Shown one piece after another: positions 1 to 64,000 of a DNA stretch of 64,000 nucleotides (position 1 is its first letter; every line of letters starts with the position of its first letter). Origin of the DNA: Microvirga terrae (GTDB lineage Bacteria; Pseudomonadota; Alphaproteobacteria; Rhizobiales; Beijerinckiaceae). The translations under genes were made by a program, and so were the position numbers. Location: contig NZ_CP102845.1 of the NCBI RefSeq assembly GCF_013307435.2, positions 3,532,001-3,596,000 on the forward strand, given 5' to 3'. The notes under the pieces were generated by a model. The model was not told where the DNA came from and made no database searches. It saw only the letters and a list, made by a program, of their open reading frames with translations.

Positions 1-320
1 CGAAGCTCTCCTTCTCAGGCGACGACATCACCGCCGGGCGCCTCCTGTCCGGCCCGATCCGCGACCTCAACGTGATGACTCGGCGTGAGCAGTTCCGGCA
101 TCGGACCCGTTTCGTGGAATCGGGGGTTGCTCTTCTGTCGGAGGACACGGATGCCGCTTTCATCGTCCCGCTCGACGGTTCATTCGACGTGACCGTCGAT
201 TCGGCGATCCATTCGCTCGGGAGGCTCGATGCCCTGATGCTGGACGCGACGCAGGATCTGATCGCCCTGTCAGGGACTGGACGCGCGGTTCTCGTGGAGA
301 TTGCACCCGACCTCTCGTAG
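1..320 (+). CDS. hutD: HutD/Ves family protein, C-terminal fragment
   Basis: The gene enters from outside the window; the reading frame is open from base 3 and ends with TAG at 318-320, leaving 105 residues. The stretch GPIRDLNVMTRR (about residues 17-28 of the fragment) is the characteristic motif of the HutD/Ves cupin-like family, which is often found with histidine-utilisation genes and is thought to sense or buffer a pathway intermediate; its biochemical role is not settled. The N-terminal half lies outside the window, so no start can be given. The downstream ABC importer at 501-3110 lies on the same strand about 180 bases away and may be functionally related, but no hut enzyme is visible here. 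Confidence 0.75.
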   Translation, partial: KLSFSGDDITAGRLLSGPIRDLNVMTRREQFRHRTRFVESGVALLSEDTDAAFIVPLDGSFDVTVDSAIHSLGRLDALMLDATQDLIALSGTGRAVLVEIAPDLS

Positions 321-500
321 GAGCGCAATTTTTGATCCGGGATGCCCAAAACGGCGGCAAGTCGAAATGTCTATACATTTGACATTGCCGCTCCGGCATG
401 GTGCCATCCGCCCGCTTAAGAGGAACGCTGCCCGGGGACGACAGCGTCCATGGGAACAGCGGGCGGAACGAGCCAGGAAATTGAAGGAACGGAGGCTGCA

Positions 501-1442
501 ATGAAGGCGGTATTGGGTGGTTTGGCCGTGTTGGCGCTGGCGGTCGGTTCGGCCTCGGCGCAGGAGACGAAGGTGGCCATCGGCATCTCGGGCTGGACGG
601 GCTTCGCGCCCCTGACGCTCGCCAAGGAAGCCGGGATCTTCAAGAAGAACGGCCTCGACGTCACGATCAAGAAGGTCCCGCAGGCAAGTCGGCACCTCGC
701 CATCCAGTCCGGTGACATCCAATGCGCCGCCACGACGGTCGAGACCTGGATCGTGTGGAACGCGAACGGCGTCCCCACCAAGCAGATCTTCCAGCTCGAC
801 AAGAGCTACGGGGCCGACGGCATGGTGGTGAAGAACGACATCGCGTCCATCAAGGACATCAAGGGCAAGCAAGTCGCCGCCTCCGCGCCCGGCACGTCGC
901 CCTATTTCGCCCTCTCCTGGATGCTCAAGAAGAACGGCCTGTCGGTGAAGGACGTGACCGTGGTCAACATGGAACCGGGCCCGGCCGCCCAGGCCTTCAT
1001 CGCCGGCCAGAACGACGCTGCCATGACCTACGAGCCTTATCTCTCGTCCGTGCGCGCGGCGCCTCAATCCGGCAAGATCATCGCCACCACGCTCGACTAT
1101 CCGATGGTCATGGACACCTTCGGCTGCACGCCGAAATTCCTCGCCGACAATCCGAAGGCCGCGAAGGCCTTTGCCGACAGCTACTTCGAAGCACTCGACA
1201 TGATCGCCAAGGACCAGGCGAAGGCCTACGAGATCATGGGCGCGGACGTGAAGCAGACCGGCGAGGCCTTCGGCAAATCGGCCCAGTTCCTGCGCTGGCA
1301 GGACCGCGAAGCCAACAAGAAGTTCTTCGCGAGCGAGTTCAAGACCTTCTCGGCGGAAGCCGCCGACCTGCTGCTCGAGACCGGTATCATCAAGCAGAAG
1401 CCGGACATGGAAGCGCTCGCGGATACGAGCTTCATTCAGTAA
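501..1442 (+). CDS. NitT/TauT-type ABC transporter, periplasmic substrate-binding protein
   Basis: A 313-residue protein with a clear Sec signal peptide (residues 1-20, cut before QETKV) followed by an NMT1/SsuA-like periplasmic binding fold: the opening GWTGFAPLTLAKEAGIFKK is typical of the family that binds sulfonates, taurine, nitrate, thiamine precursors or riboflavin. The start ATG at 501 is chosen because it directly precedes the signal peptide and has a GGAACGGAGG ribosome site just upstream; an in-frame earlier start at 450 would add 17 residues without signal-peptide character. It is the first gene of a three-gene importer. The ligand cannot be read from sequence; the nearby HutD suggests an imidazole or amino-acid-related compound, which is only inference. 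Confidence 0.88.
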   Translation: MKAVLGGLAVLALAVGSASAQETKVAIGISGWTGFAPLTLAKEAGIFKKNGLDVTIKKVPQASRHLAIQSGDIQCAATTVETWIVWNANGVPTKQIFQLDKSYGADGMVVKNDIASIKDIKGKQVAASAPGTSPYFALSWMLKKNGLSVKDVTVVNMEPGPAAQAFIAGQNDAAMTYEPYLSSVRAAPQSGKIIATTLDYPMVMDTFGCTPKFLADNPKAAKAFADSYFEALDMIAKDQAKAYEIMGADVKQTGEAFGKSAQFLRWQDREANKKFFASEFKTFSAEAADLLLETGIIKQKPDMEALADTSFIQ

Positions 1443-1545
1443 CCCATTCCATATGCGGCGGTCCGCTCGAGTGCAGGCCGCCGCGTCGTTCTATCTTCCC
1501 GCGCATCGTCCGGCGTCAATCGCCGGATTGCAGAACAGATCACAC

Positions 1546-2322
1546 ATGCCTCGTCCTCTCGAACCGGTCAGCCAGGGCACGCGCGTCGCGCTCGGCATCT
1601 CCTTCTTCATCCTGTTCTTCGCCGCCTGGGCCTTCGCGACTCTGGGCGGCTTCGTCTCACGCACCTTCCTGGCCGATCCGATCACCATGGTGCAGGACGG
1701 CTGGCTGCTACTCACGCGCTTCGGTTTCCTGAACGATATCGGCGTCACGGTCTGGCGTGTCGTCGGCGGTTTCGTGCTTGCGGCGATCGTCGCCGTGCCG
1801 CTCGGCATCATGATGGGCGCCTACAAATCCTTCGAAGCCTTCCTCGAACCGTTCGTATCCTTCGCCCGCTACCTGCCGGCCTCCGCCTTCGTGCCGTTGC
1901 TCATCCTGTGGGCCGGCATCGGCGAGATGCAGAAGCTCCTCGTGATCTTCATCGGTTCGGTCTTCCAGATCATCCTCATGGTGGCGGTCGCGGTCGGCAA
2001 CACCCGTCGCGATCTCGTCGAGGCGGCCTATACGCTCGGCTCCAAGGACCGGGGTGTGGTGAGGCGCGTGCTCATTCCGGCCAATGCGCCCGAGATCGCC
2101 GAGATCCTGCGGCTCGTGCTCGGCTGGGCCTGGACCTACGTGATCGTCGCGGAGCTCATCGGCTCCTCGTCGGGAATCGGGCACATGATCATCGACAGCC
2201 AGGCGCTTCTCGCGACGGGACAGATGATCTTCGGCATCATCGTAATCGGCGTCATCGGCCTCATCTCGGACTTCCTGTTCAAGGCTCTCAACCGCTCGCT
2301 CTTCCCCTGGAGGCTCGCATGA
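1546..2322 (+). CDS. NitT/TauT-type ABC transporter permease
   Basis: A 258-residue inner-membrane permease of the SsuC/TauC family with about six hydrophobic segments. The EAA loop that docks the ATPase is visible as EAAYTLGSKDRGVVRRVLIP (about residues 179-198). An open frame extends upstream to 1453, but those 31 residues are polar and arginine-rich, so the ATG at 1546 is preferred. Its stop overlaps the start of the following ATPase gene (ATGA), showing translational coupling. It works with the binding protein at 501 and the ATPase at 2319. Confidence 0.88.
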   Translation: MPRPLEPVSQGTRVALGISFFILFFAAWAFATLGGFVSRTFLADPITMVQDGWLLLTRFGFLNDIGVTVWRVVGGFVLAAIVAVPLGIMMGAYKSFEAFLEPFVSFARYLPASAFVPLLILWAGIGEMQKLLVIFIGSVFQIILMVAVAVGNTRRDLVEAAYTLGSKDRGVVRRVLIPANAPEIAEILRLVLGWAWTYVIVAELIGSSSGIGHMIIDSQALLATGQMIFGIIVIGVIGLISDFLFKALNRSLFPWRLA

Positions 2323-3110
2323 CCGGCACGATCCTCCAGATCGACAACGTCTCGCGCGTGTTCCCGGGCGTGCGCGGCGGCGCGCCCGTGCGGGCGCTCG
2401 AGCCCACGAACCTGCAGGTGGTGCAGAACGACTTCATCACCATTCTCGGCCCGTCCGGCTGCGGGAAATCCACGCTCCTGCGCATCGTCGCGGGCCTCGA
2501 CCGCCCGAGCGGCGGCCGCGTGCTGCTCAACGGCCGCGGGATCAAGGGACCGGGCGCGGATCGGGGCATGGTGTTCCAGTCCTACACCCTGTTCCCGTGG
2601 CTGACGATTGCCGAGAACATCGCGTACGGCCTGCGCGAGAAGGGCATGGCCAAAGCGGAGCGCCAGGACATCGTCGCGTCGTACACGGACAAGGTGGGCT
2701 TGCGCGGCTTCGAGAATCATTATCCCAAGCAGCTCTCCGGCGGCATGCAGCAGCGCACCGCCATCGCCCGGGCGCTCGCCAACGATCCGGACATCCTGCT
2801 CCTCGACGAGCCCTTCGGCGCCCTCGACAACCAGACCCGCGGACTGATGCAGGAGCTGCTGCTGGGCATCTGGGAACGCGAGCGCAAGACAGTGCTCTTC
2901 GTCACCCATGACATCGAGGAAGCGATCTTCCTCGCGTCCCGCGTCGTCGTCATGTCGGCCCGCCCGGGGCGGATCAAGGCGGACATTCCGGTCGACCTGC
3001 CGCATCCCCGCCACTACACCATGAAGACGACGCCGGAATTCTCGAGCCTGAAGGCGCAGCTGACCGAAGAGATCCGCGTCGAGGCCATGCAGGCGGAAGG
3101 CGTGCATTGA
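2319..3110 (+). CDS. NitT/TauT-type ABC transporter ATP-binding protein
   Basis: A 263-residue cytoplasmic ATPase of the SsuB/TauB family. Walker A GPSGCGKS is at about residues 44-51, the Q-loop in VFQSYTLFPW near 85-94, the ABC signature LSGGMQQR at 139-146 and Walker B ILLLDEP at 159-165, with the switch histidine in FVTHD. The ATG at 2319 shares bases with the TGA of the permease, so the two are coupled. Family members drive uptake of small anionic or heteroaromatic nitrogen and sulfur compounds; no further specificity can be seen. Confidence 0.92.
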   Translation: MTGTILQIDNVSRVFPGVRGGAPVRALEPTNLQVVQNDFITILGPSGCGKSTLLRIVAGLDRPSGGRVLLNGRGIKGPGADRGMVFQSYTLFPWLTIAENIAYGLREKGMAKAERQDIVASYTDKVGLRGFENHYPKQLSGGMQQRTAIARALANDPDILLLDEPFGALDNQTRGLMQELLLGIWERERKTVLFVTHDIEEAIFLASRVVVMSARPGRIKADIPVDLPHPRHYTMKTTPEFSSLKAQLTEEIRVEAMQAEGVH

Positions 3111-3227
3111 CGCTCGAGGCGGCCGCAGCGCATACAACGTAAGGCCTTTGCGCTACCCTTCCGGGTGAATTGACGCTTCAACCGTCTTCAGGCGACCCTT
3201 CGTGTCTGTCATATAGGACAAGGCACG

Positions 3228-4361
3228 ATGCTCAAGCGCCTGTTAGCCGGATCCATCCTGATCGCCAGCGGCATGCCCGCCATGGCCGACATCGTCATCG
3301 ATCAGGCGATGATCACCGCCGGCGAATTGCGGGTCGTCGGGCGGTTGAGCAAACCGCGACAGGTGTCGATCTTCCTCGACGAGCGCTTCGAGGCGAAATC
3401 GGATGCCAGCGGCCGTTTCACCTTCCGCATCCCCTATCATCCCGCCAACTGCATCGTGAATCTGCAGGCGGAGAACGAACAGCGTCAGGCGGTCGTCGGA
3501 TTCTGCGGTCAACGCGGGCCGGAAGGATCAGGCCCCGCACAGCAATCCGCAGCCGTCACACCGACCGAGCCCGGGCCTGCCGGACCACCCGGGCCACAGG
3601 GCGAGCCCGGCCGTGATGGAGCCCCCGGCCTTCAGGGGGCTGCCGGTCCGGAAGGACCAGCAGGTCCGCAGGGGCCGGCGGGCCCTCCCGGCCCGCGCGG
3701 AGAGCCCGGACCGACAGGTCCGATCGGGGCGCAGGGACCCGCCGGTCCTCCCGGACCACCGGCGAATACAGAAGCGCGCGCCGTCTCGGAAGGTCAGCCT
3801 GGCCCTGCAGGACCGGCAGGTCCGGTCGGCCCTGAAGGTCCGGTGGGACCACCCGGGCCACAGGGGCCGCAGGGGCTGGCAGGTCACCAGGGGCCGCAAG
3901 GACCCCAGGGCGTGCCGGGACCGCGCGGCGAACCAGGGACTGTCGGCCCACCCGGCCCGGTCGGACCGCCGGGCCCCGTCGGAGCGGCAGGACCGGCCGG
4001 CGCCATTGGCCCCGCAGGACCACCAGGACCTCAGGGAGTCGCGGGCGCGATCGGTCCCATCGGACCACCGGGTCCAATGGGCCCAGCGGGCCTTACGGGT
4101 CCTGCTGGCCTCACCGGGCCGGCCGGCCCGGCAGGTCCCGAGGGCAAGGCCGGACCGGCCGGAACGATCCTGCGCGTCTTCGTTCAGGAATGCGCCTCGC
4201 AGGGCCGGTGCATGGCACGCTGTGAGGAGGACGAGTATCCGATCAACGGCACATGCAACCGCGGCGACCGTTTCGACATGGATGAAGCCGGCGTCTACTG
4301 CTTCTCCACCGGCGACAGCCCGAAAGGCATGATCGCCCGCGCCATTTGCGCGAAGAAGTGA
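3228..4361 (+). CDS. Secreted collagen-like (Gly-X-Y repeat) protein
   Basis: A 377-residue protein with a signal peptide (residues 1-20, ending AMA), an N-terminal beta-rich segment (about 21-110, two cysteines at 75 and 93), then two uninterrupted collagen-like blocks: residues 116-178 (21 Gly-X-Y triplets) and 189-311 (41 triplets), separated by a 10-residue polar linker. The C-terminal domain (312-377) holds six cysteines (322, 328, 332, 343, 358, 374), likely disulfide-bonded and possibly a trimerisation or capping domain. Many triplets are GPP, GPA, GPV or GPQ, and there are GEPG and GRDG triplets that stabilise bacterial triple helices. No cell-wall anchor or beta-barrel is visible, so export to the periplasm or surface is inferred. 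Function is unknown; bacterial collagens can act in adhesion or as structural filaments. Start ATG is followed at once by the signal peptide. Confidence 0.88.
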
Positions 4362-4434
4362 ACGGCTGGATCAATCGCAAACGGGTCCCGGGGCGAGCCC
4401 CCGATTACCCCCGATGAGGCATGATGCAGGGACG

Positions 4435-4851
4435 CTATTGCGTCGCGTGACTGTCCTTGGACCGCGTCGCGGTGTCGCCCGCGAGCCTCGGAGCGAAGCT
4501 GCTGTTAAGCGGATGCGGGTTCCATGTGGCGTCTGACGACGAGACGACTTTCAGCCCCCCGAACCAGCGCTGCCTGAAGCGGGTCGCGGCTCTCAGGTCG
4601 TCGAAGCCCACCAGCCCCCATTCGTCGAGCAGGTGGTAGAACTCCCAGTCGCTCTCCTGCTCGTCGAGCCAGCGGACCACCTCGGGCTTGAGGTCTCGCC
4701 CGCTCTCGTTCCAGATCAGCCAGTCATTGACCATGAAGACATAGGGCCAGAGCTTGGCATAGGCGTCGATTCCATAGCAGGCCGATGACGCCATCTCGGC
4801 GTCGCGCCACTTTGCGGCAACGGTCTTTTTCAGCTCGTCGAGGTTCGTCAT
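4435..4851 (-). CDS. Hypothetical protein, 138 residues
   Basis: No family is recognised. The protein is acidic and tryptophan/aspartate-rich in the middle (for example WLDEQESDWEFYHLLDEWG around residues 61-79) and becomes low-complexity in the last 35 residues. There is no signal peptide or membrane segment, so it is probably cytoplasmic. It is convergent with the collagen-like gene. No strong ribosome site precedes the ATG. Codon use resembles the neighbours, which supports a real gene. Confidence 0.55.
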   Translation of the reverse strand: MTNLDELKKTVAAKWRDAEMASSACYGIDAYAKLWPYVFMVNDWLIWNESGRDLKPEVVRWLDEQESDWEFYHLLDEWGLVGFDDLRAATRFRQRWFGGLKVVSSSDATWNPHPLNSSFAPRLAGDTATRSKDSHATQ

Positions 4852-5158
4852 TGGCCATGTCTCGAACTATATTACGTTATTGACGATAGCACATAGGTGT
4901 AACCCAAGAGTAGTAGAAAATGTTTCAACGCTCTGAATTGAAGTCCAAGGCGCATGCGCTCTTGTGGCGGTTACATGTGGACTGCCGCGTTTCTCAAGCT
5001 CATCTATGGAAATGATCCTAAGACCCCTCCTATCCAATAGTGGTATTGAAGCGAATAAGATCAATCGGTTGCCTCTTCTCATAAGTGGTAAGCCGAAAGA
5101 GAGAGGGAACGAATACCTCTTTTGGTACCTATCTGATTAAAGGTGCAGGGAGACTTGC
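4852..5158. other. AT-rich intergenic stretch without a recognised gene
   Basis: About 307 bases that are visibly richer in A and T than the rest of the window. A 71-codon open frame exists on the minus strand (4867-5082), but it has no ribosome site and no protein-like composition, so it is not called. The stretch probably carries promoters for the small gene at 5159 and possibly for 4435-4851. Confidence 0.5.
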
Positions 5159-5386
5159 ATGACGCCAGACCAGGTCGAACTTGTCGCGCAGGCGTTCTAC
5201 GGCGCAGAATACCCAGGCGACTGGGGCGATGCTCCCGAGGCTCTGCAAGAGCAATTCAGAGATCTCGCCCGCACGGCCATCCTGCTCCTGCATCGACAGA
5301 CGTCCCGCAGCCTATTATCTTCTCTCATCATGGCGAAGGTTCTCGAACCTGCCCGCGAAGACGACGTCGTTCAGCTTCCATCCTGA
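5159..5386 (+). CDS. Small hypothetical protein, 75 residues
   Basis: The ATG at 5159 has a good ribosome site (AGGGAG, six bases upstream). The protein begins MTPDQVELVAQAFYGAEYPG and is predicted to be helical, with an amphipathic N-terminal half and no signal peptide. No family is recognised. It sits between the AT-rich gap and a lipoprotein gene, with no obvious operon partner. The ribosome site and ordinary amino-acid composition are the main support. Confidence 0.5.
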   Translation: MTPDQVELVAQAFYGAEYPGDWGDAPEALQEQFRDLARTAILLLHRQTSRSLLSSLIMAKVLEPAREDDVVQLPS

Positions 5387-5467
5387 ACGCATCGACAGGC
5401 CGTCGCGAACCTCTCGATAAACCCTCACGAACCTCCATGTTTGGATGGGAAGGCCACGTCAGGGCCA

Positions 5468-5501
5468 TGCTATCGTAGCAACATATCGCTACGTCATAGC
5501 A
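5468..5501. promoter_or_regulatory. Inverted-repeat cluster upstream of the lipoprotein gene
   Basis: TGCTATCGTAGCA (5468-5480) has perfect 5-base arms around TCG, and is followed within a few bases by TATCGCTACGTCATAGCA (5484-5501), whose end is an inverted copy of the same TGCTA word. The pair lies just before the start at 5512 and could be an operator or a transcript hairpin. No regulator is known. Confidence 0.35.
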
Positions 5502-5511
5502 GGTCCGTTCC

Positions 5512-5916
5512 ATGCCACCTCCGACAAGAAAGCTCGCACTGGCCGCGGCATCCCTCATGGTTCTCGCCGGGTGTCAGAGTTCCGGCCCCATGGCGTCGGC
5601 AACGTCTCCAGGCGTAAGCGTCGGTGAGCCGGGATCAGCCTCGGCAAGGGTCCACGCCGAACTGGACGCCGAAGCCCGCGCGCTCGGCACCGCCCAGGGC
5701 GTTGCCGCCATGGCGGCATCCATGGACAAGACGGGCGCAGCTTCCATTCCCCTGCTCATCGGCGTGAACGCTTCCAACGCGGCTTACCAAGCCAGAAGCG
5801 AGGCTCGCGTCAAGGAAGCCGAAGAAGAGGATATGCAGGCGACATACAGGAAATACGGCATGAACCCGGACGGAACGCCGTCAGGCCGACCGGGGCCAGG
5901 ATCGGCGGCACAATAG
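5512..5916 (+). CDS. Small outer-membrane-type lipoprotein, 134 residues
   Basis: A lipoprotein signal peptide is clear: basic start (PPPTRK), hydrophobic core, and lipobox VLAGC with the acylated cysteine at residue 21. The mature part is alanine- and serine-rich, with a glutamate-rich helical section (about 95-115) and a proline/glycine-rich tail. No domain family is recognised. The residue after the lipidated cysteine is Gln, so outer-membrane sorting is likely. It is convergent with the Lrp-type regulator downstream. Confidence 0.7.
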   Translation: MPPPTRKLALAAASLMVLAGCQSSGPMASATSPGVSVGEPGSASARVHAELDAEARALGTAQGVAAMAASMDKTGAASIPLLIGVNASNAAYQARSEARVKEAEEEDMQATYRKYGMNPDGTPSGRPGPGSAAQ

Positions 5917-5935
5917 ACACGCCGGTGCGGCCCCG

Positions 5936-6421
5936 TCACTCCGCCACGGGAACCGTCAATCCGACCTTGATGCGGTCCATGGCAACCAACGTGCGGAACC
6001 GCTTCACGTTGTTGTTTCCGAAGAACAGCCGCCGTGTCAGCGCCTCATAGGCCGTCATCGTCGGCACCACGACGATCAGCACGAAGTCGGCCTCTCCGGT
6101 GACGTAGTAGCACTGCTGTACCTCCGGAATGGCAGCGAACTCCCGCTTGGCGGCATCGATCAGCTCGGCGGTCTCGCTGATCACCTCGACCTCGACCACG
6201 ATCGTGATCGACGGCCCCAACCGCGCTGGATCGACGACCGCGACATTGGCCGTGATGACACCCGCCTCCTCCATGCGTCGGATGCGGCGCTGCACGGCCG
6301 GTGCCGACAGGTTGACGGCCTCGCCGATCAGCCGCTGCGGCGTCGCGTTATTCCGCTGAAGAATGGCCAGGATAGCCCGATCATGGCGATCCAGGGTGAT
6401 CGACGGCAAGGACCTGGACAC
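5936..6421 (-). CDS. Lrp/AsnC family transcriptional regulator
   Basis: A 161-residue protein: N-terminal winged helix-turn-helix (about residues 10-60, with SAPAVQRRIRRMEEAGVI as the recognition region) and a C-terminal RAM ligand-binding domain (GEADFVLIVVV). The GTG at 6419-6421 is chosen because AGGAG lies five bases upstream and the length then fits the family; the open frame continues 40 codons further without family similarity. It is divergent from the diaminopropionate ammonia-lyase gene at 6528 with about 106 bases between, the usual layout for a local Lrp activator or repressor. An amino acid or 2,3-diaminopropionate may be its effector; this is inferred. Confidence 0.88.
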   Translation of the reverse strand: MSRSLPSITLDRHDRAILAILQRNNATPQRLIGEAVNLSAPAVQRRIRRMEEAGVITANVAVVDPARLGPSITIVVEVEVISETAELIDAAKREFAAIPEVQQCYYVTGEADFVLIVVVPTMTAYEALTRRLFFGNNNVKRFRTLVAMDRIKVGLTVPVAE

Positions 6422-6527
6422 GGAAACTCCTGGGAATGAAAAAAACTTGCGTATAAGGGCCTCAGATAGAGCGCATCTCTCGTCGGCATTGCAATATCTT
6501 CCCGCCATTCGAGGCACGAGGGCGGCG
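6422..6527. promoter_or_regulatory. Divergent promoter region between lrp-type regulator and dpaL
   Basis: A 106-base gap between two divergent starts, containing the A-tract AAAAAAAC and TTGCGTATAAGG. It must hold both promoters and, by analogy with other local Lrp genes, Lrp binding sites, but no consensus operator could be assigned by eye. Confidence 0.4.
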
Positions 6528-7736
6528 ATGTTTCTCTCCAACAGGCACTCCGACTACCACATGCCGCTCGATCCGGCGGATGCCGAGACCCTGAGCGTGA
6601 AGGCCGCCGAGGACGTCGAGCGGCATCTGCTCCACCGCGCCAACCATGCTCCGACGCCCCTTCGCACACTTCCGATCCTGGCGGCCGAACTCCGCGTGGG
6701 TGCGGTCCATATCAAGGACGAAGGCTTTCGCCTGGGCCTCGGCAGCTTCAAGGCACTCGGCGGATCGTACGCGGTCATCCGGCTCGTGCGGGAGGATGCG
6801 AGCAGGCGGCTCGGACGAGCAGTCGATATCGCCGACCTCCGGTCGGCGGACGTTCGAGCGATCGCGGCCGGCATGACTTTCGCCTGCGCGACGGATGGCA
6901 ACCACGGCCGCTCGGTCGCCCAGGGCGCGCAGCTCGTGGGGGCCAAAGCCGCCATCTTCGTGCATGGCGGCGTCAGCGACGAGCGGGTGGCGGCCATCGC
7001 GCGCTTCGGCGCCGAGATCATCCGGGTCGCTGGCACCTACGACGACTCGGTCGCCGAGGCTGCCCAAGTCGCGGCCGCGCGGAACTGGATTGTCGTGTCG
7101 GATACGTCCTGGCCCGGCTACGAGCGGATCCCTGGGCTGGTCATGCAGGGCTACACGGCCATGGTGCGGGAAGCCCTGCGCCAGCTCCCCCGACCACCGA
7201 CCCATGTCTTTGTGCAGGCCGGTGTCGGCGGCGTCGCTGCCGCCGTAGCGGGACATCTCGCCCTCGTGCTCGGCGACCGGCGGCCGACCTTCGTGGTGGT
7301 CGAGCCCGCGCGGGCTGCCTGTCTGCTGGAGACTGCCAGGGCGGGACGACCGGTCAAGATCGAGCATGGCGAGCCGACCGTCATGGCGATGCTCGAATGC
7401 TACGAGCCGTCCCTCGTCGCTTGGCGCGTGCTTCGTCGCGTGGCGGATGCCTTCATGACCGTCGACGAGGATGACGCCGTCGGGGCGATGAGGCGCCTTG
7501 CCCGCCCTGCCGGAAGCGATCCGGCCATCGTGGCCGGCGAGAGCGGCGGAGTGGGCCTGGCCGGCCTCGTCTGCGCGGCGGCCGATCCAGGGAGCAGGGT
7601 AGCACTTGGCCTCGATGAGGCGTCCCGCGTGTTCCTCATCAACACCGAAGGGGCCACCGATCCGGAGCGCTACGCCGATTTGGTCGGGATGCCGCCTGAC
7701 GACGTGGCAACCACCACCAAGGGAGCAGATGCGTGA
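6528..7736 (+). CDS. dpaL: Diaminopropionate ammonia-lyase (YgeX/DpaL family, PLP-dependent)
   Basis: A 402-residue fold-type II PLP enzyme. The Schiff-base lysine is in GLGSFKALGG (Lys75) and the family motif ATDGNHGRSVA is at about 121-131; GAGVGG-type phosphate loop is seen as QAGVGGVAAAV. Known members split 2,3-diaminopropionate into pyruvate and two ammonia. The ATG at 6528 gives the usual family length; an earlier in-frame start at 6363 would run over the divergent regulator. The stop overlaps the GTG start of the next gene (GTGA), so a carbamoylase-type M20 hydrolase is made in a coupled fashion. Threonine dehydratase-like activity is the main alternative, but the DGNHGR motif favours the diaminopropionate enzyme. 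Confidence 0.87.
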   Translation: MFLSNRHSDYHMPLDPADAETLSVKAAEDVERHLLHRANHAPTPLRTLPILAAELRVGAVHIKDEGFRLGLGSFKALGGSYAVIRLVREDASRRLGRAVDIADLRSADVRAIAAGMTFACATDGNHGRSVAQGAQLVGAKAAIFVHGGVSDERVAAIARFGAEIIRVAGTYDDSVAEAAQVAAARNWIVVSDTSWPGYERIPGLVMQGYTAMVREALRQLPRPPTHVFVQAGVGGVAAAVAGHLALVLGDRRPTFVVVEPARAACLLETARAGRPVKIEHGEPTVMAMLECYEPSLVAWRVLRRVADAFMTVDEDDAVGAMRRLARPAGSDPAIVAGESGGVGLAGLVCAAADPGSRVALGLDEASRVFLINTEGATDPERYADLVGMPPDDVATTTKGADA

Positions 7737-8968
7737 CACCACTTTCCATCAACGCGGAGCGACTGCTCGGACGTCTGCGGGATCTCGGGCAGATCGGTCG
7801 AGACGATGATGGCCGGCTTGTGCGGCTCGCCGCCTCCGATGCCGACAGAGCCGGCCGCGACGCCCTCGTCGCCTGGATCCGCGCCGCAGGATTGGAGGTC
7901 GTCGTCGACCGCATCGGCAACATCTTCGGGATCTGGAGCAACGACGCGAATGCGGAGCAGGCTCCCGCCCTGCTCGGTTCGCATATCGACACCGTCATCG
8001 ACGCGGGCATCTATGACGGTTGCTACGGCGTCCTGTCCGGGCTCGAAGTTATCGAAACCCTGAAGGCTGCCGGGTACGCCCCGACGCGGCCGATCGCGGT
8101 CGCCGCGTTCACGAACGAGGAAGGCGTGCGCTACGCGCCCGACATGATGGGCTCGCTCGTTCATGCGGGCGGCCTCTCCGTCGACGAAGCGCTGGCGACG
8201 ATCGGCACCGACGGTACTGTTCTCGGGGCCGAGCTGGAGCGGATCGGCTATGCCGGCACCGAGGAGCCCGGCTTCCTCAGGCCGTACGCCTATGTCGAGC
8301 TGCACATCGAACAGGCATCCGTTCTGGAACGCGAGGGCGTGTCCGTCGGCGCGGTCGAGAACCTCCAGGGCATCTCCTGGCAGCGCATCACCATCGAGGG
8401 CGAGGCCAACCATGCCGGAACGACGCCGATGGCGATGCGCCGGGACGCAGGCCACGCGGCGGCGTGCGTGGTCACATTTCTGCGCGATCGGGCCCTCAAC
8501 GCGAACTCGCCCACCGTCGCGACGGTGGGCTGCATGAGCTTCGAGCCGAATGCGATCAACGTCATTCCCTCCCGCGCCATCTTCACGGTCGACCTGCGCG
8601 ATCCCGACGGGGAGCGGCTCCGGACCGAGGAAGCCGCTCTTGCCGACTACCTGAAGGAGTTGGCCGCCTCCGAAGAGGTCACGATTGCGGTGGACAGGTT
8701 GGCGCGGTTCGAGCCCGTGACCTTCGATCGGAACATCGTAGCCCTGATCGAGGGTGCTGCCCGGGAACGCGGTCTGGCCGTGAAGCGCATGACATCGGGC
8801 GCCGGCCACGACGCCCAGATGATCGCCCGGATCGCGCCGGCGGCGATGATCTTCGTGCCGAGCATCGGCGGCATCAGTCACAATCCCCGCGAGCACACCC
8901 CGGACGCCGATCTCGTCGCGGGCGCCAACATCCTGCTCGACGTGGTCGCCCGCCTCGCAGCCCGGTAA
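7733..8968 (+). CDS. M20-family Zn hydrolase, N-carbamoyl-L-amino-acid hydrolase / allantoate amidohydrolase type
   Basis: A 411-residue binuclear metal hydrolase of the hydantoinase/carbamoylase branch. Metal ligands are visible in LLGSHIDTV (His84, Asp86 context), DAGIYDGCYGVLSG (Asp95), TNEEGVRYAP (Glu129-130), YVELHIEQ (His191) and ISHNPREHTPD near the C-terminus; GEANHAGTTPM marks the dimerisation and substrate lid. Family enzymes remove carbamoyl groups from N-carbamoyl amino acids or open allantoate. Start is GTG at 7733, overlapping the dpaL stop. Placed between dpaL and an M20D hydrolase, a natural role would be to strip ureido groups from a diaminopropionate derivative; this is inferred. 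Confidence 0.85.
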   Translation: MTPLSINAERLLGRLRDLGQIGRDDDGRLVRLAASDADRAGRDALVAWIRAAGLEVVVDRIGNIFGIWSNDANAEQAPALLGSHIDTVIDAGIYDGCYGVLSGLEVIETLKAAGYAPTRPIAVAAFTNEEGVRYAPDMMGSLVHAGGLSVDEALATIGTDGTVLGAELERIGYAGTEEPGFLRPYAYVELHIEQASVLEREGVSVGAVENLQGISWQRITIEGEANHAGTTPMAMRRDAGHAAACVVTFLRDRALNANSPTVATVGCMSFEPNAINVIPSRAIFTVDLRDPDGERLRTEEAALADYLKELAASEEVTIAVDRLARFEPVTFDRNIVALIEGAARERGLAVKRMTSGAGHDAQMIARIAPAAMIFVPSIGGISHNPREHTPDADLVAGANILLDVVARLAAR

Positions 8969-8978
8969 GGAGAACCCC

Positions 8979-10139
8979 ATGGCCCTGGATCTGGATGCCC
9001 TCCAACGGGAGATGACCGCCTGGCGGCGTGACCTGCACGCTCATCCGGAATTCGGCTTCGAGGAAAAGCGAACGAGCGCCTTCGTGGCCGCGAAACTGCG
9101 CGAATTCGGTCTCGACGACGTCGCCGAGGGTATCGGCGGAACAGGTGTCGTCGGCACGCTGACGCGAGGCAGCGGCAATCGGGCGATCGCCCTTCGGGCC
9201 GATTTGGACGCGCTGCGCATCACGGAGCAGAACGCTTGCGACTATCGTTCCCAGAACCTCGGTATCATGCATGCCTGCGGCCATGACGGCCACACCGCCA
9301 TGCTGCTGGGGGCGGCGAAGCTCCTGGCCGAGGATGGCGGCTTCGACGGCACCGTGCGTTTCGTCTTCCAGCCCGCCGAGGAATGGGGCAAGGGAGCGCT
9401 CGCCATGCTGGCCGACGGATTGATGGAGCGGTTCCCGTTCGAGGAGATCTACGGTCTGCACAACATGCCGGGTCTGCCGGTCGGGCATTTCCAGACGCGC
9501 CCGGGGCCGATCATGTCGGCGGAGGACAATTTCGAGATCGTTCTCAAGGGCGTCGGCGGACATGCCGCCCGCCCGCACTGGGGCAGCGAGGTGCTGGTCG
9601 CCGCCTGCGCCACCGTCATGAACCTCCAGACCATCGTGTCGCGCCGCCTCAGCCCGACCGATGTCGGCGTCGTATCGGTGACCGAGCTCACCACGGACGG
9701 TACCCGCAATGCCCTGCCTGGGCTCGCACGCATCCTGGGCGACGCCCGCAGTTTCCGGCCCGAGATCAGCGCCGGGATCGAGAAGCAGATGCGCGTCATC
9801 GCGGAGGGTACGGCGCTGACCTACAACGTCGCCGCCGAGGTGACCTACACGCGTGAATTCGTGCCGACTCTGAACGATGCGGCCCTGGTGGACGAAGCCT
9901 TCGCGGCCGCGCGAACCGTGTTCGAACACGACCATGTCGCAACGGCGCGCGAGCCCATGACCGGCTCCGAGGACTTCGCCCGCTTCCTCGAACATGTGCC
10001 CGGATGCTTCGCCTTCATCGGCAACGGCGAGAGTTCCGCGCCCCTGCACAATCCGGCCTACGACTTCAACGACGAGGGGCTGCTCTTCGGCGCGCGTTTC
10101 CACGCTGCGATCGCCCGAAAGCGTCTCCCGTCGGCCTGA
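8979..10139 (+). CDS. M20D amidohydrolase (hippurate / N-acyl amino acid hydrolase family)
   Basis: A 386-residue enzyme with the hallmark RDLHAHPE (residues 17-24), metal-binding MHACGHDGHTAML (Cys100, His102), QPAEEW, and a C-terminal TGSEDFARFL motif. Members hydrolyse N-acyl amino acids such as hippurate or indole-acetyl conjugates. An AAGGAGA ribosome site lies a few bases before ATG 8979 and only 10 bases separate it from the preceding carbamoylase, so it is the third gene of the dpaL operon. The substrate is unknown; an N-acylated diaminopropionate or related amide would fit the operon. Confidence 0.87.
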   Translation: MALDLDALQREMTAWRRDLHAHPEFGFEEKRTSAFVAAKLREFGLDDVAEGIGGTGVVGTLTRGSGNRAIALRADLDALRITEQNACDYRSQNLGIMHACGHDGHTAMLLGAAKLLAEDGGFDGTVRFVFQPAEEWGKGALAMLADGLMERFPFEEIYGLHNMPGLPVGHFQTRPGPIMSAEDNFEIVLKGVGGHAARPHWGSEVLVAACATVMNLQTIVSRRLSPTDVGVVSVTELTTDGTRNALPGLARILGDARSFRPEISAGIEKQMRVIAEGTALTYNVAAEVTYTREFVPTLNDAALVDEAFAAARTVFEHDHVATAREPMTGSEDFARFLEHVPGCFAFIGNGESSAPLHNPAYDFNDEGLLFGARFHAAIARKRLPSA

Positions 10140-10197
10140 CGTGACCGAGCCGACACGATGTCGATGACGACGACCCGCTCGAACGAGCGATGCGGCC

Positions 10198-11388
10198 TCA
10201 CGGTGCCTCGAACAATGCGACGCCGTCGCGAGCGATGACCTTTCCGCCCTTCAGCACCATCCTGCGCGGACGGCGGCTGACGACGGCATCTGCCAGAGTC
10301 TCACCCTCGACGAGAACGAGATCGGCTCTGTCGCCGGTGTTGAGACCGTAATCGTCCAGGCCCATCATCCGCGCACCGCCATGGGTACATGTGTCGAGCG
10401 CCAGCGCCACCTCGTCGTCGCGCCGGAGATTGTTGCGCAAGCCCACGAGCACGGCGCGCTCCAGCATGTCCGGGTTGTTGTAGGGGCCCCAGGTATCGCG
10501 CACGCCGTCGGTGCCCGCCGCGACGACGATGCCCGCTTCCACCAGACGCTTGACCGCAGGGGCTGGTCTCGAGGCGGGCGCCGTGGTCAGGATGTGGATC
10601 CGAGCCTCGGCCAGGGCGTCGATCAGCGCCGCGACGTAGTCCTGATCGGCCATGCCGAGGCAGAAGGCGTGGCTGATCGTAACCTTCCCCTGCAGACCCA
10701 GCGCCTTCGTGCGCTCGATGATGAGCTCCATGGAAAACGCCCCCAGCTCCGCCGGTTCATGGAGATGGATGTCGACCGGCACGCCATGGCGCTCGGCGAG
10801 CCCGAACACGGCGTCGAGATGCCCCTTCGGGTCGCGGTCGATGGCTGCCGGATCGAGACCTCCGACCACTTGGGCGCCAAGCTGAAGGGCTCTGTCCATG
10901 AGTTCGACCGTGCCGGGCCGGATGAGCATGCCGCTCTGCGGGAATGCGACGAGTTCGATGTCGATCATGTCGCGGTAGCGCTCCCGCGTCTCGAGAACGC
11001 CTTCGATGCCCGCGACGCCAACCTCGGTGTCCACGTCGACGTGGGTCCGGATATGGGTCGTTCCGAGGGAGGCGGCGAGCACGGCCTGCCGGGCCGACTG
11101 GCGGGCCGGATCGATTCCGAGAACCCGACGTTGCATCCGCTCGTTCTCGATCTTGTCGATCAGGCGCGGTCCGACCTCGTTGCGGTACCAGCCCATCCCG
11201 AGGAGCGTCTTGTCCATGTGGGTATGAGCCTCCACGAGGCCCGGGATCATGATCGCCCCGCCCCCGTCCAGGGTCTCCGCGCCGCCCTCGACCTCTTGTC
11301 CGTAACCGGCAATCCGCCCCTCGCGGATCATCACCGAGGTCGCCTCTCCGCCCATCGGGCGCACGTTGCGGATCACCAGGGTATGCAT
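10198..11388 (-). CDS. Cytosine-deaminase-like amidohydrolase
   Basis: A 396-residue amidohydrolase superfamily member of the CodA branch. The metal-binding pair is in EAHTHMDKT (His55, His57), followed by VDIHLHEP (about 205-212), a SHAFCLG segment (about 238-244) and the catalytic aspartate in AAGTDGVRDTWG (about 300). The HTHMDKT plus DTWGPYNN signature is typical of cytosine, isocytosine and creatinine deaminase-like proteins. It is divergent from the GntR regulator gene, and a palindromic operator candidate lies between. GAGG six bases before the ATG supports the start. Exact substrate unknown. Confidence 0.8.
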   Translation of the reverse strand: MHTLVIRNVRPMGGEATSVMIREGRIAGYGQEVEGGAETLDGGGAIMIPGLVEAHTHMDKTLLGMGWYRNEVGPRLIDKIENERMQRRVLGIDPARQSARQAVLAASLGTTHIRTHVDVDTEVGVAGIEGVLETRERYRDMIDIELVAFPQSGMLIRPGTVELMDRALQLGAQVVGGLDPAAIDRDPKGHLDAVFGLAERHGVPVDIHLHEPAELGAFSMELIIERTKALGLQGKVTISHAFCLGMADQDYVAALIDALAEARIHILTTAPASRPAPAVKRLVEAGIVVAAGTDGVRDTWGPYNNPDMLERAVLVGLRNNLRRDDEVALALDTCTHGGARMMGLDDYGLNTGDRADLVLVEGETLADAVVSRRPRRMVLKGGKVIARDGVALFEAP

Positions 11389-11455
11389 CAGCAGCCTCGC
11401 TTCTTACGTCTGTTTCCATCCGGCATTGGCCAAGGGCCTTGCCGGTTCGTCTACT

Positions 11456-11477
11456 TTGTATACAATGTTGAATACAG
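11456..11477. promoter_or_regulatory. Candidate GntR operator, TTGTATACAA plus degenerate second copy
   Basis: TTGTATACAA (11456-11465) is a perfect 10-base palindrome; TTGAATACAG follows at 11468-11477 with 8 of 10 matches, one helical turn away. The site lies in the divergent gap between the cytosine-deaminase-like gene and the FCD-type GntR gene. The same word recurs at 12409 and 12431, upstream of the importer operon, which supports a shared regulator. Confidence 0.6.
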
Positions 11478-11564
11478 AATGCCAACAAAAACTCCTCTTC
11501 CTGCGCGGGGAGTTTTGTGGAACATAGTTCGTCCTTAGTCCTTCGAGTTGCCCAGCACGCCGTC

Positions 11565-12272
11565 ATGAACGCACCGGTCAGAAAGCCAAAATCAGCCACC
11601 GGCACCCGAAGCGAGTCCGTCTATGCCGGGCTTCGCCGCGCGATCATCGAGCAGGCCCTGATGCCGGGCGACAAGCTGACCGAGGATCTGATCGGCGACC
11701 GGTTCGGCGTCAGCCGGACGATCGTCAGAACCGCCCTGGCCCGCCTCCATGCCGAGGGTCTCGTCGACATGCAGCCGAACAAGGGGGCTACCATCGCTCA
11801 GCCGAGCCTGTCGGAAGCCCACGACGTCTTCGAGGCGAGAATGTGCCTTGAGCGTCAAGTTCTTGTTCGGCTTGCGAAAAAGGTGACGGATCAGGATATC
11901 GAGCAATTGCAGCAGCATGTGGCGCTCGAGGCCAAGGCCAATGCGCATGACGGCCCCGCGGCAATCCGTCTGGCGGGAGAGTTCCACATTCTGCTGGCCT
12001 CCCTCTCCGGCAACGGCGTCCTTGCGCGCTATGTGGACGAAGTGGTGTCGCGCTGCTCGCTGATCCTAGCCCTCTACGGCAGGCCGCATTCCTCGGATTG
12101 CTCCATCAACGAGCACCAGCAGATCATCGACGCGCTCCGGACGGGCAACAGCCAGGCTGCTGCCGATGCGATGGAGCACCATCTCAAGGCGGTGACCGAC
12201 AGGGCGCTGCTGTCCTCGAACTCCGACCGGCACCGCGACATCCGGTCCATTCTGGACCGCTACGCGTCCTGA
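11565..12272 (+). CDS. GntR family transcriptional regulator, FadR/FCD type
   Basis: A 235-residue regulator: winged helix-turn-helix (about residues 17-78, with DRFGVSRTIVRTALARL as recognition helix) and an FCD effector domain whose metal-binding histidines are visible in GEFHILLASL, NEHQQIIDAL and MEHHLKAV. An earlier ATG at 11517 would add 16 residues; the one at 11565 fits the family better. It sits between a divergent amidohydrolase and a downstream importer/aminohydrolase operon and probably controls both through TTGTATNCAA sites. The effector is likely a carboxylated or amino-acid-like pathway intermediate. Confidence 0.88.
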   Translation: MNAPVRKPKSATGTRSESVYAGLRRAIIEQALMPGDKLTEDLIGDRFGVSRTIVRTALARLHAEGLVDMQPNKGATIAQPSLSEAHDVFEARMCLERQVLVRLAKKVTDQDIEQLQQHVALEAKANAHDGPAAIRLAGEFHILLASLSGNGVLARYVDEVVSRCSLILALYGRPHSSDCSINEHQQIIDALRTGNSQAAADAMEHHLKAVTDRALLSSNSDRHRDIRSILDRYAS

Positions 12273-12408
12273 CGTCGGCCTGCCGGTTCTCAGCCGATCC
12301 CATAGACATTGGAAAACCTTCGCCGCTTGGTCACTGAGCCGGGCCTGCCTGCATTTGCGCCTGCGGGTGGTGAATATTCGGTCAAGAGCAGAATTGACGC
12401 CCTCATTT

Positions 12409-12440
12409 TTGTATGCAAATTTCGACTCCATTGTATCCAA
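12409..12440. promoter_or_regulatory. Paired GntR operator candidates upstream of the oligopeptide-type importer
   Basis: TTGTATGCAA (12409-12418) and TTGTATCCAA (12431-12440) are spaced 22 bases apart, two helical turns, and each differs by one base from the palindrome at 11456. They lie 37-68 bases before the ATG at 12477, over or just downstream of the expected promoter, which would suit repression. Confidence 0.6.
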
Positions 12441-12476
12441 TAAAGAATCCATTCCAGAGGATCTGTGGAGGCCGAA

Positions 12477-14042
12477 ATGAACACCAGACTCGCTGCCAGC
12501 CTGACGATCGCCGGCGTCCTGATCGGGATGCCGGCAGAGGCCAAGACCCTGCGGTGGGCCTCGCCCACGGACATCACCACACTCGATCCCTACGCCCATA
12601 CGGAGAGCTTCACCACGAGCATGCTCCACCACGTCTTCGACCCGCTGGTGCGCCGCGGCCGCACGCTCGAGCTTGAACCGGCCCTGGCGGTAAGCTGGAA
12701 GACCGTGAAGCCGGACACCTGGCGCTTTGAGCTGCGCCGGAACGTGAAATTCCACAACGGGAACCCATTCACGGCGGACGACGTGGTGGCCTCGATCAGC
12801 CGCATCCTCGATCCCGGAGCCCGGGCCCGCGGCAACCTGGCGACCGTGGTCAGGGCGGAAAAGGTCGACGACTTCACGGTCGACATCGTCACGCAGGGAC
12901 CCTATCCGCTTCTCCTCAACGATCTCGCCGGCATCTACATCCTCGACAAGGAATGGATGGAGGCCAACGGCGCCCTGAAGCCCGGCAACATCGCGACCGG
13001 CGTCACGACGGCCGCATCGACCACCGCCGTCGGCACCGGGCCGTTCAAGGTGGAATCGTACAAGCCGGACGCTGGCACGACCTTCGTGGTCAACCCGGAC
13101 TGGTGGGACAAGCCCCAGCACAACCTCACCCGCATCGAGTTCAAGCCGGTGAAGTCGGACGCAACCCGAGTCGCGGCTCTCCTGTCGGGTGAACTCGACC
13201 TGATCGCCCCGGCGCCGCTCCAGGATCTCCAGCGGATCTCCGCATCTCCGGGCTTCAAGGTCATCGAGGAGCCGTCGCTCCGCCTGATCATGCTCTCGCT
13301 CAATGTCCGTCCCGAGCTGAAGGCCATGCCGGGCCAGAAGAACCCGCTGCTCGACGTCAAGGTGCGTCAGGCCATGTGGCATGCCATTGATCTCGAGACG
13401 ATCAAGAAGCGGGTTATGCGCGACAAGTCGCGGACGACCGGAACGCTCGTCGCACCGCCGGTCCCGGGCTACGCGAAGGAGAACGACGTGCCTCTGGCCT
13501 ATGACCAGGCCAAGGCCAAGCAGCTCCTGGCTGAAGCCGGTTATCCAAACGGTTTCAAGACCAAGCTGAACTGCCCGAACGACCGCTACATCAACGACGA
13601 GCAGACCTGCGTGGCGATTGCGTCCATGTGGGCGAAGGTCGGCATCCAGGCGGAACTCCAGACCGAGTCCCGCGCCACCTACTTCCCGCGCCAGGACCGC
13701 GGCGAGTTCGATGTTTCGATGGTGGGCTGGGCAACCTTGCCGCCCATGGACGGCTTCAGCGTGCTCTCGTCCCTGCTCACCGAGCAGAAGGACGGCTATG
13801 GCGGCTCCAACGCGGGCACCTACAGCAATCCCAAGATCGAGGAGCTGACCCGAAAGGCCGCCGTCGAGCTCGACGAGACCAAGCGCCGCGCCATGCTGGC
13901 CGAAGCGCTCAAGGTCGCACGGGACACAGTGGCCTACATCCCGCTCCACCAGCAGCCGCTGGCCTGGGCGGTCCGCGACGGCGTCGACGTTCCGCAGTTC
14001 CCGGACGAGTACGTCCGCCTGTGGTTCGCGACGGTCAAGTGA
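12477..14042 (+). CDS. Oligopeptide-type ABC transporter substrate-binding protein (SBP_bac_5)
   Basis: A 521-residue periplasmic protein with a signal peptide (residues 1-22, ending AEA) and a DppA/OppA-type fold: SPTDITTLDPYAHTES at the start of the mature chain, VKFHNGNPFTADDVVASI around 95-112, and the WHAIDLETIKKRV segment further on. The ATG at 12477 is chosen because GTGGAGG precedes it; an in-frame GTG at 12465 lies inside that site. First gene of an importer operon that runs through both permeases and the fused ATPase. Relatives bind peptides, nickel, opines or glutathione; given the aminohydrolases behind it, a ureide or cyclic amide ligand is possible. Confidence 0.88.
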   Translation: MNTRLAASLTIAGVLIGMPAEAKTLRWASPTDITTLDPYAHTESFTTSMLHHVFDPLVRRGRTLELEPALAVSWKTVKPDTWRFELRRNVKFHNGNPFTADDVVASISRILDPGARARGNLATVVRAEKVDDFTVDIVTQGPYPLLLNDLAGIYILDKEWMEANGALKPGNIATGVTTAASTTAVGTGPFKVESYKPDAGTTFVVNPDWWDKPQHNLTRIEFKPVKSDATRVAALLSGELDLIAPAPLQDLQRISASPGFKVIEEPSLRLIMLSLNVRPELKAMPGQKNPLLDVKVRQAMWHAIDLETIKKRVMRDKSRTTGTLVAPPVPGYAKENDVPLAYDQAKAKQLLAEAGYPNGFKTKLNCPNDRYINDEQTCVAIASMWAKVGIQAELQTESRATYFPRQDRGEFDVSMVGWATLPPMDGFSVLSSLLTEQKDGYGGSNAGTYSNPKIEELTRKAAVELDETKRRAMLAEALKVARDTVAYIPLHQQPLAWAVRDGVDVPQFPDEYVRLWFATVK

Positions 14043-14109
14043 ACCCGCAAGTCAACCCTTTGGAGACGCGCGGCTCGCCTGATCCGGGCGGGCCGCCGGG
14101 GAAGCACCC

Positions 14110-15081
14110 ATGTTCAAAGTCCTCATCTCCCGGCTGGGTCAGGCAGCCCTCGTGATGCTCGTCGTGTCGGCGGTGTCGTTCGTGATGTTCCGCTATGTGG
14201 GCGATCCCGTTGCGACCATGTCGCGCGAGAACGCCTCCGTGGAGGAGAAGGCGGAGCTCCGGCGCTCCCTCGGCCTCGATCAGCCGCTGGTCGTCCAGTA
14301 CGGCCGCTTTCTCGGCCGAACCCTGAGCGGCGACCTGGGCATCAGCTACCGCAATCAACGTCCGGTCACCCAGCTCATTGCCGAGAGGCTTCCCGCGACG
14401 CTGGAGCTGGTGCTGGTCGCGACGGTCCTGTCGCTTGCCCTCGGCATCCCGCTCGGGGTGCTCTGTGCCCTCAGGCCGAACGGCGTTGCCGCGCGGCTCG
14501 TGCAGGCCCTTTCGCTCATCGGGATCTCGACGCCGACCTTCGTGACCGGCATCGTGCTCATTCTGGTCTTCGCCGTGTCTCTGGGCTGGCTGCCCTCCTT
14601 CGGACGCGGCCAGGTGGTCGATCTCGGCTGGTGGTCGACAGGCTTTCTCACGGCAAGCGGCCTCAAGTCTCTTCTGCTCCCCGGTATCACGCTTGCTCTG
14701 TATCAGCTCACTCTCATCATGCGGCTGGTGCGGGCCGAGATGATCGACGTGCTGTCCAGCGACTACATCCGCTTCGCGAAAGCCCGGGGATTGCCTACAC
14801 GATACATTCACTTCCGGCTCGCCCTCCGGAACGCCCTCATGCCCGTCATCACGGTGACGGGCTTGCAGATAGGCTCGCTCATCGCCTTCGCCATCGTGAC
14901 CGAGACGGTCTTCCAATGGCCGGGGATGGGCCTCCTGTTCATCCAGGCTGTGAGTTTCGTCGATATCCCGGTCATGGCCGCCTACCTGCTGTTCGTCGGC
15001 CTGCTCTTCGTCCTCATCAACGCCGTCGTCGATATCCTCTACGCGGTGGTCGATCCCCGCCTGCGCGCGAGGTCCGCATGA
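14110..15081 (+). CDS. Oligopeptide-type ABC transporter permease (DppB family)
   Basis: A 323-residue inner-membrane protein with about six membrane segments and the DppB-type start (VLISRLGQAALVMLVVSAVSF). The ATPase-docking loop is YIRFAKARGLPTRYIHFRLA near 219-238. Its stop overlaps the next start (ATGA), so it is coupled to the DppC-type partner. Confidence 0.9.
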   Translation: MFKVLISRLGQAALVMLVVSAVSFVMFRYVGDPVATMSRENASVEEKAELRRSLGLDQPLVVQYGRFLGRTLSGDLGISYRNQRPVTQLIAERLPATLELVLVATVLSLALGIPLGVLCALRPNGVAARLVQALSLIGISTPTFVTGIVLILVFAVSLGWLPSFGRGQVVDLGWWSTGFLTASGLKSLLLPGITLALYQLTLIMRLVRAEMIDVLSSDYIRFAKARGLPTRYIHFRLALRNALMPVITVTGLQIGSLIAFAIVTETVFQWPGMGLLFIQAVSFVDIPVMAAYLLFVGLLFVLINAVVDILYAVVDPRLRARSA

Positions 15082-15992
15082 AAACGCTCGCTTCCACTCC
15101 CGGCCTGTTCCTTCGATTGGGCGCTCCGATCTCGGTCATCGTCGCTGCAATCCTCGCCCTGCTCATTATCGCGTGCGCGCTGCTGGCATCCTGGATCGCC
15201 CCTTACGATCCCACCGATCTGGCTTCCTTCGAGCTGATCAATGCCGAACTGCCTCCCGCCTTCGTGACCGACGGGGATCCGCGCTTCCTCCTCGGCACCG
15301 ACAATCAGGGGCGCGACCTCCTCTCCGCCATGCTCTACGGTGCGCGCGTGTCCATCGCCATCGGCGGCGGCGCGGTCCTGCTGGCGGCCACGCTCGGGGT
15401 CACGCTGGGCCTTCTCGCCGGCTATTACGGCGGCAAGGTCGATGCCCTGATCATGCGGATCGGCGACGTGATCCTGAGCTTTCCCACGATCCTGCTGGCC
15501 CTTCTCGTCAGCGGCATCGCGCGGGCGATCTTCCCGGGCGCGGCGACAGCCGAATGGGCGCCCCTCATCCTGATCTGCGCCATCGCCATTCATGAATGGG
15601 TGCAATATGCCCGGACCGTCCGGGCCGCCACCATGGTGGAGACGGCGAAGGACTACGTGCGCGCCGCAAAGGTCATTGGCCTGCCGCCGCGGCGGATCAT
15701 GCTGCGGCATATCCTGCCGAACGTGATGAGCTCGGTCCTCGTCATCTCCACGATCAATCTCGCGGCCGCCGTGCTCACCGAGGCGACCCTTTCGTTCCTC
15801 GGTGTCGGCATGCCTCCCACCTATCCGTCGCTCGGCACCCTCATCCGGATCGGCAACGAGTTCGTGTTCTCGGGCATCTGGTGGATCGCCATGTTCCCGG
15901 CGCTTGCCCTCGTGATCCTGGTTCTTGCCGTCAACATCGTCGGCGACTGGCTCCGCGACCGCTTCAATCCCAAGTTGAGGGTCAAACGATGA
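15078..15992 (+). CDS. Oligopeptide-type ABC transporter permease (DppC family)
   Basis: A 304-residue inner-membrane protein with a cytoplasmic N-terminus, one membrane segment, the extracytoplasmic FLLGTDNQGRDLLSAMLYG motif of DppC-type permeases (about 73-91) and five more segments. The docking loop is YVRAAKVIGLPPRRIMLRHI. Start and stop both overlap neighbouring genes by ATGA, so the two permeases and the ATPase are tightly coupled. Confidence 0.9.
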   Translation: MKTLASTPGLFLRLGAPISVIVAAILALLIIACALLASWIAPYDPTDLASFELINAELPPAFVTDGDPRFLLGTDNQGRDLLSAMLYGARVSIAIGGGAVLLAATLGVTLGLLAGYYGGKVDALIMRIGDVILSFPTILLALLVSGIARAIFPGAATAEWAPLILICAIAIHEWVQYARTVRAATMVETAKDYVRAAKVIGLPPRRIMLRHILPNVMSSVLVISTINLAAAVLTEATLSFLGVGMPPTYPSLGTLIRIGNEFVFSGIWWIAMFPALALVILVLAVNIVGDWLRDRFNPKLRVKR

Positions 15993-17719
15993 CCGCGCCA
16001 TCCACTCCCGTGCTCGCCATCGACAGCCTGCAGGTCGAGTATCCTCTCGCCAGCGGAGAGGTCTTCACGGCCGTCGAGAATGCGTCCCTCATCATCCGCC
16101 CCGGCGAAATCCACGCCCTGGTGGGCGAATCCGGCGCCGGCAAGACGACCATCGGCAACACCGTGATGGGGCTTCTCGAGAAGCCCGGACGCATCGCGGC
16201 CGGCACCATTCACATCGACGGCAGGAAGTTCGACGCGGCCAAGGGATCGGCCGCCGGCATCGTTCTCGGCCGCGATGTCGGGGCCGTGTTTCAGGACCCG
16301 ATGACGAGCCTGAATCCGCTCTTCACGATCGAGAGCCAGCTCACGGAGGCGATGCGCTTCCATCTCAGGCTCGGCAAGGCTGCTGCCCGGGTTCGCGCGC
16401 TCGAACTGCTGGAATCGGTCGGGATCCCGGAGCCGCGGCGGCGCCTCAAGGCCTACCCGCACCAACTGTCCGGCGGCCAGCGCCAGCGCGTCGTGATCGC
16501 CGCCGCCCTGTCCTGCAATCCCAAGCTCGTGGTCGCGGACGAGCCGACGACAGCCCTGGACGTGTCGGTCCAGGCTCAGATCCTCAAGCTTCTGCGCGAT
16601 CTGGCGGACAGTCGCGGCATCGGCATTCTGCTGGTCACGCACAACATGGGCGTCGTCGCTCAGATTGCCGATCGCGTCACGATCATGCATCGGGGCAAGG
16701 TCGTCGAGACCGGCACGACCGAGGAGGTTCTGCGCCGGCCGAAGGCGGCCTATGCCAAGGCCCTGATCGGCGCCGTCCCGCGCATCGATCAGCGTCTCGA
16801 CCGGTTCCCGGTTCTCGGCGACGAGGGCAAGGGCCGCGCCGAGGAGGCTCGTGCGGAATTGCGCGCGAGGGCCCAAGGCCCGGAAGCCGGTGCCGATTCA
16901 TCGCCCATCCTGTCCGTCGAGAACCTGTGCGTCGACTATGTCACGGGCGGCTGGATCCCGGGTTCGCGCGGGCGGCAGTTTCGCGCGGTGGACGACGTGT
17001 CCTTCTCGGTCCGCAGCGGCGAAGTGTTCGGCCTCGTGGGAGAATCGGGCTGCGGCAAGACCACGATCGCCAATGTCGTTTCGGGGCTCGTGCGTCCCTC
17101 GGAAGGCCGCGTGCTCTACCGGGGCCAGAGCATCGCGGGCGACGGCGCGACCCGGCGGATCGGACCTTTGCGGCAGGCGATCCAGATGATCTTCCAGGAC
17201 CCCTACTCGTCGCTCAACAGTCGCATGCGCATCGGATCGATTCTGTCCGAGCCGATCCTGTTCTACCGGCTCGCCGGCAGCCGCGCGGAGGCCGAGAGCG
17301 ATGTCGCACGGCTCATCGAAGCCGTCGGCCTCGAGGCGGAGGCCGCGCAGCGCTTCCCGCATGCCTTCTCCGGCGGCCAGAGGCAGCGCCTCTCCATCGC
17401 CCGAGCCCTGGGCGCCCGTCCGAAGCTCATCGTCTGCGACGAGCCCACATCGTCCCTCGACGTTTCGGTTCAGGCGCAGATCCTCAACCTGTTGAAAGAT
17501 CTGCGCGACGCCACCGGCCTCACCCTGCTGCTCATCAGCCACGATCTCGCCGTGGTGCGCCAGATGTGCGACCGCGTCGCCGTGATGCGACAGGGAAAGC
17601 TGCTGGAACAGGCAGACTCGGAATCTCTCTTCGACCGGCCGCAGCATCCCTACACGCAGGAATTGCTGTCGCTCGTCCCCACCCTCGACCGCATCCGCGG
17701 CGAACCCAAAGCCGCCTGA
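15989..17719 (+). CDS. Fused oligopeptide-type ABC ATPase (DppD-DppF in one chain)
   Basis: A 576-residue protein with two complete nucleotide-binding domains. Domain 1 has Walker A GESGAGKT (about 46-53), signature LSGGQRQRV and Walker B LVVADEP; domain 2 has Walker A GESGCGKT (about 350-357), [10 protein letters not shown] and LIVCDEP. Each domain is followed by the oligopeptide-type C-terminal extension (PHPYTQELL form in the second). Fusions of this kind are known from GsiA and YejF. The joining region (about 270-305) is a charged, glutamate/arginine-rich linker. Last gene of the importer set; an aminohydrolase gene follows after 18 bases. Confidence 0.92.
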
Positions 17720-17737
17720 CCGACCGGAGCATATGGC

Positions 17738-19192
17738 ATGGCCGACATCATCATCACCAACGGCATCGTCGTCACGATGGACCCGGAGCGCCGGGTCATC
17801 GAGAACGGCGCCGTTGCCATCGAGAAGGACCGCATCGTCGCCGTCGGGACGACCGATGAGATCCTCACGGATCATCAGGCCGCCACGGTGATCGACGCCA
17901 GCCGCAAGATCGTCATGCCCGGGCTGGTCGACGGGCACGCCCATGCGGGCCACGGCCTCATCAAGACGATGGGCGGCGGCAATGGAGACGACTGGTACGA
18001 GGCCTGTCATCAGGCTTACACCGTCGCGTCGACGCCGGAATTCTGGCGGGCCGAAGCCCGGTTGGCGGCGCTCGAGCGCCTGCGGTTCGGCGTGACGACG
18101 GGCGTCTCCCTACTGGGCGGCGGCGACACGATTCTGCGCACCGACGAGCCGGTTTACGGGGACGCCCATTGCGAGGGCGTGCGCGAGGTCGGGACCCGAT
18201 CCGTCGTCGCGGTTGGGCCGACGCGACCGCCGCATCCGCGCACCTATGCCCGCTTCGTCGACGGCAGGGCCGTCGAGCGTCCCGTGACGTTCGAAGAGCA
18301 GTTCGAGACCTGCCGGACCCTGATCGAATCCTGGCACGGCACGCATGGCGGTCGCCTCAACATTGCGCTGATCACTCCCACCCTGCGCGCCGAGCACGTG
18401 GATGAACTCGGGCGAGACAACCTGAACGAGGCCAGGCGTCAGGCCCGCCTGACGGCCGATCTCGCCCGCGAGGCCGGGCTCGTCTTCACCCAGGACGGCC
18501 ACACGAATGGCAGCGTCGCTTATGCGAAGGAGCTCGGCATCCTCGGGCCGAACGCCCTCCTGTCCCATTCCACCAACCTCACCGACGACGAAATCAGGAT
18601 CGTGGCGGACACGGGCACGAGCATCGCCCACAACCCGAGCGCCATTGCGTCGATCCTCGGCCGCTGCCCCGTTCCGGAACTGCTGGAGGCCGGAGCCAAC
18701 GTGTGCCTCGGATCGGACGCCACCGCGCCCGATCGCTCCGGCGACATGTTCCGGCACATGCAGCAATGCATGCACTACCACCGGACCCACTTCAAGGATC
18801 CCACTTGGCTGCCACCGGGTCGGGTTCTCGAGATGTGCACCATCGACGGCGCCAAGGCGCTCGGCATGGACAAGGATATCGGATCGCTCGAAGTCGGCAA
18901 GAAGGCCGACGTGGTGCTGCTCGATCTGCGGCGTCCCCACCTTTACCCGCTCAACATGCCGGTCTTCCGGCTCATCTACTTCGCCAATGGCAACGATGTG
19001 GACACCGTCATCGTGGACGGCCGCATCGCGCTGCAGAACCGCAAGGCGACCTTCGTGGACGAGGACGAGATCCTCGACGACGCGCAACGCGAAACCGAGG
19101 CGATGCTCGACCGGACCGGCTTCCGGTCCATGCTGGAAACGCCGACAACGTTCTGGCGGCACGTGCGGGCCACGGACCAGATCGGAACCTGA
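17738..19192 (+). CDS. AtzA/TrzA/SsnA-type aminohydrolase (amidohydrolase superfamily)
   Basis: A 484-residue metal hydrolase. The N-terminal composite beta domain leads to VMPGLVDGHAHAGHG (His67, His69), a metal histidine in TQDGHTNG, another in LLSHSTNL, and the catalytic aspartate in CLGSDATAPDRSG. The C-terminus carries GSLEVGKKADVVLLDL, a hallmark of the family that includes atrazine chlorohydrolase, guanine deaminase, SsnA and 5-methylthioadenosine deaminase. It follows the fused ATPase by 18 bases and is likely cotranscribed, so its substrate is probably what the importer brings in. Deamination of a heterocycle is the simplest guess. Confidence 0.83.
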   Translation: MADIIITNGIVVTMDPERRVIENGAVAIEKDRIVAVGTTDEILTDHQAATVIDASRKIVMPGLVDGHAHAGHGLIKTMGGGNGDDWYEACHQAYTVASTPEFWRAEARLAALERLRFGVTTGVSLLGGGDTILRTDEPVYGDAHCEGVREVGTRSVVAVGPTRPPHPRTYARFVDGRAVERPVTFEEQFETCRTLIESWHGTHGGRLNIALITPTLRAEHVDELGRDNLNEARRQARLTADLAREAGLVFTQDGHTNGSVAYAKELGILGPNALLSHSTNLTDDEIRIVADTGTSIAHNPSAIASILGRCPVPELLEAGANVCLGSDATAPDRSGDMFRHMQQCMHYHRTHFKDPTWLPPGRVLEMCTIDGAKALGMDKDIGSLEVGKKADVVLLDLRRPHLYPLNMPVFRLIYFANGNDVDTVIVDGRIALQNRKATFVDEDEILDDAQRETEAMLDRTGFRSMLETPTTFWRHVRATDQIGT

Positions 19193-19261
19193 CGGGCTGA
19201 GTTCGCAAGGATGGTCGAACCGACAAGGCCGGTCATGATCCCGTGACTGGAAGGATGTGTC

Positions 19262-20503
19262 ATGCTCAAGCGCAATGATCTGAAGTCCGACGGAATGGCG
19301 GCTCCGCACTCCACTGCGCGGGTTCGTCATGTCCCCGTGGCTTTCACGATCGCGTGCATCGTTCTGGCCGCGATAAACCTTCGCCCCGCCCTCACGTCCA
19401 TCGCCACCATGGCGGCCGAAATTCAGAACGGGCTCGGCCTGAGCAGCGTCTGGATCGGCGTTCTGACGACCTTGCCGGTGCTCTGCTTCGGGATCTTCGG
19501 GCCGTTCGCACCGCTCCTGTCCGCAAAACTCGGGCTCGAGCGCGCGATCGCGCTGCTCCTCACAGGCCTGGCCGCCGGGCTTGCATTGCGCATGCTGCCT
19601 CTGAGTTCGGCCTTGTTCGCCGGAACGCTAGTGGCCGGGGCAGCGATCGGCATGGCAGGCGTACTCCTGCCCGTCGTGATCCGCCGTCGCTTTCCCGGCC
19701 GCCTCGGGCTGATGACAGGTCTCTATACCATGGTCCTGAGCATCGGGGGGGCCAGCGCCGCGGGGCTGACGCCGATCCTCGAAAGGACTTGGCAGTCCTG
19801 GACGTTGGCGCTCGCAAGCTGGAGCGCGCCGGCTCTCGTCGCCGGATTGCTGTGGGTCGTCCTTGCCTCTTCCGGAGCCGCCACGACGGGGACTGGCTCG
19901 CTGCCGCGCTTTTCGCTTCTGCTGCGAGACCGGCTCGCCTGGTACGTGACGGCCTTCATGGGGCTCCAGGCCGGACTGGCCTTCATCGTTCTCGGATGGC
20001 TGCCGACCCTGCTGCGCGATCGTGGCCTCGACGTCCTGGATGCCGGCGCCGCGACCTCCGTGTCGATCCTGGCGCAGACGGCGACGGCCCTTCTGGTTCC
20101 TTCACTCGCAGCAGAGCGTGTATCCCCGCGATTGATGATCGTGCTCGTTCTTGCGGCGACCTGCCTGGGCTTTCTCGGACTGATCTATGCTCCTCTCGAG
20201 AGCAGACTTCTTTGGGCACTGCTTCTCGGTCTGGGTCAGGGAGGATTGTTTGGCATGGCGCTTCTGTTCGTCACCATCAGGGCGCCGACAGCCGAGGTGA
20301 CAGCCATGCTGTCGGGCATGTCGCAGAGCATCGGCTATCTCGGTGCATCGCTCTGCCCCTTCGCCGTAGGTCTCTTGCGGGGTGGACACGACCCGTTCGC
20401 CGGACCTGCGATCATCGTACTGATCGTGACGGCAGCCTGCACCTGGTGCGGCCTCCAAGCCGCCGTTCCGGCGCATGTTCTGCCTCAGCTGAAGGCCGGT
20501 TGA
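19262..20503 (+). CDS. CynX/NimT family MFS transporter
   Basis: A 413-residue transporter with about twelve membrane segments. The signature AAINLRPALTSIATM (about 37-51) is characteristic of the CynX/NimT branch, whose members carry cyanate, 2-nitroimidazole or other small nitrogen compounds. The ATG at 19262 follows GGAAGGATGTGTC. An alternative start is the internal Met12. It is 69 bases from the aminohydrolase and probably in the same transcript; import of substrate or export of a deaminated product are both possible. Confidence 0.85.
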   Translation: MLKRNDLKSDGMAAPHSTARVRHVPVAFTIACIVLAAINLRPALTSIATMAAEIQNGLGLSSVWIGVLTTLPVLCFGIFGPFAPLLSAKLGLERAIALLLTGLAAGLALRMLPLSSALFAGTLVAGAAIGMAGVLLPVVIRRRFPGRLGLMTGLYTMVLSIGGASAAGLTPILERTWQSWTLALASWSAPALVAGLLWVVLASSGAATTGTGSLPRFSLLLRDRLAWYVTAFMGLQAGLAFIVLGWLPTLLRDRGLDVLDAGAATSVSILAQTATALLVPSLAAERVSPRLMIVLVLAATCLGFLGLIYAPLESRLLWALLLGLGQGGLFGMALLFVTIRAPTAEVTAMLSGMSQSIGYLGASLCPFAVGLLRGGHDPFAGPAIIVLIVTAACTWCGLQAAVPAHVLPQLKAG

Positions 20504-20714
20504 ACTTGGTGCTCACGCTGTTGCGGTGCAAAACCTTCGTCGGGGGCGACTTGCGAAATGCGCCGGAGGCCTGCGGGGTGCTCCGCAAAGTCTTTTTTGG
20601 ATCTCGCGTCCACCGTCAACTTATCCTTGCTGATGCCGAATTCGTCAGCGTAGATTGCGAGTCGCAAGAACAGAAAAGCAAGCGATCATCCGGGCACCCT
20701 CGGGGGGAAATCTA

Positions 20715-22175
20715 TTGACCGAATACGATCTGGTCATCAAAGGCGGGCGTGTCGCGTCGACGGAAGGCGTCGCTGCGATGGATGTGGCGATCCAGGATGG
20801 ATTGATCGCTGCCCTCGGCCGTGAGCTTCAGGGCCGGTCGACCATCGATGCCGCCGGCAAGCTGCTCCTTCCCGGCGGCGTGGATGCCCATTGCCATATC
20901 GAGCAGCTTTCGGGCGGCGGGTTGATGAACGCCGACACGTTCGAGTCGGCCACACGATCGGCGGCATTCGGCGGCACGACCACCGTCATATCCTTCGCGG
21001 CGCAACATCGGGGCGACAGGCTGGGTGACGTCGTGGAGAACTACGCGCGTCTGGCCGCGGCCGGGGCGGTGATCGATTACGCCTTCCATCTGTGGATTTC
21101 CGATCCGACCCCCGAAACTCTGGAGCAGGACCTGCCCCGGCTGATCGAGGCCGGACACCGGTCGATCAAGATCTTCATGACCTATGATCGGGTCCGCCTT
21201 CTCGACGAACAGATTCTCGACGTCATGATGGTGGCCCGCAAGTATGGAGCCATGATCTGCGCCCACGCCGAAAATCACGGCATGATCAAGTGGATGGCCG
21301 ACAGGCTGGTAGCCCGCGGATACGTGGCGCCGAAATACCATGGCGTCAGTCATCCGCGGGTCTGCGAGATCGAGGCTTTCGAGCGCCTCATCCGCTTTTC
21401 CCAGCTTCTCGACCAGCCCATCATGCTGTTCCATGTGTCGACGGCCGAGGGTGCCGCGGTCATCCGGCGCGCGCGCGGCGAGGGCATCAAGGTCTTCGCC
21501 GAGACCTGCCCGCAATATCTGTTCCTCACGGCTCAAGACCTCGACCGGCCCGGACTGGAAGGCGCCAAGTGGATGTGTTCCCCGCCTCCCCGCGCCACAT
21601 CGGATCAGGAGGCCTTGTGGCGCGGGCTTGAACTCGGCGACCTCCAGGTGGTTTCCTCCGATCACGCTCCGTACAGGTTCGATGAAAGCGGCAAGCTCGC
21701 CGCCGGCGCCAATCCCGACTTCAAGCAGATCGCGAACGGGCTGCCCGGGCTGGAGACCCGCCTGCCGCTGCTCTTCGACGCCATGGTGAGCCAGGGACGT
21801 TCGAGCCTCGAGAAATTCGTGGAGCTGACCGCGACAGCTCCGGCGAAGATCTACGGGCTTCATCCTCGCAAGGGGGCCATCGCGGTCGGCGCCGATGCGG
21901 ATGTCGTTGTCTGGGATCCGGACCGTGAGGTCGTTCTCACCGACGACGGACTGCACGACAATGTCGGCTACAACCCCTTTGCGGGTCGAAGGCTGAAGGG
22001 CTGGCCGGAGACCGTTCTGCGCCGTGGCGACACGATCCTCGCCGACGGCACGCTCAAGGCTGCTCCCGGATCGGGTCGGCTGCAGCTGCGCGGCTGCGCG
22101 CCCTCCATGCGGCCGACGGGGCGGCTGAGCCCCGAGTTCGATCCGGGCAGCAATTTCGGCGCGCAACTGCTGTGA
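20715..22175 (+). CDS. Hydantoinase/dihydropyrimidinase family cyclic amidohydrolase
   Basis: A 486-residue enzyme of the D-hydantoinase branch. Metal ligands are visible in VDAHCHIEQ (His59, His61), the carbamylated lysine in RSIKIFMTYD (Lys152), His in CAHAENHG and FHVST, and the catalytic aspartate in VSSDHAPY. Start is TTG at 20715: GGGGGGA lies seven bases upstream and the protein then begins TEYDLVIKGGRV, the canonical family start. The C-terminal tail beyond about 450 is extra and proline-rich. The enzyme should open a cyclic ureide or imide to an N-carbamoyl or amide acid, the substrate class of the carbamoylase at 7733. An allantoinase-like activity is possible. Confidence 0.85.
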   Translation: MTEYDLVIKGGRVASTEGVAAMDVAIQDGLIAALGRELQGRSTIDAAGKLLLPGGVDAHCHIEQLSGGGLMNADTFESATRSAAFGGTTTVISFAAQHRGDRLGDVVENYARLAAAGAVIDYAFHLWISDPTPETLEQDLPRLIEAGHRSIKIFMTYDRVRLLDEQILDVMMVARKYGAMICAHAENHGMIKWMADRLVARGYVAPKYHGVSHPRVCEIEAFERLIRFSQLLDQPIMLFHVSTAEGAAVIRRARGEGIKVFAETCPQYLFLTAQDLDRPGLEGAKWMCSPPPRATSDQEALWRGLELGDLQVVSSDHAPYRFDESGKLAAGANPDFKQIANGLPGLETRLPLLFDAMVSQGRSSLEKFVELTATAPAKIYGLHPRKGAIAVGADADVVVWDPDREVVLTDDGLHDNVGYNPFAGRRLKGWPETVLRRGDTILADGTLKAAPGSGRLQLRGCAPSMRPTGRLSPEFDPGSNFGAQLL

Positions 22176-22245
22176 TCGTCCTTTCGAAAGCCTGTCGGCA
22201 CGCTGGCCGCTGCCCCTCAACCCGCTTGCATGGATCCGATCAATC

Positions 22246-23688
22246 ATGACAGACACAATCAAGGTTGTTCGACAGGCCGCCTGGGTCGTCGCCTGGGACG
22301 AGGAGGCCTCGTGCCATGTCTATCGACAAGACGCCGACGTCGCCTTCTCGAGGTCCGGCATCGTGTATATCGGCCCGGCATACTCGGGTCCTGCCGACGA
22401 GGAGATCGCCGGTGAGAGCCTGATGGTGATGCCGGGCCTCGTCAACGTTCATTGCCATTCCGGTGACGAGCCGATTGCCAAGGGCCTGTTCGAGGATGTC
22501 GGAACCGCCGCTCTGTGGGGCAATGCCCTCTATGAGTACTCGGCTCTGATCGATTCGGACGCGGATGCCAAGGCCGCCTGCCAGACGGTGATGCTGGGCG
22601 ACCTGATGCGCAGCGGCGTGACCACCCATCTCGACATCGCATCGCCGCATCCGAAATGGCTCTCGCTTGCGGCGGGGAGCGGATTGCGGGCCTATCTCGC
22701 GCCCGGATTCCGGGAGGCACAATGGCGCATGGCCGGGAGCCATCGTCTCGACTTCGACTGGAACAAGGGCCGAGGTCGCGAGCGCTATGCCGACGCTCTG
22801 GCCTTCGTGGAGGAGGCCCGTGCACATCCCAGCGGCCGTATCGACGGCGTCGTCGCCCCGTCGCAGATCGAAACGTGTTCCGAAGAGCTGCTGCAGATGG
22901 CGGTTGGCGAGGCCCGCAGCCGCGGGCTGCGCATCACCATCCATGCGGCGCAGACCATGGCCGAGCACGAGGAATTGCTGCGGCGGACCGGTGAGACCGC
23001 ACCGAAGATGCTTGAGCGCCTGGGCATTCTCGGCTCTGACCTGATCCTCGGCCATTGCATCTTTCTGGATCACCATTCCTGGACCCGGCAGCGCAGCCGA
23101 GACGACCTCGCGCGCTTGGCCGAGAGCGGCACGTCCGTCGCTCATTGCCCGGTCACCTTCGCGCGCAGCGGCATGACCCTGGAAAGCCTGGGGACCTATC
23201 GTCGTGCGGGCGTCAATGTCGGGCTCGGCACCGACAGCTATCCCTTCAACATGCTGGAGGAAATGCGCGAGGCGCTGATCTGCTCACGCGTCGCCGGCCG
23301 CAGCGTCTTCGATCTCGACACCGGAGGCCTGTTTTCGGCCGCCACGACCGGCGGCGCACGCGCTCTCGGCCGGGACGACATCGGACGTCTTGCCACCGGG
23401 GCCAAGGCGGATTTGTCCCTGGTGGATCTGAGCCATCCGGCCATGCAGCCGGTCTACGATCCGCTGCGCAATCTGATTCATTGCGCGGCGGAGCGCGCCA
23501 TCCGCGACGTCTATGTGGACGGCCAAGCCGTGGTGAAGGACAGATGCATCGTCCATCTCGACTATGACGGCGCGGTGCGGGAACTGCGTGATGCGCAGAA
23601 GCGCGCCTGCCGGCAGGCCGAACGGGACGATCCGCAAGGTCGCTCCCTGTCGGTTCTTGCGCCCTACTCCCTGCCGCTCGCTCGCTGA
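22246..23688 (+). CDS. AtzA/TrzA-type aminohydrolase, paralogue 1
   Basis: A 480-residue amidohydrolase. Metal-binding residues: PGLVNVHCHSGDEP (His69, His71), ITIHAAQTMAEHE, ILGHCIFLDHH and GLGTDSYPFNM. The N-terminal WVVAWDEEASCHVYRQDADV is closely mirrored by WIVAWEEAARSHVYLRNADF in the gene at 24425, so the two are visible paralogues. It follows the hydantoinase by 70 bases and precedes the racemase by 13, so the four form an operon. Substrate unknown; hydrolysis of an amidine or enamine nitrogen on a ring is typical. Confidence 0.82.
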   Translation: MTDTIKVVRQAAWVVAWDEEASCHVYRQDADVAFSRSGIVYIGPAYSGPADEEIAGESLMVMPGLVNVHCHSGDEPIAKGLFEDVGTAALWGNALYEYSALIDSDADAKAACQTVMLGDLMRSGVTTHLDIASPHPKWLSLAAGSGLRAYLAPGFREAQWRMAGSHRLDFDWNKGRGRERYADALAFVEEARAHPSGRIDGVVAPSQIETCSEELLQMAVGEARSRGLRITIHAAQTMAEHEELLRRTGETAPKMLERLGILGSDLILGHCIFLDHHSWTRQRSRDDLARLAESGTSVAHCPVTFARSGMTLESLGTYRRAGVNVGLGTDSYPFNMLEEMREALICSRVAGRSVFDLDTGGLFSAATTGGARALGRDDIGRLATGAKADLSLVDLSHPAMQPVYDPLRNLIHCAAERAIRDVYVDGQAVVKDRCIVHLDYDGAVRELRDAQKRACRQAERDDPQGRSLSVLAPYSLPLAR

Positions 23689-23701
23689 GGATGAGGTCAC
23701 C

Positions 23702-24373
23702 ATGGGATCGCCCGTCTATGTGATCAACCCGAACTCGTCGCAGACCGTCATGGCGGCGATCGACAGAGCCGTGGCTCCTCTGCGCAGCGCCGATGGACCG
23801 GACATCGTGTGCCTGTCCCTGGCCGAAGGACCGCCCGGAATCCAGTCGCAACGCGACGTGGACGGCGTCATCATGCCCATGCTGCGCAAGGCCGCCGAGC
23901 TGGAGGAGGACGCGGGCGCGTTCGTCATCGCGTGCTTCTCGGACCCGGGTCTCCATGCCCTCCGCGAACAGAGCGGGCGCCGCGTCTTCGGAATTGCGGA
24001 ATGCGGCGTGCTGACGGCGCTCACCCTCGGACAGCGGTTCGGCGTCATCGCGATCCTGCCCACATCCATCCCGCGGCACCTTCGCTATTTCGGCGCGATG
24101 GGCGTCCTAGACCGCTTCGCCGCCGACCTGCCGATCGGGCTCGGCGTTGCGGATCTGTCCGAGGAGGATCGGACGCTGGGGCGCATGATCGACGTCGGAA
24201 ACACTCTGAAAACCACCCACGGCGCCGACGTTCTCGTGATGGGGTGCGCCGGCATGGCCCGTTATCGCAGGGCCCTGGAACAGGCTGTCGGGATTCCGAT
24301 CGTCGAACCGACCCAGGCCGCCGTCGCCATGGCAGTCGGTCACGTGCGTCTGTCGGACGCCGTCACGGCGTAA
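23702..24373 (+). CDS. Asp/Glu/hydantoin racemase family protein
   Basis: A 223-residue protein of the hydantoin racemase family. It begins with VINPNSSQTV (NPNS loop, residues 8-17) and carries the two catalytic cysteines in VIACFSDPG (Cys78) and VMGCAGMARY (Cys182). Known members racemise 5-substituted hydantoins or, as maleate/arylmalonate-type relatives, act on acids. ATG 23702 directly follows the end of the aminohydrolase gene with GATGAGG ahead. Its position between two aminohydrolases and after a hydantoinase makes hydantoin racemisation the most economical role. Confidence 0.85.
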   Translation: MGSPVYVINPNSSQTVMAAIDRAVAPLRSADGPDIVCLSLAEGPPGIQSQRDVDGVIMPMLRKAAELEEDAGAFVIACFSDPGLHALREQSGRRVFGIAECGVLTALTLGQRFGVIAILPTSIPRHLRYFGAMGVLDRFAADLPIGLGVADLSEEDRTLGRMIDVGNTLKTTHGADVLVMGCAGMARYRRALEQAVGIPIVEPTQAAVAMAVGHVRLSDAVTA

Positions 24374-24424
24374 ATCTATTCATACCTCCGGTTCAGCCCC
24401 CTCTCTGCCTTCATGGAGCCTGCA

Positions 24425-25873
24425 ATGACCAGCGCCACCAAGACGACCCTCTTCCGGAATTGCGATTGGATCGTCGCCTGGGAGGAGGCTGCCCGATCCC
24501 ATGTCTACCTCAGGAACGCGGATTTCGCGATCCGAGGCAACAACATCGTTCATGTCGGACAGGATTATGCCGGTCCGGTCGACGCCGAGATCGACGCCCG
24601 CAAAATGATGATCATTCCCGGATTCGTGGATGTCCACAGCCATCCCGGACACGAGCCCGGCTGGAAGGGCATGCTCGAGGAACTGGGCAGCCCGCGTCTG
24701 GGTCAGAGCTCGCTCTACGAGTTCATGCCGGTCTTTCAGATCGGCCCGGAATACACGCGCCCGGCGCTGCGTGTCGCGACATCGGAATTGCTGAAGAGCG
24801 GCGTCACGACCATCTGCGACCTCGGTCGCCCGCGGGCGTCCTGGGCCGACGAATATGCCGAGACCGGCATTCGGGCCGTGCTCTGGGGCATGTTCCGGTC
24901 TGGCCCCTGGAAGACCACCAATGGCCACTCGGTCGACTATGATCTCGATCCGGCGACGGGCGACCGGCTCCTGCGCGAGGCGATCGAGATTGCCGATGCC
25001 GCTTCGAAGCACTCGAGCGGGCGCATCACGGGCTTTATCGGCCCGGCCCAGATCGATACCTGCACCGAAGGACAGATCCGCGATGCGCTCGATGCGGCGC
25101 GGGAGCGCGGTCAGCCGATCCAGATCCACGCCGCCCAGAGCGTCGTCGAGTTCCAGGAGATCATGCGGCGCTATGGCTGCACCCCCATCGAATGGCTGGA
25201 CAGGATCGGCGCGCTTGGCCCTGACACGATCATCGGCCACTGCATCTTCCTGAACGATCATCCTTGGCTGCACTGGCCGCACGCCAACGACTTCGAGCGC
25301 CTGCGCGACAGCGGCGCCCAGGTGGCGCATTGCCCTGTGGTTTTCGCCCGGCGCGGCATCGCCCTGAACACCCTGACGCGCTACGTGAAGGCCGGCATCC
25401 GATGCGGGATCGGCACCGACAGCTTCCCGCACAACATGCTCGATGAACTCCGCATGGCCTGTTATGCGGGCCGCATCGTGGGGGGAAGCTTCACGGCGGC
25501 GACGACCCACGACGCGTTCATGGCGGCCACGGCCGTCGGCGCCGACATGATCCGCCGCCCCGATCTGGGCCGCCTAGCGCCCGGCTGCAAGGCCGACTTC
25601 TCCGTCGTTGACATGGCCAATCCCTACATGCAGCCCGACTACGAGCCGGTTCGCAGCCTCGTCTATTCGGCCAATGACAGGGCCATCAAGGACGTCTATG
25701 TGGACGGCCGCCAAGTCGTTCGGGATGGCGAGGTTCTCGACTTCGACATCGATGAGGATCTCGAAATGCTGCGCCGGGGTCAGGCGGAAGCGATTGCGGC
25801 TGCGCCCCAGCGTGACTGGGCCGGACGCGGTCTGGAAGAACTGAGCCCCCGGGTCTTTCCTGTTCGCGGCTGA
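24425..25873 (+). CDS. AtzA/TrzA-type aminohydrolase, paralogue 2
   Basis: A 482-residue amidohydrolase with PGFVDVHSHPGHEP (His71, His73), IQIHAAQSVVEF, IIGHCIFLNDHP and GIGTDSFPHNM. It is a paralogue of the gene at 22246, with the same order of motifs but differences after the first metal site (GWKGMLEELG against IAKGLFEDVG), suggesting a different substrate. ATG 24425 is chosen because GGAG is seven bases ahead; an ATG at 24413 overlaps that site. Last gene of the operon, followed by a strong hairpin terminator. Confidence 0.82.
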   Translation: MTSATKTTLFRNCDWIVAWEEAARSHVYLRNADFAIRGNNIVHVGQDYAGPVDAEIDARKMMIIPGFVDVHSHPGHEPGWKGMLEELGSPRLGQSSLYEFMPVFQIGPEYTRPALRVATSELLKSGVTTICDLGRPRASWADEYAETGIRAVLWGMFRSGPWKTTNGHSVDYDLDPATGDRLLREAIEIADAASKHSSGRITGFIGPAQIDTCTEGQIRDALDAARERGQPIQIHAAQSVVEFQEIMRRYGCTPIEWLDRIGALGPDTIIGHCIFLNDHPWLHWPHANDFERLRDSGAQVAHCPVVFARRGIALNTLTRYVKAGIRCGIGTDSFPHNMLDELRMACYAGRIVGGSFTAATTHDAFMAATAVGADMIRRPDLGRLAPGCKADFSVVDMANPYMQPDYEPVRSLVYSANDRAIKDVYVDGRQVVRDGEVLDFDIDEDLEMLRRGQAEAIAAAPQRDWAGRGLEELSPRVFPVRG

Positions 25874-25905
25874 TCAACCTTGAGCGACGCTCGCAGTATG
25901 AAAAG

Positions 25906-25929
25906 AGGCCCCGGAGATCTCTGGGGCCT
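25906..25929. terminator. Bidirectional intrinsic terminator
   Basis: AGGCCCC (25906-25912) pairs with GGGGCCT (25923-25929) around the self-complementary GAGATCTC; runs of A precede and T follow. It separates the convergent aminohydrolase (24425) and YtcJ-type (25956) genes and could serve both. Confidence 0.8.
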
Positions 25930-25955
25930 TTCGCGTTTCGTCCGATGCGCTGAAA

Positions 25956-27593
25956 TCAGCGGGTGGTCTCGCCATGGCGGTCGAACACGACCTCGCCGCC
26001 GCGGATCGTGAGATCGCACCGGGTATCATGGAGGATATCCTCAGGGGATGCCGTCAGCATGTCGCGTGAGAAGACCGCGATATCCGCCGCAAAGCCTGGG
26101 ACGAGGCGTCCCCATTCATGCTCCGCCTTGTTCACGTAGGCTCCGAATTCCGTGAAGGCCATGATGGCCTGCTCGATCGACACCGTTTCCCGCTCGTCCA
26201 TGACGGTTCCGTGCGATGTCTTGCGGGTCAGCATGGAGAAGAAGTTCGGGAACGGATTGATGTCGCAGACCGGAGCGTCACTGCCGGCCGCAGGCTTGAA
26301 GCCAAGGTCGATCCACGTCCGGAGGGGATAGGACGGTTTCGCGCGCTTTTCGCCGACCACTGAAACATACAGGTCGCCGAAATCATAGATGAACACCGGC
26401 TGCGGCACCGGCTGAACGCCGAGGCGCTTCATTCGGTCGTTCTGATCCGCTCTGGCATAGCCCGCATGCTCGATGCGATGGCGACGATCGGGATCCGGCA
26501 TCGCCTCGAGGGCAAGCTCGAACGCGTTGAGGGTCTGCTCGATGGCGGCGTCGCCGATCGCGTGGACCGCAAGCTGATAGCCCTTGGCATGGTAATCGTG
26601 CACGAGGTCGTTCATCTCGTTGTCGTGCAGAAGCATCAGACCGGTGGTTCGCGGCTCTCCGACATAAGGCTCGCTCATCGCGGCCGTCCGGCCGCCAGCG
26701 CTGCCGTCGGTGAAGATCTTGACCGGTCCGACCCGCAGCATGGAATCCCCCACGCCGGTCACCACGCCATCCGCATAGGCCTGCTCCACGATCCCGCCCG
26801 GCCCTCCAAGCAGGCATTGGGTCGTCCGCACCGGCAGACGACCGAGGCGCTGGGCCGTGCGATAGGCGGCCACCTCGCGGTAGCCCGCCCTCATTCCCAC
26901 GCCTGCATCCATGACGCTGGTGATGCCGTAGGACAGGCAGGCCCGGCCGGCATCGTCGATGGCTTGAACGAGCTCCTGATCGGTCGGCTCCGGCAGCACA
27001 GCCTTGAGGCGATCACGACCGGTCTCGGCCAGCAGGCCGGTCAGCCGACCGTCTCGCTGCTCGATGGCGCCGCCCTGCGGAACGGGCGTCGTCTCGTCGA
27101 TGCCGGCCAATTCGAGCGCCTTCGAATTGCAGATCGTCACATGGCCGCATGCCCTGACAATCGCAACGGGATGTTCGGGCGCCACCGCATCGAGTTCCTC
27201 CCGCAGCGGATGACGTCCGACGTCGAGCTCGAACTGATCGTATCCGCGCCCCTGAATCCAGTGGCCCGGCGGCGTCATTGAGGCGCGCTGCCGCACCTTT
27301 TCGAGCAGGGAAGCAAGGGTCGGGGCGGAAGAGGCACGCACATCCACATGTCCCATGATCACCCCATAGGGGAGAAGATGCATGTGTGAATCGCACAGAC
27401 CGGGCGTTGCGAGGCGTCCGCGAAGGTCGATCACCCGGGTCGCCGGCCCGATGAGAGGCTCCATGTCGGCGGAGGTTCCCGCGGCCAAGACCTGCCCGGC
27501 CCAGAGGGCGATGGCTTCGGTCACCTGTTCTGAGAAACCAAGAAAGACGCGGCCGTTCGTGAGGACGATGTCGGCTTTGGGAAGGATCGGCAT
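25956..27593 (-). CDS. YtcJ-type amidohydrolase (amidohydrolase family 3)
   Basis: A 545-residue enzyme of the YtcJ/N-substituted formamide deformylase group: LCDSHMHLLPYG (His70, His72), the GRGYDQFEL segment, GPVKIFTDGSAGGRT (carboxylated-lysine region), LAVHAIGDAAIEQ and RHRIEHAGY, ending with GSDAPVCDINPF. The ATG at 27593 is used; six more codons back to a TTG have no support. Convergent with the aminohydrolase operon and separated by a shared terminator. The substrate is unknown; N-substituted amides or formamides are known for relatives. A weak GntR-like word lies upstream at 27652. Confidence 0.83.
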   Translation of the reverse strand: MPILPKADIVLTNGRVFLGFSEQVTEAIALWAGQVLAAGTSADMEPLIGPATRVIDLRGRLATPGLCDSHMHLLPYGVIMGHVDVRASSAPTLASLLEKVRQRASMTPPGHWIQGRGYDQFELDVGRHPLREELDAVAPEHPVAIVRACGHVTICNSKALELAGIDETTPVPQGGAIEQRDGRLTGLLAETGRDRLKAVLPEPTDQELVQAIDDAGRACLSYGITSVMDAGVGMRAGYREVAAYRTAQRLGRLPVRTTQCLLGGPGGIVEQAYADGVVTGVGDSMLRVGPVKIFTDGSAGGRTAAMSEPYVGEPRTTGLMLLHDNEMNDLVHDYHAKGYQLAVHAIGDAAIEQTLNAFELALEAMPDPDRRHRIEHAGYARADQNDRMKRLGVQPVPQPVFIYDFGDLYVSVVGEKRAKPSYPLRTWIDLGFKPAAGSDAPVCDINPFPNFFSMLTRKTSHGTVMDERETVSIEQAIMAFTEFGAYVNKAEHEWGRLVPGFAADIAVFSRDMLTASPEDILHDTRCDLTIRGGEVVFDRHGETTR

Positions 27594-27651
27594 GGACCAC
27601 TCGCGCAGCAAGGGCGGGTGCAGCAGTCGCTGCGGTTGAACGCGGGCGAGT

Positions 27652-27661
27652 TTGCATACCT
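27652..27661. promoter_or_regulatory. Weak GntR-like operator candidate upstream of the YtcJ-type gene
   Basis: TTGCATACCT matches the reverse complement of TTGTATGCAA (12409-12418) at 8 of 10 positions. It lies 59 bases before the ATG of the minus-strand YtcJ-type gene. Chance occurrence is quite possible. Confidence 0.25.
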
Positions 27662-27784
27662 TTTAGTCAATCAGCAAGGTCTCAAACGCCTCACGCTAGG
27701 AAAATCAGTCCTTGAAACCATTGTTGTTTCGGGTCTAGCTTTACGCTTCAGCGACCAGATAAGGCGCAGAGAAGAGGGAGTGCT

Positions 27785-28822
27785 ATGATACAGCCAAAAT
27801 CCATGGTTCGTTGGCTCGCAATGAGCCTCATCGCCAGCGTCGCCGCTGTTTCGGCAGCGCCGGCATCCGCTCAGTCGACACTCGACACGGTCAAGAAGCG
27901 CGGCAAGATTCTGTGCGGCGTGTCGCCGGTCGCCCCGGGCTTTTCCTATGCCGACGACAAGGGCGTTCGGCGCGGTTTCGACGTCGACATCTGCCGCGCC
28001 GTATCGGCCGCCGTCTTCGCTGATCCCGACAAGGTCGAGTACGTTCCGCTGAACACCAATGTCCGCTTCCAGGCCGTTCAGTCCGGAGAGGTGGACATCC
28101 TGTCCCGCCAGAACACCTGGAGCTTCACGCGCGACGCATCCCTCGGGCTCGATTTCGGCCCTGTCGTGTTCTACGATGGTCAGGGCTTGATGGCTCCCTC
28201 CAAGCTCAACGTGAAGAGCGCCAGCGAACTCGCCGATGCCGCCATCTGCCTCCTGCCCGGCACCACGACGCTCCAGAACCTGGAAGACTTCTTCCGTCCC
28301 AAGAACATCAAGTACGAGTCCGTGGTGTTCGAGAACTCGGATGAATGGCGAAATGCGTTCTTCAACGGACGCTGCGACGCCATCACCACCGATCGCTCGG
28401 ACCTTGCCTCCGTCCGCGCCATCGCCAATGATCCGTCGCAATACGTGGTTCTGCCCGAGACCATCTCGAAGGAGCCGCTTGCGCCGACGATCCGTCAGAA
28501 CGACCCAAACTGGCGCGATATTCTGAACTGGTCCGTCTATACGCTCATCGGGGCGGAGGAGAAGGGTGTCACGCAGGCAAATGTGGACGAGTTCCTCAAG
28601 AGCGAGGACCCGGAAGTCCAGCGCATGCTCGGCGTGAACGGCGATTTCGGCAAGATGCTCGGCCTCGACAACAAGTGGGGCTACAACATCATCAAGTCCG
28701 TCGGGAACTACGGAGAAGTCTTCGATCGCAATCTCGGGCCGAAGACCCGGCTGGGCCTGACGCGCGGTCCGAACGAACTCTGGACCAAGGGCGGCCTGCT
28801 TTACGCGCCGCCGTTCCGGTAA
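27785..28822 (+). CDS. aapJ: General L-amino acid ABC transporter, periplasmic binding protein (AapJ family)
   Basis: A 345-residue protein with a signal peptide (residues 1-30, ending ASAQ) and the AapJ/BztA fold: RGKILCGVSPVAPGFSYAD, GFDVDICRAVSAAVF, and FTRDASLGLDFGPVVFYDGQ, which are diagnostic within the polar-amino-acid binding proteins. Rhizobial AapJ binds a broad range of L-amino acids. GAGAAGAGGGAG precedes the ATG. First gene of aapJQM. Confidence 0.92.
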   Translation: MIQPKSMVRWLAMSLIASVAAVSAAPASAQSTLDTVKKRGKILCGVSPVAPGFSYADDKGVRRGFDVDICRAVSAAVFADPDKVEYVPLNTNVRFQAVQSGEVDILSRQNTWSFTRDASLGLDFGPVVFYDGQGLMAPSKLNVKSASELADAAICLLPGTTTLQNLEDFFRPKNIKYESVVFENSDEWRNAFFNGRCDAITTDRSDLASVRAIANDPSQYVVLPETISKEPLAPTIRQNDPNWRDILNWSVYTLIGAEEKGVTQANVDEFLKSEDPEVQRMLGVNGDFGKMLGLDNKWGYNIIKSVGNYGEVFDRNLGPKTRLGLTRGPNELWTKGGLLYAPPFR

Positions 28823-28832
28823 CCTGAGATCG

Positions 28833-28856
28833 GCGGGCGGCCTCGCGGTCGCCCGC
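28833..28856. terminator. Hairpin between aapJ and aapQ
   Basis: GCGGGCG (28833-28839) pairs with CGCCCGC (28850-28856) across a 10-base loop, just after the aapJ stop. There is no U-run, so it is more likely an mRNA-stabilising or partial attenuator hairpin that keeps the binding protein in excess over the permeases. Confidence 0.55.
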
Positions 28857-28887
28857 TCGCCTTCGGTTCTGTCCGGAAAGGATCATC

Positions 28888-30060
28888 ATGCGCGCCGATG
28901 CGATGAGTGGGACGAGACTTCTCTACAATCTGCGGTTCCGTGCCATTCTCTATCAGGTGATCGCCGTCGCGGGCATCGTCCTTCTGGGATTGTATCTGTT
29001 CTCGAACGTGTCGCAGAAGCTCGCGGAGCAGAACATTGCGACGGGCTTCGGCTATCTCAGCCGTGAAGCAGGCTTCGTGATCAGCCAGACCCTGATCGAC
29101 TACAAGCCCACGGACACCTATGGACGTGCGATCCTGGCCGGAATCGTCAATACGGTCTGGGTCTCGGCCTGGAGCGTCGTTCTCGCGACGATCCTCGGGC
29201 TTGTCGTGGGCATCGCCCGCCTCTCCCGCAATCCGCTGCTGGCCTTCTTGGCTTTCCTCTATGTCGAGGCGCTTCGCAACGTGCCTCTGCTTCTCTATCT
29301 CTTCCTCTGGTATGCCTTGATCGTCACGAGCCTGCCGTCCGTCCGGGAAGCATGGGAGATTCTGCCGCACGTCTTTCTCAGCAACAGCGGCCTGACCGTG
29401 CCGTCCCTCGTGTGGACCAGCGCGCACACGACCGTTCTTCTGGCGCTCGTCTTCGGCGGTATCCTGGGTGTCATCTTTCACCGCCGGGCGACCGCCGAGC
29501 GGATCAGAACCGGCAACGTACGAGCCCTGTGGCCCTGGATCGTCCTGGCGGTTCTGCTCCCGCCGGTTCTCGCGCTTCTGCTCGTGCAACCCGACTTTGC
29601 GGTCGACCTTCCGGAAAAGGGACGCTTCCGTCTGACGGGCGGTGCCCAGCTCAGGCCGGAATTCACCGCCCTTCTCGTCGGCCTTGCTCTGTCCGCGTCA
29701 GCCGGCATCGCCGAGATCGTGCGGAGCGGCATTCTCTCCGTACGCAAGGGTCAATGGGAGGCTGCCCGTGCGCTGGGTCTGCGGGACGGATTGACCATGC
29801 GCCTCGTGGTCCTGCCTCAGGCACTGCGCGTCATCATCCCGCCCCTCACCAGCAGCTACCTGAGCTTGTTCAAGAACTCGTCGCTTGCGATCGCCATCGG
29901 CTATCCGGATCTCGTCATGGTATCGAACACGACCATGAACCAGACCGGCCAGGCGATCGAGGGTATCGCGATCTTCATGCTGGTCTATCTCGGCCTGTCG
30001 ATCACGATTTCCGTGTTCATGAACTGGTACAACAGCCGCGTCGCGCTGAAGGAGCGTTGA
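28888..30060 (+). CDS. aapQ: General L-amino acid ABC transporter permease (AapQ family)
   Basis: A 390-residue permease of the large Aap/Bzt type, which carries a long insert between the first and second halves. The start LYNLRFRAILYQVIAVAG, the NVPLLLYLFLWY region and the EAARALGLRDGLTMRLVVLPQ docking loop are typical. About eight hydrophobic segments. ATG 28888 follows GGAAAGGATCATC. Partner of AapM, three bases downstream. Confidence 0.9.
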   Translation: MRADAMSGTRLLYNLRFRAILYQVIAVAGIVLLGLYLFSNVSQKLAEQNIATGFGYLSREAGFVISQTLIDYKPTDTYGRAILAGIVNTVWVSAWSVVLATILGLVVGIARLSRNPLLAFLAFLYVEALRNVPLLLYLFLWYALIVTSLPSVREAWEILPHVFLSNSGLTVPSLVWTSAHTTVLLALVFGGILGVIFHRRATAERIRTGNVRALWPWIVLAVLLPPVLALLLVQPDFAVDLPEKGRFRLTGGAQLRPEFTALLVGLALSASAGIAEIVRSGILSVRKGQWEAARALGLRDGLTMRLVVLPQALRVIIPPLTSSYLSLFKNSSLAIAIGYPDLVMVSNTTMNQTGQAIEGIAIFMLVYLGLSITISVFMNWYNSRVALKER

Positions 30061-30063
30061 GCT

Positions 30064-31176
30064 ATGACGACCGCGACCGACATCGCCGAAGCCCAGGTCA
30101 AGATGCCGTTGCAGAGAGAGCCGGGCGTGGAGCGCCGGCTTCTGCATCGCACGCTCAAGCCTCTCTTCGGAACGCCCGTCAACGCCGTCATCACATTGGC
30201 CTGCCTGTGGATCCTGTGGCTCGGGGTGAAGGGAGCCTATGGCTGGCTCGTGACGCGGGCCGTGACCGAAGGTGGAGCCCAGGCCTGCAAGGTCGGGCAT
30301 GGGGCCTGCTGGCCCTTCTACGAAGCGAAGCTTCGATTCATGATCTTCGGCGTCTATCCCTACGACGAACACTGGCGCGTGCTTCTCGCCATGGTGCTCT
30401 TCCTGGGTGCGATCGCGATCACCATGATCCCGCGCTTCTGGAACAGAAATCTCATCGCGCTTTGGGGCGTCACGATCGTGGCGACGGCGATCCTGATTGG
30501 CGGCGGCGTTCTCGGTCTGCCCTACGTGCCGACGACCCAATGGAGTGGCCTGCCTCTCTCGTTCCTGCTCTCTGCGGTCGGGCTTGCCTTGGGATTTCCG
30601 CTCGGGGTCGTCCTTGCGCTCGCCCGCTCATCGAAGCTTCCCGCCATTCGGGTGATCGCCATCGTGTTCATCGAGGTGATCCGGGGCGTGCCTCTCATCA
30701 GCATCCTGTTCATGGCGTCCGTGATGCTGCCGCTCTTCATGCCGAGCGGGATCACGGTCGACAAGCTGCTGCGGGCGCAGATCGCCATCATCATCTTCGC
30801 CGCTGCCTATATCGCCGAGGCGGTCCGCGGCGGCCTGCAGGCCATTCCGCGCGGGCAGCACGAGGCGGCGAGCGCCATGGGTCTGCATTACTGGCAGGCC
30901 ATGCGTCTCGTCGTTCTGCCGCAGGCCCTGAAGATCGCCATTCCGCCGCTGGTCAACATCTCCATCGGGTTCTTCCAGGACACGACTCTCGTGACGATCA
31001 TTGGCCTGCTCGACTTTCTGTCGACCGTCCGCACGGCGATGACGGATCCGAACTGGGTCGGCATCGCTGTTCTGGAGGGCTACGTCTTCGCAGCCGTCGT
31101 GTTCCTGGTGTTCTCCTACGGCATGGGCGCCTACAGCCGGTTCCTGGAACGGCGCATGCGTCTCGGCCACGACTAG
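30064..31176 (+). CDS. aapM: General L-amino acid ABC transporter permease (AapM family)
   Basis: A 370-residue permease with the AapM layout: an N-terminal segment, a periplasmic loop with C-A-C residues around ACKVGHGACWPF, several membrane helices and the EAASAMGLHYWQAMRLVVLPQ docking loop. It begins three bases after aapQ. In other alphaproteobacteria aapP (the ATPase) follows directly; here the next gene is on the opposite strand, so the ATPase must come from elsewhere or has been lost. Confidence 0.9.
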   Translation: MTTATDIAEAQVKMPLQREPGVERRLLHRTLKPLFGTPVNAVITLACLWILWLGVKGAYGWLVTRAVTEGGAQACKVGHGACWPFYEAKLRFMIFGVYPYDEHWRVLLAMVLFLGAIAITMIPRFWNRNLIALWGVTIVATAILIGGGVLGLPYVPTTQWSGLPLSFLLSAVGLALGFPLGVVLALARSSKLPAIRVIAIVFIEVIRGVPLISILFMASVMLPLFMPSGITVDKLLRAQIAIIIFAAAYIAEAVRGGLQAIPRGQHEAASAMGLHYWQAMRLVVLPQALKIAIPPLVNISIGFFQDTTLVTIIGLLDFLSTVRTAMTDPNWVGIAVLEGYVFAAVVFLVFSYGMGAYSRFLERRMRLGHD

Positions 31177-31215
31177 CCTAGAGCACGGATCCGATGCTCA
31201 ATCCCTTCCTGAGCG

Positions 31216-31251
31216 GCGCATCGTGCGGAAAGCCGGGGCCGCACGATGCGC
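31216..31251. repeat. Perfect inverted repeat of the GCGCATCGTGCGG family
   Basis: GCGCATCGTGCGG (31216-31228) and its exact complement CCGCACGATGCGC (31239-31251) form a 13-base stem with a 10-base loop. It lies between the convergent ends of aapM and the flavin oxidase gene, so it may double as a transcription end. Related words occur near 32597, 35586 and 55010-55050. Confidence 0.75.
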
Positions 31252-31267
31252 TAGCGACGGACACCCT

Positions 31268-32563
31268 TCAGGCCGCGCGGGCCGCCCGGCGTTCCTTCGC
31301 GAGATCCATGGCCTGATAGGTCCAGTACGTGAGCTGCGCGGCTGCCACTCCAAACGGACCTCCGTTCCACGCGAGACCGAAGGGCTCGTAGCGCCGGTAA
31401 CGGTCGCTCGTGCCGAGAATGCCTTCCGCGATGACGCGCCCGCCGATAGCCGTCGTGTTCATGCCGCGACCTCCGAATCCGAACACGTGCCAGACTCCGG
31501 GCTGGAGCTTCCCGATCAAAGGCATCAGGTGGCGTGCATAGGCCATCAGGCCGGACCAGGCCGTCTCCACGCGAACGCCCTCGAGCTGCGGATAGGTGGA
31601 GACCATCGTTCTGCGCATCATGTCAGCCAGGCGGCGGGGCTCCGTCGTCTGCGTGGTAATCCGGCCACCCCAGAGAAGCCGGGTTCCCCCGTCCACCAAG
31701 CGGTAGTAATCGCCCGCACGACGGTTGTCGCTGATCGCCATGGGTGTCCGGACGGCCTGGGCGATCTTCTCAGGCGCGGCCTCGGTCAGGAGCACATAAG
31801 TGGCGATCGGCAGGATGCTCCGGCGCAGGCGCGGCACGAGATTGTCCGTATACCCGCCTCCCGCCAGAACGACGTCACGGGCCCTCACCTCTCCCCGCTC
31901 CGTCCTGACGATCTTCTCGGCTCCTTCGAGATCGCAGCCGACCACGCGTGATTCTTCGAAGATTCGTCCGTTCAGGTCCTGGATCGCCTTCGCCAGGGCG
32001 CGGGCGTAGTTGAGCGGGTGGAAGTGAAAGGAGGCAGGATCGTAGAGCGCCTGATAGTATTTCGACGACCGCAGGACGTCCCTGACGGCGTCGGTCGGCA
32101 TCACCTCGAGGCGGTAATCGAATTCCCGCTTCATCATCTCGCACTGGCGCGCAAGGCCGTCGGGATCATGGTATCGGAGAACGCTCATCTTGCCATAGAC
32201 GCGAGCATTGTCGGTCATGCCGAGAGTGTTGAGGTTGTCTTCGACGATACGCACGCCTTCGATCGACAGCCGATGCAGAGCCTTCGCCTGGTCGGCTCCC
32301 ACCATGCGGGTGATGTTGGCAAGGCTCGTCGCATAGCCAGGACCGACGAAGCCGCCATTGCGGCCGGACGCTCCCCATCCGACACGCTCCGCCTCCAGAA
32401 CCACCACCGAGCGCCCTGCCCGCGCGAGTTCGAGAGCGGCCGTGAGACCAGCCAATCCACCACCCACGATGACGACGTCGGCGCTCACGGCGCCCTCAAG
32501 CGAGGAGCAGCGCGCCGCATCCGTGAGCGTGCGGGCATAGTAGGTGTCGCCATAGCCGGTCAT
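31268..32563 (-). CDS. FAD-dependent amine/amino acid oxidase (DadA/PuuB/glycine oxidase family)
   Basis: A 431-residue flavoprotein. The dinucleotide-binding motif VIVGGGLAGLTAALELAR is at about 31-48, ending at the ribose-binding glutamate in VVVLEAERVG; GASGRNGGFVGPGY (about 64-77) is typical of the PuuB/DadA branch, and HVFGFGGRGMNTTAIGGRVIAE is the C-terminal FAD contact. The start MTGYGDTYYARTL resembles gamma-glutamylputrescine oxidase-like proteins. It probably oxidises a secondary amine, D-amino acid or N-methyl amino acid to the keto compound with release of ammonia or amine. Convergent with aapM; amino acids taken up there could feed it. Confidence 0.82.
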   Translation of the reverse strand: MTGYGDTYYARTLTDAARCSSLEGAVSADVVIVGGGLAGLTAALELARAGRSVVVLEAERVGWGASGRNGGFVGPGYATSLANITRMVGADQAKALHRLSIEGVRIVEDNLNTLGMTDNARVYGKMSVLRYHDPDGLARQCEMMKREFDYRLEVMPTDAVRDVLRSSKYYQALYDPASFHFHPLNYARALAKAIQDLNGRIFEESRVVGCDLEGAEKIVRTERGEVRARDVVLAGGGYTDNLVPRLRRSILPIATYVLLTEAAPEKIAQAVRTPMAISDNRRAGDYYRLVDGGTRLLWGGRITTQTTEPRRLADMMRRTMVSTYPQLEGVRVETAWSGLMAYARHLMPLIGKLQPGVWHVFGFGGRGMNTTAIGGRVIAEGILGTSDRYRRYEPFGLAWNGGPFGVAAAQLTYWTYQAMDLAKERRAARAA

Positions 32564-32890
32564 GAAGCGCTCCGATCCTCGTGGTATGCGCGAAGCCTAG
32601 CGCATCCTGCGGAAATGTGGATCCGCCTTTCGGCCACGACCGATTGAGTCCTTTGTGCCGAAAGCTGCGGCGAGCCAGTCACTGACTGAGCTGTTCTAAC
32701 TCCCACCATCTCGGTTTGCCTCTGCAGACCTGACCGCGCGCAACGCGTCATCAAGGTTCCAGGGTCGGACGAGCCTTCTCGTCAATCCATTCCATGCTCG
32801 GCTCCCGCAACGCCATCGCGATCGACGAGAGGTGATGGCCGCGATTCACCGAACACGAACTGGCGTCTGGACGTCGGCTCGATTTGCGGC
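32564..32890. other. Intergenic region with a degenerate repeat copy
   Basis: About 327 bases. AGCGCATCCTGCGGAAATGT (from 32597) is a decayed member of the GCGCATCGTGCGG repeat family without its second arm. The remainder shows no recognised gene, RNA or terminator. The promoter for the minus-strand oxidase gene must lie at its left side. Confidence 0.5.
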
Positions 32891-33193
32891 TCAGAAGCTC
32901 CTGGCTGCCTTCACGTGAAAGCCCGGATACTTCGCCTCCGAGTACCCGCTGGCGTAAACACCGCCTGACGCCACAGCGGCCGCGATGATGAGGCTCAGTC
33001 CAATCCCGAGCGCCCATCCCTGCCTTTGAGACTTCCACAGGGCGAGCACGGCCGGAGCCACGCACATGCAGAACAGGATGAGGCCGAACATGAAAAATGC
33101 GTGCAGGTTGGGAGAGTGATAGATCGGCCCAACGTCGAAATCTTGCTGCCGCGGTGGCTCTCCAAGGAAGAACTGAGCAAGAAACGTGAACAC
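32891..33193 (-). CDS. Small membrane protein, 100 residues
   Basis: No family recognised. Two hydrophobic segments are clear (about residues 33-53 and 60-82), joined by a short basic loop (KSQRQG), with a polar N-terminal part and a C-terminal tail. Start is GTG, preceded by GGGGGCGG. No operon partner; the tRNA gene is upstream on the same strand. The membrane-protein composition supports reality more than the start signal does. Confidence 0.5.
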   Translation of the reverse strand: MFTFLAQFFLGEPPRQQDFDVGPIYHSPNLHAFFMFGLILFCMCVAPAVLALWKSQRQGWALGIGLSLIIAAAVASGGVYASGYSEAKYPGFHVKAARSF

Positions 33194-33464
33194 GGTGCCG
33201 CCCCCAAACGATGCCAGGGAGTGTCTCCCCCCTGTTGATCATCCCCACCACTGCATAAGCTACCGCGCTTTATTGTCTCGGTCCACGTGTCGGCAGACTA
33301 ATCTGTTGGTCTCTCGAATTCTGCTGGCCGGCCCGCATTCGGGCGCGGCCGAGGGAACGGTGGACGAGCCCACGGACCAGGATGGGAACCTAACGGGCAA
33401 CAGCAAAGGGCAGCACCTCAACAGGCCCGCGCTTCGAACATTCGAGACATTAGGAAAAGAGAAG

Positions 33465-33540
33465 TGGTGCCCAGGGGCGGAATCGAACCACCGACACTGC
33501 GATTTTCAGTCGCATGCTCTACCAACTGAGCTACCTGGGC
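33465..33540 (-). tRNA. tRNA-Phe (GAA)
   Basis: Read on the minus strand the gene starts GCCCAGGTAGCTCAG (acceptor and D arm), has the anticodon loop CTGAAAA within a GCGAC stem, the T arm GGTTCGATTCC, and ends with the complementary CCTGGGC, an A discriminator and an encoded CCA (33465-33467). Length 76 with CCA. The GAA anticodon gives phenylalanine. No integrase or attachment-site duplication is seen next to it. Confidence 0.97.
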
Positions 33541-33643
33541 ATCCGAAGCGCGGCGGAGCCGTGCGCGTCGTGGAGGGGTGTATAGTCAGACCGGGGCCGC
33601 ATGTCCAGCGTCTCGGACGACAAAAATGCCGGGAATTTGCCGC

Positions 33644-33847
33644 TCAGGCCTCACGCCCGTCCTCGTCCTTGTCGTCTTCCTCGTTCTCGACCGCTGGGAT
33701 CGCGTAGCTGCCCGACAGCCAGCGGTTCAGGTCCACGTCGGCGCAGCGCCTCGAGCAGAAGGGCCGGTAGTCCGGCTGGGCGGGCTTGCCGCAGATCGGG
33801 CACTTGCCGGAGGAAGCCAGGGGTTTGTTCTCGTTGGCGGCGTTCAC
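33644..33847 (-). CDS. yacG: DNA gyrase inhibitor YacG, zinc-binding
   Basis: A 67-residue protein with the four-cysteine zinc site CPICGKP (about 16-22) and FCSRRCADVDLNRWL (about 30-44), plus the typical GSYAIP and an acidic tail. YacG proteins bind zinc and inhibit DNA gyrase. Start is GTG at 33847 with AAGGA seven bases upstream. It follows maf on the same strand, a common arrangement in alphaproteobacteria. Confidence 0.9.
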   Translation of the reverse strand: MNAANENKPLASSGKCPICGKPAQPDYRPFCSRRCADVDLNRWLSGSYAIPAVENEEDDKDEDGREA

Positions 33848-33931
33848 ATGCGCGTCCTTTCCATGCAGAGCAACTAGGTGGTTGCAGGCGCCATGCCGCG
33901 CAAGTCGGTCCGGAGGATGGGCAACCCGGCC

Positions 33932-34582
33932 TCAGGCCGCACTGAGCCAGCTGAAGCGGACGGGATACCCCTCCCCGTCGAGCAGGGCCGCGGCCTCGTA
34001 GAGAGGCAGGCCGACCACGTTGGAATAGGAGCCCACCAGCTTGACCACGAAGGTGCCGGCAAGGCCCTGGATGGCATAGCCGCCGGCCTTCCCGCGCCAC
34101 TCGCCGGAGGCGAGATAGCGCTCGAACTCATCCCGGGAGAGACGCTTGAAACGCACACGGGTCTCCACCAGGCGCTCGCGGACCGAATCCCGCGGGGTGA
34201 TCAGGCAGACCGAGGTGTAGACCCGGTGGGCACGCCCCGAGAGCAGCCTCAGGCAGCCGGCGGCCTCGTCGACGAGTTCCGCCTTGGGCAGGACGCGCTT
34301 GCCGACCACCACGACCGTATCGGCCGACAGGATGTAGGAGTCCTTCAGGTCCTCGCGCGCCCGGGCCACCTTCCGGGCCACCTCCGCCTTGGAGCGGGCG
34401 AGGCGCTTGGCCAACTCCTTGGCGCCCTCGTTCTTGAGGGGCGTCTCGTCCACATCCGCCGGCAGAAGGGCGTCCGGCTCGATGCCGGCCTGCTGCAGGA
34501 GGCCGAGCCTGCGCGGCGACGCGGAGGCGAGAACGAGCTTCGGACGCCAGCTGGGATTCGACACCTCGGAAGAAGACGCCAC
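33932..34582 (-). CDS. maf: Maf family nucleoside triphosphate pyrophosphatase
   Basis: A 216-residue protein with [18 protein letters not shown] (the Maf nucleotide-binding start), [16 protein letters not shown] in the middle with the catalytic aspartate, and [26 protein letters not shown] at the C-terminus. Maf proteins hydrolyse non-canonical or modified nucleoside triphosphates. The GTG at 34582 has GGAG six bases upstream; a GTG four codons earlier (34594) is less well placed. Same strand as yacG. Confidence 0.9.
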
Positions 34583-34687
34583 TTTTCTCTCCACGCTCCG
34601 GCCCCGTCGGGCCCTTCAAGGATACTCATCAAGGCAATAGCTACGCCGGGTCACAAAATGGCACCGGGCGCAGGCGAATCAAGCCGA

Positions 34688-35575
34688 TCAGACGATGGGC
34701 GGCTCGGTGCCGGCGGACGACGGCTTCACCAGCGGGTCGTTCTTGGCCAGCGGGTCTTTCTTGGCCACCGGGTCGTTCTTGGCATCGAGCCGCTCGAGCT
34801 TGCGATAGCGCACCACGCTGACCGGGATCAGCAGCAGGAACGCCACCGTGATCAGGCTGAGCATTTCCCACGGAAAGCTGACGAGGAGGCCGAACGCCGC
34901 CACGGACAGAACGAAGATCGGCAGCACCCACTGGCGCGGCACGTACTTGCCCATCGTCTTTCCCGAATAGGTCGGGATCGTCGACACCATGAGAAACGCA
35001 ATGCCCACAACGTAGACCAGGATGACCGGCCCGACGGACGAACCCTGGATGGGAACGCCGAGGAAGGAGAGGTAGAGCGGCAGAAGGGCGCTCATGGCGC
35101 CCATGGGAGCCGCCATGCCGACGAAGAAATTCTTCTTCCATTCGGGCCGGTTGGGATCGTCGATCATCACGTTGAACCGGGCCAGGCGCAGCGCCGCCGC
35201 GATGGCGAGCACGAGCGAACCGATCCAGCCCACCCGTCCGAGCTCGTGCAGGACGAAGCTGTAGAGGATCAGCGCCGGGGTGACGCCGAAGTTCAGGAAG
35301 TCTGCCAGGGAGTCGAGTTCGGCGCCGAACCGGGAGGTTCCCTTCAGAAGGCGGGCGATCCGCCCGTCGACGCCGTCCAGGAAGGCGGCCACGATCACCG
35401 CCACCACGGCCCTCTCGTATTGCCCGTCAAAGGCCAGCCGGATCGCCCAGAGCCCCAGGCAGAGGGCGATCAGGGTGATGATGTTGGGGGCGATCATCCG
35501 GAACGGAACCGGCTTGAAGAGGCGCTTGCGCGGCTCGTTCGGATCCGGGGCGAAGGGCGGGAAAAGGTCACTCAT
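34688..35575 (-). CDS. pssA: CDP-diacylglycerol-serine O-phosphatidyltransferase
   Basis: A 295-residue integral membrane enzyme. The CDP-alcohol phosphotransferase motif DG-x2-AR-x8-G-x3-D-x3-D is complete (Asp70 to Asp92). About eight membrane segments follow. It makes phosphatidylserine from CDP-diacylglycerol and serine, the first step to phosphatidylethanolamine; psd lies directly upstream on the same strand. The C-terminus holds a short lysine/aspartate/proline repeat (KNDPVAKKDPLAKNDPLVK) encoded by three 18-base tandem repeats. Confidence 0.93.
   Translation of the reverse strand: MSDLFPPFAPDPNEPRKRLFKPVPFRMIAPNIITLIALCLGLWAIRLAFDGQYERAVVAVIVAAFLDGVDGRIARLLKGTSRFGAELDSLADFLNFGVTPALILYSFVLHELGRVGWIGSLVLAIAAALRLARFNVMIDDPNRPEWKKNFFVGMAAPMGAMSALLPLYLSFLGVPIQGSSVGPVILVYVVGIAFLMVSTIPTYSGKTMGKYVPRQWVLPIFVLSVAAFGLLVSFPWEMLSLITVAFLLLIPVSVVRYRKLERLDAKNDPVAKKDPLAKNDPLVKPSSAGTEPPIV
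34730..34783. repeat. Three tandem 18-bp repeats inside the 3-prime end of pssA
   Basis: Three near-identical 18-base units, each of the form CAGCGGGTCGTTCTTGGC on the plus strand, start at 34730, 34748 and 34766. They encode three six-residue units of the PssA tail. The unit is a whole number of codons, so copy number can change without frameshift. Confidence 0.85.
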
Positions 35576-35583
35576 GGCAACAA

Positions 35584-35640
35584 CCTAGCGCATCGTACGG
35601 AAAAGTGGACCCGGTTTTCCCTTTTGAAGGATGCGCTCTT
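35584..35640. repeat. Degenerate copy of the GCGCATCGTGCGG repeat family
   Basis: TAGCGCATCGTACGGAAAAG begins at 35584 and continues with GTGGACCCGG; a GGATGCGCT arm follows at about 35629. It lies in the 240-base gap between psd and pssA and is related to the repeat near aapM and to the one near nadE. Confidence 0.6.
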
Positions 35641-35815
35641 CAAAAAGGCGATCGTCGGCTAAACCCCGAAAACGGCGTCCACTTTCGGGCTTGACGATGG
35701 CGGGGATCCAGCCCGAGCTCGGCCGTTTGCGAACCATGGGAGAAGCGCAGAATGCGGTCAACGGTTCCGTAAGGAAAGACCGCGGGAAGGAGGCCTTTCC
35801 CGCGGGCAAAAGGCG

Positions 35816-36517
35816 TCAGCCCACCCGGTACTGACGCGCGGGCTCGTTGGCGGTGAGGTCGGCCAGCACCGTCTCTCCGGCGACCGCCGTCTGGCCGAGG
35901 CCGACGAGCACCTGGGCGTCGAGCGGTACGAAGATGTCGAGACGGGAGCCGAAGCGGATCAGGCCGAAGCGCTCGCCGGTGCTCAGATGATCGCCGATCT
36001 TCACGAACGATACGATGCGCCGCGCCACGAGGCCGGCGATCTGGACCACGCCGATCTTGGTGCCGGCCGTCTCGATCACCAGGGCGTTGCGCTCGTTGTC
36101 CTCGCTCGCCTTGTCGAGCTCGGCATTGAGGAAGAGGCCCGGCGTGTAGAGGATCTGGGCAATCCGGCCGGTGACCGGAGAGCGGTTCACGTGGCAGTCG
36201 AACACGTTCATGAAGACCGAGATGCGGGTCATCGGCTCGGGCGGCAGGTCGAGCTCGGCCGGGGGCACAGCGGTGGTGATGAGATTCACTCGTCCGTCCG
36301 CCGGGGAGACCACCAAGCCTTCCCGGATCGGCGTCACCCGCGGAGGGTCGCGGAAGAAGTAGCAGACCCACACGGTCAGGATCGTCCCGATCCAGCCGAG
36401 CGGCGACCACAGCCACGCCAGCACGATCGTCGCAAACAGCGCGATCAGGATGAAGGGATAGCCCTCCTTGTGGATCGGCACGAAGATGCGGCGCATCGAT
36501 TCCAGGATATCGGTCAT
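35816..36517 (-). CDS. psd: Phosphatidylserine decarboxylase proenzyme (short, PSD-A type)
   Basis: A 233-residue enzyme. [11 protein letters not shown] carries the self-cleavage site Gly190-Ser191, where the serine becomes the pyruvoyl group; [13 protein letters not shown] (about 103-115) is the other family motif. Two N-terminal membrane helices (about 21-55) anchor it. It converts phosphatidylserine to phosphatidylethanolamine. The gene lies immediately before pssA on the same strand. Confidence 0.94.
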
Positions 36518-36571
36518 TCTTTCACAGCCTTGAGAAGGTTTGCCAGGGGATGGCAGGCGCAGACGCTTCCG

Positions 36572-38485
36572 TCAACCTGCCACGCTCTCGGGGCTGCGCT
36601 CCTCCTCCTCGGCCCGCTTGAGGGTCTCGCGCGCCTGATCCGCCTCGCGCTGGCGGTTCCACATGGCGGCATAGACCCCGCCGAGGGCCAGGAGGCTCCC
36701 ATGGTCGCCGCGCTCGACCACCCTGCCCTGATCGAGGACGATGATCTCGTCGGCCCCGATGACTGTGGACAACCGATGGGCGATCACCAGGGTGGTGCGC
36801 CCCCGGCTGACCCGGTCGAGAGCGTCCTGAATCTCCTTCTCGGTGAAGGTGTCGAGCGCCGAGGTCGCCTCGTCGAGGACCAGGATCGGAGGGCTTTTCA
36901 GGATCGTGCGGGCGATCGCCACCCGCTGCTTCTCGCCCCCTGACAGTTTCAGGCCGCGCTCGCCCACCGGCGTGTCGTAGCCCTCCGGCAGGAGTCCGAT
37001 GAACCGGTCGATCTGGGCAAGGCGCGCGGCCTCCCTCACTTCGTCCGGACTTGCATCCCAGCGGCCGTACTGGATGTTGTACCCGATGGTGTCGTTGAAC
37101 AGCACCGTGTCCTGGGGGACCATGCCGATGACCTTGCGCAGGGAGCCCTGCTGCACCTCGGCGATGTTCTGCCCGTCGATGAGGATGCGCCCGCTCGTGG
37201 GCTCGTAGAAGCGGAACAGCAGCCGTGAGATCGTCGACTTGCCGGCGCCGGACGGACCGACGATCGCCACCGTATGGCCGGCCGGAACCTCGAAGCTCAC
37301 GCCCTTGAGGATCGGGCGCTCGGGAATATAGGCGAAATGCACGTCCTCGAATCGAACGACGCCCTGCGCAACCTGGAGCGGCCTGGCGCCGGGCTTGTCC
37401 TGAATCTCGGGATTGCGCTCAATGATCGCGAACATGTCGTCGATATCGATCAGGGCCTGTTTGATCTCCCGGTAGAGCATGCCCATGAAGTTCAGCGGGA
37501 TATAGAGCTGCACCAGCATGGCGTTGACGAGCACGAAGCTGCCGATGGAGGCCCGCCCAGCCATGATGTCCCGGGCGGCCAGCACCATGACGATGGCCAT
37601 GCCGATGGAGAAGATCACCGCTTGGCCGGCGTTGAGCACCGCCAGCGACGTGTAAGTCTGGGTGGAGGCGCTCTCGAACTTCGCCATGGAACGATCGTAG
37701 CGGGCGGTCTCGCGCTGCTCGGCGCCGAAATACTTCACCGTCTCGTAGTTCAGGAGCGAGTCCACCGCCTTGGTGTTCGCATCCGTGTCCGAATCGTTCA
37801 TCTGCTTGCGGATCGAAATCCGCCACTGGGTCGCCTTGTAGGTATAGGCGAGGTAGACGACCACCATGACGAACACGACGGCGGAATAGAGCCAGTTGAA
37901 CTCCCAGGCGAGCAGTCCGAGAACCAGAACGAACTCGAGGATCGTCGGCACGAGGGTCAGAACCACGAGGCGCGACAGCTCCTCAATGCCCTCGCGGCCG
38001 CGCTCCAGCACGCGGGTCAGGCCGCCGGTCTTGCGTTCCAGATGGAAGCGCAGGGACAGGCGGTGCATGTGCTCGAAGGTCTGGAGCGCCAGGTTGCGGA
38101 CCGCGTGCATGGCGACCTTAGCGAAGAGGCCGTCGCGCATCTGGGTCAGGACCGCCATGAGGATGCGGGTAAGGCCGTAGATCGCGGTGAGCAGGATCGG
38201 CGCCTTCCAGAGCCAGGAGCCTGCCGTCGCGGCCGCCTCGGCTCCCTGGGCAGTGCCTCCCGTGGCCGCCACGAGCGCATCCGTGGCCCATTTAAAGGCG
38301 AACGGCGTCACCATGGTGACGCCCTTGGCTACCAGAAGCAGCCCGAAGGCGAGGAAGACGCGGCGCTGAAGGTCCGGCCGGCCGTGCGGCCAGAGATAGG
38401 GCCAGAGTTTCGTCCAGGTGGCCGCCAAGCCTTTGGGCTTTGGCGCAGCAGCGCTCGTCGTCGGGACGGCGGTGGAGGGAGGCAT
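36572..38485 (-). CDS. Atm1-type ABC exporter (heavy-metal/glutathione-conjugate class)
   Basis: A 637-residue half-transporter: six-helix membrane domain (about 40-345) and C-terminal ATPase. LNYETVKYFGAE (245-256) and the LYREIKQALIDIDDMF segment are signatures of the Atm1/HMT1 group. Walker A GPSGAGKS is at 410-417, signature LSGGEKQRV and Walker B ILVLDEATSALD follow. Bacterial members export glutathione-bound metals and sulfur compounds. ATG 38485 gives a normal length; an open frame runs 67 codons further without family character. Walker and signature motifs are intact. Confidence 0.9.
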   Translation of the reverse strand: MPPSTAVPTTSAAAPKPKGLAATWTKLWPYLWPHGRPDLQRRVFLAFGLLLVAKGVTMVTPFAFKWATDALVAATGGTAQGAEAAATAGSWLWKAPILLTAIYGLTRILMAVLTQMRDGLFAKVAMHAVRNLALQTFEHMHRLSLRFHLERKTGGLTRVLERGREGIEELSRLVVLTLVPTILEFVLVLGLLAWEFNWLYSAVVFVMVVVYLAYTYKATQWRISIRKQMNDSDTDANTKAVDSLLNYETVKYFGAEQRETARYDRSMAKFESASTQTYTSLAVLNAGQAVIFSIGMAIVMVLAARDIMAGRASIGSFVLVNAMLVQLYIPLNFMGMLYREIKQALIDIDDMFAIIERNPEIQDKPGARPLQVAQGVVRFEDVHFAYIPERPILKGVSFEVPAGHTVAIVGPSGAGKSTISRLLFRFYEPTSGRILIDGQNIAEVQQGSLRKVIGMVPQDTVLFNDTIGYNIQYGRWDASPDEVREAARLAQIDRFIGLLPEGYDTPVGERGLKLSGGEKQRVAIARTILKSPPILVLDEATSALDTFTEKEIQDALDRVSRGRTTLVIAHRLSTVIGADEIIVLDQGRVVERGDHGSLLALGGVYAAMWNRQREADQARETLKRAEEEERSPESVAG

Positions 38486-38641
38486 ACGCGAGAATCCAAT
38501 CGAGGTGTTAGGTCCCGATATAGGCGATTGGACGGGTGAATTCACCCCAAGTCTGTCATTGTTCCAGGTTTCAGCGGAGCACAGCGTTCCCGATGTCCCT
38601 CGATCGCTTGGAGACCGAGGAGGCCGGGCGATGGAACCCGG

Positions 38642-38735
38642 ACGTGATGCCCGGCCTCGTGCCGGCCATCTCGATCGGAAAGGCACTGAGCCTCAAGCAC
38701 GCGGGATCACCGGCCATGTGCCGGTGATGAGGTCG
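38642..38735. repeat. Bipartite palindromic element, copy 1
   Basis: Two inverted repeats: GATGCCCGGCCTCGTGCCGG region at the left and GATCACCGGCCATGTGCCGG at the right, about 94 bases in all. It lies between the Atm1-type gene and the LysM gene. See the other copies at 43460, 49642, 51554 and 53090. Confidence 0.75.
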
Positions 38736-38776
38736 CGGTGGATATCCGACCGATGAGCGGTCCGGCTCAATTGCTC

Positions 38777-40084
38777 TCAGTTGCTCTTGGGAGCCTGATC
38801 GCCCGGCAGCACGAAGACCTGACCGGGATAGATCAGGTCTGGATTGCGGATCTGCTCCTGGTTCGCGCCGTAGATCACCGTGTAGCGAAGACCCTTGCCG
38901 TAGATCCGCTGGCTGATCCGCCAGAGATTGTCGCCACGCGACACGATGGTGGTGTTGATGTTGGGGATGACCACCGACCCGACGCTGGCCATCTGTCCTT
39001 CCGGCAGAGCGGAGGCCACCTCCCGGGAAGCAGGGGCCGACGAGCCTGCGGACGGCGACGATCCGGCAGTCTGCGGCTGAGCCGACGCGACCTGGACCGG
39101 CACGTTGAAGCCCACCTCGGCGCGGGAGCGAACCTGCCCCGAGACCGGGTCCACGTCATCGAGGCGGATCCGGTAGTCGCCCGGCCTTACGCCGCTCCCG
39201 ATCGAGAACGACACCTTGCCGTCGCCGCCTGCCCCGCCCGGCGCGATGAGGCTCTCGTTGAGATAGAGGCGCACGGTCGCCCCCGGGGCAGACAGGCCGG
39301 ACACGAAGAGCTTCCCCTCCTCGGCCTCGACGGTCACGATCTTGATCTCCGGCCGCGGGGCCGGTTGGGCGGGCTGCCCAGGAGCGGCTGGCGGCGGGGA
39401 CACCGTCGGCGCGAGGCCGGCCTGCTGCTGTGCGGCCGGCGGAGGCGCGACCGGCTGGGTGTCAGCCGTCTTGGTGTCGGATTTCGGCTCCTCGGCCACC
39501 TTGGCCGGCGGCTCGGGGTTCGACAGCACCACCGTCGGCTGGTCCGGAGCCGTCAGGGTCACGAGGGGCCGCGTCTTGGCATCGGAGATGACAACCGTGA
39601 CGCTCTGCGCCGAGCGCTGGCGGGTTCCATCCGGCGCAATGGATTGCAGCGCGACAAGATGGGAGCCGGGCGGCAGGGGCGGAGGCACGATGGCGAACAG
39701 GCCCGAGGCATCGGCCGCGGCACGGGCATGGACCTGATCGCCTCTCAGCAATTCGATCGTCGCCCCGGGAGCGGCGCGGCCGGCGATCACGCTCTCGCCG
39801 TCCGGTTCGACCCGCACGAGGTCGAAGGATGGCGCGATGGGCGTGTCCTTGGGCTTTGCCGCGGGAGCCTCGCTGGAAGCGGCCGGCTTGGCGGCTGCTT
39901 GCTGGCCCGGCCCTGGCGCGCCAGGCGTGGGAGTCTGGGCCGTTTGAGCGGGCGCGGCATTCTGGGAGGCTTCCGGCTTGCCGGACCAGGACCAGTAAAG
40001 CACCCCGAGAAGGACTGCGACAACGGCTGCAGCAGCGGCGCCAAGCAACGCGATTGTACCTTTTATTTCCCTCGGATCCGCCAT
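38777..40084 (-). CDS. LysM domain-containing membrane-anchored protein
   Basis: A 435-residue protein with one N-terminal membrane segment (about 10-32), a long proline/alanine-rich linker, two beta-rich Ig-like stretches (about 85-170 and 245-330) and a C-terminal LysM domain (about 383-432: VSRGDNLWRISQRIYG, then NPDLIYPGQVFVLP). It probably reaches through the periplasm and binds peptidoglycan. Related proteins are common in Hyphomicrobiales. Divergent from the LOG gene. Confidence 0.88.
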   Translation of the reverse strand: MADPREIKGTIALLGAAAAAVVAVLLGVLYWSWSGKPEASQNAAPAQTAQTPTPGAPGPGQQAAAKPAASSEAPAAKPKDTPIAPSFDLVRVEPDGESVIAGRAAPGATIELLRGDQVHARAAADASGLFAIVPPPLPPGSHLVALQSIAPDGTRQRSAQSVTVVISDAKTRPLVTLTAPDQPTVVLSNPEPPAKVAEEPKSDTKTADTQPVAPPPAAQQQAGLAPTVSPPPAAPGQPAQPAPRPEIKIVTVEAEEGKLFVSGLSAPGATVRLYLNESLIAPGGAGGDGKVSFSIGSGVRPGDYRIRLDDVDPVSGQVRSRAEVGFNVPVQVASAQPQTAGSSPSAGSSAPASREVASALPEGQMASVGSVVIPNINTTIVSRGDNLWRISQRIYGKGLRYTVIYGANQEQIRNPDLIYPGQVFVLPGDQAPKSN

Positions 40085-40162
40085 GGTCTTTTCTCGAACG
40101 CGGCACTTTCGTGCATTTAAACCGTTTATCTTTCAAAAGGCTACGGCCATAAAGGACAATTA

Positions 40163-40822
40163 ATGCTCTACGACGACTCAGCGCGGGAGGCTCCCCGCCT
40201 CCCCGAAATGCCCATGTCATCCAACAGACCGATCAAATCCATCTGCGTTTATTGCGGCTCCGGCTTCGGGGACGATCCCGTTTTCGCTGAGAATGCGGCG
40301 TTATTGGGCCGCCTCATGGCCGAACGAGAGATCAATCTCGTCTATGGCGGCGGCAATGTGGGCCTCATGGGCACTGTCGCCCAGTCCGTGCTCGATCACG
40401 GCGGTTATGTCACAGGGATCATCCCAGACTTTCTGAAATCCCGCGAGAAGCTCCTCGACGACGTGCAGGAAACCATCGTCGTTCCCGACATGCACACCCG
40501 CAAGCGCCTGATGTTCGAGAAAGCCGACGCTTTCGTGGCTTTGCCCGGCGGCATCGGGACCCTGGAGGAACTGGTCGAACAGATGACCTGGTCGCAGCTC
40601 GGCCGGCACACCAAACCGATCCTGATGCTGAGCACCAAGGGCTTCTGGAAGCCGCTTCTCACCCTGATCGCCCATATGCGCGAACAGGGCTTCATCCGCC
40701 CTGGCCTGGAGCTCAACTACCTCGTGGCGGAACGGGTCGAGGAGGTCATCCCCATGGTCGAGGATGCGGCCCGGCGGATCGGAATCGTCAGTAACGAAGA
40801 GGCGATCGAAAGCCAGTTCTAG
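40163..40822 (+). CDS. LOG family protein (TIGR00730-type nucleotide phosphoribohydrolase)
   Basis: A 219-residue Rossmann-fold protein with ICVYCGSGFGDDP (28-40), YGGGNVGLMG (61-70) and the catalytic PGGIGTLEE (128-136). Members of the LOG group cleave cytokinin riboside monophosphates or other nucleotides. ATG 40163 has AAGGA six bases upstream; a later ATG at 40208 lacks one. No cytokinin genes are nearby, so a general nucleotide role is likely. Confidence 0.88.
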   Translation: MLYDDSAREAPRLPEMPMSSNRPIKSICVYCGSGFGDDPVFAENAALLGRLMAEREINLVYGGGNVGLMGTVAQSVLDHGGYVTGIIPDFLKSREKLLDDVQETIVVPDMHTRKRLMFEKADAFVALPGGIGTLEELVEQMTWSQLGRHTKPILMLSTKGFWKPLLTLIAHMREQGFIRPGLELNYLVAERVEEVIPMVEDAARRIGIVSNEEAIESQF

Positions 40823-40831
40823 GTCAGAGCC

Positions 40832-41281
40832 TCAGCCTGTACGGGACAGCACGAGCCCGCCCAGGATCATGCCTGCCGCCACCAGCCGCTGCCACGTGAT
40901 CGCCTGCACGGGGAGGCCGAAGGCTCCCACCGCGTCCAGGATCAGCGCGGCGGCCACCTGGCCGAAGACCAGGGCCGCCACGGTGCTGACCACGCCGAGC
41001 TGCGGCACGCCCCAGATCACGACGGCCACATAGAAAGCCCCGAGAACCCCACCAAGCCAGGACCACCAGGGAGCCGAGCCCGCGGCGCTGCCCGAGGGCC
41101 ACGCCCCGCGGAAGGCACTGATCGCCGCCAGGACGACGAAGCCGATCCCGAACGAGATGCAGGCCGCAAGCACCGGATCGCCGAGGGCCTTCGCCAGGGC
41201 CGCGTTGATCGGCGCCTGGGACGCGAGGAACACGCCGCCCAGGAGGATTCCCAAGAGCGGCAGCAGGATCGAAACGTTCAT
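40832..41281 (-). CDS. DMT family transporter, DUF606/YdcZ type
   Basis: A 149-residue membrane protein with five hydrophobic segments; the start LLPLLGILLGGVFLASQAPINAAL and the C-terminal ITWQRLVAAGMILGGLVLS are typical of the five-helix YdcZ group, which may pair with itself or a partner. Substrate unknown. Lies between LOG and citramalate synthase, same strand as the latter. Confidence 0.85.
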   Translation of the reverse strand: MNVSILLPLLGILLGGVFLASQAPINAALAKALGDPVLAACISFGIGFVVLAAISAFRGAWPSGSAAGSAPWWSWLGGVLGAFYVAVVIWGVPQLGVVSTVAALVFGQVAAALILDAVGAFGLPVQAITWQRLVAAGMILGGLVLSRTG

Positions 41282-41318
41282 GAGGGTGCCTGCGCGCAGA
41301 AGAGCGTGGCGATCGAAT

Positions 41319-42914
41319 CTAGAGCGACGCGCCCGCCTTCAACAGCTTGTAGACCATCGAATCCGTCAGGGCCTGGAACGATGCGTCGATGATGTTGGGG
41401 GACACTCCGATGGTGGTCCAGCGCTCGCCCGAACCATCCGTGAACTCGATCAGCACGCGGGTGACGGCATCCGAGCCGCCCTGGTAGATGCGGACCTTGT
41501 AGTCCACCAGTTCCAAGTCCTGGATCAGGTTCTGGTACTTGCCGAGATCCTTGCGCAGGGCGACGTCCAGCGCGTTCACCGGACCGTTGCCCTCCGCGGC
41601 GGAGATCAGCACCTCGTCGCCCACGCGCACCTTCACGATGGCCTCCGAGGCGGTGACGAGTTCGCCGACCGCGTTGAAGCGGCGCTCCACGTTGACGGAG
41701 AAGCGCTCCACGTCGAAGAAGGCCGGCACCTCGCCCAGCATGCGCTTGACCAGCACGTAGAACGACGCGTCCGCGCCTTCGAACGCGAAGCCCTGCGCCT
41801 CCTTGCGCTTCACCTCGTCGAGCACCCGTGCGATCCGCGCATCGCCCCTTTCGAGCGCGAAGCCGCAGCGCTTCAGCTCGGCCAGAATGTTCGACTGCCC
41901 GCCCTGGTCGGAGACGAGAAGCCTGCGCGCGTTTCCGACGACTTCCGGCTCGACATGCTCATAGGTGCGGGGATCCTTCAGCACCGCGGAGGCGTGGATG
42001 CCAGCCTTCGTAGCGAAGGCGCTCGCCCCCACGAAGGGTGCATGGCGGTTCGGCTGCCGGTTGAGGATCTCGTCCACCTGCCGTGACACATGGGTCAGCT
42101 GGCCCAGCGCGTCGTCCGTCACGCCGAGATCGAAGCGGGCCGCATAGCCGTCCTTCAGCTTCAGGGCGCCGATGAGCGTGATCAGATTGGCGTTGCCGCA
42201 GCGCTCGCCGAGCCCGTTGAGCGTGCCCTGGATCTGACGGGCGCCGGCTTCCACGGCCGCGAGCGAGTTGGCGACCGCACAGCCGCAATCGTCATGGGCA
42301 TGGATGCCGAGATGCCGGCCCGGCACGACCTTGGAGACCGCCGTGACGATCTCCGTCACCTCGTGAGGAAGGGTGCCGCCGTTGGTGTCGCAGAGCACGA
42401 TCCACCGCGCGCCGGCCTCGTAGGCGGTCTTCACGCAGGAGAGCGCATAATCCGGGTTAGCCTTGTAGCCGTCGAAGAAGTGCTCGCAGTCGACGAGCAC
42501 CTCGCGGCCTTTCGCGCGGGCGGCCTCGACGCTCTCATGGATGCCCGCGAGGTTCTCCTCCGGGGTGGTCTCGAGCGCCACCCGCACATGGTAGTCCCAC
42601 GACTTGGCCACGAAGCAGATCGCGTCCGCCTCGGCCTCGAGCAGCGCCGCAACACCCGGATCGTTCGACGCGGAACGCCCCGCACGCTTCGTCATGCCGA
42701 ATGCGGTGAACTTGGCGTTCTTCGTGCGCTTCTCGGCGAAGAACGCGGTATCGAGCGGGTTCGCGCCCGGATAGCCGCCTTCCACGTAGTCGATGCCGAG
42801 CCTGTCGAGGAGCGTGGCGATCGCCTTCTTGTCCTCGAGGGAGAAGTCCACGCCGGTCGTCTGTGCCCCGTCGCGCAGGGTGGTGTCGAAGAGGGTGATG
42901 CGCTCGCGGCTCAT
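41319..42914 (-). CDS. cimA: Citramalate synthase
   Basis: A 531-residue enzyme of the LeuA-like family: ITLFDTTLRDGAQTTGVDFS at the N-terminus, HAHDDCGCAVANSLAAVEAG for metal and substrate binding, QGTLNGLGERCGNANL, and the C-terminal LeuA regulatory domain (about 400-520) with EGNGPVNALDVALRKDL. It condenses acetyl-CoA with pyruvate to (R)-citramalate, opening the threonine-independent route to isoleucine. ATG 42914 overlaps the stop of the acetyltransferase gene. Confidence 0.9.
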   Translation of the reverse strand: MSRERITLFDTTLRDGAQTTGVDFSLEDKKAIATLLDRLGIDYVEGGYPGANPLDTAFFAEKRTKNAKFTAFGMTKRAGRSASNDPGVAALLEAEADAICFVAKSWDYHVRVALETTPEENLAGIHESVEAARAKGREVLVDCEHFFDGYKANPDYALSCVKTAYEAGARWIVLCDTNGGTLPHEVTEIVTAVSKVVPGRHLGIHAHDDCGCAVANSLAAVEAGARQIQGTLNGLGERCGNANLITLIGALKLKDGYAARFDLGVTDDALGQLTHVSRQVDEILNRQPNRHAPFVGASAFATKAGIHASAVLKDPRTYEHVEPEVVGNARRLLVSDQGGQSNILAELKRCGFALERGDARIARVLDEVKRKEAQGFAFEGADASFYVLVKRMLGEVPAFFDVERFSVNVERRFNAVGELVTASEAIVKVRVGDEVLISAAEGNGPVNALDVALRKDLGKYQNLIQDLELVDYKVRIYQGGSDAVTRVLIEFTDGSGERWTTIGVSPNIIDASFQALTDSMVYKLLKAGASL

Positions 42915-43420
42915 GACGACAACTTCCTGTCTTCCTGGGGCGTCAGACGCTTTTCCATGGTGGTGGTGCCGAGCCATTCGTCGCCGAGCGGCATGGTATT
43001 GCGACGCTGCGGCTGGAAGCCGTGCTTCTGGAAGAAGGGCAGCGCATTGTCGCTGACCTCCGCCTCGAGGCGGGCAGCGCCGCGCGCGCCGGCGAGCTTC
43101 TCGACGGCGTCGTAGAGCATCGTGCCGATCCCCTGGCCGGCGGCCGCGGGATGCACGTAGAACAGATCGATCAGCTCGTTGTCCTTCAGCGCGATGAAGC
43201 CCACCGGAGAGCCTTCGACGGTGGCGATCAGGGTCAGGCTCTTCGTGAGCCTCTCGGCGAAGGAATCGTCCTCGGCGCGAGCGATCCAGGCCTCCTGCTG
43301 GCTCTCGCTGTAATCCTCGCCCGTCAGTTCGGCGATGCTCTCCTCGTAGATGTCGACGAGGAGCGGCAGATCCGCCGGCAGGAAGGGCCGGAGCCCCGGT
43401 TTCGGCAAGGCCTGTCCCAT
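42911..43420 (-). CDS. GNAT family N-acetyltransferase
   Basis: A 169-residue protein with the acetyl-CoA loop AAAGQGIGTMLYDA (about 93-106), FYVHP ahead of it and ALPFFQKHGF in the last motif, all typical of GNAT enzymes. ATG 43420 is used; the frame is open further upstream over a repeat element and is not coding there. Its TGA shares bases with the cimA ATG, so the two are coupled, though no functional link is known. Confidence 0.85.
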   Translation of the reverse strand: MGQALPKPGLRPFLPADLPLLVDIYEESIAELTGEDYSESQQEAWIARAEDDSFAERLTKSLTLIATVEGSPVGFIALKDNELIDLFYVHPAAAGQGIGTMLYDAVEKLAGARGAARLEAEVSDNALPFFQKHGFQPQRRNTMPLGDEWLGTTTMEKRLTPQEDRKLSS

Positions 43421-43459
43421 CAGCGTCTCTCTCTTGGTCGCGCACATCGCTTCGCATCC

Positions 43460-43550
43460 GTCGTCACCGGTCCTGTGCCGGTGATCCCGATCCCGAGGGG
43501 CGCGGCGCCTCAATGCAGCGGGATGGCCGGGACGATCCGGACCATGACGG
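43460..43550. repeat. Bipartite palindromic element, copy 2
   Basis: Left arm CGTCACCGGTCCTGTGCCGG with GTGATCCCGATC, right arm GGGATGGCCGGGACGATCCGG ending CATGACGG, total about 91 bases. Lies between cysS and the acetyltransferase gene, upstream of the latter on the minus strand. Confidence 0.8.
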
Positions 43551-43566
43551 GGAGAGACATCGTCCC

Positions 43567-45036
<1,470 letters not shown>

Positions 45037-45329
45037 GAAACCAAATCCCTGTCAGGCCGCAGGCCGGAGGGTGGTTTCGATCTTGGAATGAGAACGAGAC
45101 GGCTCCAGCCAGCGAAATGCGCTAGCCGCAAATAATCCCGGAAATGAGGACCGTTGCCGTGTTCATGAAGCCATCAATGCCGATTCAGCCCTGGGACGTC
45201 AAGGTTTCCCATTTGGTAAGCATGTTTTATTTGCAGGGCCGCATGAAACGCGTTCCGGCCAAGCGCGTTAGAGCTTTGTTCACGCACACTCGTGGCATAA
45301 TAGCCCGAGTTCAACAAAAGAGGTCTTCG

Positions 45330-45653
45330 ATGCGCCGCGCATTCGCCATGCTCGGAATGGGTACTGTCGTGTTTTTTGCAGCCGCGTCCTTGACGCTGCT
45401 CCCCAACGGATCCCAGGCCTCTTCGACCGAAGCAACCTTCATGGTACCCGCCGCCGACGGCTATGGCGTTGCCGAGTGCCTCATCACAAACCAGGCATGT
45501 GGCCAAGTTGTGGCGAATGCCTGGTGCGAGGCCCACGGCTACGCGAAAGCCGTCTCCTACCGGCAGATCACCCCGGATGAGGTCACCGGCAACATCCAGA
45601 AGGCCTCCCTCGGACCCAAGGAGCCGCCGGTCTCCGTGACCTGCTCGAACTGA
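45330..45653 (+). CDS. Secreted small protein, 107 residues, four cysteines
   Basis: A signal peptide (residues 1-31) precedes a short mature chain with cysteines in VAECLITNQACGQVVANAWCEAHG and VTCSN, probably two disulfides. The pattern is shared by small secreted proteins of Hyphomicrobiales; no activity is known. ATG 45330 has AGAGG six bases upstream; the frame is open to 45144 but that part lacks a signal for initiation. Convergent with the LysR gene. Confidence 0.72.
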   Translation: MRRAFAMLGMGTVVFFAAASLTLLPNGSQASSTEATFMVPAADGYGVAECLITNQACGQVVANAWCEAHGYAKAVSYRQITPDEVTGNIQKASLGPKEPPVSVTCSN

Positions 45654-45666
45654 CGGACGGCCCAGC

Positions 45667-46557
45667 TCAGGGCGCCATCGGCGCCAGCACGGCCCGGGCG
45701 GTGGTCAGCACGGCTCGGGTCAAGTCCGCCAGCAGAGGACCGACGATGCGGCTCTGCTGCCAGTACAGGGGAACATCGAGAGGCTGGGAGGGCTTTAAAG
45801 TCACCAGCCGCCCCGCCCGGAGATGGGCCTGGACCAGGATTTCCGGGTTCATGCCCCAGCCCAATCCCGCCAATGCGCCGTCCACGAAAGCCTGCGACGA
45901 CGGAAGCCAATGGAGAGGCGGCTGCACTGCGCCGTCGAGCGCCTGATCCAGCCATAACGACTGCAGCCGGTCCTTCTGATTGAAGACGAGGCACGGCGCA
46001 CGGGCCGCCGCGCCGGCGCTCACCCCGGCAGGAAACCATCTCTCGACGAAGCCGGGACTGGCCGTCGCCACGTAGCGCAAAGCCCCGAGGGGATGGCAGT
46101 CGCAGCCCTGGATCGGCCGTCCATGCGAGGTCACCGCCGCCACGACCTCGCCGCGGCGCAGCCAGTCCGCGCTGCAATCCTGATCGTCCAGAACCAGATC
46201 GAACAGGAATCCCTCCGTCTTCGCCATGGCCGGGATGAACCAGGTGGCGAGGCTGTCCGCATTGACCGCGATCCGCAGGGTGACCGGCTGGCCCTCCGGT
46301 TCCAGGCCGGGGAGGTTCTCGCGCAGGGAGCTTTCGAGCATGGCGACCTGCTCCACATGCCGGCACAGGCGCTGCCCTATCTCGGTCGCAAGGCAGGGCT
46401 GCCCGCGGACGACCAGAACGGCCCCAATCCGCTCCTCGAGAAGCTTGATCCGCTGCGAGACCGCCGAGGGCGTGACGTTGAGCTGCTGCGCGGCCCGGTC
46501 GAAGCTGCCGGTACGCACGACCGCAGCAAGGGCAGACAGAAGGGCATAATCCAGCAT
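45667..46557 (-). CDS. LysR family regulator of the ArgP/LysG (IciA) type
   Basis: A 296-residue regulator with N-terminal helix-turn-helix (about 2-60: GSFDRAAQQLNVTPSAVSQR) and a LysR effector domain. The start MLDYALLSALAAVVRTGSF is characteristic of ArgP/LysG. It is divergent from a LysE/ArgO-type exporter gene, the classical arrangement in which intracellular arginine or lysine makes the regulator switch on export. Confidence 0.92.
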   Translation of the reverse strand: MLDYALLSALAAVVRTGSFDRAAQQLNVTPSAVSQRIKLLEERIGAVLVVRGQPCLATEIGQRLCRHVEQVAMLESSLRENLPGLEPEGQPVTLRIAVNADSLATWFIPAMAKTEGFLFDLVLDDQDCSADWLRRGEVVAAVTSHGRPIQGCDCHPLGALRYVATASPGFVERWFPAGVSAGAAARAPCLVFNQKDRLQSLWLDQALDGAVQPPLHWLPSSQAFVDGALAGLGWGMNPEILVQAHLRAGRLVTLKPSQPLDVPLYWQQSRIVGPLLADLTRAVLTTARAVLAPMAP

Positions 46558-46651
46558 CGAATTAGAATTCCTAAATCAAGATCACTAACTTTAACTTCTC
46601 TAATTCGATCGGCTCGCCTAGGAAACGTCAAATCCCAATCGGACCCTCGAC
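46558..46651. promoter_or_regulatory. Divergent promoter between argP/lysG-type regulator and exporter
   Basis: A 94-base gap, AT-rich in its left two thirds (AATTCCTAAATCAAGATCAC), as expected for two back-to-back promoters and a LysR binding site of T-N11-A type. No exact operator is assigned. Confidence 0.5.
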
Positions 46652-47263
46652 ATGACCGCTCCCCTCCTCGCCGGCTTCCTTCTCGGCCTCAGCCTGATTC
46701 TTCCCATCGGAGCCCAGAATGCGTTCGTGTTGCGCGTAGGGCTGCGCGGCCAGCATGTTCTCGCCGTGTGCCTCACCTGTGCACTCTCGGATGCGGCGCT
46801 GATCCTGGCCGGGATAGCGGGTTTCGCGCAGCTCAGCGCACGGGTCCCCTGGGTGGAGACGGTTCTGCTCTATGGCGGCGCCGCGTTTCTCGTGGCTTAC
46901 GGGGCGCGCAGCTTCCTGGCCGCGCTCGGGTCGGCCTCGTTAAGGCCGTCCGAGGCAGCACCGGAGAGCCTTCGCCGGGTGGTGCTCACCTGCCTGGCTT
47001 TCACCTGGCTCAACCCGCACGTCTATCTCGACACGGTGGTGCTGATCGGCTCGATCTCGACCCAGTTCGACGAAGGCAAGGGTTGGTTCGCCACCGGCGC
47101 CATGATGGCCTCCTTCACGTTCTTCTTCGCCCTCGGCTTCGGCGCGCGCTTGCTGAAGCCGCTCTTCGCCCGGCCGGTCACGTGGCGCATCCTCGACATC
47201 GGGATCGGCATCATCATGTGGGCGACGGCCGCGAGGCTGCTGTTGAATGAAGGCTCGGTTTGA
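46652..47263 (+). CDS. LysE/ArgO family basic amino acid exporter
   Basis: A 203-residue inner-membrane protein with six hydrophobic segments. LILPIGAQNAFVLRVGLRG (about 15-33) is the LysE/ArgO signature and TWLNPHVYLDTVVLIG (about 117-132) the second family motif. Exports arginine or lysine; controlled by the divergent LysR gene. Confidence 0.92.
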   Translation: MTAPLLAGFLLGLSLILPIGAQNAFVLRVGLRGQHVLAVCLTCALSDAALILAGIAGFAQLSARVPWVETVLLYGGAAFLVAYGARSFLAALGSASLRPSEAAPESLRRVVLTCLAFTWLNPHVYLDTVVLIGSISTQFDEGKGWFATGAMMASFTFFFALGFGARLLKPLFARPVTWRILDIGIGIIMWATAARLLLNEGSV

Positions 47264-47287
47264 AGACTCGGCAGCAGTTCAGCCACA

Positions 47288-47318
47288 CGTCATGACCGGC
47301 ACGAGGCCGGTCATGACG
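47288..47318. repeat. Single-palindrome relative of the bipartite element
   Basis: CGTCATGACCGGC (47288-47300) and GCCGGTCATGACG (47306-47318) are perfect 13-base arms around ACGAG. It lies between the convergent lysE and creA genes and may act as a transcription end. Confidence 0.8.
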
Positions 47319-47347
47319 ACCGGAATGGTTCCTATCTCCCGCCCGCC

Positions 47348-47866
47348 CTATTTGTTGAGCCATTCGCCGCATTTGGGCGGCACCTCGGTGCCCCAGGGCA
47401 TCAGAGGAACGGTCGAAGTGGAGTTCTTGGGCGAACCTTCGATGGGCCGGTCGGAATAGACCATGTAGACCAGGGTATTGCGCTTGGCGTCGCAGCCGCG
47501 GACGATCTGCATCTTCTTGAAGATCAGCGAGCGACGCTCGCTGAACACCACGTCGCCCTGGCCGAACTTCTGCTTGAACTTCACCGGCCCCACCTGCCGG
47601 CACGAGAGCGAGATGTCGGACACTTCCTCGGCCACGCCGAAGGTGCCCGAGATGCCGCCGCGCTCCGGGGTCGTGTAGTGGCAGGCCACGCCCTCGACCA
47701 CGGGATCGTCGAGCCCGTAGACCGCCAGCTTGTCGTCCGGGGTGAGCGCCCGCCAGACCGTGGACTTCTTGAAGATCAGGTCAGGCTCCTGGGCGGCGGC
47801 ACCGGTCACGGCAGCCAGGGTCACGGCCAGAGCCAGGGCATTTCGAGCAAGCATCGGTTCATTCAA
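47348..47866 (-). CDS. creA: CreA family periplasmic protein
   Basis: A 172-residue protein with a signal peptide (about 1-25) and the CreA core: LIFKKSTVWRALTPDDKLAVYGLDDP, GVACHYTTPERGG and the cysteines at SCRQVG and RGCDAKRNTLVYMVYSD. CreA is a conserved periplasmic protein of unknown function, unrelated to the CreB/C system by biochemistry. GGGAG lies four bases before the ATG. Confidence 0.9.
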   Translation of the reverse strand: MNEPMLARNALALAVTLAAVTGAAAQEPDLIFKKSTVWRALTPDDKLAVYGLDDPVVEGVACHYTTPERGGISGTFGVAEEVSDISLSCRQVGPVKFKQKFGQGDVVFSERRSLIFKKMQIVRGCDAKRNTLVYMVYSDRPIEGSPKNSTSTVPLMPWGTEVPPKCGEWLNK

Positions 47867-47875
47867 CTCCCACGG

Positions 47876-48301
47876 TCAGGCTGACATGTGGGGATGGTTC
47901 CGGGCTTTGACGAGAGCCTCTTCGGCGTGATGGCTGACGATGCAGATCTTGTTGCCTTCGGGGTCGCGGAAATAGGCGCCGTAATAATCGGCATGGTAGT
48001 GCGGACGCAGGCCCGGGGCTCCCTCGTCCGTGCCACCGTTCCCCATCGCGGCGGCGTAGCAGGCGTCGACCAGGCTGCGCCTCGGAGCCAGAAGGGCGAT
48101 CATCGAGCCGTTGCCCGGGCTCGGCTTCCGGCCGTCGAACGGGCGCACGACCAGGAATTGCGGCCGCCCGCCGGGCTGTCCCCAGCCGATCATGGTGTCG
48201 TCGGAGAACCGGACCTCGAGCCCCAGGGGCGCCAGCACCGCGTCGTAGAAGCCCCTGGCGCGGGTGAGGTCATTTGTCCCGATGGTCGTATGGGAGTACA
48301 T
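47876..48301 (-). CDS. VOC superfamily (glyoxalase-like) protein
   Basis: A 141-residue protein with the start MYSHTTIGTNDLTRARGFYDAVLAPLGL and the end YGAYFRDPEGNKICIVSH, both typical of the glyoxalase/bleomycin-resistance fold. His4 and Glu in DPEGNK are probable metal ligands. Specific function unknown. Ten bases upstream of creA on the same strand. Confidence 0.85.
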   Translation of the reverse strand: MYSHTTIGTNDLTRARGFYDAVLAPLGLEVRFSDDTMIGWGQPGGRPQFLVVRPFDGRKPSPGNGSMIALLAPRRSLVDACYAAAMGNGGTDEGAPGLRPHYHADYYGAYFRDPEGNKICIVSHHAEEALVKARNHPHMSA

Positions 48302-48458
48302 GCAGGATCACTTTTCGCTGGTGCCGGTCTGAAGGGAGCTAGACAGCTTCCCTGGAAGCAGGCAAGGCGTTAATCATAATAGGGTCAAATTCCAGCGGCA
48401 CATGACCAGCCTATCCAGGCATTCGACGCCGTAACGGACCGGTTCTGCGATCAGCTCA

Positions 48459-49586
48459 ATGGCAAAGACATCTTTTCTCCGCTCCCTCATCGCCGTCGCG
48501 GCCTTCCTGGCCGCCGGCCAGGCGGCCTATGCCCAGTCGGCGCAGTGCCAGCGGTTCCAGGCCGAGCTGGCGTCCCTGGAGCGCAGCGGCGGGAGCGCGC
48601 CGACCGGCCAGATGCAGGCGCAGCGGGCAGAGATCAACCGCCTCGTCGGCTATTACCGCAACATCGGCTGCGAGCGCGGCCCGCTCGGCTTCCTGGCCGG
48701 CCCGGCCCCGGCCGAATGCGGCTCGATCGCCGGGCAGATCCGCCAGCTCGAGGCCGGCTATGCCCGTCTCGCGTCTCAGGCCGTCGACCAGAGCCAGATC
48801 GAGGCGCGCCGCCGGCAGTTGCAGGTGGCCGTCCAGCAGACCTGCTCCACCGACCAGCCGCGCGGCTTCTTCGAATCCCTGTTCGGCGCCCCGCGCCAGC
48901 AGCAGCCGCAGCAGCAAATCATGCCCGAGGGCCAGCCGATCATCGCCGATGACGGGCCACCCTCCATGGGCGGCGGCCGCCTGATTTGCGTGAAGACCTG
49001 CGACGGGTCGTTCTTCCCGCTGACTACGCCTCCGGGCGGCGGCCAGAGCGCGAACGAGATGTGTCAGGCCCTCTGCCCCGGCACGGAGACCCTGGCCTAT
49101 GCCTATCCGGGCGGCGATCAGGGCCTGAACCGGGCCGCCTCCCTGTCCACGAACCAGCCCTATACGTCGCTCGCGAACGCCTTCAAGTTCCGCAAGAGCT
49201 TCGACGAGAGCTGCGCCTGCAAGAAGTCGGATGAAAGCTGGGCCGTGGTCCTGCGCAAGGCCGAGAGCATGCTCCAGCAGCGCAAGGGCGACCTGATCGT
49301 GACCGCCGAGAAAGCCGAGGAGCTCTCCCGGCCGAAGACGCAGGCGGCCCGCAAGGCCGCCGACAAGAAGGCCGACGACGAGACCAAGGAAGCGGCCGAG
49401 ATCGCCGCAGCCGCTCCGACGGCCAGCAAGGAATCGGCCGGCATCGGCCCGCAATCGATCGAGACGAATGCCGTGGTCGGCCAGGGCGAAGGCTCGAAGC
49501 AGGAGGTCGAGGCGGGCAATGGCCAGAAGAAGACGGTCCGGGTGATCGCCCCGAACGTCATCCCGGTTCCGCACGCGCAGAACTGA
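48459..49586 (+). CDS. DUF2865 domain-containing secreted protein
   Basis: A 375-residue protein with a signal peptide (about 1-25), an N-terminal helical region with cysteines, and the DUF2865 core LICVKTCDGSFFPLTTPPGG followed by CQALCPGTETLAYAYPGG (about 175-220) and CACK. The C-terminal third is lysine/alanine-rich. The domain is characteristic of Hyphomicrobiales; function unknown, periplasmic location likely. Confidence 0.88.
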   Translation: MAKTSFLRSLIAVAAFLAAGQAAYAQSAQCQRFQAELASLERSGGSAPTGQMQAQRAEINRLVGYYRNIGCERGPLGFLAGPAPAECGSIAGQIRQLEAGYARLASQAVDQSQIEARRRQLQVAVQQTCSTDQPRGFFESLFGAPRQQQPQQQIMPEGQPIIADDGPPSMGGGRLICVKTCDGSFFPLTTPPGGGQSANEMCQALCPGTETLAYAYPGGDQGLNRAASLSTNQPYTSLANAFKFRKSFDESCACKKSDESWAVVLRKAESMLQQRKGDLIVTAEKAEELSRPKTQAARKAADKKADDETKEAAEIAAAAPTASKESAGIGPQSIETNAVVGQGEGSKQEVEAGNGQKKTVRVIAPNVIPVPHAQN

Positions 49587-49641
49587 TCGCCTGACCGAAG
49601 ACGGCTCCCCGTCGGTCTCAGGCCGAGCGAGCACGCACCCA

Positions 49642-49732
49642 CGTCATGGCCGGCCTTGTGCCGGCCATCTCGACAAGATGAGGCGCGGCGCTTCAAGCAA
49701 GCGGGATTCACCGCACAAGGCCGCTGATGACG
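49642..49732. repeat. Bipartite palindromic element, copy 3
   Basis: Left arm CGTCATGGCCGGCCTTGTGC with CGGCCATC, right arm GGGATTCACCGCACAAGGCC ending GCTGATGACGG, total 91 bases. Between the DUF2865 gene and the ABC-2 operon. Confidence 0.8.
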
Positions 49733-49811
49733 GAAGGTTGGTCGTAGCCTCCCCATTCGGGCAGGAATGCCGTCCGTTCCACCCTGCCCACGGTCATGCT
49801 ATCAACCCGGC

Positions 49812-51541
<1,730 letters not shown>

Positions 51542-51553
51542 AATTGCACCGCA

Positions 51554-51644
51554 CGTCATCACCGGCCTTGTGCCGGTGATCCCGATGATGTGAGGCGCCG
51601 CGTTCGTCTGATCGGGATGGCCGGGACGAGCCCGGCCATGACGT
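51554..51644. repeat. Bipartite palindromic element, copy 4
   Basis: Left arm CGTCATCACCGGCCTTGTGC with CGGTGATCCCGAT, right arm GGGATGGCCGGGACGAGCCC with GGCCATGACG, 91 bases; the cleanest copy in the window. Lies between convergent permease and gltX genes. Confidence 0.85.
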
Positions 51645-51652
51645 CGGGTGTT

Positions 51653-52993
51653 TCAAGCTGCCTGCCCGGCCAGCCGTGCCCTCGCCCTCTCGGGCCCGAT
51701 CAGCGGCAGCAGGGCGCCGAGCTCGGGACCGTGGTCGAGCCCGGTGAGCGCCAGGCGCAGCGGCATGAACAGGGCCTTGCCCTTCACGCCTGTGGCGGCC
51801 TTCACAGCCTCCGTCCAGGCCTTCCAGGTCGCGGCATCCCAGGGCTCCGCCGGGAGGACGGCCGTGGCCGCCGCGATGAACGCCTCGTCCTCGATCACCG
51901 GCGACACCGGGCCCCGCACGACGTTCGCCCATTCGGCCGCGTCGCGCACCTTCGTCAGATTGCCGCGCACCGCGTTCCAGAACCCCTCGCCCTCGTCGGC
52001 CCCGAGCTCCGCCAGCCGCTCACGAGCGGCCTCGTAGGGCATGTCGTGGATCAGGCGAGCGTTCAGATGCTCCAGCTCGCTCTCGTCGAACTTCGCGGGC
52101 GCACGGGAGATATGGGAGAAGTCGATCAGGCGCGCGAGGTCATTGAGATCGGCAACGGGCCGCACTGCCTCCGCCGAGCCGACCAGCACGGCGAGCGAGG
52201 CCACCGCCTGCGGCTCGAGGCCGGCCTCGCGCAGCCCCTTGATCGAGAGATGGCCGAGGCGCTTCGAGAGGCCCTCGCCGCTCGCCGTGATCAGCAGGCT
52301 GTGATGGGCGAAGGTGGGCACGGCCGCGCCGAGCGCCTCGAAGATCTGGATCTGCACCGCCGTGTTGGTGACGTGGTCCTCGCCCCGGATCACATGGGTG
52401 ATCTTGAGCTCGATATCGTCCACCACGGATGGCAGCGTGTAGAGATAGGTTCCGTCCTCTCGCACCAGCACCGGGTCGGACAGCGAACTGCAATCCACGT
52501 GGCAGGGCCCGCGCACGAGATCGTCCCAGGTGACGTTCGTCGGCTCGAGGCGGAAGCGCCAATGGGGCCTGCGTCCTTCCTGCTCCAGCTTGGCCCGGTC
52601 TTCATCGGTCAGCCTGAGGGCGGCCCGGTCGTAGATCGGCGGCAGGCCGCGGGCGAGCTGACGCTTGCGGCGGAATTCCAGCTCTTCCTGCGTCTCGTAG
52701 CAGGCATAGAGACGGCCGACCGCCTTCAGCCGCTCGGCGGCCGCGTCATAGAGATCGAACCGGTCGGACTGACGGACGATCACGTCCGGCGGGATGCCGA
52801 GCCAGCGCAGGTCGGTCTCGATGGAATCCGCGTATTCCTTCTTCGACCGCGCCACGTCCGTATCGTCGAAGCGCAGGATGAAGGTGCCGCCCTCCCGGCG
52901 CGCGAAGAGCGCGTTGAGCAGGGCCACGCGGGTGTTGCCGATATGGATGTGCCCAGTCGGGGACGGGGCGAAGCGGACGATGGGCTTGGACAT
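51653..52993 (-). CDS. gltX: Glutamyl-tRNA synthetase, short form
   Basis: A 446-residue class I synthetase with [15 protein letters not shown] (HIGH-type motif at 15-20) and [13 protein letters not shown] (KMSKS-type). No zinc-binding cysteine cluster is visible, which is common in the short second GltX of alphaproteobacteria. ATG 52993 is the family start; the open frame upstream is not coding. It may charge tRNA-Glu, tRNA-Gln or both. Confidence 0.92.
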
Positions 52994-53089
52994 GCAGATG
53001 CTATGGCGAAGCGCGCTCGGCCGCGCAAGGGGTGACGGGCGTTTCGCCCTCGTTCCCGGCGTGCGAACCACCGGGCACGATTACCCTCC

Positions 53090-53177
53090 CGGCCATGGCC
53101 GGGCTCGTCCCGGCCCCGGTCGGGAAGGCGTGGCGTCTCAAGCGATCGGGATCACCGGGACAGGCCCGGTGATGACG
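53090..53177. repeat. Bipartite palindromic element, copy 5
   Basis: Left arm CCGGCCATGGCCGGGCTCGT with CCCGGCC, right arm GGGATCACCGGGACAGGCCC with GGTGATGACG, about 88 bases, in the opposite orientation to copy 4. Between nadE and gltX. Confidence 0.8.
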
Positions 53178-53195
53178 TGGCGGATTTCGAGAACC

Positions 53196-54929
53196 CTAAA
53201 CGTCCTGTGGGCCGACCCGCGGCTTGCCCATGGCGCGCTCCAGGGCCTCGTCCTTCCGGTGGGCGACGAGCCCCTGGTCGCGGAAGCGATTGACGATCGG
53301 ATAGCGGCGGTCGCGGCCGAAATTCTTGCGCGTCACCTTCACGCCGGGCGCCGCCTGGCGGCGCTTGTATTCGGCGATATAGAGCAGCCGCTCGACTTTC
53401 TTGACGACCTCCAGGTCGTAGCCCTTGGCCACGATGTCGGAGACGCGAAGCTCCTCCTCCACCAGGCCGCGGAGGATCTCGTCGAGATCCTCGTAGGGCG
53501 GCAGCGAATCCTGGTCCTTCTGGTTCTCGCGCAGTTCGGCGGTCGGCGCCTTCGACAGGATGTTCTCGGGGATGACGATGCCGTCCGGCCCGAGGGCGCC
53601 GTCCGGCTTCCAGCGGTTGCGCAGGGCCGAGATGCGGTAGACCTCCATCTTGTAGAGGTCCTTGATCGGGTTGAAGCCGCCGTTCATGTCGCCGTAGATG
53701 GTGGCGTAGCCCACCGACATCTCCGACTTGTTGCCCGTGGTCACCACCATGGCGCCGAACTTGTTGGAGATCGCCATCAGGATCGTGCCGCGGGCGCGGC
53801 TCTGGAGGTTTTCCTCGGTGATGTCCCGCTCCCGGCCGGCGAAGAGAGGCTGCAGGGCAGCCTCGAAGCCCTCGACGGGCTCGGCAATCGGCAGGATGTC
53901 GTAGCGGACGCCCAGCGCCTTGGCGCAGTCCTCCGCGTCCTTGAGCGATTCACCCGAGGTGTAGCGATAGGGCAGCATCACGCAATGAACTCGATCGGGC
54001 CCGAGCGCATCCACCGCCATGGCGGCGCAAATGGCGGAATCGATGCCGCCCGAGAGACCCAGCACCACCCCGGGGAAGCGGTTCTTCTCCACGTAGTCGC
54101 GCAGTCCCAGGACGCAGGCGGCGTAATCGGCCTCCCGGCCCTCCTCGACCGTCTCGACGGGCGCCTCGCGGCAGGCCCAGCCCTCCTCGCCCTTCTCCCA
54201 GACGGTCAGGACGATGGCTTCCTCGAAGGCCGGCAGCTGGCCGGCGAGCGAGCAATCCGCGTTAAGGATGAAGGAGGCGCCGTCGAAGACGAGCTCGTCC
54301 TGGCCGCCGACCTGGTTGAGATAGACGAGCGGCAGGCCGCTTTCCGTCACCCGGGCGCTGGCGATGCTGAAGCGCTCGTCCGTCTTGCCGCGATGATAGG
54401 GCGAGCCGTTCGGCACCAGGAGCAGTTCGGCTCCGGTCTCGGCCAGGCACTCGACCACGTCGCCGCTCCAGATGTCCTCGCAGATCGGAACGCCGATCCG
54501 GATGCCGCGGAAGTTCACCGGTCCCGGCAGGGGGCCGGGATCAAAATTGCGCTTCTCGTCGAACACGTCGTAGTTCGGCAGATCCACTTTGTAGCGGACG
54601 GTGATCGCGCCGTTGTCGAGCAGCGCATACGCGTTGTAGAGGGCGTCCCCCTCGCGCCAGGGCAGCCCGATCAGCATGCCCGGACCGCCGTCGGCCGTCT
54701 CCCGCGCCAAGCGTTCCAGGGCCGCCCGGCAGGTATCCTGAAAGGCCGGCTTGAGCACCAGGTCCTCGGCCGGATAGGCGGCGAGGAACTGCTCCGTGAA
54801 CATCACGAGGTCGGCCCCGAGACGGGCCGCCTCGGCGCGGGCCTGGCGCGCCTTCTCCTCGTTGCCGGCGACGTCGCCGACGATGGGGTTGAGCTGGGCG
54901 AGGGCGATCTTGAGCGTGTTCTGAGCCAT
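53196..54929 (-). CDS. nadE: Glutamine-dependent NAD+ synthetase
   Basis: A 577-residue two-domain enzyme. The N-terminal glutaminase (nitrilase fold) has the triad Glu46 (MFTEQF), Lys114 (VRYKVDL) and Cys150 (GVPICEDIW). The C-terminal synthetase has SGGIDSA (293-299) for ATP pyrophosphate and TTGNKSEMSVGYATIYGDM further on. It amidates deamido-NAD with glutamine-derived ammonia. Complete. Confidence 0.95.
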   Translation of the reverse strand: MAQNTLKIALAQLNPIVGDVAGNEEKARQARAEAARLGADLVMFTEQFLAAYPAEDLVLKPAFQDTCRAALERLARETADGGPGMLIGLPWREGDALYNAYALLDNGAITVRYKVDLPNYDVFDEKRNFDPGPLPGPVNFRGIRIGVPICEDIWSGDVVECLAETGAELLLVPNGSPYHRGKTDERFSIASARVTESGLPLVYLNQVGGQDELVFDGASFILNADCSLAGQLPAFEEAIVLTVWEKGEEGWACREAPVETVEEGREADYAACVLGLRDYVEKNRFPGVVLGLSGGIDSAICAAMAVDALGPDRVHCVMLPYRYTSGESLKDAEDCAKALGVRYDILPIAEPVEGFEAALQPLFAGRERDITEENLQSRARGTILMAISNKFGAMVVTTGNKSEMSVGYATIYGDMNGGFNPIKDLYKMEVYRISALRNRWKPDGALGPDGIVIPENILSKAPTAELRENQKDQDSLPPYEDLDEILRGLVEEELRVSDIVAKGYDLEVVKKVERLLYIAEYKRRQAAPGVKVTRKNFGRDRRYPIVNRFRDQGLVAHRKDEALERAMGKPRVGPQDV

Positions 54930-55264
54930 GATTCCTGAGCGTCGGACTCAAACGTGGAAGCCACTTTTGAGAGCCATCCGATGCTCCCTTTCTTGCTGGA
55001 CGCATCATTCTGCGCGGAAAACCGGGACCACTTTTCCGCAGGATGCGCTGGGATCTAGCGCGCTGCCGGGTGGGCAGCAATCCAAGCGTAAAGCTTTCCC
55101 GTGAACTCTTAAACGCGCGTGGAGCAAGGCTGATCCAAGTGCGCGGCATGGGTCCCGCGCAAACTCGAATCTCTCGATTTCACATTCCCTGCAAAGCTCA
55201 AGCTTTTGGTGGAACCCGCAACAGTCCAGTTCGTTATTTCCACACGAAACACTGGGAGACTGAC
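54930..55264. other. Intergenic region with repeat relative and promoter of a 27-residue protein
   Basis: About 335 bases. The left part carries a GCGCATC-family repeat (CCGATGCTCCC, then TGCGCGGAAAACCGGGACC and CCGCAGGATGCGCT, about 54977-55049). The right part leads to the ribosome site at 55254. No other gene seen. Confidence 0.55.
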
Positions 55265-55348
55265 ATGTTGAAAGGCGGCCTGCTCTGGCTTATCGGCATC
55301 CCTCTGCCGATCATTCTTATCCTCTTCTTCATGGGCTGGCTGAGTTAA
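55265..55348 (+). CDS. 27-residue single-pass membrane protein
   Basis: ATG 55265 follows GGGAGACTGAC, a good ribosome site. The peptide starts MLKGGLLWLIGIPLP and is almost wholly one hydrophobic helix with a Gly-Ile-Pro-Leu-Pro break, ending GWLS. Such MLK-start mini-proteins of 25-30 residues recur in Hyphomicrobiales as unnamed ORFs. A strong intrinsic terminator follows 34 bases later, supporting an independent short transcript. Confidence 0.6.
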   Translation: MLKGGLLWLIGIPLPIILILFFMGWLS

Positions 55349-55382
55349 GCCCAATCACGAGTAGAGTTGCGTATGCGTAAAG

Positions 55383-55411
55383 AAAAAGGGGCGCCCCAAG
55401 CGCCCCTTTTT
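55383..55411. terminator. Strong bidirectional intrinsic terminator
   Basis: AAAAAGGGGCG (55383-55393) and CGCCCCTTTTT (55401-55411) form a perfect stem with U-runs on both strands. It serves the 27-residue gene on the plus strand and aroG on the minus strand. Confidence 0.9.
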
Positions 55412-55429
55412 CTTAAATCGACCAGTCGC

Positions 55430-56815
55430 TCATTCCGCCGCGAGGGCGCTCGGTCGTTCCCTTGACTGGCGCTCGCGCTTGATGAGCTCCGAGGTCAGGA
55501 ACGCGATTTCCAGCGCCTGCTCGGCGTTGAGGCGCGGGTCGCAATAGGTGTGGTAACGGTCGCGCAGGTCCGCATCGGTGAGCGCGCGCGCCCCGCCCGT
55601 GCATTCCGTGACGTTCTTGCCGGTCATCTCCAGGTGGATGCCGCCCGCATGGGTGCCCTCCGCCTGATGGATGGCGAAGAAGTCCCTCACCTCGCCCATG
55701 ACACGTTCGAACGGACGGGTCTTGTAGCCCGAGGCCGCCTTGATCGTATTGCCGTGCATCGGATCGCAGGACCACACCACGGTGCGGCCCTCCTTCTGCA
55801 CCGCCCGGATCAGGCCCGGCAGGTGATCGGCGACCTTGTCGGCGCCGAAGCGGCAGATCAGGGTGAGGCGCCCGGCCTCGTCCTCTGGATTGAGGGCTTC
55901 GATGAGCTTGAGCAGACCGTCGGCCGTGAGCGACGGGCCGCACTTGAGCCCGATCGGGTTCTTGATGCCGCGCATGTATTCCACATGGGCATGGTCGAGC
56001 TGGCGGGTGCGGTCGCCGATCCAGAGCATGTGGCCGGAGGTGGCGTACCAGTCGCCGGTCGTGGAATCGACCCGGGTCATGGCCTCCTCGTAGCCGAGCA
56101 GAAGGGCCTCGTGGCTGGTGTAGAAATCCGTCGAGCGCATCTCGGGATGGGTTTCCGGATCGACCCCGATGGCCCGCATGAAGTTCAGGCTCTCGGTGAT
56201 GCGCTCGGCGAGCTCACTGTAGCGCGAGGATTGCGGGGAATCCTTCACGAAGCCGAGCATCCAACGGTGGGCGTTCTCGAGATTGGCGTAGCCGCCGGTG
56301 GCAAAAGCGCGGATCAGGTTCAGCGTCGCGGCAGACTGGCGGTAGGCCATGAGCTGGCGGCGCGGATCGGGCGTGCGCGCCTCCGGCGTGAACGCGATGT
56401 CGCTGATGATGTCGCCCCGATAGCTCGGAAGTTCGACGCCGTCGATGGTCTCCGTCGGGGCCGAGCGCGGCTTGGCGAACTGGCCGGCCGCGCGTCCGAC
56501 CTTCACGACCGGGGAGCCGCCCGCATAGGTCAGCACCACGGCCATCTGGAGGAACAGGCGGAAGAAGTCGCGGATGTTGTCGGCCGAATGCTCGGCGAAG
56601 CTCTCGGCGCAGTCGCCGCCCTGGAGCAGGAAGGCCTCGCCCTTGGCAACCTTGCCCAGGGTCCGCTTCAGCTTGCGGGCCTCGCCCGCAAACACCAGCG
56701 GGGGAAAGCCGGCGAGCTGCTGCTCGACGCTCTCAAGCGCCTCAAGGTCCGGATAGGCCGGCACCTGCTGGATCGGCTTGTTTCTCCAGCTGTCGGGCGT
56801 CCACCGCTCGGTCAT
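55430..56815 (-). CDS. aroG: 3-deoxy-7-phosphoheptulonate synthase, class II
   Basis: A 461-residue class II DAHP synthase: [11 protein letters not shown] with metal Cys69, [27 protein letters not shown] and [18 protein letters not shown]. It joins phosphoenolpyruvate and erythrose 4-phosphate at the head of the shikimate pathway. ATG 56815 fits the family start ([12 protein letters not shown]). Class II enzymes are the normal type in Hyphomicrobiales. Confidence 0.94.
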
Positions 56816-57002
56816 GACACTTACCCCCGTGTCCTTTCTCAAAATTCTCGTCGTGCACCGCAACAAGCGGCACGAAACGGCACCTATACACGACATATTC
56901 AAAAAGGCGAGTGCGCTAGTTCACAGACCCGCTCCAGAGGACCGGATGCCGCGGCGCCTCGAATCGAGCCGCAAATCCTTCGATATGGAAGAATGGCGCT
57001 CC

Positions 57003-57116
57003 TCAGCGGGCGTGGCGCTGGCGGCTCTCGCGCCGGGACATCCAAAGGGCGCCGAACCCCATCGCGACGGCGATGACCGGGATGCCGAAATAGACATAGG
57101 CTTCCAGGAGGGTCAT
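57003..57116 (-). CDS. 37-residue membrane mini-protein, coupled to the gene upstream
   Basis: ATG at 57116 overlaps the TGA of the 75-residue gene (ATGA). The peptide MTLLEAYVYFGIPVIAVAMG continues to a positively charged end (MSRRESRQRHAR), the topology of a single-pass protein with inside C-terminus. Too short for family assignment; the coupling is the main evidence. Confidence 0.5.
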   Translation of the reverse strand: MTLLEAYVYFGIPVIAVAMGFGALWMSRRESRQRHAR

Positions 57117-57340
57117 GGCTTCAGGTCTCTCAAGATCAACTTCGCTATGGAATGTAGGATAAAGCCTACGAAAAGCCAAATGATGCTGACCACGATGGCG
57201 ATGGCATCCCTCGGCATGGCGTCCGACCCGTACCCGACGGCCACCATCGGTCCCACGAACCCGGCGATCACGAACGCGACGGCGACGTTGTTGAGCGCCG
57301 TCGCCGTCAGCTTCGTCTGCTCGTTATGGATCAGGCTCAC
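57113..57340 (-). CDS. Small two-helix membrane protein, 75 residues
   Basis: Two hydrophobic segments (about 18-38 and 46-68) separated by a polar loop (GYGSDAMPRDA), with a basic C-terminus. No family recognised. It lies between gor and aroG on the same strand and is coupled to a 37-residue membrane mini-protein. Confidence 0.6.
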   Translation of the reverse strand: MSLIHNEQTKLTATALNNVAVAFVIAGFVGPMVAVGYGSDAMPRDAIAIVVSIIWLFVGFILHSIAKLILRDLKP

Positions 57341-57374
57341 CCCTCTCCCCTTCTGACAGAGCGCTCGGGCGTCT

Positions 57375-58760
57375 TTATCCCACCGCCACCGGCTTCTTGA
57401 CCACCACGGGCGTGCGCATGGTGACCAGTTCCTCGGATGCCGTTGGGTGAACCGCCACGGTGCGGTCGAAATCGGCCTTGGTCGCCCCCATGGTGACGGC
57501 GATGCCAGCGAGCTGGATCATCTCGCCCGCATCATGCCCCATGATATGGACGCCCACCACCTTGTCGCTGGCCTTGTCGACGATGAGCTTCATGAAGACC
57601 CGGTCCTTGCCGCCTGACAGGGTGGCCTTCATGGGCCGGAAGGCCGTCTTGTAGACGTCGATCTCGCCGTAGATCGCCCGGGCCGCCGCCTCGCCGCAGC
57701 CAATGACGCCGATCTCCGGGGTCGAGAAGACCGCCGTGGGGATGAGGTCGTGGTCGACGATGGTGGGCTTTGCCCCGAACACCGTATCGGCGAAGGCGTG
57801 TCCCTCGCGGATGGCGATGGGCGTGAGGTTCGCCCGGTTGGTCACGTCCCCCACCGCATAGATCGAGGGCGCGAGGGTCTGGGAATAGCCGTCGACCGGG
57901 ATGGCCCCGACCTCGTCGACGGTGATGCCGGCCTTCTCGAGGCCGAGCCCCTTGGTGTTGGGCCGCCGCCCGGTGGCCACGAGAACCTGGTCGACCATCC
58001 GCACCGAGCCGTCGGACAGGGTCGCGGCGATCCCGTCCGCCGTCTTCTCCAGCCGCGTGAGGGTCGTGCCGAGAGCCAGGTCGATTCCCCGCTGGGCGTA
58101 GGCCTCACCGAGGGCATCGCGGACATCCTCGTCGAAGCCGCGCAGGAGCTTGTCGCCCCGGTGCAGCAGGGTGACCTCGCTGCCGAGCCCGGCGAAGACG
58201 CCCGCGAACTCGACCGCGATATAGCCGCCGCCGACCACGAGGATGCGCTTCGGCAGGGTGTCCAGATGGAAAACCTCGTTGGACGTGATGCCGAGCTCGC
58301 CGCCCGGAATCACGGGCTCCAGGGTCGGATGGGCGCCCACCGCCACCAGGATGTAGCGGGCGCGGATGCGGGCACCGGTCTTAAGCACGTGGACCGTATG
58401 GGCGTCTTCGATCACGGCGCGGCTGTCGATGACCTCGACGCCCGCCTTCTCCAGGTTCGCCCGGTAGATGCCCTCGAGCCGGTCGATCTCCCGGTCCTTG
58501 TTGCGGATCAGGGTCGCCCAGTCGAAGCGCGTCTCGCCGACGCTCCAGCCGAAGCCTTCCGCATCGTGGAAGTCGTCGGCGAAGCGGCTGGCATAGACCA
58601 TCAGCTTCTTCGGCACGCAGCCGCGGATGACGCAGGTGCCGCCGACCCGGTATTCCTCCGCCAGCATGACCTTCGCGCCATAGCCCGCCGCGATGCGGGC
58701 GGCACGAACACCGCCGGATCCGCCTCCGATCACGAAGAGGTCAACGTCGAAAGAGGACAT
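57375..58760 (-). CDS. gor: Glutathione-disulfide reductase
   Basis: A 461-residue flavoprotein disulfide reductase. FAD motif VIGGGSGGVRAARIA (10-24), redox pair Cys43 and Cys48 in GGTCVIRGCVPKK, NADPH motif VVGGGYIAVEFAGVF, and the C-terminal catalytic HPTASEE. Reduces GSSG with NADPH. ATG 58760 is the family start. Divergent from the tctCBA operon. Confidence 0.93.
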   Translation of the reverse strand: MSSFDVDLFVIGGGSGGVRAARIAAGYGAKVMLAEEYRVGGTCVIRGCVPKKLMVYASRFADDFHDAEGFGWSVGETRFDWATLIRNKDREIDRLEGIYRANLEKAGVEVIDSRAVIEDAHTVHVLKTGARIRARYILVAVGAHPTLEPVIPGGELGITSNEVFHLDTLPKRILVVGGGYIAVEFAGVFAGLGSEVTLLHRGDKLLRGFDEDVRDALGEAYAQRGIDLALGTTLTRLEKTADGIAATLSDGSVRMVDQVLVATGRRPNTKGLGLEKAGITVDEVGAIPVDGYSQTLAPSIYAVGDVTNRANLTPIAIREGHAFADTVFGAKPTIVDHDLIPTAVFSTPEIGVIGCGEAAARAIYGEIDVYKTAFRPMKATLSGGKDRVFMKLIVDKASDKVVGVHIMGHDAGEMIQLAGIAVTMGATKADFDRTVAVHPTASEELVTMRTPVVVKKPVAVG

Positions 58761-58988
58761 GGGGCGGTCTCCGCTCAATTCTGCAACTCGATCATTCATA
58801 TAAGGACGGTTCTCGCCGAAGTCCTCCGCCAGCCCTGCTTCGGAGACATGGCTGCTCACCTGAATAGCGCAGCTCTTACGCGAAGGTACGGTAAGGATAA
58901 AGGTGCAAGCCGCTTGCCGCCCTGCTGTTCCCTCATTAGGGTCTGCCGCGACAGGCCGACCGGATGTCGGCGTCAACGGAGGAAATCG

Positions 58989-59960
58989 ATGAGCCAGTTT
59001 CGTAAAGGTCTTTGGCGCGGCGCTCTCGCTGCGGCGGCCGTGGCAGGGTTCGTGACAACGGCGGCAGCTCAGATGGAGCTCAAGATCATGGCTCCGGCGG
59101 CTCCCGGCGGCGGTTGGGACCAGACGGCTCGCTCCATGCAACAGGCCCTGACCCAGTCGGGCATCGCCAAGAGCGTGCAGGTCGCCAACGTTCCGGGCGC
59201 CGGCGGCTCCATCGGCATCGCCCAGCTCGTCAACAACTCCAAGGGTGACGGCAACCAGCTCATGGTGATGGGCTACGTGATGGTGGGCGCCCTCCTCACC
59301 AACAAGTCGCCGATCACCCTCGACCAGACGACCCCCATCGCCCGCCTGACCGCGGAATACGAGGCGATCGTCGTTCCGGCGAACTCGCCGATCAAGAGCG
59401 CCAAGGAACTCGCCGACGCCATCAAGGCCGATCCGGCCAAGGTGACCTGGGCCGGCGGCTCCGCGGGCGGCGTCGACCATATCGCGGCGGCTCTCTTCGC
59501 CAAGGCGGCGGGCGCCGATCCCACCAAGATCAACTACATCCCGTTCTCCGGCGGCGGCGAGGCCCTGGCGGCCATCCTTGGCGGCAAGGTGACGGCGGGT
59601 ATTTCGGGTTACGGCGAGTTCGAGAGCCAGGTGAAGGCCGGCAAGCTTCGCCTCATCGGCCTCACCACGCCGGCCGACAAGGCCACCGCCGACCTGCCGT
59701 CGATCAAGGCGCAGGGCGTCGATCTCGAGATCGCCAACTGGCGCGCGGTCGTGGCCCCTCCCGGCATCTCGGCCGACCAGAAGAAGGCCCTGACCGAGGC
59801 CATGGACAAGATGGCCAAGTCCAAGGAGTGGCAGGAAATCCTGAAGGCCAAGGGCTGGGAGGATTCCTACGTGTCCGGCGACGCCTTCACCAAGATCCTT
59901 GCCGACGAGCAGACCCGCACGAAAGAAGTGCTCACCGCCGTGGGGCTGGTGAAGTCTTAA
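58989..59960 (+). CDS. tctC: Tripartite tricarboxylate transporter substrate-binding protein (TctC family)
   Basis: A 323-residue periplasmic protein with signal peptide (1-27), [19 protein letters not shown] at the start of the mature part and [17 protein letters not shown] in the middle, both typical of TctC/Bug proteins. GGAGG precedes the ATG. Binds a carboxylate for the TctAB pump. Followed by a strong attenuator. Confidence 0.9.
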
Positions 59961-59981
59961 ATTTCAAGATAAAGCCCGTTG

Positions 59982-60018
59982 GAAGCGCCGCGTTCTCGGA
60001 GCGCGGCGCTTCTTTTTT
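59982..60018 (+). terminator. Intrinsic terminator/attenuator between tctC and tctB
   Basis: GAAGCGCCGCG (59982-59992) pairs perfectly with CGCGGCGCTTC (60002-60012), followed by TTTTTT. Being inside the operon, it should end most transcripts after tctC and let only some continue to tctBA. Confidence 0.88.
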
Positions 60019-60028
60019 GGGATAACCT

Positions 60029-60502
60029 ATGAGCACATCACCCCAGCGGCGCGTCGACGTGGCAGGCCTCGTCATCGCGCTTCTTCTTCTCGGCCTGGCC
60101 GGTCTTGTCTGGTGGGACATGACCAAGCTCCAGATCCTGTCCCCCTACGATCTCGGCCCGAAGGTCATGCCGGTCGTCGTCTCGATCGGCCTGACGCTGC
60201 TCGCGATCGGCAACGGCATCGGAGCCCTGCAGGGCAATCTCCCGCCCCGTGACAGCCTCGACTGGAAGCCCATCATCCTGATCCTCGGCGGTCTTGCAGC
60301 CCTGATCGTCCTGATCGCGATCGGCGGTGGCTTCATGATCGGCACGGCCATCCTGTTCGCCACCACCTCGGCCGCCTTCGGCCGCCGGGCGTTCCTGACC
60401 GATCTCCTGATCGGCGCCGTGATCGCCGTCTTCGTCTATCTGCTGTTCGGCAAGCTCCTGACCCTGTCCCTCCCGGCAGGGCCGCTCGAGCGTCTGTTCT
60501 GA
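60029..60502 (+). CDS. tctB: Tripartite tricarboxylate transporter small membrane subunit (TctB family)
   Basis: A 157-residue protein with four membrane segments and the [15 protein letters not shown] stretch typical of TctB. It pairs with TctA, ten bases downstream. Confidence 0.87.
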
Positions 60503-60512
60503 GGCCCTGCCC

Positions 60513-62012
60513 ATGGAAGCCTTCACGTCCCTCGCGAGCGGTCTTGCCGTCGCCATTCAGCCGATGAACCTGCTGTTCGCCCTCATCGGCGTCCTTCTCG
60601 GCACCGCCGTCGGCGTTCTGCCCGGTATCGGCCCGGCGCTCACCGTGGCGCTGCTCCTGCCGATCACCTTCAAGCTCGATCCCGCGGGCTCGATCATCAT
60701 GTTCGCCGGCATTTACTACGGCGGCATGTACGGCGGCTCGACCACCGCGATCCTGATCAACACGCCGGGCGAAAGCGCCTCCATGGCAACGGCGCTTGAA
60801 GGCAACCTGATGGCCAAGGCCGGCCGCGGCGGCCCGGCGCTGGCGACCTCGGCCATCGGGTCCTTCGTGGCCGGCACGATCGCCACCCTGGGCCTGACGC
60901 TGCTCGCCCCCTATCTCGTCGAGATCGCCGTGAGCTTCGGGCCGGAGGATTACTTCGCTCTCATGTGCGTGGCCTTCGTGACCGTCTCGGCCACGTTCGG
61001 CGATTCCCCGGTCCGCGGCCTCACCAGCCTGTTCATCGGCCTGCTGCTCGGGCTGGTGGGCATCGACATCCTGTCCGGCCAGTCCCGCCTCAGCTTCGGC
61101 ATTCCGGAGCTCTACGACAACATCGAGGTGACGACCCTGGCGGTCGGCCTCTTCGCTGTCGGCGAGGCCCTCTACGTGGCGTCACGCCGCCACATCCATG
61201 AGGAGAAGCTCGAGCCCGTCCGCGGCTCGCTCTGGATGACCAAGGAAGACTGGAAGCGGTCCTGGAAGCCTTGGCTGCGCGGCACCATGTTCGGCTTCCC
61301 GATCGGGGCCCTTCCGGCGGGCGGGGCGGAGATCCCGACCTTCCTGTCCTACGCGACCGAGAAGCGCCTCACCAAGCACCCGGAGGATTTCGGAAAGGGC
61401 GCCATCGAGGGCGTCGCCGGCCCGGAGGCCGCCAACAACGCGTCCGCGGCCGGCACCCTCGTGCCCCTGCTGACGCTCGGCCTTCCCACCTCGGCCACGG
61501 CCGCCATGATGCTCGCGGGCTTCCAGCAATACGGCCTCAATCCCGGCCCCCTGCTCTTCGCCGAGCAGCCTGCCCTCGTGTGGGGCCTGATCGCCAGCCT
61601 GTTCATCGCCAACGCCATGCTGCTGGTGCTGAACCTGCCGCTGGTCGGCCTTTGGGTGAAGCTCCTCGCCATCCCGCAGCCCTGGCTCTATGCCGGCATC
61701 CTGGTCTTCGCCACGATGGGCACCATCGCGGCCAACCCATCCCCGGTCGAGCTGATCATGCTGACCGTGTTCGGGGTGCTCGGCTTCCTGATGCGGCGGT
61801 TCGACTTCCCCATCGCCCCGGTGGTGGTCGGGCTGATCCTGGGACCGATCGCCGAGAGCCAGCTGCGCCGGGCCCTCTCGATCAGCCTGGGCGACCCGAT
61901 GGTGCTGCTGCAGAGCCCGATCTCCGCGACCCTGCTCGGCATCGCGGTGATCGCCCTGGTCCTGCCCTTCTTCTTGAAAGGCCTGGGACGCTTCAAGGCG
62001 GTCGAGGACTGA
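60513..62012 (+). CDS. tctA: Tripartite tricarboxylate transporter large membrane subunit (TctA family)
   Basis: A 499-residue membrane protein with about eleven segments. Signature [20 protein letters not shown] (about 28-47) and [21 protein letters not shown] (about 67-87), plus [13 protein letters not shown] and [15 protein letters not shown], are diagnostic for TctA. Proton-coupled carboxylate uptake with TctB and TctC. Confidence 0.92.
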
Positions 62013-62036
62013 CCTCGAAGGCACCGCTTCAAAAAC

Positions 62037-62062
62037 AAAGGCCCGGTTTCCCGGGCCTTTTT
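62037..62062 (+). terminator. Intrinsic terminator after tctA
   Basis: AAAGGCCCGG (62037-62046) and CCGGGCCTTT (62051-62060) form a perfect stem followed by TT; it ends the tctCBA operon and may also serve the convergent DUF2059 gene. Confidence 0.87.
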
Positions 62063-62083
62063 CATGTCGGGGTGCAGCCTAGC

Positions 62084-62584
62084 TCAGTTCAGCTGGTGGC
62101 CGCGCTTGCCCATTTCCTCGCGGGCGCGGGTCATGATGAACTGGGAGGTCTGCTGCGTCCAGGCCGCGAGATCCCGCACGATGTCGTCGAGGACGCCCGG
62201 CTGGACCTGCACGTATTTGGCCCCGGCCGGCGACTTGTAGAAGGCCGCGATGTCCTTCAGCTCGGACTCGGACAGGCGCAGCGCGAAGGCCCGCGCGGCG
62301 TTGTCGAGCATCTTCTGCTTCTGCTGCTCGAGCTCCGGCCGGATGATGGCCACGACCTGCTCCAGATCCTGCTTGATCTCGGGACGGGTGACGTTCATCT
62401 GCTGCAGCTGCACGAGAAACGGCTCGGACATGGCGTCGAACGAGCGGGTCATGCCCGAGCTCATGGCGACCTCGCGGGCGACGGCGAGGTGGCTCGCGCT
62501 CGGCTGGGCCTGGGCGAAAGCCGGGCTGGCGAGCAGGAACAGCGCGACGGAGGTCGCGGCCAGGCGGGAGGCGGTGCGGATCAT
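62084..62584 (-). CDS. DUF2059 domain-containing secreted protein
   Basis: A 166-residue protein with signal peptide (1-25) and an all-helical DUF2059 domain: LRLSESELKDIAAFYKSPAGAKYV (about 100-123) is the core. Function unknown, periplasmic. ATG 62584 has GGAG upstream; a start at 62605 is less well supported. Lies 30 bases after rpiA on the same strand. Confidence 0.87.
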   Translation of the reverse strand: MIRTASRLAATSVALFLLASPAFAQAQPSASHLAVAREVAMSSGMTRSFDAMSEPFLVQLQQMNVTRPEIKQDLEQVVAIIRPELEQQKQKMLDNAARAFALRLSESELKDIAAFYKSPAGAKYVQVQPGVLDDIVRDLAAWTQQTSQFIMTRAREEMGKRGHQLN

Positions 62585-62614
62585 AGAAGTGGCTCCAATC
62601 GTCATGGCTTAGGG

Positions 62615-63310
62615 TCAGAGCTGACCGAGTTCGACGAGCCTGTCGCCCGTTGCGAGGATCGCCCCGGTGGCAAGGCCCAGGAAAAGACCGTGCTCCACGA
62701 CGCCGGGAATGTTGTTCAGCGTCGAGGCGAGCACGTTCGGCTTGTCGATGCGCCCGAGATGCGCGTCGAGAATGAAGTGACCCCCATCCGTCACATAGGC
62801 GGCCCCGTCGGGCGCGTGCCGCAGTTGCAGCTCACCGCTCATGCCGAGGCTGTCCAAAAGCCGGACGATGGCCCGCTCGGTGGCCGTAAGGCCGAAGGGC
62901 ACGACTTCGATGGGCAGGGGAAATCGACCGAGCTTGGTGACGTGCTTCGACCCGTCGGCGATGACGATCATCCGCTGGCTCGCGGACGCGACGATCTTCT
63001 CGCGCAGGAGCGCGCCGCCGCCGCCCTTGATGAGCCGCAGATCGTCGTCGAGCTCGTCGGCTCCATCGACCGTCAGATCGAGATCCGGGGTCTCGTCGAG
63101 TGTCGACAGGGGAATGCCTTCGCGCTGCGCTTGGTCACGGGTCGCCTCGGAGGTGGGAACGCCCACCACCTTGAGGCCGCCCCGGACCCGCTCGCCGATG
63201 GCCGCGACGAAATGGGCGGCCGTCGAACCGGTGCCGAGGCCCAGCCTCATGCCGTCGGTGACGAGCTCGGCAGCCCTCTCGGCCGCAGCGCGCTTGAGAT
63301 TGTCGCTCAC
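62615..63310 (-). CDS. rpiA: Ribose-5-phosphate isomerase A
   Basis: A 231-residue enzyme with [15 protein letters not shown] (phosphate loop), [14 protein letters not shown] (catalytic aspartates), [15 protein letters not shown] and [15 protein letters not shown]. Interconverts ribose 5-phosphate and ribulose 5-phosphate. Complete. Confidence 0.95.
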
Positions 63311-63440
63311 TGAAATCCTCTGAGATTGCGTCCGCCCTGGCTTGCAGTTGGCCTTTCGCTCGCCTCTAGCATGTCAGGACGGCAGGAAGAAAGAACGTTT
63401 CATCTTGAGCCGACCGCGGAGCCCCCGCCAGAGCCTCCAA

Positions 63441-63477
63441 AGCGTCCATGAAGCTCATGGAGAACCTCATGGACGCT
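63441..63477. terminator. Inverted repeat over the stop of the terminal secreted-protein gene
   Basis: AGCGTCCATGA (63441-63451) and TCATGGACGCT (63467-63477) are perfect 11-base arms with a 15-base loop. The right arm contains the stop codon of the minus-strand gene. A U-run is missing, so transcription-end function is uncertain. Confidence 0.55.
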
Positions 63478-63922
63478 GCGGCGAGGCCCCGGTGCCCGGT
63501 CCGACGCTCGGGGTGGCCCCCGTCGGCGCTGCCGTCGAGGCGGCCGGCGATGGCGTCATCTGAGGCGTGCAGACCACCCGCTCGTCGAAAACGTAGCAGA
63601 TGCTCATCTGGCCGGTCCGGTAATTGACCCGGAAAACGCCCCCTTCCCGCTCGTGCCGGGAGGCGACCAGACCGTATTCACCGGGGGCCTGGGCTCCAGC
63701 GCCCTCGCCGGCGCTATAGCAGAGGGTGACCCCGACGGTGCCTTCCTGCAGCCCATATTGACAGGAGCTCACCTCGCCGGTGATCCGATCGATCCTATAA
63801 ATCCTGTTCAGGTCAGTCTGAGGTGCAGGCACGAAATCATAGGAGGCCGCCAGGGCGGGGCCGACAAGACCTCCCGGCGCCAGGACAGCCAAAATCAACG
63901 CCGCGGAACCAAGGAACCGCAT
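63467..63922 (-). CDS. Secreted small protein with two internal cysteine repeats, 151 residues
   Basis: Signal peptide (about 1-25), then two related units: YRIDRITGEVSSCQY with a later LCYS, and FRVNYRTGQMSICYV with a later VCTP, each a beta hairpin with two cysteines. The C-terminus is proline/alanine/threonine-rich and disordered. No family recognised; periplasmic or surface location. Confidence 0.72.
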   Translation of the reverse strand: MRFLGSAALILAVLAPGGLVGPALAASYDFVPAPQTDLNRIYRIDRITGEVSSCQYGLQEGTVGVTLCYSAGEGAGAQAPGEYGLVASRHEREGGVFRVNYRTGQMSICYVFDERVVCTPQMTPSPAASTAAPTGATPSVGPGTGASPQRP

Positions 63923-64000
63923 TCAACACTCCATCCGGTAAGAACGAATCAACCATAGGCACCATATCATCCCAAGGCTTGATTCCCTTGCCTCCAGCAG

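Follow-up and report, generated by a model that had tools for sequence, protein, structure and literature searches.

Does a stretch of about 21 kb that brings together a 2,3-diaminopropionate ammonia-lyase (DpaL), a hydantoinase and several amidohydrolases encode one catabolic route, or do separate units merely lie side by side? The question arises in the window, by which we mean the whole 64,000-nucleotide stretch of Microvirga terrae DNA that was analysed, and for which a preliminary description had proposed a single pathway. The gene types that it listed are all found where it placed them, as judged by comparisons with Pfam, NCBIfam and the PDB. Its three AtzA/TrzA/SsnA-type calls hold in that AtzA/SsnA-type proteins are present, but none of the three reaches the SsnA cut-off (TIGR03314 scores of 133.8, 90.2 and 104.8 against 455.5), leaving the window without an SsnA member by this model. 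The stretch consists of three modules with separate inheritance, which are neighbours in a few Microvirga genomes: module A (lrp, divergent from dpaL-carbamoylase-M20D; 5936-10139), module B (codA-like-gntR-opp-atzA-like-cynX; 10198-20503) and module C (hydantoinase-trz-racemase-trz-ytcJ-aapJQM-oxidase; 20655-32563). The range first delimited has to be widened, as the aap-type transporter and the FAD amino-acid oxidase (27785-32563) belong to the hydantoinase module, and corrected in that an Lrp-type regulator (5936-6541, minus strand) is the partner of dpaL. Each module is found again in about half of 48 Microvirga genomes, above chance occurrence.

At the core of module A is dpaL (6528-7736, plus strand), whose product scores 505.9 bits with the equivalog model PRK08206.1, above the cut-off of 276, and 316.5 with a second DpaL equivalog, TIGR03528, below the cut-off of 532. 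Alignment to the DAPAL chain 4d9g points to K130, D178 and D247 (numbered from an ORF start at 6363); in E. coli DpaL, we take the PLP lysine and the two catalytic aspartates to be K77, D120 and D189. Among 140 fetched homologous stretches, K130 and D178 are kept in all and D247 in 135. The divergent Lrp/AsnC-type regulator scores 77.3 bits with the NCBIfam Lrp model, under the cut-off of 233. Its ORF begins at TTG, relatives are annotated at about 160 aa (the Rhizobium counterpart is an annotated Lrp of 483 bp), and the real start is probably near 6418. A putative operator/promoter site of 50 bp, TTGCR-N18-AGCGC-N15-TGCAATA, lies at 6447-6496 (plus strand) and was derived as a footprint over 104 lrp-dpaL intergenic regions, 92 of them distinct. 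The window holds it exactly, as the sole match there with up to three mismatches, and it is present at dpaL in all 24 Microvirga genomes with module A (0-1 mismatch in 23, two in one). Another exact match lies at a contig start (G026:C478). The host genome has two more matches, each with two mismatches, a level at which chance matches are expected because a backward control pattern gives 43 matches in 48 genomes against 99 for the site; one of the two sits in sequence that recurs in many Microvirga genomes, including some without module A. The presence of the site at every module-A dpaL and its uniqueness in the window suggest that the dpaL operon may be under dedicated control.

The operon is small and self-contained, and it is common to many root-nodule bacteria and their relatives. 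Of 588 confirmed DpaL loci, the best 80, from named genomes, show an Lrp match in 72, an M20D match in 58 and a carbamoylase match in 50; within 4.5 kb, both hydrolases are present in 46, M20D only in 12, the carbamoylase only in four and neither in 18. The remaining clustered gene families each occur in at most 14 of these 80 loci. The 25 DpaL loci of 24 Microvirga genomes have Lrp in 23, the carbamoylase in 22 and M20D in 20. Stop/start overlaps, seen in Rhizobium and in the window, where dpaL and the carbamoylase gene share 4 bp (7733/7736), suggest one transcript. Of 15 fetched loci from other families, whose DpaL is about 50% identical, two (L096 and L102) still pair dpaL with a carbamoylase gene, and the other 13 have no carbamoylase match. 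Within Microvirga, nodA is present in eight of 48 genomes, and module A occurs in 5/8 with nodA and 19/40 without; these small numbers give no clear sign of a connection with symbiosis in Microvirga. A close dpaL locus is also found in Komagataeibacter, which to our knowledge is not a nodule symbiont. No description of a dpaL-carbamoylase-M20D operon was found among the listed titles and abstract openings from open-licence literature, and in the available portions of PMC8407117 and PMC4417242 dpaL appears only in gene lists.

The gene after dpaL (7733-8968, plus strand) encodes an M20 amidase of the hydantoinase/carbamoylase family (TIGR01879 390.6 bits, cut-off 204), with 8c46 and 3n5f among its PDB relatives. 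Its metal-site residues H84, D95, E129, E130, H191, H359 and H383 are present, following the motifs that we take to mark the M20 carbamoylase family, and are mostly conserved, with H84 in 80 of 84 and Y instead in three. It has its family and metal-site residues in common with N-carbamoyl-beta-alanine amidohydrolase and the L-carbamoylases (8c46, 3n5f), but has a different partner and probably acts on another substrate. Several subfamilies match it at 260-306 bits, so that the scores fix no single specificity, and membership of the family does not discriminate between alpha and beta ureido specificity. The next gene (8979-10139, plus strand) encodes an M20D amidohydrolase/aminoacylase (TIGR01891 335 bits, cut-off 153.75) related in the PDB to YxeP (1ysj), an IAA-amino acid hydrolase (1xmb) and 6slf. 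It has C100, H102, E134, E135, H161 and H357 of what is presumably the Cys/His/Glu metal motif of M20D enzymes, and it stays under the DoeB2 cut-off (320 bits against 550) and at 30 bits with the YgeY model (cut-off 321), which is absent from the match list of the carbamoylase. The operon has no dedicated transporter.

Module B opens with a cytosine-deaminase-like amidohydrolase gene (PRK05985, 533 bits, cut-off 408; 10198-11388, minus strand; 6nbo as a relative). In all 25 genomes with this module it lies on the strand opposite to the AtzA-like gene, at a distance of 6.2-6.6 kb in 24 and of 11 kb in one. Between the two, all on the plus strand, are a GntR/FCD regulator (11517-12272; Pfam FCD and GntR) and a peptide-type ABC importer assigned by Pfam (12465-17719), made up of SBP5 (12465-14042), two permeases (14110-15081 and 15078-15992) and fused ATPases (15989-17719). 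The synteny of the importer is kept in L013, L018 and the examined stretches of L076 and L077, and related genes occur in Shinella HZN7 (L189). A tRNA-Arg called by ARAGORN at 13383-13479 is taken to be false, being inside the solute-binding-protein gene and having no Rfam match. The AtzA-like amidohydrolase (17738-19192, plus strand) has AtzA (4v1x) as its best PDB match and an altered metal-site motif (TQDGHT), and is followed by a CynX/NimT-like MFS transporter (19262-20503, plus strand; TIGR00896 316 bits, under the cut-off of 406).

Module C starts with a D-hydantoinase/dihydropyrimidinase (20655-22175, plus strand; PRK13404 722 bits, cut-off 647; 1nfg), which is a HyuA-type D-hydantoinase by TIGR02033 (568.5 against a cut-off of 393). 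Also on the plus strand are a PRK06151-like metal-dependent hydrolase with an IHAAQ motif (22246-23688; 364 bits, under the cut-off of 416), a member of the Asp/Glu/hydantoin racemase family (23696-24373; PF01177; 3qvj) and a second PRK06151-like hydrolase, trz2 (24413-25873; 350 bits, under the same cut-off), which served as the marker for the module. The first PRK06151-like hydrolase is present in all 20 fetched module-C loci and the hydantoinase and the racemase in 18 each; the upstream stretches of L019, L021 and L032 are shortened by contig ends. Further downstream lie a YtcJ-type amidohydrolase (25956-27611, minus strand; PF07969 384 bits), the parts aapJQM of a general L-amino-acid ABC transporter (27785-31176, plus strand) and an FAD-dependent amino-acid oxidase (31268-32563, minus strand; NCBIfam pipecolate-oxidase-like, 162 bits, under the cut-off of 600), found in 16, 16 and 15 of 17 fetched downstream stretches, respectively; in L030 and L031, aapJQM is placed between the hydantoinase and trz2. 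Hydantoin utilisation clusters combine a hydantoinase, a racemase and a carbamoylase. Module C likewise has the first two, but the carbamoylase sits in module A, and module C adds two PRK06151-like hydrolases and aapJQM. Among 120 listed of 1499 module-C homologues, most are nameless and the others carry automatic names (amidohydrolase, 8-oxoguanine deaminase, MTA/SAH deaminase). As for a pterin-deaminase reading of modules B and C, the available part of PMC9513972 contains no gene cluster.

What, then, does module A do? It is likely that lrp and dpaL-carbamoylase-M20D form a functional unit of four genes in which parallel hydrolases feed DpaL, modules B and C being separate. Gene content, conservation, synteny, the promoter site and the catalytic motifs are read from the sequence; the substrates, the parallel action, the inducer and the identity of the site-binding protein we infer. 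In such a unit, the carbamoylase would convert an N-carbamoyl (ureido) derivative of 2,3-diaminopropionate, at best guess albizziine (3-ureido-2-aminopropionate), to 2,3-diaminopropionate, CO2 and ammonia; side by side with it, the M20D enzyme would release 2,3-diaminopropionate from an N-acyl derivative of the N-acetyl or N-oxalyl type, and DpaL, supplied by both, would yield pyruvate and two ammonia. The Lrp-type protein would sense the substrate or diaminopropionate at 6447-6496, and modules B and C would be independent amidohydrolase/transport units for other nitrogen compounds. That ureido or acyl removal precedes DpaL cleavage, as the preliminary description had it, can soundly be inferred because the carbamoylase, M20D and dpaL form a recurrent operon, and albizziine, there named as an alternative substrate, fits this order best. 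Albizziine occurs in legumes, and N-acetyl- and N-oxalyl-diaminopropionate occur in legume seeds; legume amino acids of the albizziine type are plausible candidate substrates for module A. A broader reading, possible but on the doubtful side, is that of a regulated cassette on the chromosomes and megaplasmids of rhizobia and their kin for these three N-substituted 2,3-diaminopropionates of legumes, with two interchangeable M20 enzymes, one lyase, an Lrp-type regulator and a three-part operator. The DoeB/DoeB2 branch of ectoine metabolism (N-acetyl-2,4-diaminobutyrate deacetylase) we take to be an analogous case, in which an M20D-type enzyme deacylates an N-acyl diamino acid, but the partner of the Microvirga M20D is an ammonia-lyase. 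According to PMC12507026, E. coli YgeY and YgeX together convert albizziin to pyruvate in vitro. The last part of reductive uric acid degradation in E. coli and C. difficile, by YgeY and YgeX (PMC12507026), also joins an M20 hydrolase to DpaL/YgeX, whereas the Microvirga operon stands alone with an Lrp-type regulator and has a hydantoinase/carbamoylase-family M20 enzyme and M20D instead of YgeY. Module A is best read as joining different hydrolases to the final DpaL step that E. coli also uses.

The same pathway lends some appeal to the proposal that all three modules act in one route, in which a ring is deaminated by aminohydrolases and opened by the hydantoinase, before the carbamoylase or M20D deprotects the product and DpaL ends the sequence. 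The published route follows this logic with SsnA, HyuA, an M20 enzyme and YgeX (PMC12507026), the Microvirga gene set lies within 21 kb, and modules A, B and C are contiguous by gene positions in three of the nine genomes that have all three (G000, G009 and G065); the accessible part of PMC4016543 gives the E. coli hyuA/ygeW/ygeY/ssnA context without ygeX. Against such a route, the modules are independently distributed: module A occurs in 24, B in 25 and C in 26 of the 48 Microvirga genomes, and their pairwise overlap is at chance level (Fisher p 1.0, 0.77 and 0.25). The presence calls were entered by hand, leaving out G030, one of 25 genomes matched for DpaL, from set A (50% identity, its locus L091 having no other module-A gene), G035 and G068 from set B (a single marker, or two weak markers) and G022, G027, G063 and G070 from set C (relatives of at most 50% identity only); G022 does carry trz2 at 81%. 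Modules A and B are adjacent in four of the 13 genomes with both (G026 is undecidable, its module A being on a 3.6-kb contig), which may point to a connection with module B; this and the three contiguous cases amount to more clustering than random placement would produce, so that the modules may be loosely connected by function or history. However, A and B each have their own regulator, no second copy of the dpaL site lies in the window, and the claim that aminohydrolases and hydantoinase feed DpaL fails in that neither the hydantoinase nor the racemase is matched in any of the best 80 of 588 DpaL loci. The absence of YgfK and YgeW noted earlier is borne out in the host genome, where the best scores are 196.7 against a cut-off of 835.3 and 30.1 against 500, and YgeY likewise stays at 107.4 against 321; in the control, one of 14 genomes was above the cut-off for each. 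The hydantoinase does match the HyuA type of the uric acid cluster, yet within a module independent of dpaL. The UacY-type enzyme of that cluster is of the Amidohydro_3 family, for which several proteins of the window give matches, the YtcJ-type protein the strongest. A co-inherited single catabolic island is not supported, and we reject the single cyclic-ureide route, which is very unlikely, because linkage and co-occurrence fail.

Two further explanations concern module A alone. In one, the operon recovers 2,3-diaminopropionate by recycling antibiotics, siderophores or peptides, and both M20D and the carbamoylase are loosely specific aminoacylases. M20D does resemble aminoacylases, and among 16 fetched dpaL genes of greater distance, six have peptide-type ABC importer genes nearby (L091, L096, L098, L099, L102 and L105), but the carbamoylase scores above its hydantoinase/carbamoylase-family cut-off and is a recurrent dpaL neighbour, and such recycling appears unlikely. 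It is highly improbable that the carbamoylase is instead a nitrogen scavenger of the allantoate/ureidoglycine type, paired for regulatory convenience with a DpaL that is mainly a serine/threonine-type deaminase. Although its top NCBIfam names are allantoate-amidohydrolase subfamilies and one subfamily cut-off is marginally exceeded (PRK09290.1-5, 400.4 against 399), the carbamoylase remains under the cut-off of its best-scoring subfamily model (425.9 against 452) and far short of the AllC equivalog (288 against 598), and DpaL exceeds the cut-off of a diaminopropionate equivalog, with its aligned catalytic residues kept.

If the preferred reading of two M20 hydrolases feeding DpaL is true, module A would provide a specific and cheaply testable route by which bacteria use toxic amino acids of legumes, the same route would serve ureido-alanine from purine breakdown, and the marker operon with its promoter site would be usable for a biosensor. 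Moreover, where modules are neighbours by accident, such clusters can be misread as uric-acid-like, which is relevant to the annotation of dpaL in aerobic bacteria.

The co-occurrence of the three modules across 48 Microvirga genomes matches independence. Module A (lrp and the divergent dpaL-carbamoylase-M20D genes, 5936-10139; marker dpaL, the 2,3-diaminopropionate ammonia-lyase gene, at ≥75% identity) is present in 24 genomes, module B (codA-like gene to cynX, 10198-20503; marker a codA-like and AtzA-like pair on the same contig) in 25, and module C (hydantoinase to oxidase genes, 20655-32563; marker Trz3, 24413-25873, at ≥85% identity) in 26. A and B occur together in 13 genomes vs 12.5 expected (Fisher p 1.0), A and C in 14 vs 13.0 (p 0.77), and B and C in 16 vs 13.5 (p 0.25). 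All three are found in nine genomes and are contiguous in only three of these (G000, G009 and G065), while in G020 only A and B are contiguous, and in G025 only B and C. One may argue against separate modules that random placement would yield fewer cases than the 4 of 13 genomes with both A and B in which these adjoin, and the 3 of 9 with A-B-C contiguity. Nevertheless, the single cyclic-ureide route across 6528-27593 proposed in the preliminary description, ending in DpaL, is not supported, the modules being distributed independently. NodA showed no clear association with module A within the genus.

The same picture emerges from dpaL loci in a wider set of genomes. A profile of eight DpaL sequences, used in one scan of named genomes, gave at least 588 confirmed loci, of which the best 80, most with stretches reaching 10 kb on each side, come from Rhizobium, Mesorhizobium, Sinorhizobium/Ensifer, Bosea, Shinella, Aminobacter, Bradyrhizobium, Microvirga, Reyranella and Komagataeibacter, among others. 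In these 80 an Lrp match is found in 72, M20D in 58 (59 under a looser cut-off) and carbamoylase in 50, whereas the linkage of dpaL and carbamoylase to hydantoinase and TrzA-like genes that the preliminary description called for is not seen as a conserved feature: hydantoinase, racemase, YtcJ and CynX are found in none, and codA-, AtzA- and trz-like genes in a single locus (L154; codA-like 32%, AtzA-like 30%). No further family, after clustering of 1252 open frames at ≥45% identity, occurs in more than 14 of the 80. The genes are not always in the same order (in Ensifer loci L159-L161 it is dpaL-M20D-carbamoylase), and five Mesorhizobium operons (L124, L137, L140, L153 and L158) have two dpaL copies flanking the carbamoylase gene. 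Among 72,556 plasmid records, 80 carry dpaL at E ≤1e-100, 66 of them from Rhizobium, Sinorhizobium or Ensifer; on the three plasmids examined (R. leguminosarum WSM1325, Rhizobium sp. Pop5 and Shinella PSBB067) the genes overlap in annotation, in the order Lrp, diaminopropionate ammonia-lyase, Zn-dependent hydrolase and M20 aminoacylase. Against an operon stand the 18 of the best 80 loci with neither hydrolase near dpaL and the more distant loci from a class search (45 other genomes with a match, 15 loci fetched), where carbamoylase adjoins dpaL in two (L096 and L102) and has no match in 13.

A conserved site marks dpaL. The lrp-dpaL gaps of 104 loci (92 distinct sequences) share a strong footprint, GAAACAAACTTGCA - AGCGC - TTTTCG - TGCAATAT, and exact TTGCR and TGCAATA at constant spacing in 67 cases define TTGCR-N18-AGCGC-N15-TGCAATA. 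This site occurs once in the window, exactly, at 6447-6496 (0.2 expected with up to three mismatches). Of the 24 module-A genomes, 23 have it at dpaL with no more than one mismatch and the other (G018) with two; among the 24 genomes without module A, only G015 has a one-mismatch match, within a sequence that is also found, with two mismatches, in many of the 48. Two-mismatch matches are near background (99 in all vs 43 for a backward control). Because of this distribution in the window and the 48 genomes, the site is considered a marker of dpaL, with no sign of a regulon spanning module B or C.

The other two modules have features of their own. The codA-like gene is on the strand opposite the AtzA-like gene in all 25 module-B genomes, and the distance between the two is 6.2-6.6 kb in 24 of them and 11 kb in the remaining one; the importer between these genes is seen in two fetched loci (L013 and L018) and in part in two more (L076 and L077). 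A Shinella plasmid carries a related importer, an AtzA-like gene (65%) and a broken-up codA-like match (52%). The AtzA-like protein (17738-19192) may have an altered metal site, since TQDGHT stands in place of the usual HxxE motif; three of four fetched relatives share these letters, and VQDGHR is found in the fourth, which is the most distant (about 40%). Apart from the window itself, 20 module-C loci were fetched, of which 17 have a complete upstream stretch; trz2 is present in all 20, hydantoinase and racemase in 18 each, module-B genes in two and dpaL in one. In 17 fetched downstream stretches ytcJ is found in 16, as is aapJQM, and the oxidase gene in 15. In two loci (L030 and L031) aapJQM lies between hydantoinase and trz2, which makes an amino-acid-like substrate probable for this module. 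In the window, aapJQM (27785-31176) has no recognised ATPase gene (aapP) adjoining, and is followed by the oxidase gene, which is on the opposite strand. In the fetched stretches of two genomes (G025, locus L018; G002, locus L029) module C gives no hydantoinase or racemase match, and trz2 adjoins trz3. Both PRK06151-like hydrolases (22246-23688 and 24413-25873) have HAAQ where 3hpa has HLAE, suggesting a reaction that differs from classic ring deamination; of 120 fetched Trz3 homologues, 93 contain HAAQS and 27 gave no match to a simple search pattern. Sinorhizobium medicae pSymA (L193) carries a differently built hydantoin-type cluster, in which a trz3 homologue (75%) is close to a further trz-like gene, a hydantoinase (40%) and two distant carbamoylase-like genes.

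All gene types named in the preliminary description were confirmed with Pfam and NCBIfam, and its dpaL start at 6528 is sensible, as a methionine there is common to near relatives and the site conserved upstream of it extends no further than 6496. An open frame at 3228-4361, downstream of an NMT1-type transporter, has collagen-like triple-helix repeats. The 6.1-Mb host genome encodes a second hydantoinase-type gene (48% identical) elsewhere. Judged by YgfK, YgeW and YgeY, which all fall below cut-off in its genome, the host lacks the uric acid route in its E. coli form.

The catalytic or metal residues are conserved in DpaL, the carbamoylase and M20D. Albizziine is 2-amino-N-carbamoyl-β-alanine, thus action on it by a β-ureidopropionase-like carbamoylase would be chemically simple; the scores of the carbamoylase in the window against several characterised or solved subfamilies span 260-306 bits, which does not single out one substrate, and the substrates of both hydrolases are candidates only. 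As published (PMC12507026), the reductive uric acid pathway ends with conversion of albizziin to pyruvate by YgeY and YgeX; here the DpaL-type end is the same, but it is coupled to other M20 enzymes. Among the matches listed in searches of open-licence papers, none describes a dpaL-carbamoylase-M20D operon. What stands of the proposed route is this end, a conserved operon that has a promoter site of its own (6447-6496); the divergent Lrp protein may bind there and is the operon's probable dedicated regulator. Within 4.5 kb of dpaL (≥60% identity), 46 of the best 80 loci have both hydrolases, four the carbamoylase only, 12 M20D only and 18 neither. Because the hydrolases are lost separately, while serial action would predict joint loss, the carbamoylase and M20D may be parallel entry points to DpaL rather than serial steps.
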